Assembly: GCF_945957525.1 (NCBI RefSeq)
Contig: NZ_CAMFLA010000029.1
Span: 1 to 36,522, forward strand
Origin: an uncultured Aquitalea sp.
GTDB lineage: Bacteria; Pseudomonadota; Gammaproteobacteria; Burkholderiales; Chromobacteriaceae
Reading direction: 5' to 3'
Length of the DNA stretch: 36,522 bases
Shown here: in pieces, positions 1 to 36,522 of the stretch
Position numbering within the stretch: the stretch's first letter is position 1
How the letters are laid out: each line of letters starts with the position of its first letter
Program-made: the position numbers and the translations under genes
The notes under the pieces: model-generated
The model's database searches: none
What the model was told of the DNA's origin: nothing
What the model saw: only the letters and a program-made list of their open reading frames with translations

Positions 1-46
1 CCTCCTATGCTCAAATCATAAGGCAGGAATGCCTACCGGAGCCGGG

Positions 47-118
47 TCAGTCCAGAGTAGCGGCCGGCTTGGCTGCTTTTATCTTGGTGTCGGTGAGTGG
101 TACAACGATCTTTGGCAT
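47..118 (-). pseudogene. Tyrosine integrase N-terminal remnant
   Basis: Reading the minus strand from the ATG at 118 gives a 23-residue peptide containing PLTDTKIKAAKPA and then a TGA stop at 49-47. This matches the typical start of P4-type tyrosine integrases, whose N-terminal domain opens with a TDTKIRALKP-like stretch. The family normally runs to about 400 residues, so only the first part survives here. It starts about 157 bp downstream of the tRNA-Ser 3'-end copy at 275-299 and points away from it, the usual place for such an integrase. I infer that it belonged to an element lying to the left of the window. The peptide is short, so family assignment rests on one motif plus its position. 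Confidence 0.55.
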
Positions 119-274
119 TCCGTACCCACACGGTTGAGTTGATACCAACAACCATACCACCAAGTAATGCACATTGAGAACTATGAAGTTGCACTGGAAA
201 AAACAAAGCCGCCAATTTCTGTAAGGCTTTCAGGCCTGTTTGTTTACAGAGATTGACGGCTTTGCATTTCATTC

Positions 275-299
275 TGGCGGAAGCGGTGAGATTCGAACT
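275..299 (-). repeat. att site, left copy of tRNA-Ser 3' end
   Basis: These 25 bp are identical to the 3' end, including the encoded CCA, of the intact tRNA-Ser at 18735-18759, and in the same orientation. This is the duplicated attachment site expected when an element integrates into a tRNA gene. Beyond it the sequence diverges completely from the tRNA. On the minus strand, GGAAGC at 331-326 can still pair with GCTTCC of the repeat, leaving a tRNA-like stem of about 57 nt without an anticodon arm. Confidence 0.85.
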
Positions 300-346
300 T
301 GGCGTGGTGCTTAACAAGAATGCGGGCTTCCGCTTCTTACGTCCAA

Positions 347-365
347 ATTTGGGGCAGATTTGGGT
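347..365 (+). repeat. Phased ATTTGGGGC repeats, left arm
   Basis: ATTTGGGGC at 347-355 is followed 11 bp later by ATTTGGG at 358-364. The same unit occurs four times at the other end of the island (18588-18628). Direct repeats at helical spacing inside both ends of an integrated element are typical of arm-type integrase binding sites. That role is inferred from position and spacing. Confidence 0.5.
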
Positions 366-384
366 CTGTGTATGGGATGTTGCA

Positions 385-403
385 GGCTGGTCTGAGACCA
401 GCC
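385..403. terminator. Perfect hairpin downstream of the chemoreceptor gene
   Basis: GGCTGGTC and GACCAGCC form an 8-bp perfect stem with a 3-nt loop, 19 bp beyond the stop of the chemoreceptor gene on the minus strand. There is no T-run, so it may be a weak or factor-dependent terminator, or a protein-binding palindrome. Confidence 0.35.
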
Positions 404-421
404 CTGTCAAATCCAAAGTGG

Positions 422-1540
422 TTACGATAGTGAGTCGCATCCATGAAAACTGGCACTCTCTGCGTGGCTTGCAATACGCTCAAGCTCGGTAATCACTTTT
501 ATGCTTGAGTGTTCCATTTCGGATATGTATCGGATCATATTTTGTATATCACCATGGTCGTGGGCTGCTAGGGCATCATGAGCATTGCTGTGGACAAGCT
601 CATGGTGCTTCTCTAACTCCCTAAATCCAGGCAGTGAAGAAAAGCATTGGCGACCTTCTCCTTGGTAGTACCATTTACCAAGCCTGCAGTTTGTGTGGCT
701 TGCAAAATTGTCGGCAGGATCTGACACAACTCCAAGTACTACCAAATAAATTCTAAATTTATAGATGATATGATCAAATTTCGCAACCTCACAAAATCCC
801 CGCAATGCATTTTTTGTAAGTGCTGTTTCTATACCAGCAGTGCTAGATAATAATTTCCCCATGATGATTGCCGATTGCTGCCCATCAGCGGAGAGTAGAC
901 TGATTTCTTCTGCTAGCTGTGCAACCTGAGCGCTACTGTTACCACTGCCAGAGCGAATTCCGTTTACAAGCTCTGAAATTTCAGTTGTCGCACCTTGCGT
1001 CCGCTCTGCCAGTTTTCTGACTTCATCTGCAACTACGGCAAATCCTCTCCCTTGCTCCCCTGCACGAGCAGCTTCAATGGCGGCATTCAGTGCTAGCAGA
1101 TTGGTTTGATCCGCTATTTCTTTAATTAAGTTGACAAACCCACTGACTTTCTGCGCTTGAATGTCAAGTTCGCCAATGTTTTCCGCTGTTTTTATGGAGC
1201 TCTCGGCAAGTAATTCAAGGCTTTTTGCCATCCTTGCGATGGCATCTTCTGCTTGCGCAGAATGGGTTTTTTCTTCAGAGACTTGCTCAATTTCAGAGCG
1301 CATGGCATCTGCAAGGGTTGCAAGTGATGCTTGCCCTTCTTGCATGGAGGTTGAGAATGTAACCAGGTTTTCTAGCAGGTGCTGATTCTCTTTAATTTGG
1401 CCTGCTAGCTTATCTCGCTCCTGCGTTATGCATAAAATCTCTGAAGTTAGGCTGTTGTTTTTTGATTCTAAAGCATGCATTGCATTCTTAATCTGTACTA
1501 GCTCATCTTCTGCTGGGTGTCTCTTGCGTTTGAAGAACAT
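422..1540 (-). CDS. Soluble CZB-domain methyl-accepting chemotaxis protein
   Basis: This is a cytoplasmic chemoreceptor of 372 residues with no signal peptide or membrane segment. An N-terminal coiled coil (about 12-90) leads into the signalling hairpin, with the near-universal tip [20 protein letters not shown] at about 147-166. The C-terminal third carries a chemoreceptor zinc-binding (CZB) domain with His257, Cys285 (in a CRLGKW motif), His313 and His317 as likely zinc ligands. In Helicobacter TlpD and related proteins the CZB Zn-thiolate responds to oxidants or zinc; whether this one does so is inference. A Shine-Dalgarno-like AAAGGAAAA precedes the ATG. The gene starts 34 bp after the methyltransferase stop and appears to be the last gene of the sqr-arsR-methyltransferase unit, which suggests taxis linked to sulfide or redox state. 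Confidence 0.85.
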
Positions 1541-1574
1541 GACTTTTCCTTTTTATATGAATAATCTTTAAGGG

Positions 1575-2210
1575 CTACAATCGCCTTGTTGCAATCATTC
1601 CAATAAGTGCAGACATGCCTTGATGCCGACTCCCTTCAGTTAGATTTTTTTCATACTCTTCCAGGAGTGTTATATCAAAGTCATGGAATGCAGTTTTGAG
1701 TAAGGTGCTAGTGTAGAGATTTTCAATGGCGGATGGACCACCGGTTCCATATTGAAGCTGCAAGGGTGTGTAGCCAACTAATAAAATGTTACCGCCAGGC
1801 TTGCAGAGCCGCTTCAGGTCTGAAAACTGTTTTTCTTGCTGTTTTTCTTTAGCAAATTGAATGAATACAGCAATAACCCAATCGTATTGGGAGTGGTTCG
1901 AGCCTGGCCACTGATCGTCTAGTATGTTTGCATGTTGATACTCGACAATAACTCCAGACTCATTGGCAAGCCTCCTAGCTTTGGCGAGTGCGCTATGAGC
2001 ATACTCAACAGCATGGACATGTAGCCCTTTTTGGGCCAGCCAAACTGAGTTTCTACCTTCTCCATCGGCGATGCAAATAGCAGTTTGCCCTGGTGAGAAC
2101 ATCTCTTTTTTTGCAGCGAGAAACTCATTTGGGTCTTTTCCAAAAAGGTAGTCATCGCCGGCACTGGTGTATCTCTCTTCCCAGTCAGTTTTGTCGTGGG
2201 GTTTAGTCAT
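1575..2210 (-). CDS. Class I SAM-dependent methyltransferase, TehB-like
   Basis: The product has 211 residues with a Rossmann methyltransferase fold. The SAM-binding region reads ADGEGRNSVWLAQ (about 49-61), followed by an acidic strand end VEYAHSALAKA. The N-terminal WEERYTSAGDDYLFGKDPNEF resembles TehB/thiopurine methyltransferase-like proteins that methylate small soft nucleophiles such as tellurite, selenium or thiols. The start codon overlaps the stop region of the arsR gene by 8 bp, so the two are probably translationally coupled. Context between a sulfide-responsive-type regulator and a chemoreceptor suggests a thiol, sulfide or other chalcogen acceptor, but the sequence does not show the substrate. 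Base composition is AT-richer than the flanking chromosome. Confidence 0.8.
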   Translation of the reverse strand: MTKPHDKTDWEERYTSAGDDYLFGKDPNEFLAAKKEMFSPGQTAICIADGEGRNSVWLAQKGLHVHAVEYAHSALAKARRLANESGVIVEYQHANILDDQWPGSNHSQYDWVIAVFIQFAKEKQQEKQFSDLKRLCKPGGNILLVGYTPLQLQYGTGGPSAIENLYTSTLLKTAFHDFDITLLEEYEKNLTEGSRHQGMSALIGMIATRRL

Positions 2211-2523
2211 GGTTCTTGATGTCAGAGTTGCTGTTTAGAACTAGGCGCTGTATTACGCGAAGAAGTTCTTCTACTTTGGGGTCCTGAATGGCATAGTAGA
2301 TAAATTTTCCGTTTCGCCTAGTTGATACGATCTGATTAACTCGAAGTACGGTGAGTTGCTGGGAGAGCGATGGTTGGGCAACACAGCTTAAAGAGCCAAG
2401 CTCTTTGACAGTTTTTTCACCATCTAACAGGTTAAACAAAAGGCATAGCCTGTCCTCGCTGCCAAGTATTTTCAATTTCCAGGCAACTGAACAGGCTACC
2501 CCCTTCAAGCTGTCAAGATTCAT
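2203..2523 (-). CDS. ArsR/SmtB-family repressor
   Basis: This is a winged-helix repressor of 106 residues. The recognition-helix region AQPSLSQQLTVLR (about 49-61) and the wing RRNGKFIYYAI (about 69-79) are typical of the ArsR family and close to the sulfide-responsive BigR/SqrR/YgaV branch. Those sensors use two cysteines, one before the HTH and one near the C-terminus. Here the cysteines are at 11, 27 and 47 and none lies near the C-terminus, so if it senses sulfur it does so with a different pair. It starts 27 bp after the sqr stop, overlaps the methyltransferase start, and has an AGGAAT ribosome site. The probable operators are the palindromes at 3858-3949. Confidence 0.88.
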   Translation of the reverse strand: MNLDSLKGVACSVAWKLKILGSEDRLCLLFNLLDGEKTVKELGSLSCVAQPSLSQQLTVLRVNQIVSTRRNGKFIYYAIQDPKVEELLRVIQRLVLNSNSDIKNHD

Positions 2524-2550
2524 AATTAGCCATTCCTGATGTGCTTGAAT

Positions 2551-3897
<1,347 letters not shown>

Positions 3898-3934
3898 CAA
3901 GTAAAGCAAAGAATGTGTGCCTGCCGTAGATGAT

Positions 3935-3949
3935 CTGTCTCATAGACAG
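3935..3949. promoter_or_regulatory. 15-bp palindrome, 6-3-6 type, upstream of RND operon
   Basis: CTGTCT-CAT-AGACAG is a perfect inverted repeat about 58 bp before the chosen start of the RND adaptor gene. It shares arm and spacer lengths with the palindrome at 3858-3872, though not its bases. Confidence 0.4.
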
Positions 3950-4006
3950 TAGCTGCTCACGTACGCGAAGCTCCTGAGAATGGCTAATTACCGAGGATGG
4001 AAGGTC

Positions 4007-5023
4007 ATGAGATTAAATCGTATTGCACTCTGTGTTGGCCTGCTTGCCTCCCCGTTTGGGTTTGCTCTAGAGCTACAGACGGTGACTATTACGGCAGGTG
4101 AAGGCCAAGGCTGGTATGAGGCTACGGGCACACTGCAGGCGGTGAAGTCGGCCCAATTGTCTGTCCCAGTGGCCGGTCGAATCACTCAACTGCCGGCTCA
4201 GGTAAATGCACAGGTCAAAGCAGGGCAGCTGTTGGCGCAGATCGACGGAGCTCCCGCTGAGCAGGCTGCCAATGCCAGTCGTGCCCAGATAGCTGCGGCG
4301 GAAGCTGGGCTAGCTCAAGCAAAAAGCGAGTTTGCTCGTGCCAAAGCGTTAGCTGACAAACAGTATCTGAGCGCATCTGCTTTTGAGAAAGCGCAGGCAC
4401 AGTACCGTATAGCTGAAGCGCAAGCGAAGGCCCAAATGGCTCAGGCAGGAGCTGCGACAGCACAAGCTGCGCTTTTTAGGCTGACGGCACCATTTGCAGG
4501 GGTAGTGGCTCGAGTAAATGGTGACCTTGGGGCTGTGACGATGCCCAGCCAGCCAATCGTTGAGCTGTATGACCCTGCTGCTTTGAGGGTGGAGGTGCAA
4601 CTGCCTGCTACAGCAATTGAAAGCCTGAAGCGCGACATATCTCCTCAAGTGACTCTTGCGGGCAGAAAACTCCCGGTAGAAGACGTGCAGTGGTTCCCGA
4701 CAACTGACCTGCAGGCTCAATCGCGTACCGTACGTATCCAGTTGCGGCCTGGGGTGAAAGCCACGCCGGGCAACAGCGCTCAAGTTCTATTTTCCACCGT
4801 AAGCAAAGGACAAATGGTGGTGCCTTCCACAAGTGTCCTCAGGTTTACTGAATTTTCCGCCGTGTACATTCTTACTCAAGATGGCACACCGCAAATGCGT
4901 TACATCCGTACAGGCAAGGTGCTGGGAGCGCAGACTGAAGTACTTTCCGGACTCAGGCGCGGAGATAAGCTGGTGCTTAACCCTGCAGCTGCACAAAGCA
5001 TGGCAGGAGGAGTTACAAAGTGA
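4007..5023 (+). CDS. RND periplasmic adaptor (membrane fusion) protein
   Basis: The product has 338 residues from the ATG at 4007. This start is preferred over the in-frame ATG at 3980 because it has a GAGGATGG ribosome site and begins directly with the signal peptide MRLNRIALCVGLLASPFGFA. The mature protein shows the adaptor order: a lipoyl half-motif around VPVAGRITQL, an Ala/Gln-rich helical hairpin (about residues 75-155) that docks on the outer-membrane channel, the second lipoyl half FRLTAPFAGVVARV, then the beta-barrel and membrane-proximal domains. There is no lipobox. It is the first gene of a plus-strand operon; its stop overlaps the GTG start of the pump gene. The substrate is unknown; the sulfur-gene context suggests a sulfur species. 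Confidence 0.9.
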   Translation: MRLNRIALCVGLLASPFGFALELQTVTITAGEGQGWYEATGTLQAVKSAQLSVPVAGRITQLPAQVNAQVKAGQLLAQIDGAPAEQAANASRAQIAAAEAGLAQAKSEFARAKALADKQYLSASAFEKAQAQYRIAEAQAKAQMAQAGAATAQAALFRLTAPFAGVVARVNGDLGAVTMPSQPIVELYDPAALRVEVQLPATAIESLKRDISPQVTLAGRKLPVEDVQWFPTTDLQAQSRTVRIQLRPGVKATPGNSAQVLFSTVSKGQMVVPSTSVLRFTEFSAVYILTQDGTPQMRYIRTGKVLGAQTEVLSGLRRGDKLVLNPAAAQSMAGGVTK

Positions 5024-8000
5024 ATTCTTCCAATCGGCTAGGCATTTCCGGTCGTCTGGCTGGCTTCTTCCAGTCGGCACACATCACACCATTGATGGGC
5101 TTGTTGGCAATTCTGCTTGGCTTGTTTGCTACAGTGGTGACTCCTCGAGAGGAGGAGCCACAAATCAACGTTACGATGGCGAATGTCATGGTGGCATTCC
5201 CCGGAGCCTCTGTGGGTACTGTAGAGGCTCAAGTGGCGCAGCCAGCTGAGCAGGTGCTGGGGCAGATTGATGGTGTGGATCACGTGTTCGCCGTTTCTCG
5301 TCCAGGAATGGCCATTCTGACGGTTCAATTCAAGGTGGGCGTGCCAAGAATTGATGCTCTCGTTCGACTCTATGACACCGTAAACAGCCATGCTGATTGG
5401 TTGCCCTCCAATCTCGGGACCTTGCCTCCCTTGATCAAACCAAAGGGAATTGATGATGTTCCCATTGTGACCTACACCCTTTACAACCAAGATGGAAGCC
5501 TTGGACGAGCTGATCTCGAGCACGTTGCGCACGTTGTCGAGGGTGAGCTGAAGAGGGTTCAGGGGACTCGTGACGTAGCCACGATTGGCGGTACTTCGGA
5601 ATCTGTCGGCGTGGAGTTCAGTCCCCAGCTGTTGGCTCGAGCCGGCCTCACACTGCAGGACGTGAGGCAAGCAATTGCAGCCGCCAACGTTTCCCTGCCG
5701 GCTGGCCAGATACTGAATCAGACTTCAACTCGTGTTGAGACTGGGCCTTTTCTGGCCACGGCGGATGATGTGGCGCAATTGGTTGTGGGCGTCAGCAATC
5801 ATCGTCCTGTCTTCTTGCGTGATGTCGCGCAAATCAAGCAAGGACCTCCTGCGCCTCAAAGCTACGTCTGGTACGGCGTGGCAGGAAAGACTGCTGCTGA
5901 GCATCCTGCCGTAACCATCAGTGTTACCAAGAAACCTGGAGAGAATGCGGTAGTAATTGCTGACAAGTTAAACGCGAAAATGGATAGCTTGCGTAATTCT
6001 GTTATCCCTCAGCAAGTTGATGTCGAGATGACGCGCAATTACGGTGAAACCGCCAATGAGAAAGCGGTCAAGCTGATTGAAAAACTGATCTTTGCAACAG
6101 CGTCAGTCGTCGTGCTGGTGTTTTTCTCCCTGGGCCGACGTGAGGCAGCTATTGTTGGGCTGGCAGTAGTCCTGACCTTGTCTGCCACCTTGTTCGCCTC
6201 TTGGGCATGGGGTTTCACGCTGAATCGAGTGTCACTCTTTGCACTGATCTTCTCGATTGGCATCCTTGTGGATGATGCTATTGTCGTTGTAGAAAACATT
6301 CACCGGCACAAGCTTCTCAAACCCGACGCGACACTTGCCAGCCTGATCCCTGCAGCTGTTGATGAGGTCGGTGGCCCAACCATTCTTGCGACATTGACAG
6401 TCATTGCTGCTTTGCTGCCAATGGCTTTCGTCAGTGGCTTGATGGGGCCATACATGAGCCCGATTCCCATCAATGCCTCGATGGGGATGATCATTTCTCT
6501 CGGAATTGCATTTTCAATCACGCCATGGTTAGCCAGACGCTGGCTGTCTAGTCATGCTCAGCATCAGGATGGACTGGCGGCAAAACTGCATCCATTGTCC
6601 CGCAAGGTGTTCATGCCCTTCTTGACCGAGCGTGGCGGAAAGAGCGCGCGGCAATGGCTGATGCTGTGTGTTATGGGGCTGTTGATGTTGTCTGTTGCCC
6701 TGCCTGTTGTCAGGTTAGTGACTTTGAAAATGCTGCCGTTTGACAATAAATCGGAATTGCAACTGGTGCTGGATATGCCCGCAGGTAGCTCACTCGAAGA
6801 TACCGCAGCTGCCTTGCATGAGATGACGGGCTGGCTGGCGAAACAGACCGACGTGAAAAATTACCAAGCCTATGCAGGTGTGGCGGCCCCCATCAACTTT
6901 AATGGCTTGGTACGACAATACTATTTGCGGACAGGCAATGAATCCGGAGATGTACAAGTCAATTTGCTTCCAAAGGGAGAGCGTCATCGTAGTAGCCATG
7001 ACATAGCTCTGGAATATCGCCCAGCACTGCAAAAAATTGCGGCGCGCTATGGTGCGCGTCTAAAGGTAGTCGAAGTGCCGCCCGGACCGCCAGTGATGGC
7101 TCCTATTGTTGCAGAGGTATATGGGCCCTCTTTGGGCGGGCGCGCTGAGGTCGCTGCGAAGGTTGAGGGGATTTTCCACAAAAGTGACGGCATAGTTGAC
7201 GTAGACAGTAGTGTTCAACCACTTCCAGCTAAGGTTGTTTTGAGCGTTGATAGGGAAAAGGCGATGCAGCATGGTGTTCCGCAAGCGGCTATCGCAGAGA
7301 CTCTTTCAATTGCCATGAATGGAGCTCCGGTCAGCTATCTGCATGATGGCAGCAAATACCCTACGGCCATCCAGTTGCGTTTGCCAGACAGTCAGAAAGG
7401 CGATCTTTCTAATGTATTGGCAACACCGGTTCGTGGAGGGGATGGGCTGGTGTTGCCACTCTCCTCATTACTGACAGTGCAGGCACAGCCTGAAGAGCGC
7501 GTGCGTTATCGCAAGGATGGTTTGCCTGTTGACTATGTGGTGGGCGATATGGCCGGAGGTGCGGATAGTCCACTCTATGGCATGTTTGAAATGCGCAATG
7601 CTGTACTGTCTACGCGCACTCCGAGCGGGGCTCCGCTTGCGGAGTATTTTATCAAGCAGCCCGCAGATGGCTTTAAACAGTATGCGCTCAAGTGGGATGG
7701 CGAGTGGCAGATCACATACGAAACGTTCCGCGATATGGGGGCAGCCTATGCGGTGGGGCTTATCCTGATTTATCTGCTGGTAGTGGCCCATTTCGGGTCA
7801 TACCTGGTGCCACTAATCATCATGGCTCCAATTCCACTCACCATCATCGGCGTTATGCCTGGTCATGCATTACTGGGGTCACAGTTCACTGCCACTTCGA
7901 TGATCGGAATGATTGCCCTGGCAGGGATCATTGTCCGCAACTCGATTTTGCTGGTTGACTTCATCCGGATGCAGGTAGAGGAGGGTATGTCGATGGAGGA

Positions 8001-8205
8001 GGCCGTCATCGCATCAGCAGCGACCCGTGCACAGCCCATCATGCTGACAGGCCTTGCCGCCATGATCGGTGCCTTCTTCATTCTGGACGATCCGATTTTC
8101 AATGGTTTGGCAATTTCGCTGATTTTCGGAATCATGGTTTCAACGATTCTGACGCTCGTGGTTATCCCGCTGCTGTACTACATGGCCTTCAAACCTAAAA
8201 ACTGA
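5020..8205 (+). CDS. RND-family efflux pump, inner-membrane permease
   Basis: This proton-driven transporter of 1061 residues has the AcrB/HAE1-like layout: one N-terminal membrane helix, a large porter domain, a helix block including SIGILVDDAIVVVENIHRH (about 412-430), a second porter domain and a C-terminal helix block. The two aspartates in the VDDA motif match the proton-relay pair of TM4. In the TM10 motif GIIVRNSILLVDF an Arg stands where AcrB has the relay Lys. The start is GTG at 5020, overlapping the adaptor stop by 4 bp. It probably forms a tripartite pump with the adaptor and the TolC-like protein at 8462. Its divergence from sqr and linkage to DUF2892 and rhodanese genes suggest reactive-sulfur or sulfide-toxicity efflux; the substrate cannot be read from sequence. 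Confidence 0.92.
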   Translation: MNSSNRLGISGRLAGFFQSAHITPLMGLLAILLGLFATVVTPREEEPQINVTMANVMVAFPGASVGTVEAQVAQPAEQVLGQIDGVDHVFAVSRPGMAILTVQFKVGVPRIDALVRLYDTVNSHADWLPSNLGTLPPLIKPKGIDDVPIVTYTLYNQDGSLGRADLEHVAHVVEGELKRVQGTRDVATIGGTSESVGVEFSPQLLARAGLTLQDVRQAIAAANVSLPAGQILNQTSTRVETGPFLATADDVAQLVVGVSNHRPVFLRDVAQIKQGPPAPQSYVWYGVAGKTAAEHPAVTISVTKKPGENAVVIADKLNAKMDSLRNSVIPQQVDVEMTRNYGETANEKAVKLIEKLIFATASVVVLVFFSLGRREAAIVGLAVVLTLSATLFASWAWGFTLNRVSLFALIFSIGILVDDAIVVVENIHRHKLLKPDATLASLIPAAVDEVGGPTILATLTVIAALLPMAFVSGLMGPYMSPIPINASMGMIISLGIAFSITPWLARRWLSSHAQHQDGLAAKLHPLSRKVFMPFLTERGGKSARQWLMLCVMGLLMLSVALPVVRLVTLKMLPFDNKSELQLVLDMPAGSSLEDTAAALHEMTGWLAKQTDVKNYQAYAGVAAPINFNGLVRQYYLRTGNESGDVQVNLLPKGERHRSSHDIALEYRPALQKIAARYGARLKVVEVPPGPPVMAPIVAEVYGPSLGGRAEVAAKVEGIFHKSDGIVDVDSSVQPLPAKVVLSVDREKAMQHGVPQAAIAETLSIAMNGAPVSYLHDGSKYPTAIQLRLPDSQKGDLSNVLATPVRGGDGLVLPLSSLLTVQAQPEERVRYRKDGLPVDYVVGDMAGGADSPLYGMFEMRNAVLSTRTPSGAPLAEYFIKQPADGFKQYALKWDGEWQITYETFRDMGAAYAVGLILIYLLVVAHFGSYLVPLIIMAPIPLTIIGVMPGHALLGSQFTATSMIGMIALAGIIVRNSILLVDFIRMQVEEGMSMEEAVIASAATRAQPIMLTGLAAMIGAFFILDDPIFNGLAISLIFGIMVSTILTLVVIPLLYYMAFKPKN

Positions 8206-8228
8206 CACGCTGACTCGAGGACGACACC

Positions 8229-8465
8229 ATGACTATCGAACGCTGCATTCGTTTTTTTGCCGGTCTTATGATTCTTGTTAGCTTGGCGCTTGGCGTACAG
8301 GCTAGCCCGATCTTTGTTTCAGCCAATTTCCTTTGGTTGACTGCTTTCGTAGGGGCAAATTTGTTTCAGTTCAGCCTGACCAATTTCTGCCCATTGGCGA
8401 TTTTGCTGAAAAAATTGGGGGTTCCGGAGTCTCGTGCTGGTTGCAGTAATGGAGGCTGTGTATGA
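8229..8465 (+). CDS. DUF2892 (YgaP-type) membrane protein
   Basis: This 78-residue protein has two hydrophobic helices (about 8-24 and 30-50), followed by the NFCPLAILLKKLGV motif typical of DUF2892, the domain fused to rhodanese in YgaP. Two further cysteines lie in the tail CSNGGCV, so a thiol- or persulfide-carrying role is plausible but not shown. The gene sits between the RND pump and the TolC-like gene, and its end overlaps the next ATG by 4 bp (ATGA). The separate rhodanese at 9818 may act as its partner, making this a split YgaP arrangement. Confidence 0.85.
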   Translation: MTIERCIRFFAGLMILVSLALGVQASPIFVSANFLWLTAFVGANLFQFSLTNFCPLAILLKKLGVPESRAGCSNGGCV

Positions 8466-9808
8466 AATCGGTAATGCTTTTGCTTGCCTCGGGATTCTTG
8501 AGCTCCGGAGCCCAAGCAACGGACCTTTTTCAGGCGTGGGAGGCCGCAGCAGGCCATGATCCCCAGTGGCTGGCGGATCAGTCGACGGCGAAAGCTGATG
8601 CTCAATTTGACTCTCAGGCGAGATCATTCTACTTGCCCAAGATCGGAGCCAGAGCGGGAATTGGACAAGGCAATCTAGTCCAGAACACTGAAGGGGCTCA
8701 TTTTGCTACGCCCAATATGTCTTCAGACCAGGTCCAGTTCAGCACTGATCTTAATAACGCCACGCGTCAGTATTGGGGAGTTGAGCTACGTCAGCCCCTA
8801 ATGGATGCGGCATCGTTTGCTATGGCGGCCCAGTTGAAAGAGCAGGCAAAAGCAGGAGCCTCTCAAGCTGATCTGAGGAAGCAAGATGCCATATTGCGTT
8901 TGGCCGATTGCTACTTCGGTGTTTTGAGTAGCCGTTCGATGCTGAGAGCTATTGAGGGTCAGCAGCAGGCAACTGCAAGAGCACTTGAAGTTGCCTCCGC
9001 AAGGTATCGCAATGGAGACATCCCGGTTACTGAAAAAGAGGAGGCTGCAGCCCGGCTGGAGTTGCTTCAGGCACAGATGCTCTCAGTCAAACAGCAAGTG
9101 GACCTCGCAGAGCAGAGGTACATGCTACTGACGGGTTTATCCTCTGTGCGTTTGGCCGACCTTTCTGAAATAAACGAAAAGTCTGGATTGGACATGCCCG
9201 ACCTGAAGAGTGCGGTGGAGGCGGCTCGCAAAAACAATCCGGTGGTAGCCATGGCACAGGCAACGGCACAGGCTTCCAAAGAAGAGGTTGAGAAATATCG
9301 TGCTTGGAAGTCCCCCAGGCTGGAGTTGGTTGCGCAGGCCGGAGAAGACCGTTGGAAAGCAGGTGTTGGGATGCAGAATAGCCGGCAGAGTTATGTGGGG
9401 CTTGAGCTGAATGTTCCGATTTTTACTGGGGGCTATCGGAGTGCCAAGCTGGAAGAGTCTCTGGCCAGGAGTGAAGCTAGTGAGGGGCACCTTAGCCAAG
9501 TTGAGAATTCGGCGGAAGACTTGGTTCGTAGTAGCTGGCTGGCGGTGAAGCAAGGGTTCAGTCGTGTTAAAGCACTGAAGCTGGCTAGATCAGCTACGTC
9601 TCGTCAACTGGATGCCACAAGACTGGGGCATGAGGAAGGAGCGCGGACCCTGTTGGATGTTCTTAACGTTCAGCAGACGGCTGCCACGATTGATAGTGAA
9701 CTGGATCGAGCGCGGTATGAAACGGCACTCTCTTGGCTGAGGGTGCATTCAGCCATCGGTGATTTGAGTATCGAGCAGTTGGCAAAACTGAATGCGTTGA
9801 TGAAGTAA
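8462..9808 (+). CDS. TolC-family outer-membrane channel protein
   Basis: The product has 448 residues with a signal peptide (MKSVMLLLASGFLSSGAQA) and two internally related halves rich in long amphipathic helices. Motifs such as DLFQAWEAAAGHDPQWLADQ near the N-terminus, and the second-half repeat DLKSAVEAARKNNPVVAMAQ, follow the outer-membrane efflux-protein pattern. It should trimerise to form the outer-membrane and periplasmic tunnel for the RND pump encoded just upstream. It is translationally coupled to the DUF2892 gene by ATGA overlap. It has no N-terminal lipobox cysteine, unlike NodT/OprM lipoproteins. Confidence 0.9.
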   Translation: MKSVMLLLASGFLSSGAQATDLFQAWEAAAGHDPQWLADQSTAKADAQFDSQARSFYLPKIGARAGIGQGNLVQNTEGAHFATPNMSSDQVQFSTDLNNATRQYWGVELRQPLMDAASFAMAAQLKEQAKAGASQADLRKQDAILRLADCYFGVLSSRSMLRAIEGQQQATARALEVASARYRNGDIPVTEKEEAAARLELLQAQMLSVKQQVDLAEQRYMLLTGLSSVRLADLSEINEKSGLDMPDLKSAVEAARKNNPVVAMAQATAQASKEEVEKYRAWKSPRLELVAQAGEDRWKAGVGMQNSRQSYVGLELNVPIFTGGYRSAKLEESLARSEASEGHLSQVENSAEDLVRSSWLAVKQGFSRVKALKLARSATSRQLDATRLGHEEGARTLLDVLNVQQTAATIDSELDRARYETALSWLRVHSAIGDLSIEQLAKLNALMK

Positions 9809-9817
9809 GGAGAGAGC

Positions 9818-10129
9818 ATGTTTGATTTTCTTTTCAAAATGCTTGGGTCGCCAAATCAGCCTGTAGTTGTCAAAGCTGGGGCGGTGATTATCGACGTTCG
9901 TGAGCCCGCAGAGTATGCGAGTGGTCATGTGGCTGGAGCGATCAATATTCCGCTATCCGTGCTGCCTGAACATGTGGCTGACCTCAAGAGGCTTTCGAAG
10001 CCATTGGTAGTGTATTGCAGATCTGGAGCACGCTCCGGGATGGCGCGGAAGATGTTGGTTGATGCTGGCGTCGAGGATGTTATCAATGGGAAGAATGCTT
10101 CAACGGTAAGCCGTATTCTGGGAGCCTAG
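9818..10129 (+). CDS. Single-domain rhodanese-like sulfurtransferase
   Basis: A single rhodanese domain of 103 residues with no signal peptide. The CDC25-like DVREPAEYASGHVAGAINIP is at about 26-45 and the active-site loop CRSGAR carries the catalytic cysteine. Such proteins transfer sulfane sulfur from persulfide donors to thiols or cyanide. It lies 9 bp after the TolC-like gene with an AAGGAGAG ribosome site, so it belongs to the RND operon. Together with the DUF2892 protein it reproduces the two halves of YgaP on separate chains. Confidence 0.9.
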   Translation: MFDFLFKMLGSPNQPVVVKAGAVIIDVREPAEYASGHVAGAINIPLSVLPEHVADLKRLSKPLVVYCRSGARSGMARKMLVDAGVEDVINGKNASTVSRILGA

Positions 10130-10134
10130 CCATC

Positions 10135-10449
10135 ATGCCTCTGCCACAGCTATCAAATTTTGTAGTGTTTGTGGTGTTGGGATTCCTTGTTGTTGCTTTA
10201 GAAGCAAAGCTATTACGGCTCCTGGGCCTCGTACGGTTGTCAGTGCTGATTGGTAGAGAGAAGGACTTTTACTCGTCATTCCGCGCGGGCATCGTGGTGA
10301 GTTTGGCTATTGCACTGGCTTATGGCTTTTACCGTTATGGGGTTGGCGAAGTCGTGGCTCAAGTACTCGCAGTACTCGCAGGTTTCTTGCTCTTCTCTGG
10401 CGTGGCTTTCTTGGCAGTCGGGGTAAGAGGAATAATTAAGAAAAAGTGA
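10135..10449 (+). CDS. Small integral membrane protein of unknown function
   Basis: I do not recognise a family in this 104-residue protein. It has about three hydrophobic helices (residues 8-30, 50-68 and 72-96) separated by a charged segment GREKDFYSSFRAG, and ends in a basic tail KKK. It starts 5 bp after the rhodanese stop, with GGGAG about 10 bp upstream of the ATG, and is probably the last gene of the RND operon. Cysteines are absent, so it is unlikely to carry sulfur itself; a transporter accessory or electron-transfer scaffold are possibilities. Confidence 0.7.
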   Translation: MPLPQLSNFVVFVVLGFLVVALEAKLLRLLGLVRLSVLIGREKDFYSSFRAGIVVSLAIALAYGFYRYGVGEVVAQVLAVLAGFLLFSGVAFLAVGVRGIIKKK

Positions 10450-10465
10450 TAATGATGCTAGAGGG

Positions 10466-10479
10466 TTGATCTTCATCAA
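10466..10479 (+). promoter_or_regulatory. FNR/ANR-type binding site
   Basis: TTGAT-CTTC-ATCAA matches the FNR consensus (TTGAT-N4-ATCAA) at all ten specified bases. A TAACAT -10 candidate lies at 10501-10506, so the site would be centred near -41, the class II activator position. It would make the DUF3149 and second rhodanese genes inducible under low oxygen. Confidence 0.75.
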
Positions 10480-10542
10480 GAATGCATGAAGCCGTACGCA
10501 TAACATGGTTATGTTTCCGGCATCTACTTTGTGGAGAGAACC

Positions 10543-10680
10543 ATGTATCTACTGAAAGAACTGCTATCCGATGATGTTGGTGTTCTGAGTGTTATAACCA
10601 TTGTCATCGCGACGCTTGTGGTTGTTGGGGCCATCTGGATTGTAGTGAAAAAAGTGAAGAACGCTGGTCCCAATGACTGA
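10543..10680 (+). CDS. DUF3149 family single-helix membrane protein
   Basis: This small gene encodes 45 residues starting MYLLKELLSDDVGVLSVITI, with one hydrophobic helix (about 13-36) and a short basic tail. The LLSDDVG-then-helix pattern matches DUF3149, a family of tiny proteobacterial membrane proteins often near respiratory genes. A GGAGAG ribosome site lies 5 bp upstream of the ATG. It stands directly behind the FNR-type promoter and 28 bp ahead of the second rhodanese. A role as a small respiratory-complex or membrane-assembly factor is possible but unproven. Confidence 0.75.
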   Translation: MYLLKELLSDDVGVLSVITIVIATLVVVGAIWIVVKKVKNAGPND

Positions 10681-10708
10681 TTGATGCCATATCATATCAG
10701 GAGTTGAA

Positions 10709-11092
10709 ATGTTTATACCCGCCCATGAGTTCGTTCAAAAAGCCAAAAGTGGAATTTGTGAGATTTCGCTTGAGGATGCTGAGAAAATCGTGGTGAGTAA
10801 GGCTTCACTTGTGCTGGACGTGCGCGAGCCGGGTGAGTTTCAAGAGGGGCATCTACTTGGTGCGGTAAATATTCCTCGTGGAATGTTGGAGTTTGTTTTG
10901 TCTGCCCAGCCAGAATTGCAAGATACGAGCAAAGAAGTGCTTGTTTACTGTAAGACAGGTGGGAGGGCTGCGCTGGCTGCTATATCGTTGCAAGCGATGG
11001 GCTTTGAAAATGTCAAATCGATTGCGGGTGGCTATGATGGATGGCATGCTTCAGGCCGTATGGTAGCCCTGCCTAATATTTCTTTTGATTGA
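10709..11092 (+). CDS. Rhodanese-like sulfurtransferase, second copy
   Basis: A single rhodanese domain of 127 residues with DVREPGEFQEGHLLGAVNIP and active-site loop CKTGGR. Unlike the copy at 9818, it has an N-terminal extension of about 15 residues and an acidic helix (ISLEDAEKIV). No signal peptide is seen, so it is likely cytoplasmic. AGGAG lies 7 bp before the ATG. It is co-directional with the DUF3149 gene behind a perfect FNR-type site, and an intrinsic terminator follows at 11114. It probably handles persulfide sulfur made by SQR under oxygen limitation. Confidence 0.9.
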   Translation: MFIPAHEFVQKAKSGICEISLEDAEKIVVSKASLVLDVREPGEFQEGHLLGAVNIPRGMLEFVLSAQPELQDTSKEVLVYCKTGGRAALAAISLQAMGFENVKSIAGGYDGWHASGRMVALPNISFD

Positions 11093-11113
11093 TTTCTTTT
11101 GCATCCACTCTTG

Positions 11114-11137
11114 GCCCACGTACAGTGGGCTTTTTTT
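11114..11137 (+). terminator. Intrinsic terminator after second rhodanese gene
   Basis: GCCCAC (11114-11119), a 5-nt loop and GTGGGC (11125-11130) are followed by seven T residues. It lies 22 bp after the rhodanese stop. Confidence 0.85.
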
Positions 11138-11282
11138 ATTGTTGCCGGCAAGAAGATTTTTACTTGGTCTGTTCGCCATTATTGTCAAAAGCATTGTGCT
11201 CATGACGCAGGAAGGGGCTGAGTGGTTGTTGGTTGGTATGGAAATTGCTCTAAGCATGTCCACCAAGGTTGTGTTTACTTGA

Positions 11283-11312
11283 CCCCCGCCTATTTCTGCG
11301 GGGGTGTTTTTT
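11283..11312 (+). terminator. Strong hairpin overlapping the 3' end of the fisR-like gene
   Basis: CCCCCGC (11283-11289) pairs with GCGGGGG (11298-11304) and is followed by a T-rich run on the plus strand. On the minus strand the hairpin encompasses the last codons and stop of the sigma-54 activator, so convergent genes share it. Confidence 0.75.
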
Positions 11313-12645
11313 TTATTGTCGATGCCTCAATGCCTGCCAAGTGCCGATACAGTGTGCGCTCTGTTACTTGCAGCCTTACGGCCAGTTCACGGCGGTTAAG
11401 TCCGCTCTGCGTGACGGCCCATTTCAAGTAGCGAGACTCCAATTCTTTCAGGGGTTGAAGATCAGACTGGAAGAATGGGCTATCTGTGCAGAGTTTGGTT
11501 TGGGGTGCGGCTATCCAGGGCTCATTGCGCAGGTGTTCTACAGTAATGACATCGCTGTCGCTTAGGAGGCTGGCGCGCTCTAGTGTATTGCGCAATTCAC
11601 GCACGTTGCCCCTGAAGGATTGGCTCATAAGCCAGTCGAAGGCTGCTGGTTCTAGTTGCACTGCACGGTCAGGAGCCACGCGCTCCAGCAGGGCCGAGGC
11701 CAGCAAGGGGATGTCCTCCCGCCGTTCGCGCAGGGGGGGCAGGCGAATCGGAAACACCGCAAGTCGGTAGTAGAGATCTGCGCGAAACTCGCCGGTTGCC
11801 ACCATTTCTTCTAGTTGCCTGTGGGTGGCGGCAATCAGTCGGAAACGTGCTGGAATGCTGGCGATGCCGCCCACGCGGCGGAAAGTGCCTGTCTCTAGTA
11901 GACGTAGCAGCTTGACTTGTTGTGACAAGGGTAAATCACCGATTTCATCCAGAAACAGTGTGCCTCCGTGGGCAGCCTCCACCAGTCCCTGCTTGCGCTG
12001 ATTGGCGCCGGTGAAAGCACCTTTCTCATAGCCGAATAGCTCGCTTTCGAACAAAGTATCGTTGAGGCTGGCACAGTCAACGGCAATGAACGGCCGTGTC
12101 GAATCTCCGCCATTGTCGTGAATGGCGCGCGCCAAGCCTTCCTTGCCAGTACCGGATTCTCCTAACAACAACACACTGGCCTGTGCTGGCGCGGCGCGTT
12201 GTGCCAGCAACAACATGCGGCGAAAGGCTTCGCTGCGACCGACCATGCGGTCAGGTGCGGGCTGGCTGCTGGCCAATTGCACGGGCTTCATTTTCTCGAT
12301 GAACAAATGCCGATGGCCACTGATGTTGGCCATCGGCATGAGCTCTACATCTACATGCTCGTCCCCATGAGAGGTGCGATGGATGTGCAGCACCCGCTCC
12401 GGCTTGCCACTGAGCAAGGTCTGCCGAAGAGGGCAGGACTCGCCCTCTTCGTCGCAAGGACGGGCATATCCGTGTGATACCTCATAGCAATACTTGCCCG
12501 TCGGTTCCTCACCGTAGGCTGTGCGATAGGCGGGGTTGGCGTGCAGGATGCGGAAGTCTTCCGTGATGGCGATACGTGGCTCATCAATGGCGTCCAGCAT
12601 GCGACTGATGGTTGCAAGGCTGGACTCGCTAGTGAGAGGTGACAT
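11290..12645 (-). CDS. fisR: Sigma-54-dependent activator, FisR-like polysulfide sensor
   Basis: This enhancer-binding protein of 451 residues has an N-terminal PAS-like sensor (about 12-120), an AAA+ domain and a C-terminal Fis-type HTH. Walker A is GESGTGKE (162-169), the sigma-54 contact loop GAFTGA is at 209-214 and the Walker B region reads [12 protein letters not shown]. The HTH is [17 protein letters not shown]. The sensor has cysteines at 53, 64 and 71, the spacing I recall for Cupriavidus FisR, which uses these residues to sense sulfane sulfur and switch on sulfide oxidation genes. That functional match is inference. The gene is divergent from the cyd operon and faces a near-consensus -24/-12 promoter at 12726. 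Confidence 0.88.
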
Positions 12646-12681
12646 TCTGCAATTCCTGTCATGACGTATTTAGCATGTTGG

Positions 12682-12693
12682 GGCAATTTTGCC
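12682..12693. promoter_or_regulatory. Candidate upstream activator palindrome for the cyd promoter
   Basis: GGCAA-TT-TTGCC is an inverted repeat about 33 bp upstream of the -24 box at 12726. A second palindrome, GTCATGAC, is at 12658-12665. Either could be the enhancer bound by the divergent FisR-like activator. The assignment rests only on symmetry and position. Confidence 0.35.
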
Positions 12694-12725
12694 ACGAAAC
12701 GGGCTCTCTGACGGGTTTTTTACTG

Positions 12726-12741
12726 TGGCATGGCAATTGCA
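12726..12741 (+). promoter_or_regulatory. Sigma-54 (-24/-12) promoter of the cyd operon
   Basis: TGGCATG-GCAA-TTGCA matches the sigma-54 consensus TGGCACG-N4-TTGCW at all but one position, with the invariant GG (12727-12728) and GC (12739-12740) 12 bp apart. It points toward cydP, which starts 45 bp downstream. The adjacent divergent gene encodes a sigma-54 activator, so the pair forms a coherent control unit. Confidence 0.85.
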
Positions 12742-12786
12742 ATCAGAAAACTTCGGAGTGCTATAACCAGAAAAGTCTGATCAATT

Positions 12787-13023
12787 ATGAGAACCATGTA
12801 TATGCAAGCACCGCACGGTAAACACGGGTTCACGAAGTTGCCCGTCTCGCATCTGGGGCTTGAGATAGCGGGTATTCTGCTGCTCAAGCTGGTGTTGTTG
12901 ATTGTGTTGTGGCGAACATTCATTGCGCCCAACCAGGTGAAGGTAGACGCTGATACGGCGGCAGCCAGCTTGCTATCAATCACACAGGCGGCTGTGCAGG
13001 GGGAGAAGACCAATGCTCGATAA
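12787..13023 (+). CDS. cydP: CydP-like cytochrome bd accessory subunit
   Basis: This 78-residue protein has one membrane helix (about 24-44, EIAGILLLKLVLLIVLWRTF) followed by a short periplasmic-type tail. The pattern of a helix ending WRTFIAP resembles the putative small cytochrome-oxidase subunit CydP that precedes cydAB in many beta- and gammaproteobacteria. Starts at 12787 and 12796 are both possible; neither has a strong ribosome site. It is the first gene after the sigma-54 promoter and overlaps the cydA start by 11 bp, which supports a role in assembling or stabilising the oxidase. Confidence 0.7.
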   Translation: MRTMYMQAPHGKHGFTKLPVSHLGLEIAGILLLKLVLLIVLWRTFIAPNQVKVDADTAAASLLSITQAAVQGEKTNAR

Positions 13024-14566
13024 TGTTGTCGATCTGTCGCGCCTGCAGTTTGCAGTGACCGCGCTGTATCACTTTCTTTTTGTGCCGCTGACTTTGGGTA
13101 TGGTTTGGCTCCTGGTGATCATGGAGTCGGTATGGGTAATGACTGGCAAACAGGTGTATCAGGACATGACCCGCTTTTGGGGCAAACTGTTTGGCATCAA
13201 TTTCGCGCTGGGGGTAACGACCGGCATCACCATGGAGTTCCAGTTCGGCACCAACTGGGCCTACTACTCCCACTATGTGGGCGATATCTTTGGAGCTCCG
13301 TTGGCCATTGAGGGCTTAATGGCCTTCTTTCTGGAATCAACCATGATCGGCCTGTTCTTTTTTGGTTGGGATCGCCTGTCGCGCAAGCAGCATCTACTGG
13401 TAACACTTCTAATGGCCGTTGGTACCAATCTGTCGGCGCTGTGGATTCTCATCGCCAACGGCTGGATGCAGAACCCGGTGGGGGCGGAGTTCAGCTATCA
13501 GACCATGCGCATGGAAATGACGGACTTTGTCGCCTTACTGTTCAACCCGGATGCACAGGCCAAGTTTGTGCATACCGTCAGCGCGGGCTATGTCACTGGA
13601 GCCATGTTCGTACTGTCTATTTCCAGTTACTACCTGTTACGTGGCCGCAATGTGGAATTCGCCGGCAAGAGCTTCCGCATTGCGGCCGCTTTTGGTTTCG
13701 CCAGTGTATGTTCGGTAATCGTACTTGGGGATGAGTCTGGCTATACGGTGGGTGAGGCGCAGCAAACCAAGATGGCCGCCATTGAAGCTATGTGGCATAC
13801 CGAACCTGCACCGGCCTCATTCAATCTGTTGGCTTGGCCAAATGAGGCGAAGATGGAGAACGACTGGCAGATCAGCGTTCCTTGGGTGATGGGGCTTATT
13901 GGCACTCGTTCACTGAGCAAGGAAATTCCGGGCATACACGAGATCATGGCGCAGAACCGCTTGCGCATTGCCTCTGGCATCGAGGCGGTGAAAGCGCTGG
14001 AAGTCTTGCGTGGCAAGCAACCCACGGCCGAGGCGAAGTCCGTATTTGAGAAGCATAAGCGTGACTTGGGTTTTGGTTTGCTGGTGAAGAAGTACAGCGC
14101 CGATGTAGCAGCGGCCACGCCCGCCATGCTGGATGCTGCCGCACGAGACACCATTCCGCGCGTTGCTCCCATGTTCTGGAGTTTCCGTCTGATGGTCCTT
14201 ATGGGTTTTGCCATGCTGGGCTTATTCGGGTGGGCTTTCTGGAGTTCCATCAAGGGCAATTTCGCCCATCGGCCAGGGTTGCTGAAATTCGCACTTTGGT
14301 GCCTGCCGCTCCCATGGTTGGCCTGCGAGGTGGGTTGGTTTGTTGCTGAATACGGCCGACAGCCTTGGACCATCTACGGTGTGCTGCCAACGCGGCTTTC
14401 GGTTTCGACGCTATCGGAGTCCTCGCTGTATGGCTCTATGGCTGGTTTCGTGGGCTTCTATACGGTGCTGTTGATTATCGAAATGTACCTGATGGTGCGT
14501 TTCGCCAAGCAGGGGCCTGGCAGCCTGGGCACCGGCCGTTATGACCAAGAAGCTGTTCACCACTAA
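13013..14566 (+). CDS. cydA: Cytochrome bd ubiquinol oxidase subunit I
   Basis: CydA binds the haems of cytochrome bd and oxidises quinol at the periplasmic face, passing electrons to oxygen without pumping protons. The product has 517 residues, close to the 522 of the E. coli protein. It begins with LSRLQFAVTALYHFLFVPLT, carrying the conserved N-terminal haem-ligand histidine, and contains the GRQPW motif (about 448-452). The quinol-loop region, including KRDLGFGLLVKKYS, is the long E. coli type rather than the short type of the cyanide-insensitive CIO branch. Cytochrome bd is known to resist sulfide inhibition, which fits the island's sulfide genes. The start overlaps cydP; cydB follows after 9 bp. 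Confidence 0.97.
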   Translation: MLDNVVDLSRLQFAVTALYHFLFVPLTLGMVWLLVIMESVWVMTGKQVYQDMTRFWGKLFGINFALGVTTGITMEFQFGTNWAYYSHYVGDIFGAPLAIEGLMAFFLESTMIGLFFFGWDRLSRKQHLLVTLLMAVGTNLSALWILIANGWMQNPVGAEFSYQTMRMEMTDFVALLFNPDAQAKFVHTVSAGYVTGAMFVLSISSYYLLRGRNVEFAGKSFRIAAAFGFASVCSVIVLGDESGYTVGEAQQTKMAAIEAMWHTEPAPASFNLLAWPNEAKMENDWQISVPWVMGLIGTRSLSKEIPGIHEIMAQNRLRIASGIEAVKALEVLRGKQPTAEAKSVFEKHKRDLGFGLLVKKYSADVAAATPAMLDAAARDTIPRVAPMFWSFRLMVLMGFAMLGLFGWAFWSSIKGNFAHRPGLLKFALWCLPLPWLACEVGWFVAEYGRQPWTIYGVLPTRLSVSTLSESSLYGSMAGFVGFYTVLLIIEMYLMVRFAKQGPGSLGTGRYDQEAVHH

Positions 14567-14575
14567 GGAGACATC

Positions 14576-15715
14576 ATGCTGGATTACGCAAGCCTGAAAG
14601 TGATCTGGTGGCTGCTGGTGGGGGTGCTGCTGGTCGGCTTCGCCATCATGGATGGCCACGATATGGGCGTGGGAACCCTGTTGCCCTTTGTCGGGCGTGA
14701 CGATACCGAGCGCCGCGTCATCATTAACACGGTCGGACCGCACTGGGACGGGAATCAAGTATGGTTCATTACCGGAGGTGGTGCGATTTTTGCCGCCTGG
14801 CCGTTGGTGTACGCCACTGCATTTTCTGGTTTCTATTGGGCGATGCTGGTAGTGCTGTGGTCGCTGTTTTTCCGCCCGGTCGGGTTTGACTACCGCAGCA
14901 AGATTGATAACCCGTCCTGGCGGCGGCTGTGGGACTGGGGCTTGTTCATCGGTGGCGCGGTTCCGCCGCTGATCTTTGGTGTAGCCTTTGGCAATTTGTT
15001 GCAGGGTGTGCCTTTTCATTTCGACAGTACCTTGCAGTCCACTTATGAGGGTAGCTTCTGGGCGCTGCTGAACCCCTTCGCCCTGCTGTGCGGTGTGGTG
15101 TCTTCTTCCATGATTACGTTGCACGGTGCCGTGTATCTGGCACACCGTACAGAGGGGGACATCCAGAGACGTGCACTTGTCTGGGTGAAAGTGGCTGGCT
15201 GGCTGCTGCTGGCAGCCTTCAGCGTAGCCGGTGTGTGGCTGGCATCGGGTATTGAGGGCTACGTCATCACTTCGGTGATCGATCCCAATTCTCTGCCAGA
15301 CCCACTGGCTAAAACCGTAAGCCGAGCATCTGGCGCGTGGCTGGCCAATTACCGTCACTGGCCGCTGACCCTGTTGGTGCCGATGTTGGCATACATGGGT
15401 ACGCTTGGAGCTATGGGGTTGGCTCGGCGGGGGCATACTTTTGCTGCTTTTTGGGCTTCTGCAATAGCCCTGACAGGTATCATCGGCACGGCAGGGGTCA
15501 GTATGTTTCCTTTCGTCATGCCTTCATCCAGCCATCCTGAGGCCAGCCTGACGGTATGGGACAGTGTATCCAGTCACCTGACGCTGGGGCTGATGCTCGG
15601 GGCAACGCTGATTTTCATGCCCATTATCATTATTTACACCCGCTGGGCTTACCGCGTTATGCGCGGCAAGGTGACTGCCGCCTATGTGCGGGAAAACAGC
15701 CATAGTGCGTACTGA
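14576..15715 (+). CDS. cydB: Cytochrome bd ubiquinol oxidase subunit II
   Basis: CydB is the second core subunit of the oxidase, structurally similar to CydA and needed for haem incorporation. The product has 379 residues with about nine membrane helices and the family signature GFAIMDGHDMGVGTLLPF (about 22-39), followed by the conserved GPHWDGNQVWFITGGGA. A GGAGAC ribosome site lies 4 bp upstream of the ATG. It continues the cydP-cydA run and is followed within 2 bp by the NifX/NafY-like gene. Confidence 0.97.
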   Translation: MLDYASLKVIWWLLVGVLLVGFAIMDGHDMGVGTLLPFVGRDDTERRVIINTVGPHWDGNQVWFITGGGAIFAAWPLVYATAFSGFYWAMLVVLWSLFFRPVGFDYRSKIDNPSWRRLWDWGLFIGGAVPPLIFGVAFGNLLQGVPFHFDSTLQSTYEGSFWALLNPFALLCGVVSSSMITLHGAVYLAHRTEGDIQRRALVWVKVAGWLLLAAFSVAGVWLASGIEGYVITSVIDPNSLPDPLAKTVSRASGAWLANYRHWPLTLLVPMLAYMGTLGAMGLARRGHTFAAFWASAIALTGIIGTAGVSMFPFVMPSSSHPEASLTVWDSVSSHLTLGLMLGATLIFMPIIIIYTRWAYRVMRGKVTAAYVRENSHSAY

Positions 15716-15716
15716 C

Positions 15717-16076
15717 ATGGAAATTGCTATTGCTAGCCAGAACCGGCGTACCACTACAGCCCATGCCGGGAAATGCACTCACTTCTGGGTTCTGAATACA
15801 GAGAAGGGTAGCTGTGTCAGCTTACAACTCGAACCTGAGCAGATGTTATCGCTGGCAGGTGATTTGGCGGAGCATCCGCTGCAGCAGGTTGATGTTGTAC
15901 TCGCTGCAAGTGCTGGCCAGCAGCTGGCAGCGCGTCTTGCTTCCGTTGGTACGATTTTGTCGCTGACCGAACATGGCGACCCAAGAGCTGCTGCTGAAGC
16001 TTGGCTTAAGGGCTGCAGGCCGGCTCCGTCGGTGGATGGCAATGGGCGCTGTCTGATGATTATAGGGAGAACGTAA
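15717..16076 (+). CDS. NifX/NafY-like (dinitrogenase iron-molybdenum cofactor domain) protein
   Basis: The product has 119 residues from the ATG at 15717, chosen because MEIAIASQNRRTTTAHAGKC is the canonical opening of the PF02579 fold. Later blocks (HPLQQVDVVLAASAGQQLAARL, broken by normal loops) and the final DPRAAAEAWLKG fit the same domain, which binds metal clusters in nitrogenase cofactor proteins and occurs alone in many non-diazotrophs. It sits between cydB and cydX; its TAA overlaps the cydX ATG. No nif genes are seen here, so a nitrogenase role is unlikely. A metal- or haem-related assembly job for the oxidase is a guess from position. Confidence 0.8.
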   Translation: MEIAIASQNRRTTTAHAGKCTHFWVLNTEKGSCVSLQLEPEQMLSLAGDLAEHPLQQVDVVLAASAGQQLAARLASVGTILSLTEHGDPRAAAEAWLKGCRPAPSVDGNGRCLMIIGRT

Positions 16077-16180
16077 TGTGGTATTTCGCGTGGGTATTAG
16101 GCATCGGCTTTGCTGTTTCATTGGGTATTTTGAATGCCTTGTGGGGAGAGCACGAAGAAGAACGAAACCAGATGAATTGA
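16076..16180 (+). CDS. cydX: Cytochrome bd small subunit CydX
   Basis: This 34-residue single-helix protein begins MWYFAWVLGIGFAVSLGILN and continues ALWGEHEEE, matching the CydX/YbgT signature (MWYFxWxLG with an acidic tail). CydX packs against CydA and stabilises the haems of cytochrome bd. The ATG shares its A with the TAA of the preceding gene, implying translational coupling. It closes the cydP-cydA-cydB-NifX-like-cydX operon. Confidence 0.93.
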   Translation: MWYFAWVLGIGFAVSLGILNALWGEHEEERNQMN

Positions 16181-16200
16181 ACTTGAGGAATTAGTATTCA

Positions 16201-16233
16201 GCAGGGCTGCGTATGTAGCGAACGCAGCCCTGC
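16201..16233. terminator. Long hairpin after the cyd operon
   Basis: GCAGGGCTGCGT (16201-16212) and ACGCAGCCCTGC (16222-16233) form a 12-bp perfect stem with a 9-nt loop, 20 bp after cydX. The following T-run is poor, but strength and position fit transcription termination. Confidence 0.65.
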
Positions 16234-16347
16234 TTGACGTATTAAGCCCAAACGCCACGCTCACTGGCTATCTGTTGAATTGCTGTTACGACTGAGTCAG
16301 TTTGCCTTAGCCTACAGTTGGTAGAACGGAGCAAAGCTTCGACTCAC

Positions 16348-16836
16348 TTACTCGCGCCCTTGTAGCGTGTGCTGACACGCGGTCAGTTGCTTGACGACGG
16401 CATCGGCTTCGGCAGCGAGTCTGAGAGCATCCTCTCCATGCGCTTCAAAAAAGTCGGATCCCGCGGGACCATCACGTCCGCCGGCGGAGCCTGGTACTCC
16501 GGGCAGATCCCTGGCGCGGGCGTCAGCGAGCTGCTGGTCACGCAGCCGGATAGCAGCACGCAAGTGATCAATGCTGCCTTGCAAGTCTTTCTTTCCATCC
16601 TCAATCCCTTTCTGATATGCCTCGGATGCTGCCGTATCACTGGCAGCAACCTTGTGCTCCGCTACACGCGCCGCCTGCACGGCGACCGTTACCCCACGCG
16701 CCGCAGATGCATCGGCCTTGACCGCCGTGATGACAGGCGTGTCCTTATTGCCTTTCCAGCTAAATCCAAACCACACTGCTACACCGAGCGCGGTGAGCAA
16801 GGCCATAAGCTTGAAGTTGTTCCGCAACCAGATCAT
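16348..16836 (-). CDS. Phage inner-membrane spanin (Rz-like)
   Basis: From the ATG at 16836 the product has 162 residues: one N-terminal membrane anchor (NNFKLMALLTALGVAVWFGF) followed by a long, Ala- and charge-rich periplasmic coiled coil. That is the i-spanin layout, in which Rz bridges to the outer-membrane Rz1 and fuses the membranes in the last step of lysis. The start overlaps the endolysin stop (ATGA). A second gene with a lipoprotein signal is nested in another frame (16383-16598), the hallmark of Rz/Rz1 pairs. Confidence 0.8.
   Translation of the reverse strand: MIWLRNNFKLMALLTALGVAVWFGFSWKGNKDTPVITAVKADASAARGVTVAVQAARVAEHKVAASDTAASEAYQKGIEDGKKDLQGSIDHLRAAIRLRDQQLADARARDLPGVPGSAGGRDGPAGSDFFEAHGEDALRLAAEADAVVKQLTACQHTLQGRE
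16383..16598 (-). CDS. Phage outer-membrane spanin lipoprotein (Rz1-like), nested in Rz
   Basis: Reading from the ATG at 16598 gives 71 residues that start MERKTCKAALITCVLLSGC, a lipoprotein signal with lipobox LLSGC. A short proline-containing periplasmic segment (APGICPEYQAPPADV) follows. It lies wholly inside the Rz gene in a different frame, as Rz1 does in lambda. An upstream in-frame ATG exists, but its product would place extra residues before the signal peptide. Confidence 0.8.
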   Translation of the reverse strand: MERKTCKAALITCVLLSGCVTSSSLTPAPGICPEYQAPPADVMVPRDPTFLKRMERMLSDSLPKPMPSSSN

Positions 16837-17378
16837 GGCGTCACCCCCAGCACCTTTTTCGCTGCAGCCCACAGCGCACGGCGTTCTGCGCGGCCATTCT
16901 GACCACCGTTGATGCGCTGGGTTATGGCGTCAAATGCCCCTTTGTCTGCCAGCGCATTTAGGTTTTCGTTCGACCAGAACCACGCCGCAGAACGGCAGGC
17001 ATTCAGCGGCAGCTCCAGCAGCTCAGGGTGCGCGATCAGATCCAGTTGCAACGCGAAACCACACAACTGGTAGTTGCGCTGGCCGGTAATCTGGATCAGG
17101 CCACGCCCTTTGTAGCGCTGGCCATCGCCATCCGCCTCCGGTGTATTGCCCAGCCGCAAGGCCTTGGCGCCCGTGTCGTAGGCTTCGCCGCTGGCCAACT
17201 CGCGCACGTAGCGCAGCTGGCCTGACTCGTGGCCGATCTGCGCCAGGAAGGCCGCCTGCTGCGCCGGCGTGCTGATGCCAAACTCCGCCATGGCAGCATT
17301 GAGCGGGCCAACAAAAAGGCCCGCACGTTGGCGGGCCTGAGGCATGATCTGTACAAGCTGCGTTTCAGTGAGCGCCAT
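16833..17378 (-). CDS. Phage endolysin, glycoside hydrolase family 19
   Basis: This 181-residue lysozyme/chitinase-like domain cleaves peptidoglycan during lysis. The QAAFLAQIGHESGQ stretch (about 38-51) carries the catalytic-region glutamate (HE), and GRGLIQITGQRNYQ (about 92-105) is the conserved GH19 block. There is no signal peptide, so it depends on a holin for release. An AAAGGAGACGC ribosome site precedes the ATG. It overlaps the holin-like gene upstream by 14 bp and the spanin gene downstream by 4 bp. Confidence 0.9.
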   Translation of the reverse strand: MALTETQLVQIMPQARQRAGLFVGPLNAAMAEFGISTPAQQAAFLAQIGHESGQLRYVRELASGEAYDTGAKALRLGNTPEADGDGQRYKGRGLIQITGQRNYQLCGFALQLDLIAHPELLELPLNACRSAAWFWSNENLNALADKGAFDAITQRINGGQNGRAERRALWAAAKKVLGVTP

Positions 17379-17685
17379 GGCGCGTCTCCTTTCGTCTATT
17401 TATCCCGTCCCACGCCGGCGGCGGCTTCGGCGTCCAGAAGATGGCGCTGACATTGCCGCGTGTTACCCACACCGCCACGCACAGCACCGAGTTGATCACC
17501 AGCGTTTCCATGCCTACCGGAATAGGGCGGCCAAACACCGCCTGGATCACCACCCAGCCAGTAGCCACCACCAGCACATACGCCAGCCAGGCCATCACCG
17601 GTTTGTGGCGCGCTCCGTCGCGCCGATAGAACAACAGGCGCAGGCAGATGGTGGCGCAGACAAGAGCATTAAGCATCGCGACCAT
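17365..17685 (-). CDS. Phage holin, putative 3TM (PF05449-like)
   Basis: The product has 106 residues with three hydrophobic helices (about 2-18, 28-50 and 58-76) and a charged C-terminal tail (NRRKETRHGAH). Size, topology and position immediately before the endolysin fit the 3TM phage holin family. GGGAG lies a suitable distance before the ATG at 17685. It overlaps the preceding holin-like gene by 17 bp. Confidence 0.75.
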   Translation of the reverse strand: MVAMLNALVCATICLRLLFYRRDGARHKPVMAWLAYVLVVATGWVVIQAVFGRPIPVGMETLVINSVLCVAVWVTRGNVSAIFWTPKPPPAWDGINRRKETRHGAH

Positions 17686-18046
17686 TTCCCACTCCCTTGA
17701 TCAGCGCTTCCGGATCTTGCGCGCGACGGATGGCCCACTGCAGCCCACGTACTGCCACCGCGGCAGAGACTAGCGCGCCGGCCGCGTCAGGCACCTCCAC
17801 CGCCTGCGGCAACAGTGAATCAATCACACCGGCCACCATGTGGGCGCACAGCACACCCACCAAAATGGAGATCAGCAGATAGACGGCGCGCTCCGCCCAG
17901 CCCATCTCGCGCGCCGACAGCACAAACACCACACCACCGGCAAAAGCCCCGAACAACACCGCCGCATTGATACCCGGCAGCAAACTTGCCACCCCCAGTA
18001 CTCCCGTCATTACGGCAGCACCGCCCGACGAAACCGGCTCACTCAT
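17669..18046 (-). CDS. Putative phage holin, second
   Basis: From the ATG at 18046 (behind GGAAGGG) the product has 125 residues: MSEPVSSGGAAVMTGVLGVA, then two or three hydrophobic helices and a basic C-terminus. The N-terminal SEPVSSGGAA and helix pattern resemble the Phage_holin_8-like group. Paired holin or antiholin genes are common in such lysis modules. It is the first surviving complete gene of the prophage remnant. Confidence 0.7.
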   Translation of the reverse strand: MSEPVSSGGAAVMTGVLGVASLLPGINAAVLFGAFAGGVVFVLSAREMGWAERAVYLLISILVGVLCAHMVAGVIDSLLPQAVEVPDAAGALVSAAVAVRGLQWAIRRAQDPEALIKGVGNGRDA

Positions 18047-18105
18047 TATCATCCCTTCCCAAAAATTAACGCCCCTTGCAGAGCTTGGCACGCTTACCTG
18101 ATCAG

Positions 18106-18300
18106 CTATTTGCCTCCATGAATCACAAGGCTGATCGTGTCATAGTCCTCAAGGCTGGTTGTTCCACCCGGCCCCGTCACAACCTCAACATACTGCGCCG
18201 TCAAGCCGCCGCCTCTCGGTCTGAGAATGCCATTAGCGTCCGTTGCGTTAGCTCGTGTTGGCGATCCAGTGACGACATAGCCTGAATCGCCCCTCGTTTG
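18106..18300 (-). pseudogene. Truncated C-terminus of a phage tail-like protein
   Basis: The minus-strand frame from 18300 to the TAG at 18106 reads 64 residues, including DSGYVVTGSPTRANATDANG and then GGGLTAQYVEVV..., ending LVIHGGK. It has no usable start codon and an in-frame TAG just upstream (18303-18301). It looks like the tail end of a larger phage structural gene, possibly fibre or tail-tip, left when the prophage was truncated. It lies directly before the lysis genes, the usual position of tail genes. The family is uncertain. Confidence 0.5.
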
Positions 18301-18587
18301 CTAGATAGATTCATGGCCGCTTTCAACAGGAAAGCAGCCACCTTTCTTGGATGTGTCCGGAACTCTGTGTAAATCAACCGTTCCCCGCGTACCTGTCGAA
18401 AGGCCGCTTAGGCCGAACTGCTGCCGACCAGGCTGACGCACTGCCAGTTGGCTGGCTGTCATGGACTTTCGACAGGCGAGTGAGAAACGGGTGGTTTGCA
18501 AAGAATTCCGGATACGCTCGGTTCTACATTTTTGCATGCCTGATGGGAGGACGTGCGGGGCGAGAAATGGGCCGAAATCACCCCAAA

Positions 18588-18628
18588 ATTTGGGGCGTAT
18601 TTGGGGCAGATTTGGGGCAATTTGGGGC
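18588..18628 (+). repeat. Phased ATTTGGGGC repeats, right arm
   Basis: ATTTGGGGC occurs four times, starting at 18588, 18599, 18610 and 18620. Steps of 11, 11 and 10 bp place all copies on one face of the helix. The same unit lies inside the left end of the island. I infer arm-type binding sites of the element's integrase. Confidence 0.55.
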
Positions 18629-18667
18629 ACGTAAATCCGTGTTGATCCGTGTTAGTCCCAAAAACAA

Positions 18668-18728
18668 AACCGCCCGAAACCCGCGCCAGGCTTAGGTTTT
18701 AGCCGGATTGGCGCGAAATAGGGCGGTT
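18668..18728 (-). terminator. Terminator-like hairpin after tRNA-Ser
   Basis: On the minus strand AACCGCCC (18728-18721) pairs with GGGCGGTT (18675-18668), with an inner GCGCCA/TGGCGC pair, followed by TTTGTTTTTGG. It lies 7 bp beyond the mature 3' end of tRNA-Ser and probably ends its transcript. Confidence 0.65.
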
Positions 18729-18734
18729 CAGAAA

Positions 18735-18759
18735 TGGCGGAAGCGGTGAGATTCGAACT
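18735..18759 (-). repeat. att site, right copy within tRNA-Ser
   Basis: This is the perfect partner of the 25-bp direct repeat at 275-299. Because this copy keeps the tRNA whole, the element lies on its left side. Confidence 0.85.
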
Positions 18760-18822
18760 CACGGACGATTGCTCGTCGGCTGTTTTCAAGACAGCTGGGT
18801 TAAACCACTCCCCCACGCTTCC
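18735..18822 (-). tRNA. tRNA-Ser (anticodon UGA)
   Basis: The 88-nt gene folds as a class II tRNA: acceptor stem GGAAGCG/CGCTTCC, discriminator G with encoded CCA, anticodon loop CTTGAAA giving UGA, a long variable arm (CGACGAGCAATCGTCCG-like) and the T-loop TTCGAAT. Its last 25 bp are duplicated at 275-299, so it is the integration target of the island to its left. Confidence 0.95.
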
Positions 18823-18823
18823 G

Positions 18824-18847
18824 TAAAAGAGGCGCTATTCTAGCGCC
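18824..18847 (-). terminator. Terminator of recN
   Basis: GGCGCT/AGCGCC (18847-18842 and 18836-18831) with a 5-nt loop is followed on the minus strand by TCTTTTA. It separates recN from the tRNA gene. Confidence 0.7.
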
Positions 18848-18868
18848 TGCGGCGGTTTATGGCTAGTG

Positions 18869-20533
18869 TCAGGCGTCGTTTGTGGCCAGCATTTCCGCCG
18901 CGTGTTCTCGGGTGGTTTGGGTCAGTTCGGCGCCGCCGAGCATGCGGGCGATTTCCAGCACGCGCTCTTCATGCGGCAGCGGCTGGATGCGGCTGCGCAC
19001 CTTGCCTTGCTGTTCCTGTTTGCTGACCAGCCAGTGTTGCTGGCCGCAGGAGGCTACTTGCGGCAGGTGGGTGATGCACAGCACCTGGTAGCGTTTGCCC
19101 AGTTGCCGCAGCAGATGGCCGATGACTTCCGCCACGCGACCGCCGATGCCTACGTCCACTTCGTCAAAGATCAGCGTGGGCACGCTGGCTACCTGGCTGA
19201 TGACCACTTGCATGGCGAGGCTGATTCGGGAGAGTTCGCCGCCGGAGGCTACTTTGGCCAGAGGGCGCAGGCTGGTGCCTGCGTTGGCGGCCACCAGGTA
19301 TTCGATGGATTCCAGGCCGTGCGCGCCGGGTTCTGCCAGTGCCGCCAGTTCGATGGCGAAGCGCGCGCCGCCCATGGCCAAGCGTTGCATTTCTTCGGTG
19401 ATGCGCGAGGACAGTTCGCTGGCGGCCTGGCGCCGTTTGCCGGACAGCCCTTCGGCCAACGTACGGTAGCGGGACAGGCTGGCAGCCTCGGCCAAGGCCA
19501 GCGCTTCGCCATCGGTAGAGGCCTCCAGTGCGGCCAGTTGTTGCTGCCAGTCTTCCAGCTTGGCCGGCAGTTCCTGCGGCTGTACGCGATACTTGCGTGC
19601 CATGCTCATCAGTGTGTCGATGCGGCCTTCCACTTCCGCCAGTTGGCTTGGGTCTTCATCGATGTCGCTGGCGTAGTCGCGCAGGCTGTACACCACTTCG
19701 CGCAGCTCTGCGTCTACCGAGTCCAGCAGGGCGAGGGTGTCCGCCAGTCGAGGATCGACGCCTGCCAGTTTGCCGATGCGGCTTTGCACCTGGCTGAGCA
19801 TGGTCAGGCAGTTGCCTTCCATTTCCGACAGTGATTCCACGGCAAATTGCGCGGTCTGCATCAGCTCGGCGGCGTTGGCGAGGCGGGAGTGGCTCTGGTT
19901 GAGCGCGGTCCATTCGTCCGGTAGCAGACGCAGCTCGGTTAGTTCGTTGATCTGCCAGGTAAGGCGCTCGCGTTCCACTTCCGATTCGCGCGACAGCCGA
20001 TCGGCCTCGCTGCGCGCTTTGCGCGCCGCTTGCCAGTCTTGCCAGGCCTGATGGGTTTCCTGCGCCAGCGATTGGCTGCCGGCGTAGGCGTCCAGCAGTC
20101 CCCGTTGGGTTTCTGGTTTGACCAGCGACTGGTGTGCGTGCTGGCCGTGGATGTCTACCAGAAATTCGCCCAGTTGTTTGAGCTGGCCCAGCGTGGCGGC
20201 CTGGCCGTTGATGAAGCTGCGCGAGCGGCCGGATTTGTCGATCAGGCGGCGCACCAGCACCAGGTCGTCGTCGCCGGTGAGGGCATTGTCGGCCAGCCAG
20301 GCACCGATTTCCGGGCGCAGCCGGGTGTCGAATTCGGCGGTAATCTCGGCTTTTTCTGCGCCTTCGCGCACCAGTGATCCTTCCGCCCGGTCGCCCAGCA
20401 ACAGGCTCAGGGCGTCCAGCATGATGGATTTGCCGGCGCCGGTTTCACCGGTCAGGACGGTGAAGCCGGGCGCGAACTCCAGATTAATGCTGTCGACGAT
20501 GACGAAATCTTTGACGGTAAGCGTAAGCAGCAT
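18869..20533 (-). CDS. recN: DNA repair protein RecN
   Basis: This SMC-like ATPase of 554 residues, the family's normal size, acts at double-strand breaks. Walker A is GETGAGKS (about 29-36), the middle is coiled coil (about 150-370), and the C-terminal half has the signature SGGELSR and Walker B TLIFDEVDVGIGG. The start ATG opens MLLTLTVKDFVIVDSINLEF, as in other RecN proteins. It follows nadK by 9 bp on the minus strand, a pair commonly linked in proteobacteria. It lies outside the island. Confidence 0.97.
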   Translation of the reverse strand: MLLTLTVKDFVIVDSINLEFAPGFTVLTGETGAGKSIMLDALSLLLGDRAEGSLVREGAEKAEITAEFDTRLRPEIGAWLADNALTGDDDLVLVRRLIDKSGRSRSFINGQAATLGQLKQLGEFLVDIHGQHAHQSLVKPETQRGLLDAYAGSQSLAQETHQAWQDWQAARKARSEADRLSRESEVERERLTWQINELTELRLLPDEWTALNQSHSRLANAAELMQTAQFAVESLSEMEGNCLTMLSQVQSRIGKLAGVDPRLADTLALLDSVDAELREVVYSLRDYASDIDEDPSQLAEVEGRIDTLMSMARKYRVQPQELPAKLEDWQQQLAALEASTDGEALALAEAASLSRYRTLAEGLSGKRRQAASELSSRITEEMQRLAMGGARFAIELAALAEPGAHGLESIEYLVAANAGTSLRPLAKVASGGELSRISLAMQVVISQVASVPTLIFDEVDVGIGGRVAEVIGHLLRQLGKRYQVLCITHLPQVASCGQQHWLVSKQEQQGKVRSRIQPLPHEERVLEIARMLGGAELTQTTREHAAEMLATNDA

Positions 20534-20542
20534 GATGGCGTG

Positions 20543-21418
20543 TCAGAGCAGGCGCTCGCCCCAGTGAAGCTTGTGGCGCAGCATGTCGTAATAGTTGTAG
20601 CCGGTGGGGTGCAGGATGCGCAGCGGGTTGCGATAGCGGCGGATGAGGATGCGGTCCATCTCCATCAGGTCGCAATGCGACTGGCCGTCAAAATGCACGC
20701 GCGCGTCCAGGCCGCGGGTGAGCATGAATTCCACTTCGCAGGAGTCGTTCACTGCGATGGGGCGGTTGCTCAGCGATTGCGGGCAAATCGGCACCAGGGC
20801 GATGGCCTGCAGGGTGGGGTGCAGGATGGGGCCGCCGGCGGCGAGCGAATACGCAGTGGAGCCGGTTGGGGTGGAGACGATCAGGCCGTCCGAGCGCTGG
20901 CTGTAGACAAACTGGTTGTCGATGAAGATTTCGAATTCGATCATCGAGCCTACCGCGCCGCGGCTGAACACCACATCGTTGAAGGCCAGCGCCTTGGCCA
21001 CTTCGGCATCTTCGCGAATCACCGTGGCTTGCAGCAGGATGCGGTTTTCCGGCACGAAATTGCCGGCGAGGATGGCGTCCACCGCTTCCAGCATTTCGTG
21101 GCGTGGGATGTCGGTCATGAAGCCCAGCCGGCCCTGGTTGATGCCTACCAGCGGTACGCGGTAGGGCGCCAGCACACGGGCGATGGACAGCATGGTGCCG
21201 TCGCCGCCCAGCACAATGGCGAGGTCGGCCAGCTTGCCCATGTCCTCGCGGGCGATCAGCGCGTGCGGGCCGGCTTCGCTCTCGGTGGCGCTTTCGCGGT
21301 CGATGAGCACATTGACGCCGGCATCGGCCAGATGGTCGGCCAGGATGCGCAGGGAGGCCACGATTTGCGGCTTGCTGTGTCTTGCCACCAGGCAGACGTG
21401 TTTGAACAGTCGTTCCAT
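20543..21418 (-). CDS. nadK: NAD kinase
   Basis: The enzyme phosphorylates NAD+ to NADP+ in the cytoplasm. The 291-residue product shows the GGDGTML motif (about 71-77), the NDVVFSRG block, and the TPTGSTAYSLAAGGP motif (about 180-194), all diagnostic of the ATP-NAD kinase family. It is probably cotranscribed with recN, which starts 9 bp downstream. Confidence 0.97.
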   Translation of the reverse strand: MERLFKHVCLVARHSKPQIVASLRILADHLADAGVNVLIDRESATESEAGPHALIAREDMGKLADLAIVLGGDGTMLSIARVLAPYRVPLVGINQGRLGFMTDIPRHEMLEAVDAILAGNFVPENRILLQATVIREDAEVAKALAFNDVVFSRGAVGSMIEFEIFIDNQFVYSQRSDGLIVSTPTGSTAYSLAAGGPILHPTLQAIALVPICPQSLSNRPIAVNDSCEVEFMLTRGLDARVHFDGQSHCDLMEMDRILIRRYRNPLRILHPTGYNYYDMLRHKLHWGERLL

Positions 21419-21428
21419 GCGCGGGATT

Positions 21429-22100
21429 TTACTGCTTCGGGCTGGTTTCGTTCAAAAAAGACTCGTCTTCTACGCGTTTTTTGCCGGTGGCTTCCAGCGC
21501 TTTGAGGTAGAAACGGATCAGGTCGGCCAGCGAATCCACGCCCAGCTTGCTGAACAGGTTGGCGCGGTGGACTTCGATGGTGCGCGGCGACAGGTCCAGC
21601 TGGCGGGCGATTTCCTTGCTGGAGAGGCCGTCGGCCACCAGTTCCAGCACTTCGCGCTCGCGGCCGCTGATGCGGGCCAACTGGTTCATCACTTCCTGGG
21701 TTTCCTCATCCTGCTGCTGTTGCTGGATGCTCATGCGGATGCCCTTGCGCAGGCTGTCGATCAGTCGGTTCTGGTCGATGGGCTTGGTGAGGAAGTCGAT
21801 GGCGCCGGACTGGAAGGCGCGGCGGCATTGTTCGATGTCGCCATGGCCGGTGATGAAGACGATGGGCACGGTCACACCGCGCTCCACCAGTTTTTCCTGC
21901 AGGGCGAGGCCGGTGATTTGCGGCATGCGGATATCCAGCACCAGGCAGCCGATTTCGCCCTCAGTGTAGCTATCGAGAAATTCCATCGCGCTGCCGTAGG
22001 TCACGGTGCGCATGCCTTGCGCCATGATGAGCAGGGCCAGCGAATCGCGCACGGCCGGGTCGTCGTCCACGATGAAGACGGTAGGGGTCATGTATTTCAT
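21429..22100 (-). CDS. FixJ/NarL-type response regulator
   Basis: The product has 223 residues from the ATG at 22100, which shares a base with the stop of the sensor kinase gene (TGATG), so the pair is coupled. The receiver domain carries acidic VDDD (11-14), the phospho-acceptor Asp56 in LVLDIRMP, and Lys in LTKPID. The C-terminal LuxR-type HTH includes SGREREVLELVADGLSSKEI (about 155-174). The LDIRMP and TKP features and the order kinase-regulator are of the FixLJ/TtrSR/DctRS-like class. A longer upstream in-frame reading is not needed. Confidence 0.9.
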   Translation of the reverse strand: MKYMTPTVFIVDDDPAVRDSLALLIMAQGMRTVTYGSAMEFLDSYTEGEIGCLVLDIRMPQITGLALQEKLVERGVTVPIVFITGHGDIEQCRRAFQSGAIDFLTKPIDQNRLIDSLRKGIRMSIQQQQQDEETQEVMNQLARISGREREVLELVADGLSSKEIARQLDLSPRTIEVHRANLFSKLGVDSLADLIRFYLKALEATGKKRVEDESFLNETSPKQ

Positions 22101-24355
22101 CAGGCGTATTCTCCTGCCCGCTCTATGGCGGTTGTCTGATTGAGGGTTGGCAGTTCCACGGTGAACTCGGCGCCGCCGGACGGCTTGTTGGCCACGCGCA
22201 GGCTGCCGCCCATGTTTTCCACGGCTGTCTGGCAAATGGCCAGGCCCAGCCCCATGCCGCTCTGCTTGGTGCTGAAGAACGGTTCGAAGATTTTTTCCGT
22301 CAGGCCGGGCGCAATGCCCGGGCCGTTGTCGCCCACGGTGATGGTGACGCAATCGCCGTTCTGCTGGGTAGCCACGTACAGGCGGCCCCAGGGGCGGACG
22401 TCGGCCAGCGCGTCGATGGCGTTGCGCAGCAGGTTGATCACCACTTGCTCCAGCTGGATGGTATCAGCCATCACCGGCGGCAGGTTGAGCGTTAGCGATT
22501 GTTCCAGATGGATGTCGTGCTGGGAAAGTTCGTATTCCAGCAGGGAGAGGGCATGGCTGGCAACCTGATTGATATCCAGCTCGGCCGGGTGCTGCTCGCG
22601 GCGGATGATGAATTCGCGCATGCGGCGTATCACCAGGCCCGCCCGCGCGGCCTGCAGCACAGCGGCGTCCAGCGTCTTGTTCACCATGTCCATGTCCGGC
22701 CGCTCGTCGCTCAGCATGCTTTGCGTGGCCTGGCAGTAGCTCATGATGGCGGTCAGCGGCTGGTTGATTTCATGGGCGATGCCGGAGGCCATTTCGCCCA
22801 TGGCGTTGATGCGCGCGACTCGAGCCATTTCGTCTTCGTGCCGGCGCAGCCGTTGTTCGCTGGCTTCCAGCGCGGCCACCATGCGCTGCCGGCGCGGCGC
22901 GGTGTCGCGGAAGGTGAGCACGGCGCCGATCAGCGCGCCGTCGCGGCTGAACAGCGGGGAGACGCCGCCCTCCACCAGCAGCCTCTCGCCGGAGGGGCGG
23001 ATCAGATAACTGCTGTCCGGCAGCAGCCGGCTTTCCTTGCATTGCAGCGCAGCCAGCAAAGGGTCGGCTTGCTTGCCGGCGCGGAACTCGCCGCACAGCC
23101 GCACCAGTTTGTGTACCGGCTGGCCGATGGCGGCCTCGTTGCGCAGCCCCAGCAACAGACGGGCCGAAGGGTTGAGGTACTCCACCGTCAGCGAGGTATC
23201 AAAAGTGAGCACGGCGTCGGTGATGGCTTGCAAGGTGACATCGGCGTATTCCCGCTCGCGGAACAGTCGGTCGCTGGCGCGGGTTTTTTGCCGTGAACCA
23301 TGCTGGCGCAGCGCGATGATCACCCACAACAAATAGCAGGGCAGCAGGATGGCGATTAGGCCGGCCAGCAGCCTGGCTGGCGGTAAGTCGCTCCAGCGCA
23401 GCGGGCGACTCAGCGCCAGCATGACGGGCAGTTCGGTGCTGAGGTTGGCGCGCAGCACGGGCAGCAGCGAGGCGGCGGGCTGGGTTTGGGATGTTTGCCA
23501 AGCGCGCCAGCGGTCGTCGGCGTCCTGTTGTTGCAGTGCTGGGCCGGGCTGGTTGGGCAAGGCGCTGTTCAGCAGGCGATCCAGATCCAGCGTCAGGGTG
23601 GCAAGACCGCGCGCCTGTTCGCCGCTGACCAAGGGGTTAACCAGCGGACCGGCCTTGTCGTACAGCGGCAGCAGCAGCAATAGTTGGCGATGCCCGTCCG
23701 GTGCGCGGAATACGCCGCTTTGTTGGCGGACGCCTGAGCTGAGGGCGGCGGTGACCGAAGGCGCCAGCACGCTGTCCAGCAGAAGGTCCAGCCCCACCGG
23801 ATTGAAGTCGCCGGCCCCGGGCGCGGGCGCCTGGAAAGTCCAGGGCAGATAACTGCGGCGCGGCGAGGCGGGCAGCCAGGCTTGCGGGTGGTTCCAGTCG
23901 TTGTCCTGAAAATGCCGGTAGTCGCGTACGGGGGCCTTGCCGCCATCCGGTGTCGATAAGGTGGCGGGGGATGGCGTTTGCGGGGTCAGTTTAGGGTGAT
24001 AGCCGATGCCGCGCAGCCAGTTGAAGCGGGATGAGGCGTCTTCGGCAAACGTGTTCAGGCGGGCCAGCGAGCCGGCGTCGCCCGGCCCGGCTATGAGGGC
24101 GGCCGTCCCCAGTAGTTCGTAGGCCTGGCGCAGGTCGCGGCTGATTTCCTGCTCCGTGCGAGCCGCAGATTGGTCGAGCAGCAGCTGTTGCCGCTGGCGG
24201 GCGTCTTCCAGCAACTGCCACAGCAAGAGCGCCGCCAACAGCAAGGCGCCCAGCGTCAGTGCCAGTCTGGCGCGCGCGCTGGTTCGCGCCAGCAATACGC
24301 GATGGCGTTTCAGGGCAGTGAGCGAACGGGAAAGCGGGCCGGTGGACGCGGGCAT
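22100..24355 (-). CDS. Membrane sensor histidine kinase with PAS domain
   Basis: The product has 751 residues. A first membrane helix (about 30-48) and a second (about 328-348) flank a large periplasmic domain whose RFNWLRGIGYHP motif resembles a CHASE sensor. A cytoplasmic PAS domain (about 370-480) precedes the HisKA helix with phospho-acceptor His528 in SGIAHEINQPLTAI, and the HATPase block with VINLLRNAIDAL (N box), GDNGPGIAPG and GMGLGLAI. It pairs with the FixJ-type regulator downstream. The ligand is not evident; small organic acids are typical for CHASE-type FixL/DctS relatives. Confidence 0.9.
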   Translation of the reverse strand: MPASTGPLSRSLTALKRHRVLLARTSARARLALTLGALLLAALLLWQLLEDARQRQQLLLDQSAARTEQEISRDLRQAYELLGTAALIAGPGDAGSLARLNTFAEDASSRFNWLRGIGYHPKLTPQTPSPATLSTPDGGKAPVRDYRHFQDNDWNHPQAWLPASPRRSYLPWTFQAPAPGAGDFNPVGLDLLLDSVLAPSVTAALSSGVRQQSGVFRAPDGHRQLLLLLPLYDKAGPLVNPLVSGEQARGLATLTLDLDRLLNSALPNQPGPALQQQDADDRWRAWQTSQTQPAASLLPVLRANLSTELPVMLALSRPLRWSDLPPARLLAGLIAILLPCYLLWVIIALRQHGSRQKTRASDRLFREREYADVTLQAITDAVLTFDTSLTVEYLNPSARLLLGLRNEAAIGQPVHKLVRLCGEFRAGKQADPLLAALQCKESRLLPDSSYLIRPSGERLLVEGGVSPLFSRDGALIGAVLTFRDTAPRRQRMVAALEASEQRLRRHEDEMARVARINAMGEMASGIAHEINQPLTAIMSYCQATQSMLSDERPDMDMVNKTLDAAVLQAARAGLVIRRMREFIIRREQHPAELDINQVASHALSLLEYELSQHDIHLEQSLTLNLPPVMADTIQLEQVVINLLRNAIDALADVRPWGRLYVATQQNGDCVTITVGDNGPGIAPGLTEKIFEPFFSTKQSGMGLGLAICQTAVENMGGSLRVANKPSGGAEFTVELPTLNQTTAIERAGEYA

Positions 24356-24482
24356 CGGTGGGCTGGCTGGGGTGAAAGTGTGCGCTACTCTAGCAGCCCC
24401 GCGCCGCGCCTGCCAGCATTTCGCCCGCTATGCGTAGGCGGCAGGCTGGCGGCATCTGGTCGTCATGCCGCGCGGGGAGCGT

Positions 24483-25013
24483 TCAGTCGCGCAACAGGCT
24501 GGTAAAGGTTTGGCGGAATTTGCGCAGTTTGGGGGCGATGACGGCCTCGCAATAGGGTTGGCCGGCATTGGCGGCGTAATAGCCTTGATGGTAGCCCTCT
24601 GCCGGATGGAAGGTTTGCGCCTCCTCCAGCCGGGTGACAATGGGTTGGCCGAAGACTTGCTGGCTGTCCAGTTCTCCGATGATGTCGCGCGCCTCCGCCA
24701 GTTGGGCGTCGCTGTGCCAGAACACGGCGGAGCGGTATTGCGTGCCTACGTCGTGCCCCTGTCGGTTGAGGGTGGTGGGATCGTGGGTGGCGAAAAACAC
24801 TTCCAGCAGTTGCCGGTAGCTGATCTGGCTTTCGTCGAATTCGATTTCCACCGCTTCGGCGTGGCCGGTGTTGCCGTTGCAAACACTGCGGTAGTCCGGT
24901 TGCGGCGTGTGGCCGCCAATATAGCCGGAGGTGACGCGCAGCACGCCGCGCAATTGTCTGAAAACAGATTCGGTACACCAGAAACAACCACCGGCGAATG
25001 TGGCGAGCGTCAT
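24483..25013 (-). CDS. msrA: Peptide methionine sulfoxide reductase A
   Basis: MsrA reduces methionine-S-sulfoxide in proteins and free methionine. The 176-residue product opens [18 protein letters not shown], with the catalytic Cys10 in the GCFWC motif, and contains the conserved blocks [14 protein letters not shown] and [18 protein letters not shown]. There is no signal peptide, so it is cytoplasmic, and no MsrB fusion. An AAGGAGAAAACC ribosome site precedes the start. Confidence 0.96.
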
Positions 25014-25119
25014 GGTTTTCTCCTTGTATCAAGACTGCGGTAGACAAGGGACGGACTGTCGTGCGGCAGTGGTCATCATGTCGGGTTGATGTGAATGGGT
25101 CGGCCCGGCGAGGCGTTTC

Positions 25120-26022
25120 TTACGGCAAGGGCGTTTGATAGCAGTCCCATGCCAGTCGGAGGGTGTTGGTCTGGATGGCGACGGTATCGGCAATAGGCTG
25201 GGCATAGCCGCCGGCCATGGTGATGACCAGCGCCGTGCCGTTAGAGCGGCAGGCGTCCAGCACCAGCCTGTCTCGTGCCAGCAAGCCTTCCATGCTGAGC
25301 GCCAGCTTGCCCAGCCTGTCGCCGGCGTAGGCATCCGCGCCGGCCAGATAAAACACCATGTCGGGCTGCTGGGCGGCAAACACTCTGGGCAAGGCGTCGG
25401 CCAGCTGTGCCAGGTAGTCGGCGTCGCCGGCGCCATCGGGCAAATCGATGTCCAGCGAACCGGTCTCTTTGCGGAAGGGGAAGTTCTTGGCGCCGTGCAT
25501 GGAAAAGGTGAATACCCGGGCATCGTCGCGAAAGATGGCGGCTGTGCCGTTGCCCTGGTGCACATCCAGATCCACTACCAGCACGCGGCGGATCAAGCCT
25601 TCGGCCAACATCAGCCGCGCGGCCACAGCCACATCGTTGAATACACAAAAGCCACTGCCTTTGTGTGCGTAGGCGTGGTGGGTGCCGCCGGCGAGGTTGG
25701 CCGAACAGCCGGCAATCAGCGCGCTGCGCGCCGCGGCGATGGTGCCGCCCACCGATCGGCGCGAACGTTCAACCAACTGTGGCGAGCCCGGCAGGCCGAT
25801 TTCGCGCCAGGCCTTTTCCGGCAGGCTGCCGCCCAGTACTTGATCCACATAGTCGGCATCGTGCGCCAGCGTCAGTTCATAGCGGCTGGCGGCAGGCGGG
25901 GTGTCCATGGCGTCAGCGGCAAACGCCGACACCGCCTCGGCCAGCATGGCGTATTTTTCCGCCGGAAAACGATGGCCGGCAGGCAGCGGCAGGGGGAACT
26001 GGTCAGTGCGATAGAACCGCAT
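25120..26022 (-). CDS. Histone deacetylase-fold hydrolase (AcuC/acetylpolyamine amidohydrolase-like)
   Basis: This zinc-dependent deacetylase-fold protein has 300 residues. The paired histidines lie in GGTHHAYAHKGSGFCVFND (about 132-150), zinc ligands in DLDVHQGNGTA (Asp and His), and the third ligand Asp in GADAYAGD. The length and the opening MRFYRTDQFPLPLPAGHRFP fit bacterial class II-like homologues of unknown substrate. It is followed on the minus strand by msrA after a 106-bp gap. Candidate substrates are acetylated amines or lysines; none is shown. Confidence 0.92.
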   Translation of the reverse strand: MRFYRTDQFPLPLPAGHRFPAEKYAMLAEAVSAFAADAMDTPPAASRYELTLAHDADYVDQVLGGSLPEKAWREIGLPGSPQLVERSRRSVGGTIAAARSALIAGCSANLAGGTHHAYAHKGSGFCVFNDVAVAARLMLAEGLIRRVLVVDLDVHQGNGTAAIFRDDARVFTFSMHGAKNFPFRKETGSLDIDLPDGAGDADYLAQLADALPRVFAAQQPDMVFYLAGADAYAGDRLGKLALSMEGLLARDRLVLDACRSNGTALVITMAGGYAQPIADTVAIQTNTLRLAWDCYQTPLP

Positions 26023-26031
26023 GAGCGGGCC

Positions 26032-26247
26032 TCAGAGCAGTTTGACCGGGGTGAAGCGCGGGCAGGGCGCGCCTTCGTGGATCACGGTTTCCAGAAACAT
26101 GCCGGCCGGGCGCACCCATAGCTGGTAGTCGCCGTACAGTGCGCGATAGGCCACCATGGGTTCGTGGTTTTCCGAGTGCAGGCCCAAGCCCAGCACCTCA
26201 TACAGATTGCCGCGATAGTGGCGGTAAATGCCGCGTGGGATATCCAT
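26032..26247 (-). CDS. DUF1653 domain protein
   Basis: The 71-residue product starts MDIPRGIYRHYRGNLYEVLG and includes VAYRALYGDYQLWVRPAGMF, the DUF1653 pattern, a small beta-rich fold of unknown function. The ATG at 26247 is favoured over 26250 because AGGAG lies 6 bp upstream. It ends 9 bp before the deacetylase-fold gene and is probably cotranscribed with it. Longer frames starting upstream have no family support. Confidence 0.85.
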   Translation of the reverse strand: MDIPRGIYRHYRGNLYEVLGLGLHSENHEPMVAYRALYGDYQLWVRPAGMFLETVIHEGAPCPRFTPVKLL

Positions 26248-26299
26248 CATGCGCTCCTGTCGTTGATTGCGCGCAGGATGGCAAGCCCGGCCGCCGTGG

Positions 26300-26761
26300 T
26301 CAAGCTTCGCGGCCGTTCCAGTAATAAACGCGGAAGTCGCGGTCCAGCTCGAAACCGTTGCGCTCGTACAGGCGCTGGGCTTTTTCGTTGTCATGCGCGG
26401 TTTGCAGCATGATGTCGCCGCCGCCCAGTGACAGGATGTGCGCCTGGCATTTTTCCAGCAGCAGCTTGCTGGCGCCGGTGCCGCGATAGTCCGGCGTGAC
26501 GAACAGATCGTGCAGTAGCCAGCCGGGTTTGAGGGTGAGGGAGGAAAAGCCGGGATACATCAGGGCGAATCCAACCGCTGTGCCGGCGTCTTCGGCCAAC
26601 CATACCCAGGCCTCGCCGTTGTCCAGCCGCTGTGTCAGATAGGCGATACAGTCCTCGTCGGACTGGGTGACATGGTAAAAGGCAAGGTAGTCCTTGAAGA
26701 GCGGCAGCAGTCGCGGCAGGGCGTCGCTGCCGATGCGGTCGGCGGTGAGGGTCATGGGCAT
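26300..26761 (-). CDS. GNAT-family N-acetyltransferase
   Basis: The product has about 153 residues from the ATG at 26761 (another ATG at 26755 is equally possible). The acetyl-CoA-binding region follows the pattern of motif A: LHDLFVTPDYRGTGASKLLL, then motif B AHDNEKAQRLYERNGFEL. Both are typical GNAT features. The N-terminal extension to 26818 lacks family similarity and was left out. Substrate unknown; related proteins act on small amines or antibiotics. Confidence 0.9.
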   Translation of the reverse strand: MPMTLTADRIGSDALPRLLPLFKDYLAFYHVTQSDEDCIAYLTQRLDNGEAWVWLAEDAGTAVGFALMYPGFSSLTLKPGWLLHDLFVTPDYRGTGASKLLLEKCQAHILSLGGGDIMLQTAHDNEKAQRLYERNGFELDRDFRVYYWNGREA

Positions 26762-26842
26762 TTTCCGGGTGATGGCAAGCAATCGTCCTGTTATATGCAA
26801 ATGCGGGTAAGGATTCAAGCGTTTGTCATGGCGATCGGCAAG

Positions 26843-27811
26843 TCAGTCGCGCATGAAACAGGCGTCTGCATCGCCGTTTTGCTGGTAGCTGGCGTAAAGA
26901 TTGCTGAAATCCATCTCGCCGAAACTGTCGCTGAGGAAGTCGAGCAGGCTGCGCACCGAGGGCAGTAGTCCTTGTCGGGAAGGGAACAGCGCATATACCA
27001 CCGCTTCTTGCGGCCGCCACTCCGGCAGGGCCTGCAGCAGCAGTCCTTGCTGCAGATCCTTGAAGCAAGCCAGCAGCGGCAACTGGGCAAAGCCCGCATT
27101 GTCGAGCGCGGCGCGCCTGATGGTGATCATGTCGTCGGTCACCAGACGCGGGGTGTGAATGACCTGCGCGCTTTCGCGCGCCGGGCCGATACGGCTCAGG
27201 CACCAGTGGTATTCCCTTTGCTGGGCCCCCCAGTGCAGGCTGGGCAGCTCGGCAAGCTGCGCGGGCTCGGTCAATGCGGGGTATTGGCGCAACAGCGCCG
27301 GGCTGGCTACCAGTTCCTGCGGGCTGCGGGAAAGGCGTTTCATGACCAGCCCGCTGTCGGCGAAGGGCGGCGTTTTCACTTGCAGCGCAATGTCCATGCC
27401 CTCCCGCAGCACGTCCACTTCCCGGTTGGTGCTTTCCAGCAGGATACGTACTTGAGGATAGCGCGCCATGTAGCGCGAAATCATTCCCGCCACCACGAAA
27501 TTGAGCAGGGCGGTGGGGCAGCTGATTCTCACCGTGCCCTGAGGGGAAACCTGTTTCTTTTCCACAAAGGCCCGAGCTGCATCGCCGGCGGCCAGCACTT
27601 GCCGGCAGTAAGCGTAGAACTCCTGGCCTAGGTCGGTAACGGAGAAGTGTCGGGTAGAGCGGTTGATCAAACGGACGGAGAGGCTTTTTTCCAGATCCTG
27701 AATGCTGCGGCTGAGCTTGGACTTGGACACGCCGGATGCCCGGCTGGCGGCGCCAAAGCCGCCGCAGTCAACGATCAGGGCAAAGTGGTACAAGGCATTG
27801 AGATCGTACAT
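26843..27811 (-). CDS. LysR-family regulator next to hchA
   Basis: The product has 322 residues: an N-terminal winged HTH ([20 protein letters not shown], about 16-35), the linker helix [19 protein letters not shown], and a substrate-binding domain (about 90-300). The opening [19 protein letters not shown] is typical of the AaeR/DsdC-like LysR group. It is divergent from hchA across a 193-bp gap and may control it. Confidence 0.93.
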
Positions 27812-27920
27812 GGCGCGGGTTGTTGGTGTGGATTCAAGAGGCAGACCCTACCGCAAGCGGCGGCGGGATGTCTGCTGCAGACCGTGTCCCGAAGGTGAAA
27901 CACTCTGTTTCTGCCTGTGT

Positions 27921-27949
27921 TTGATTGTGTTAGCTGTTACAAATGTATA
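27921..27949 (+). promoter_or_regulatory. Sigma-70 promoter of hchA
   Basis: TTGATT (27921-27926) and TGTATA (27944-27949) are separated by 17 bp, and lie about 55 bp upstream of the hchA ATG. Confidence 0.6.
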
Positions 27950-28004
27950 TTGCAAGTCGGGGCGGCGCATTCCGCCAGCCGCCTGCTTTGCACAGGAGCC
28001 TTCC

Positions 28005-28886
28005 ATGACCAGTCATGCCGCCGATTTGAGCAGACAGCCGACGCCGGATCCGGCCGAAGAAAACGCATTCTTTCCTTCACCGTACTCCCTGAGCCAGTAC
28101 ACCGCGCCCAAGACGGACTTTGACGGCACCACCTATCCCCAGCCTTATCGGGGCGGCAAGTGGCGGGTGCTGATGGTGGCTGCGGATGAACGTTATGTGC
28201 TGATGCGCAACGGGACCATGTTCTCAACCGGCAATCACCCGGTGGAAACCTTGCTCCCGATGCATCACATCGACAGCGCTGGTTTCGAGATCGACGTGGC
28301 CACGCTGTCGGGTAATCCGGTGAAGTTTGAAATGTGGGCGATGCCGGGAGAGGACGAAACCGTCAAGGCGGTGTACGAGAAGTACCGCGACAAATTCAAA
28401 ACGCCACTGAAGCTTTCCTCGGTGATGGCCGAAGCCTTGGGCGAGGACTCGCCTTACATTGCTGTGTTTGTGCCGGGCGGTCATGGCGCGTTGGTGGGGA
28501 TTCCCCGTAGCGAGGAGGTCAAGGCCCTGCTGGACTGGACAATGCGCAAGGACAAGTACCTGATCACGCTGTGTCACGGCCCCGCCTGTCTCTTGGCTGC
28601 CGCCATCGGCGAAAACAAGCAGGACTACCCGTTCAAGGGCTACCAGATCTGCGTCTTCCCCGACGCGCTGGATGAAGGCGCCAATATTCAGATCGGCTAC
28701 ATGCCGGGCATGTTGCCCTGGCCGCTGGAGAAAAGCCTGCGGGATCTGGGCGTGGAAGTGCTCAATCAGGGCATTTCCGGTCAGTGCCATCAGGATCGCA
28801 AGTTGATTACCGGCGACAGCCCATTGGCCGCCAACGCCATCGGTAAGATGGCGGCCAGCGCGCTGTTGGCCGAAGCGAAGCGCTGA
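28005..28886 (+). CDS. hchA: Hsp31/HchA: DJ-1/PfpI chaperone-glyoxalase
   Basis: This 293-residue class I glutamine-amidotransferase-like fold protein protects against heat, acid and methylglyoxal. It has the nucleophile elbow [10 protein letters not shown] (catalytic Cys) and the family block [13 protein letters not shown], plus [18 protein letters not shown] near the N-terminus. The ATG at 28005 is chosen for its ACAGGAG ribosome site; longer reading frames upstream run through the promoter. Length matches E. coli HchA (283). Confidence 0.94.
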
Positions 28887-28898
28887 GCATGGGCATTG

Positions 28899-28923
28899 GC
28901 CCCGCTTGCGGTGCAGGCGGGGC
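28899..28923. terminator. GC-rich hairpin between hchA and dabA
   Basis: GCCCCGC (28899-28905) pairs with GCGGGGC (28917-28923) between the convergent hchA and dabA stops. It lacks a T-run, so it is a weak candidate. Confidence 0.35.
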
Positions 28924-28927
28924 GGGA

Positions 28928-31351
28928 TCAGGCGTGGGTGGCATCGCGCCGGTTTGCGTCTGGCTGATTCTGGTTTGCCGTGTCGGCGCTGGCGAACGGG
29001 TGGCGCCACTCGCCGCGCACCCACTGTTGCAGTTGCCCGGCGTCGATGCGGTACAGGTGCAGCCAGCCGTTGGCGGCCAGTCGGGCTACCTCGGGCTGGC
29101 GTTGCAGCGCCAGCTCCATCAGCCTGGCCGGCGCATCGATGCAGGCCGCCAGTCGCAGCGGCTCGTGCCGCCATCGTTCACCGTCATGCACGGACTGCAG
29201 GGATAGCCCGATGCGCAAGTCGCCGCTATTGCCTTCAAATACGCCGATACGTCCCCCCACCACGTTGTGCAACAGCTTGTTGCCGCTGCCGTAGCGCTCC
29301 GGGTCCGCCACCGAGGCGAAGTACTGCATGTTGATCCAGTGCGCCACTACCAGCGGGCCGCCCAGAATGCCGCCAAGTTGCCGAGCGTCCGGGTCGCTTC
29401 GCCAGTCGTACTCCTGCAGGAAAGCGCGGCCGTCCAGATTCAGCGCGGCTGTGCGCGAACGGGGGGCCGCGATGAAAAAGGCATTGTTGGCCAAGCCCCA
29501 TTCCGGGCGGGTTTCCGCCCAGTGGTGGCCTTTTTGCCGCAGCAGCGTCAGCAGGCTCGGGTCGTCGATGGCGTCCGGCACGCCATCCTTTCCTGCTCGC
29601 CGGGCGCGAGCCAAGCGTTCTGCCGCATCCAGCAGCGGGCGCAGCACGTGGGCGCGCGCTTTTGGCTCCTGTTCGGGCTGCGGGGTGGGAAGGATGCGCA
29701 ACTCGTCGCTATGAGTGAGGTGCAGGGCCGGCAGAAACAGCGTGTCGTCGGGAATGGGCAAGCCTGCGGCGTCCAGGCCCGCTCGCACCGCCGGCCGTTG
29801 CAGCCAGTCACTCAATAGCAGCACGTGCAGATGGCCGCCGTGCCCGCCGCAGGCGCCGCATTGCAAGGCAGAGGCTTGCGGATTGTTGCTGCTGTGACTG
29901 GCATGGCCTATCAGCAGCACGGTGCGAGGAAAGCTTGCGCCCAGTCCCATGGCCGGCAGCAGGGTGAGCAGGATGGCAACGATGGTATCCGTATCCAGCT
30001 GACGGCCGGCCGTTACCATGGCCTGATCGTCGCTGTTGAGCCAGGGGTCCAGCTGGGACAGGGAGGCGCGGGCCTTGCTGGGGAAGGCTTTGCGCAATAG
30101 CTTGCCGGCCTTGCCCAGCCCGGCGCTTTCCACCAGCGTGAAGGAGGACAAGGGCGCGCGCTGAAAGTGATTCCACTCGTGCAGGCCTTTTTCCAGGGGC
30201 GGGGCCAGTGCCTCCCAGCTGGGCGCCAGCAAACCCGGCAGCCGGGGCTGGCTGTGTGTTTCCCCGGAAAAACGGATGGCCAGCGGTAGGCCGAAGAAAC
30301 CGGCGAAACCGGCGGTGCTGATGTTGGCTCCGGTCTGCTCCAGTGCCTGGCGCATGGGTTCGGAACGCACATCGATGCAGAAAACGGCGTGCAGATCGCG
30401 ACCGATGCGCGCCGGCTGGCTGTCCTGCAGCGGCAGCGCGGCAAGCAAGGCTTCGTGCGCGGCCAGCTCTGCGGCGCGCTGCCATGGTAGCTCGCGAGAA
30501 ATGCTTGTCGCGACAGGGGTGGGCCAGTGGGTTTGCCAGCGATGCCAGCAACTGTCCGGCGTGCGTTCGCCGTCGTCCAGCAGGCATTCCCAAGCCAGTT
30601 GCATGGCCAGCAGCTCTTGCGGCAGCGTGCAGGCGCGCCCGGCCAGTTCCGCTTGCCATAGCTGGAAACGGCACCATGCGGCCCAGCCGCTGTTGCGCAG
30701 CAGCAGCGCATGCAGCCAGTCAGTCAGCCAGCGCTGGGCGGGTTGCAGCTGCGACATGGCATGGCGGATCAACTGCGTAGGGTCCTTGGGCAGGGTGGCG
30801 ATGGCCTTCTCGAGCTTTGCCTTGAGCGCGGCGTTACGGCTGGGGACGGGCTGCAGGGCCATTTCGTCCAGCCAGGCCCGGTACAGGCTGCGACCCCGAT
30901 CAGGCTGCCAGTCGGCCTGGTCGTGATCAAACCAGGCGGCGCAACATTGGCTGATCTGCTGGGTAATCACTTGTCGCCAGCTTTGCATGCCGGCGTGACC
31001 GGCCGAATCGTCGCGCCAATCACTTTGCAGGCGGGTGGCCGGTGTCGGGTTGGGCTGTGGAGTGTTCAGCCACGCGTCCAGGGTGGTTTCCGTGCCGTAT
31101 TCACGCAGCGCGGCGGCCAGATGGCGTGGAGCAATCCGGCCCTGATCGTATTGGCGGCGGTAATGGGCTTCATTCAGATGCAGGCCGCTGCCAGCCAAGC
31201 GCTGCAAGCAGTGGTTTGCTTCGGCAAAAGTCATGTCGCGCAAGCCCCAGTAGGGGGAGCTGGCCAGCAGACTGTCCAGCGGCCAACTGGGAGCGATGCG
31301 ATTGGCGGCGGCGTCGGCCGCGGTCTGCCAGTCGAGATCGGTATGCGTCAT
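28928..31351 (-). CDS. dabA: DabA (DUF2309) bicarbonate-uptake catalytic subunit
   Basis: DabA is a cytoplasmic, carbonic-anhydrase-like zinc protein that works with DabB to accumulate inorganic carbon vectorially. The product has 807 residues from the ATG at 31351, which overlaps the dabB stop by 4 bp (ATGA). Likely zinc and active-site residues are Cys325 and Asp327 in AVFCIDVRSEPMRQ, His483 in LIGHASHSSNNP, and Cys498 in LQCGACGGHGG. These match the Cys-Asp-His-Cys set described for Halothiobacillus DabA. An in-frame extension upstream lies inside dabB and was rejected. It is GC-rich like the neighbouring chromosome. Confidence 0.95.
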   Translation of the reverse strand: MTHTDLDWQTAADAAANRIAPSWPLDSLLASSPYWGLRDMTFAEANHCLQRLAGSGLHLNEAHYRRQYDQGRIAPRHLAAALREYGTETTLDAWLNTPQPNPTPATRLQSDWRDDSAGHAGMQSWRQVITQQISQCCAAWFDHDQADWQPDRGRSLYRAWLDEMALQPVPSRNAALKAKLEKAIATLPKDPTQLIRHAMSQLQPAQRWLTDWLHALLLRNSGWAAWCRFQLWQAELAGRACTLPQELLAMQLAWECLLDDGERTPDSCWHRWQTHWPTPVATSISRELPWQRAAELAAHEALLAALPLQDSQPARIGRDLHAVFCIDVRSEPMRQALEQTGANISTAGFAGFFGLPLAIRFSGETHSQPRLPGLLAPSWEALAPPLEKGLHEWNHFQRAPLSSFTLVESAGLGKAGKLLRKAFPSKARASLSQLDPWLNSDDQAMVTAGRQLDTDTIVAILLTLLPAMGLGASFPRTVLLIGHASHSSNNPQASALQCGACGGHGGHLHVLLLSDWLQRPAVRAGLDAAGLPIPDDTLFLPALHLTHSDELRILPTPQPEQEPKARAHVLRPLLDAAERLARARRAGKDGVPDAIDDPSLLTLLRQKGHHWAETRPEWGLANNAFFIAAPRSRTAALNLDGRAFLQEYDWRSDPDARQLGGILGGPLVVAHWINMQYFASVADPERYGSGNKLLHNVVGGRIGVFEGNSGDLRIGLSLQSVHDGERWRHEPLRLAACIDAPARLMELALQRQPEVARLAANGWLHLYRIDAGQLQQWVRGEWRHPFASADTANQNQPDANRRDATHA

Positions 31352-32808
31352 GGGCGGCTGTCTCCGTTGCGGTGGGAAGGTTGGCCGAAGAGGCCCGGGC
31401 GAGCGCGCTGGGTGAGGCGTACCCACCATTCATCGAGGTACAGGCCGCCAAACGCCAGTGCATACAGGCGGCGGCTGAGCGGATGCGGAGGATGGCGCGC
31501 CAGCCAGCCCTGCAGCAGGTAGAGCGCGACAAAGAACAGCGCCACCAACGCTTGGCACGGCAGAGGGGCGCCGGGTTGGTCGGTCTGCAGGCGGGCAAAC
31601 AGGGTGTGCAGCAGCAAATAGACCTGGCACAGCGCCAGCGCCAACAGCGTGCCGCGCCATCCCCGGCAAAGCGGCGCCAAACCCAGGCCGATCACCACCA
31701 CCAGCAGCAGTGGAGGTTGTACCGGGTGGGCCTGCGCGAATCCCCAGACCTGCAGGCTCAAGGTCAGCAAGGCGATGCCGGCCAGTCCGTTGGCGGCATG
31801 CGTCCAGCCGCCGTCGGTTTGTGCCGGCGCGGGCTGGCGAATGGTGGCGCGCACCTGGCTGCCGGAGCTGAGAAAGGCATGCGCCTTATAGATGGAATGC
31901 GCCACCAGGTGCAGCAAGGCCAGCGAATACTGACCCAGCCCGCACTCCATCAGCATGAAGCCCATCTGGGCGCAGGTAGACCAGGCCAGCCGCAGTTTGA
32001 TGCTGATGCGGGTTTGCATTACCCAGCAGGCAAGGCCTGCGGTAATGCCTCCCCACAGGGTCAGTAGCCAGGCGCTGGACGGGGCGACGCTCCACAAGGG
32101 TGCCAGCTTGATCAGCACCATGCCCCCCAGATTGACGACACCGGCGTGCAGCAGTGCCGATACCGGCGTGGGCGCTTCCATCACTTGCGTCAGCCAGCCG
32201 TGGAAGGGCAGTTGTGCGGTTTTCAGCAGAACGCAGCTGCTTACCAGCAAAGCACCCAATGTGCGTAAGGTTTGCCGAAGAGGGTCGTCCAGTGCTTGTG
32301 CCGCATCGGCAAAATAGGGCGAACCTACCGACCAGGCGATCAGCAACGCGCCGCCAAGCAGGCACCACTCCGCCAGCCGGCTGGCCACCGCTTCACGGCG
32401 GGCGGCGATCAGCGCCTGGGGGCGGGTGGGGTAATAAGTCAGCAGGGTGTGCAAGGCGCGGCTGGTCAGCAGCCAGCCTATCAGCAGCGTGGGCCAGTCG
32501 CGGCTGGCCACCACCAGCGTAGCGCCCACCAGCAGCCAGCCCAGAGCTCGCAAATAGCGCCGCTGGCCGGGTTCGCCGCTGAGATAGCGGGCGGAAAATC
32601 GCAGGATCACCCAGGCCAGCAGCTGTATCAGCAGCTGAAACAGCAGGCCGGCCTGCGCGCCATTCCGTACCATCAGCAACGCGGCTGCCGCCGCGCCCAG
32701 GGCGGCGCTGGTGTGCGCCATCCGCCAATGGGCAGTCAGTGAAGCTGCGCCCAATGCCGGCAGCAACCAGAGAGTGGCAATCAGGCTGTGTTCGGAGAGC
32801 AACAACAT
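31348..32808 (-). CDS. dabB: DabB, NuoL-like membrane subunit of DAB bicarbonate uptake
   Basis: The product has 486 residues from the ATG at 32808 (a TTG five codons upstream is the alternative). It is almost wholly membrane-embedded, with about 12 or more helices, and belongs to the NADH-quinone oxidoreductase L/M family. Conserved features include the HGWLTQVMEAPTPVSALLHAG-type block (broken here at about residues 199-218) and an internal lysine, LKTAQLPFHGW. In DAB complexes this subunit couples cation flow to the DabA reaction. The gene starts 96 bp from the divergent LysR gene. Confidence 0.94.
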   Translation of the reverse strand: MLLLSEHSLIATLWLLPALGAASLTAHWRMAHTSAALGAAAAALLMVRNGAQAGLLFQLLIQLLAWVILRFSARYLSGEPGQRRYLRALGWLLVGATLVVASRDWPTLLIGWLLTSRALHTLLTYYPTRPQALIAARREAVASRLAEWCLLGGALLIAWSVGSPYFADAAQALDDPLRQTLRTLGALLVSSCVLLKTAQLPFHGWLTQVMEAPTPVSALLHAGVVNLGGMVLIKLAPLWSVAPSSAWLLTLWGGITAGLACWVMQTRISIKLRLAWSTCAQMGFMLMECGLGQYSLALLHLVAHSIYKAHAFLSSGSQVRATIRQPAPAQTDGGWTHAANGLAGIALLTLSLQVWGFAQAHPVQPPLLLVVVIGLGLAPLCRGWRGTLLALALCQVYLLLHTLFARLQTDQPGAPLPCQALVALFFVALYLLQGWLARHPPHPLSRRLYALAFGGLYLDEWWVRLTQRARPGLFGQPSHRNGDSRP

Positions 32809-32877
32809 GAGACATCCTGCCAAAATGGAAACATCGGCACTATGCCCGGTCGGTGATGTTCGGTAAAATACATTAAT

Positions 32878-32887
32878 ATTTATAAAT
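32878..32887. promoter_or_regulatory. Palindromic LysR-type site between dabB and its regulator
   Basis: ATTTATAAAT is a perfect palindrome in the AT-rich strip upstream of the divergent LysR gene. The region contains T-N11-A style symmetry expected of LysR operators. It could serve both dabB and the regulator gene. Confidence 0.45.
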
Positions 32888-32903
32888 CAATCTATTTTTT
32901 AGA

Positions 32904-33794
32904 ATGATAAATCGGCTCAACTACCATCACCTCTATTACTTCTGGCGCGTGGCGGCGGAGGGGCACCTTACCCGCACCGCAGAGCGGCTGCATATTTCGC
33001 AGTCGGCCCTGTCCGCCCAGATCCGCCAATTGGAAGAACAACTGGGCGCGCCGCTGTTTCTGCGCGAAGGCAAAAGGCTGCTGCTGACGGAAATGGGTTC
33101 GTCCGTGCTGCGCTATGCCGAAGCCATTTTCGCGCTGGGCAATGAGCTGCTGGCGGCAACAGCGGCACAGGATGCCGGGCAGGGGGGGCTGCTGCGCATC
33201 GGCAGCGTATCCACGCTATCGCGCAACTTTCTGGAAAGCTTTTTGAGCCCGGTATTGAGTAGGCCGGCCGTGAAGCTGAATCTGGAGGCGGGCGGGCTAG
33301 ACGAGCTGCTGGGCCGCCTCAGCGCCTTCGAGCTGGATGTGGTGTTGAGCAACCGTCCGGTGATCGCCGACGATAAACACCCCTGGCGCTGCCGTACGCT
33401 GGCGCGTCAGGAGGTGTGCCTTATCGGACCGCCCGGGTTGATTGGCAGGGAGTTTGACCTGGAACAGGTGCTAAGCCGGCATGCCCTGATGGTGCCCAGC
33501 GCCAAGAGCGAAATCCGTGTGCGCTTCGATCTGCTTTGCGAACAACTGGGTGTCGAGCCGCGCATCCGGGCAGAAGTGGACGATATGGCCACTTTGCGCC
33601 TGCTGGCGCGCGACGCTGGCGCGGTAGCCCTGATTCCGGCCATCGTGGTGAAGGATGAGCTGAGCAAAGGGCTGCTGGAGAAATATGGATCGGTGCGCGG
33701 TGTTGAGGAGACTTTCTACGCCATCACCGTACGCCGCCGGTTTGAGGCCCCGCATCTGCAAGAGCTGTTTCAGCTGTTCGCCATGCCGGGCTGA
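32904..33794 (+). CDS. LysR-family (NhaR-like) regulator of dabBA
   Basis: The product has 296 residues. The opening LNYHHLYYFWRVAAEGHLTR and HTH TAERLHISQSALSAQIRQLE (about 25-44) match NhaR/LysR proteins, with an inducer-binding domain behind (about 90-290). Position divergent from dabB-dabA across a short AT-rich gap suggests it controls bicarbonate uptake in response to CO2 limitation or ion state. It ends in a terminator at 33858. Confidence 0.93.
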   Translation: MINRLNYHHLYYFWRVAAEGHLTRTAERLHISQSALSAQIRQLEEQLGAPLFLREGKRLLLTEMGSSVLRYAEAIFALGNELLAATAAQDAGQGGLLRIGSVSTLSRNFLESFLSPVLSRPAVKLNLEAGGLDELLGRLSAFELDVVLSNRPVIADDKHPWRCRTLARQEVCLIGPPGLIGREFDLEQVLSRHALMVPSAKSEIRVRFDLLCEQLGVEPRIRAEVDDMATLRLLARDAGAVALIPAIVVKDELSKGLLEKYGSVRGVEETFYAITVRRRFEAPHLQELFQLFAMPG

Positions 33795-33857
33795 GGATGC
33801 GTTCGCCGGCGTGTGGCCGGGCAGGCGTGGATGCGCTGACAAAACGGCTGACGCCGT

Positions 33858-33884
33858 GCCGGCGCGCCTTGGCGCCGGCTCTTT
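33858..33884 (+). terminator. Intrinsic terminator after the LysR gene
   Basis: GCCGGCGC (33858-33865) and GCGCCGGC (33872-33879) enclose a 6-nt loop, followed by TCTTT. It sits 64 bp after the LysR stop. Confidence 0.7.
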
Positions 33885-33905
33885 ACGAGGTTGTAGGCGC
33901 CGCTC

Positions 33906-34184
33906 TTATTTGTGCTGTTTTTTCCGGTCCATCAGCGACTCGGCGGCCTTCATCGCGTTTTGCAGATGAACGCGCGAAAAATCACTCAGATTCGGACATT
34001 GCTGTAAAAAGGCGCTTTTTTCTTGATAGAAAGCAATCAGCGCCATGGTGGACTTGTTTCGCAGCAGGTTTTCCCATTTGCCGATGGCGTATTGGTCGCG
34101 ATTGCTGTTGTCAAAGTCGCTGCAGACATCGGCAAAAGCGCTGGCGGAGCCCAGCAGCAGGGCAAGGGTAATCAGGTATTTCAT
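33906..34184 (-). CDS. Small secreted protein of unknown function
   Basis: From the ATG at 34184, behind AGGAGGAG, the product has 92 residues. A signal peptide (MKYLITLALLLGSASAFA, cut before DVCSD) precedes a mature chain of about 74 residues with two cysteines (DVCSD and QQCPN), which could form a disulfide in the periplasm. I recognise no family. The tail is basic (MDRKKQHK). It appears monocistronic. Confidence 0.75.
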   Translation of the reverse strand: MKYLITLALLLGSASAFADVCSDFDNSNRDQYAIGKWENLLRNKSTMALIAFYQEKSAFLQQCPNLSDFSRVHLQNAMKAAESLMDRKKQHK

Positions 34185-34206
34185 TCTCAACACTCCTCCT
34201 GGCCTG

Positions 34207-34404
34207 TCAGCGGCCATCCTTGATGTCGCGGCTCTCGTGAACGCGCAGCCATTTTTGCCAATACCATTTGGCGATTCTCATGATGTATTTCATGGTGTAT
34301 TCACTGCCGGGCTGAAGGCCGGCAGCTTCCTGAAAATGCCGTGGAATGGGCATTAGAGGCGCAATGGAGGCAAGGTTCCTTTGGGTCGAAGTATTTTTTA
34401 CCAT
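34207..34404 (-). CDS. Small ORF of unknown function
   Basis: This open frame of up to 65 residues ends MRIAKWYWQKWLRVHESRDI and stops 22 bp upstream of the secreted-protein gene. The true start might be internal, giving only about 28 residues; no strong ribosome site is visible. The aromatic, basic helix could be a short peptide or chance coding. I cannot assign a function. Confidence 0.3.
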   Translation of the reverse strand: MVKNTSTQRNLASIAPLMPIPRHFQEAAGLQPGSEYTMKYIMRIAKWYWQKWLRVHESRDIKDGR

Positions 34405-34459
34405 TAATCAAGCAGCAGGTGATTTTCTCGTCGCCAATTGTGGTGCTTCCAGAAAAACA

Positions 34460-34484
34460 AAGCCCTCCCGGCTTGGGAGGGCTT
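34460..34484 (-). terminator. Terminator downstream of slyD
   Basis: AAGCCCTCCC (34460-34469) and GGGAGGGCTT (34475-34484) form a 10-bp perfect stem with a 5-nt loop. On the minus strand it is followed by TGTTTTTC. It is 135 bp after the slyD stop. Confidence 0.75.
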
Positions 34485-34618
34485 CAATCTGGAGGCTGGC
34501 TTGCTTGGAGCGGCTAACAAAAATCCGTATCACGGCTGAAGCAAAGCGCGCCGATGCGGGCAGTACTTGAGTACGGCAAGGAGGCGCAACGCAGCATCAG
34601 GTGCTGTGTTGGCCGATC

Positions 34619-35095
34619 TTAGTGCTGATGCCCGTGCTCGCCGTGCACATGCTGGTGTGCGATTTCCTCAGCGGTTGCCGCGCGCACGTCCATCACTTTG
34701 AGGGTAAAACGCAGGGCTTTGCCGCAAAGCGGGTGGTTGCCGTCTAGCAGCACGGTCGGGCCTTTGATCTTGGTGACGAAGTAGTAGCGGGGCTGGCCAT
34801 CCGGGCCAACGCGCTGAATCTGGCCGCCTACCTTGATGCCCGGCGGGAAGTCGGCTTTGGGCATGGTGGTGACCAGTGCTTCGTCTCGTTCGCCAAAGGC
34901 TTCCTCGGTGCTGAGCGCTACTGTGGTTTGAAAGCCGGCTTCCTGGCCCTCCAGCGCCTCTTCAAGCTTGGAAAACAGGTTGTCGTAATCACCGTGCAAG
35001 TAAGAGACAGGGTGTTTGCCGTCGTCGTAAACCAAGCCTTGGGCATCGGTAACTTTCATGCGCAGTGTGACGGCGGTGTCTTTGGTGATTTTCAT
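34619..35095 (-). CDS. slyD: FKBP-type peptidyl-prolyl isomerase SlyD
   Basis: The product has 158 residues from the ATG at 35095. The FKBP domain with the inserted IF chaperone domain shows SYLHGDYDNLFSKLEEALEG (about 31-50) and the return block LLDGNHPLCGKALRFTLKV. The tail is His-rich (EEIAHQHVHGEHGHQH), the metal-binding end of SlyD that helps deliver nickel in hydrogenase maturation. The upstream TTG start is rejected because SlyD proteins begin MKI/MKV. Confidence 0.93.
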   Translation of the reverse strand: MKITKDTAVTLRMKVTDAQGLVYDDGKHPVSYLHGDYDNLFSKLEEALEGQEAGFQTTVALSTEEAFGERDEALVTTMPKADFPPGIKVGGQIQRVGPDGQPRYYFVTKIKGPTVLLDGNHPLCGKALRFTLKVMDVRAATAEEIAHQHVHGEHGHQH

Positions 35096-35354
35096 AGTGG
35101 TCAAGAGCAAATAAATTGGAGCCCGAAGGTTGGCAGTTCCGCAGGGAGGGTGTCAACTGGCGCGCGCGACATGGCCGCGAGGAGGGCGGGCGGATCGGGT
35201 GCCTTAAGGGTGCTTGTGCGTATTGCCAAGCAGCTTGGGTGAAAATGGCAGAAACGCGCCGTTATTATTGTGTTGGCCCGTCTTGCTGACAGCGGTGCAA
35301 TACTGCATGGATATATTGAATCCGCCTGAAAATCTGAAGCTAACAGGAGCTGCG

Positions 35355-36029
35355 ATGAGTCGAGAGTTGGAGATCGTCGAAAAGATCATGCTCGGCATTG
35401 ATCCCGCTGGGCGCGGTGATCCACTCACAACGCCGAAAGACCCTGCCTTGGACAAAGCTCGCGCAATTTACTACGAGCAGCTGAAAAGAGTGAGCAAGCA
35501 ACATGCCCCGGCGGCGTCGGTTGCCGCTGTCGAGAAAGACAAGCCTTCAGGATCAAGGCGGGGCGAGCGCTGGACGATCGCTGAGGATAATCGCCTTGAA
35601 GCACTGTGGGATACATCTCCGGTGGTAACAACAGTAGAGCTCTCTGCAAAGCTTGGCAGAACCAGAACTGCAGTCATCGCTCGTTTGGTTAAGCTTGGGT
35701 TCTTCGAACAAATCAGCGCAGCAATGGCTGCCGACAACGCAAGGCTGGAGGCTGCCGGCGGGATTTCATTGTGGTCATTATCAGACCAGAACGCGATTTG
35801 TGCAGTGGAGAGTGCTCATCCGGTCGAGCCTGCCAATGCAGGCAGTCCCTGGAGTAGCGCTGCGGATGAAGAGCTTCGATCACTTTGGGAGGCGCCTGAA
35901 CAACTTACTTGCGAAGAGATCGGCACGCGATTGGGCAGGACAAGAGGCGCCATTGTAGCCAGGTTGGTCAGGCTGGGTTTTTTTGCGGATAGGGATGAAG
36001 TTCGACGCGCGGACTTAAAAAGGCATTAA
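35355..36029 (+). CDS. Tandem Myb/GcrA-like helix-turn-helix protein
   Basis: The product has 224 residues from the ATG at 35355, behind AGGAGCTGCG; an earlier ATG at 35307 lacks a ribosome site. Two copies of a roughly 45-residue motif are visible: RWTIAEDNRLEALW...LGRTRTAVIARLVKLGFF (about 73-118) and PWSSAADEELRSLW...LGRTRGAIVARLVRLGFF (about 164-209). Each is a tryptophan-led helix followed by LGRTRxAVxARLVxLG, like the DNA-binding unit of GcrA and Myb/SANT-type proteins. I infer DNA binding with two half-sites. The N-terminus (MSRELEIVEKIML) is helical. Its function is unknown. Confidence 0.75.
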   Translation: MSRELEIVEKIMLGIDPAGRGDPLTTPKDPALDKARAIYYEQLKRVSKQHAPAASVAAVEKDKPSGSRRGERWTIAEDNRLEALWDTSPVVTTVELSAKLGRTRTAVIARLVKLGFFEQISAAMAADNARLEAAGGISLWSLSDQNAICAVESAHPVEPANAGSPWSSAADEELRSLWEAPEQLTCEEIGTRLGRTRGAIVARLVRLGFFADRDEVRRADLKRH

Positions 36030-36227
36030 AAGGCATTCGGGACTGTCCACGTAGAGTGGGATAGGCCATGGCGACAGAGAGGGCATTCCTGCGCTTCTGC
36101 AGAGAGGGCATTCCTGCGCTTCTGCTGTGCAGCCTCGTCGAAGGTCTCTACATGCCGCTCGGCAGCGGGACGAACCGCATCAATAAAGCGTTGAGTAACT
36201 TGTGCTGCAAGGGCTGTTTTCGTAGGT
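36026..36227 (-). pseudogene. Hypothetical gene fragment cut by an IS end
   Basis: The minus-strand frame reads PTKTALAAQVTQRFIDAVRP and then a charged helix, FDEAAQQKRRN, but its start is removed by the IS5-like end at 36228. A perfect 25-bp tandem duplication (36076-36125) shifts its frame. Without the extra copy the frame would read KRRNALSVAMAYPTLRGQ and continue. I recognise no family; it looks like a decayed gene. Confidence 0.4.
36076..36125 (+). repeat. Perfect 25-bp tandem duplication
   Basis: The 25 bp at 36076-36100 are repeated exactly at 36101-36125. Because 25 is not a multiple of 3, the duplication changes the frame of any gene crossing it. Confidence 0.9.
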
Positions 36228-36322
36228 GGGCTTTGTTGCACAAATCAGGGCTTGCGCCCGTCCGGTAGAATGACGGCATGAGCAAGCCCCTCCCTCCCAA
36301 GTACCAAACTATCAACTGGCAG
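36228..36322 (+). mobile_element. IS5-family left end fragment with transposase start
   Basis: The terminal repeat GGGCTTTGTTGCACAAATC (36228-36246) is followed by an ATG at 36278 and the first residues of an IS5-type transposase, MSKPLPPKYQTINW. The element is interrupted at about codon 14 by a second IS5-type end. This is a truncated copy that cannot move by itself. Confidence 0.75.
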
Positions 36323-36522
36323 GGGCTTTGTTGCACAAATCAATTAAAGGGCGAGCCGCCCCAATCCCCAGACGGACTTATCTCATTCGGACCGTTTGCG
36401 GCGTGCCCAGTGCTGTGAAGCGATTTAGAATCGCTGCACAGATTTGAAGCCCCGCCACCTGCCGGTCAAAGTCCCGTGACTTAACCCTGTCTGCTAGCAA
36501 TTTGAAACAGTGCATCTTCGTT
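36323..36522 (-). mobile_element. IS5-family element, right end, runs out of the window
   Basis: The same 19-bp terminal repeat recurs at 36323-36341. On the minus strand, reading toward it, the frame ending at the TAA 36380-36378 gives TKMHCFKLLADRVKSRDFDR and then NRFTALGTP, the C-terminus of IS5-family transposases. The element therefore enters from the right in opposite orientation to the fragment at 36228 and has inserted into it. Confidence 0.8.

Follow-up and report, generated by a model that had tools for sequence, protein, structure and literature searches.

A genomic island at a tRNA-Ser gene of an Aquitalea genome carrying a putative composite set of sulfide-defence genes

Do genes for sulfide oxidation, a tripartite pump, rhodaneses and a cytochrome bd oxidase that lie side by side in one genome form a common defence against sulfide, or did they come together by chance? 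The question is raised by a locus of an uncultured Aquitalea sp. (assembly GCF_945957525.1, contig NZ_CAMFLA010000029.1), of which a window of 36,522 nucleotides was analysed. The initial annotation had read positions 422 to 16180 as one island of a combination not known to have been described, and as a transferable kit for respiration in sulfide-rich, low-oxygen habitats. This interpretation is partly supported. All gene classes named in it are present as intact ORFs, and we consider it reasonably probable that a genomic island integrated at a tRNA-Ser gene carries a composite defence set, in which a sulfane-sulfur-sensing activator governs sulfide-resistant respiration alongside sulfide oxidation and efflux. 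A low-oxygen habitat for such a kit may be surmised. The initial description did not mention the ArsR gene, nor cydP, the att repeats or the genes of a phage lysis cassette.

The island is an 18.46-kb insertion extending from 275 to 18759. Its borders are a perfect 25-nt direct repeat of the 3' end of tRNA-Ser(TGA) (18735-18822, minus strand): the left att repeat is at 275-299 (no strand) and the right one is the tRNA end itself (18735-18759). Allowing up to 3 mismatches, the repeat occurs in two copies in the genome and no third was found. In all eight fetched loci of the same genus the tRNA-Ser adjoins recN without island genes, and pump and SQR (sulfide:quinone oxidoreductase) were missing from the three same-genus genomes tested. 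Copies of the sequence ATTTGGGGC (repeat family D1) near the left end (347-364, plus strand) and the right end (18588-18627, plus strand) are possible integrase arm sites. No integrase of the island's own was found on the contig in a search for family PF00589, which gave four matches in the genome, all on other contigs; transfer genes were not found on the contig either. The att repeats, the foreign composition and the patchy distribution agree with a transferable element, but since neither an integrase nor a transfer gene was found on the contig, this property is deduced from a past insertion and not from present mobility.

Physically, then, the locus is one island, as had been claimed, whereas its composition is a mosaic. 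Three blocks can be distinguished: an operon for SQR, ArsR, methyltransferase and chemoreceptor; a divergent operon for adaptor, RND permease, YgaP-like protein, TolC and rhodanese; and a rhodanese-FisR-cydPAB block. Intergenic spacing inside the operons is -8 to 34 nt. GC3 is 0.39-0.49 for the chemoreceptor, methyltransferase, ArsR and SQR genes, 0.48-0.56 in the pump operon, 0.43 for the second rhodanese, 0.63-0.67 for fisR, cydA and cydB, 0.52 for a NifX-like gene, 0.61-0.77 for the lysis genes and 0.77-0.85 for three core genes. The lysis cassette (Rz-like spanin, endolysin and two holins; 16348-18091, minus strand) was recognized by PHROGs matches. A known phage as its source was considered and rejected: matches were obtained in 66 phage records, each at 60-80% identity, and none reaches 80% query cover.

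The SQR (2551-3837, minus strand) matches the solved SQR 3sz0, which we take to be a type I enzyme of the A. ferrooxidans type, over nearly its full length with 589 bits, and Cys127, Cys159 and Cys353 align with the 3sz0 cysteines. Assignment to type III, hinted at by NF049943, was discarded (100 bits, cut-off 525). The protein is predicted to oxidise toxic sulfide with reduction of quinone. The adjacent ArsR-family regulator (2203-2523, minus strand; NF033788, 65.1 bits, cut-off 55) has cysteines at 11, 27 and 47. The cysteine pair of SqrR, BigR and HlyU is not there by alignment, the two positions holding F and L, and the protein scores below the NF040642 cut-off (69 bits against 155). Between the two divergent operons lies an AT-rich inverted repeat (3883-3897, no strand) as a candidate ArsR operator; positions 1-19000 hold no other all-AT inverted repeat whose arms reach 7 or more. 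A sigma-70 promoter scan returned 12 sites, no excess over the 13.1 in shuffles. The operon also encodes a class I SAM-dependent methyltransferase (1575-2210, minus strand; PF13649, 4.6e-12; nearest solved structure Slr1183, E 1.5e-30), which by its size and neighbourhood is a candidate H2S/MeSH S-methyltransferase of the Mdd type, and a cytoplasmic-type chemoreceptor with a C-terminal CZB zinc-binding domain (422-1540, minus strand; PF00015, 7.9e-32; PF13682, 9.3e-16). A role of both within the set is presumed.

The pump operon, on the plus strand, starts with the RND periplasmic adaptor (3980-5023; TIGR01730, 161.9 bits, cut-off 94.9), followed by the permease (5020-8205; PF00873, 7.8e-142) with the HAE-like proton-relay residues D418, D419 and R973, a YgaP-like/DUF2892 small membrane protein of 78 aa (8229-8465; PF11127, E 8.4e-13), a TolC-family outer membrane channel (8462-9808; PF02321, 1.9e-39) and a single-domain rhodanese with Cys67 (9818-10129; PF00581, 1.4e-15). 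These matches, together with the Asp pair D418/D419 in TM4, presumably the HAE-type motif, identify an HAE-type tripartite pump. The three relay residues are invariant across 79 aligned permeases, among which no conserved cysteine was found. A 104-aa hydrophobic ORF (10135-10449, plus strand) starts 5 nt past the rhodanese and has no match in Pfam, NCBIfam or PHROGs; it was ruled out as the DUF2892 gene, as the DUF2892 match falls on the 78-aa ORF. Further downstream on the same strand are a DUF3149 membrane protein of 45 aa (10543-10680; PF11346, 1e-9) and the second rhodanese with Cys81 (10709-11092; PF00581, 6.4e-21).

The third block contains a FisR-like sigma-54 activator with a PAS domain (11290-12645, minus strand; PF00158, 5.8e-66; PF08448, 4.5e-8), which has the sigma-54 AAA domain and three N-terminal cysteines (Cys53, Cys64 and Cys71) typical of FisR. 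All three are conserved in a Cupriavidus homologue (48% identical), and sulfane sulfur is predicted to be the signal. Divergently, on the plus strand, lie cydP (12787-13023; NF045611, 41.0 bits, cut-off 29.6), cydA (13013-14566; PF01654, 2.2e-172), cydB (14576-15715; TIGR00203, 510.4 bits, cut-off 117.3) and a gene for a NifX/FeMo-Co-like protein (15684-16076; PF02579, 3.2e-4, under the curated cut-off), which was matched next to cydB in three of the seven fetched genus loci and in three family loci. The CydA and CydB matches identify a cytochrome bd oxidase. The sigma-54-type promoter site upstream of cydP (12726-12741, plus strand) is present at the same place in all seven fetched genus loci, and across the window the sigma-54 pattern showed no excess (31 sites, 34.3 by chance). 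In the host genus, FisR-cydAB occurs at another locus (CydA 87-88%, CydB 80-83%, FisR 72-77% identical); this part is therefore genus-typical and no separate foreign block.

Lack of co-conservation of the blocks had been named as an observation that would speak against the island. Among 299 other genomes, SQR (identity of at least 55%) was present in 67 of 103 with the pump and in 26 of 196 without it. The two lay no more than 6 kb apart in 28 of the 67 genomes holding both, where about 0.2 would be expected by chance, and these 28 genomes span 15 families. On plasmid records the pump was within 8 kb for 21 of 31 SQRs. This objection therefore falls away, and SQR and pump belong together as a recurring unit. 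The YgaP-like protein was matched in 72 of 80 pump loci (second set of 80). The exact full gene set of the island was found in none of 160 loci, which comprise two sets of 80 with at least 4 loci being the same DNA. Comparison of SQR and permease identity over 25 loci (r 0.28) was uninformative as to co-transfer, the spread being due mainly to two distant SQR paralogues.

The core of the set had been published before. Operon Dsui_3440-3443 of Azospira suillum PS encodes an RND MFP, SQR, RND permease and small protein, and is highly expressed under H2S (PMC5358917). The likeness is one of gene content, and the order matches the adaptor-SQR-permease-YgaP-like order of several fetched pump loci. 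Since an operon of this content is H2S-induced, the core is not undescribed, and the expected response to sulfide has a published counterpart; in the host of the island, induction by sulfide would be presumed. Unlike in Azospira, the SQR gene is divergent, TolC, rhodanese, methyltransferase, chemoreceptor, FisR and cyd genes are added, and the set sits on an att-bounded insertion. A plasmid cluster of Asticcacaulis sp. AND118 is similar in that ArsR, SAM methyltransferase, DUF2892 and SQR genes are divergent from those for rhodanese, RND adaptor and permease, and the plasmid also encodes a CZB-domain protein, as the island chemoreceptor is; it differs in being alphaproteobacterial, in its permease (42.8% identical) and in the absence of FisR/cyd from the stretch shown. 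Operons of SqrR/BigR/sHdrR-type sulfane-sulfur regulators likewise have the ArsR gene adjoining sqr, rhodanese and RND genes (PMC12423496), but SqrR, BigR and HlyU repressors are defined by two conserved cysteines according to the same source, which the island ArsR lacks. The FisR-controlled pdo-sqr genes of Cupriavidus and Acinetobacter (PMC7315123, PMC9774590) share the activator family, the three cysteines and the divergent sigma-54 arrangement, whereas the island activator faces cydPAB. The Cupriavidus homologue mentioned above is divergent from genes for a metallo-beta-lactamase-fold protein and a Pyr_redox_2 protein; the island SQR gave no match next to it, so the protein encoded there cannot be a closely related type I SQR.

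Taken together, SQR would turn sulfide into sulfane sulfur and pass the electrons to quinone, and the RND-TolC pump, with the YgaP-like protein and rhodanese of its operon, would expel a toxic product of this chemistry, polysulfide or persulfide being the first choice. Both divergent operons would be read from one promoter region, which contains the AT palindrome and has the ArsR gene beside it; joint control of the two is probable. The FisR-type activator would drive the bd oxidase from the sigma-54 promoter; quinol would thereby be re-oxidised under sulfide, and SQR turnover maintained. A sulfane-sulfur compound appears the likeliest substrate of the pump. We tentatively propose a pump dedicated to the export of sulfane sulfur, in the form of polysulfide, glutathione persulfide or another such SQR product, to which the YgaP-like protein and rhodanese deliver sulfur.

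Alternatively, the pump could export metal-sulfide complexes or metals freed under sulfide stress, as the Azospira authors proposed for RND pumps raised under H2S (PMC5358917); the operons common to SQR and pump would then reflect a response of both to one and the same stress. The ArsR family includes metal sensors, and of 51 ArsRs encoded upstream of such pumps, 19 show a different arrangement of cysteines. We regard metal export as unlikely, given that the permease scores far under the CusA/CzcA model of HME pumps (TIGR00914, 234.2 bits, cut-off 701.45), that the TM4 Asp-Asp is invariant in the 79 permeases and that 32 of the 51 ArsRs have both SqrR-type cysteines. A general multidrug pump lying near sulfur genes by happenstance would fit the nearest solved structures, which are multidrug pumps such as MexK, and the 36 of 103 pump genomes without a close SQR (at least 55% identity). 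Since the pump has the YgaP-like protein, rhodanese, ArsR and SQR at its side in other classes too, and the permease does not reach the curated cut-off for any of the NCBIfam permease models listed, this seems very improbable.

An accidental accumulation of genes at a tRNA hot spot, with SQR and pump, cyd block and phage genes as separate arrivals of no joint function, agrees with the preferred reading for SQR and pump and conflicts with it for the cyd block only. It gains from the GC3 steps, the lysis cassette, the genus-typical cyd block at another locus in relatives, and the failure to find the fisR-cyd block alongside the pump in other genomes (FisR matches in none of the first 80 loci and in 2 of the second 80). 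We nevertheless judge it quite improbable in view of the recurring SQR-pump unit, of other loci with SQR, pump and cydAB together (L033, L036, L037, L044, L046, L047, L050 and L135) and of the sulfide induction of cydAB reported in Acinetobacter baumannii (PMC7315123). Points against the composite sulfide defence are that deletion of the whole Azospira operon left the H2S oxidation rate unchanged (PMC5358917) and that the pump occurs on an Alloyangia plasmid with no sulfur genes, besides the ArsR without canonical cysteines, the lack of a conserved cysteine among the permeases, the rarity of FisR by the pump, the chance-level sigma-54 count, the pump genomes without a close SQR and the neighbour of the Cupriavidus FisR.

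That the pump travels with SQR across classes and plasmids points to an unassigned step in sulfide detoxification, the fate of the sulfane sulfur made by SQR. If the pump is indeed a dedicated sulfane-sulfur exporter, this would be a new class of RND substrate, and plasmids and islands would have carried an 'oxidise and expel' defence to Proteobacteria as well as to some cyanobacteria. With a FisR-type sensor opposite the cytochrome bd genes, the sulfide induction of this oxidase that is reported for A. baumannii (PMC7315123) gains an explanation that can be tested. The idea that the pump replaces persulfide dioxygenase (PDO) was rejected: among SQR genomes, the pump was present in 17 of the 20 that have a PDO-like gene and in 50 of the 73 that lack one, where the PDO-like matches covered the dioxygenase part alone and no genome was above the family cut-off. 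No PDO was seen on the island contig, and the host carries a PDO-like gene on contig C14.

The window is the entire contig C29, one of the 35 contigs of a 4.05-Mb genome. All genes named in the initial annotation, which had described one composite reactive-sulfur island at 422..16180, were present as open frames; an ArsR regulator, cydP, a DUF3149 gene and a phage lysis cassette were missing from it, and the YgaP-like gene (8229-8465), whose position was not given correctly there, sits between the permease and TolC genes. Intergenic spacing defines two tight rows: SQR (2551-3837)-ArsR-methyltransferase-chemoreceptor on the minus strand (gaps of 27, -8 and 34 nt), and adaptor-permease-YgaP-TolC (3980-9808)-rhodanese-104-aa ORF on the plus strand (gaps of -4, 23, -4, 9 and 5 nt). 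The hydrophobic 104-aa ORF (10135-10449) closes the pump operon; it had no family match and none among the 80 unnamed pump loci described below.

An association of sqr with the pump, raised in the initial annotation, was borne out in 300 sampled genomes of the order, a set that includes the own genome. The permease had a match in 133 (E<=1e-100) and SQR in 98 of the 300 (E<=1e-60). Among the 299 other genomes, the pump was present in 103 (at least 56% permease identity) and SQR in 93 (at least 55%), with SQR found in 67 of the 103 pump genomes versus 26 of the 196 others (Fisher p 1e-19 from lists compiled by hand, ignoring genome kinship). The two were located within 6 kb of each other in 28 genomes of 15 families (about 0.2 expected), and SQR lay within 6 kb of a more distant permease (36-44% identity) in 3 of 29 genomes. 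At the same thresholds, both pump and SQR were absent from three same-genus and five other same-family genomes. Named genomes with the closest pumps (best 80 of 592) were mostly Burkholderiales and other betaproteobacteria. SQR and the pump form a real, recurring and coherent unit.

Outside the window there are 104 close pump places, eighty of which were fetched (unnamed loci). Near the pump, matches were found to the adaptor (78), rhodanese (38), SQR (25, two at just 22-23% identity), ArsR (20), TolC (17), cydB (8, one 29% identical), cydA (7), methyltransferase (4) and chemoreceptor (1); FisR was found in none of the 80. About 25 of the 38 rhodanese cases sit at the common secB/gpsA locus (clusters c11 and c7), where proximity to the pump may be incidental. 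Among 80 named loci, at least four of which repeat the DNA of unnamed loci, the counts were adaptor 71, TolC 29, SQR 24 (one 25% identical), rhodanese 22, ArsR 12, cydA 5, methyltransferase 3, FisR 2, and YgaP-like 72; stricter ORF clustering showed the YgaP-like gene in just 34 of 81. SQR lies between adaptor and permease, downstream of the pump or, as in the window, divergent from it. Loci in three genomes of one genus (L036, L037, L044) unite ArsR, adaptor, permease, YgaP-like, TolC, SQR, rhodanese, cydA, cydB and methyltransferase genes.

In a plasmid collection that includes a few chromosome-sized records, the permease was found in 53 (E<=1e-150), SQR in 31 (E<=1e-80) and both in 22 records, in 21 of these within 8 kb. 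Six records from this search were inspected. An Asticcacaulis plasmid came nearest to the window's layout; Azospirillum and Rhizobium plasmids carry an FAD oxidoreductase (the SQR match), DUF2892, ArsR and the pump, and an unannotated Aeromonas record has matches to SQR, YgaP-like, ArsR and pump. A Vibrio plasmid lacks SQR but has DUF2892 and the pump, and an Alloyangia plasmid has the pump alone. The pairing is already known: PMC5358917 describes the Azospira suillum operon Dsui_3440-3443 (unknown protein, RND permease, SQR, RND MFP subunit) as highly expressed under H2S and prominent in Bar-seq, a separate DUF2892 gene as up about tenfold, and the H2S oxidation rate as unaffected by loss of SQR or the entire operon; metal-sulfide export is proposed there. 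Among the literature matches listed, which cover few subscription journals, none dealt with the substrate of this pump or with an att-bounded island of such kind.

The sigma-54 activator (11290-12645, minus strand) carries Cys53, Cys64 and Cys71, which we take to be the numbering in Cupriavidus FisR; a 48% identical C. metallidurans homologue keeps all three. PMC9774590 describes FisR sensing through three conserved cysteines. Divergent from the C. metallidurans gene lie first a metallo-beta-lactamase-fold gene and then a Pyr_redox_2 gene, which we read as a putative pdo-sqr pair; the window's SQR had no match at this locus, and therefore the SQR there would belong to a different type. In Pseudoalteromonas, the genes divergent from a homologue (44%) are annotated as cydP, cydB and cydX, a stretch matched by both CydA and CydB of the window. 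FisR-like activators face cydP-cyd genes in L243, a plasmid of the gammaproteobacterium Pseudoalteromonas xiamenensis, and in the genus loci L224-L230. This arrangement is a candidate direct link from sulfane-sulfur sensing to cytochrome bd; cydAB of A. baumannii is reported as sulfide-induced in PMC7315123.

The FisR-cydAB block is typical of the host genus. CydA is 87-88% identical in eight of nine other genus genomes, FisR (72-77%) and CydB (80-83%) are conserved in the seven fetched genus loci, none of which showed recN, and the own genome's only further CydA match is 38% identical. TGGCAT-N5-TTGCA occurs between fisR and cydA, positioned as in the window, in 7/7 of these loci and fits one of four other family loci; within the window alone, sigma-54-type patterns were not above chance. 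Two further cydA genes, sharing 70% identity with that of the window, sit on two small contigs (C34, C35) of the same-genus genome G253. In the window, SQR and pump are joined to this genus-typical block on a tRNA-Ser insertion. Two relatives carry a gene for a CZB chemoreceptor beside fisR, accompanied in L229 by a methyltransferase gene (55%) and in L230 by a rhodanese gene (54%). The window's chemoreceptor, methyltransferase and second rhodanese may therefore be part of the surroundings of cyd in this genus rather than of the SQR-pump unit.

A perfect 25-nt repeat (275-299 and 18735-18759) corresponds to the tRNA-Ser 3' end and has no third copy in the genome with up to three mismatches; ATTTGGGGC repeats lie just within each island end. 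In 8/8 fetched same-genus loci (11-20 kb each) tRNA-Ser adjoins recN and no island protein matched there. GC3 changes stepwise along the island. Together these observations show a real insertion, but a mosaic one. None of the genome's four PF00589 matches is on this contig, and the transferability proposed in the initial annotation is deduced from the past insertion. In one of the eight same-genus loci, that of G253, a tyrosine recombinase directly adjoins tRNA-Ser; other elements therefore use this site too. Between the cyd block and tRNA-Ser lies a lysis cassette (16348-18091: Rz-like spanin, GH19 endolysin, two holins); no other phage genes were seen on the island. Positions 1-274, left of the repeat up to the contig end, had no blastn match in 20 fetched family loci.

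RND pumps are listed among neighbours of sulfane-sulfur ArsR regulators in PMC12423496. In the 80 unnamed loci, 51 ArsRs are encoded upstream of the pump. Both SqrR-type cysteines are present in every one of the 25 co-directional ArsRs and in 7 of 26 divergent ones, the other 19 having another cysteine pattern. The window's ArsR has neither. These 19 (L035, L038-L043, L045-L051, L054, L056, L059-L061) mostly have a C-terminal CxxxC instead and may represent another kind of sensor for this pump. The divergent promoter region contains TTTATATTATATAAA, the sole all-AT inverted repeat with arms of at least 7 in 1-19000; similar AT repeats occur in L036, L037 and L044, but none with arms of at least 6 in L053, L055 and L058, despite related ArsRs.

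H2S-methylating SAM enzymes, 204 and 210 aa long, are described in PMC12904073. The window's methyltransferase (METHYLTRANSFERASE) tends to occur in the same genomes as SQR, which is present in 63 of the 105 that have the methyltransferase versus 30 of the 194 that lack it, at E<=1e-25, a threshold that lets in matches down to about 28% identity. The methyltransferase adjoins SQR in two genomes (G209, G239) and a PDO-like gene in a third (G003).
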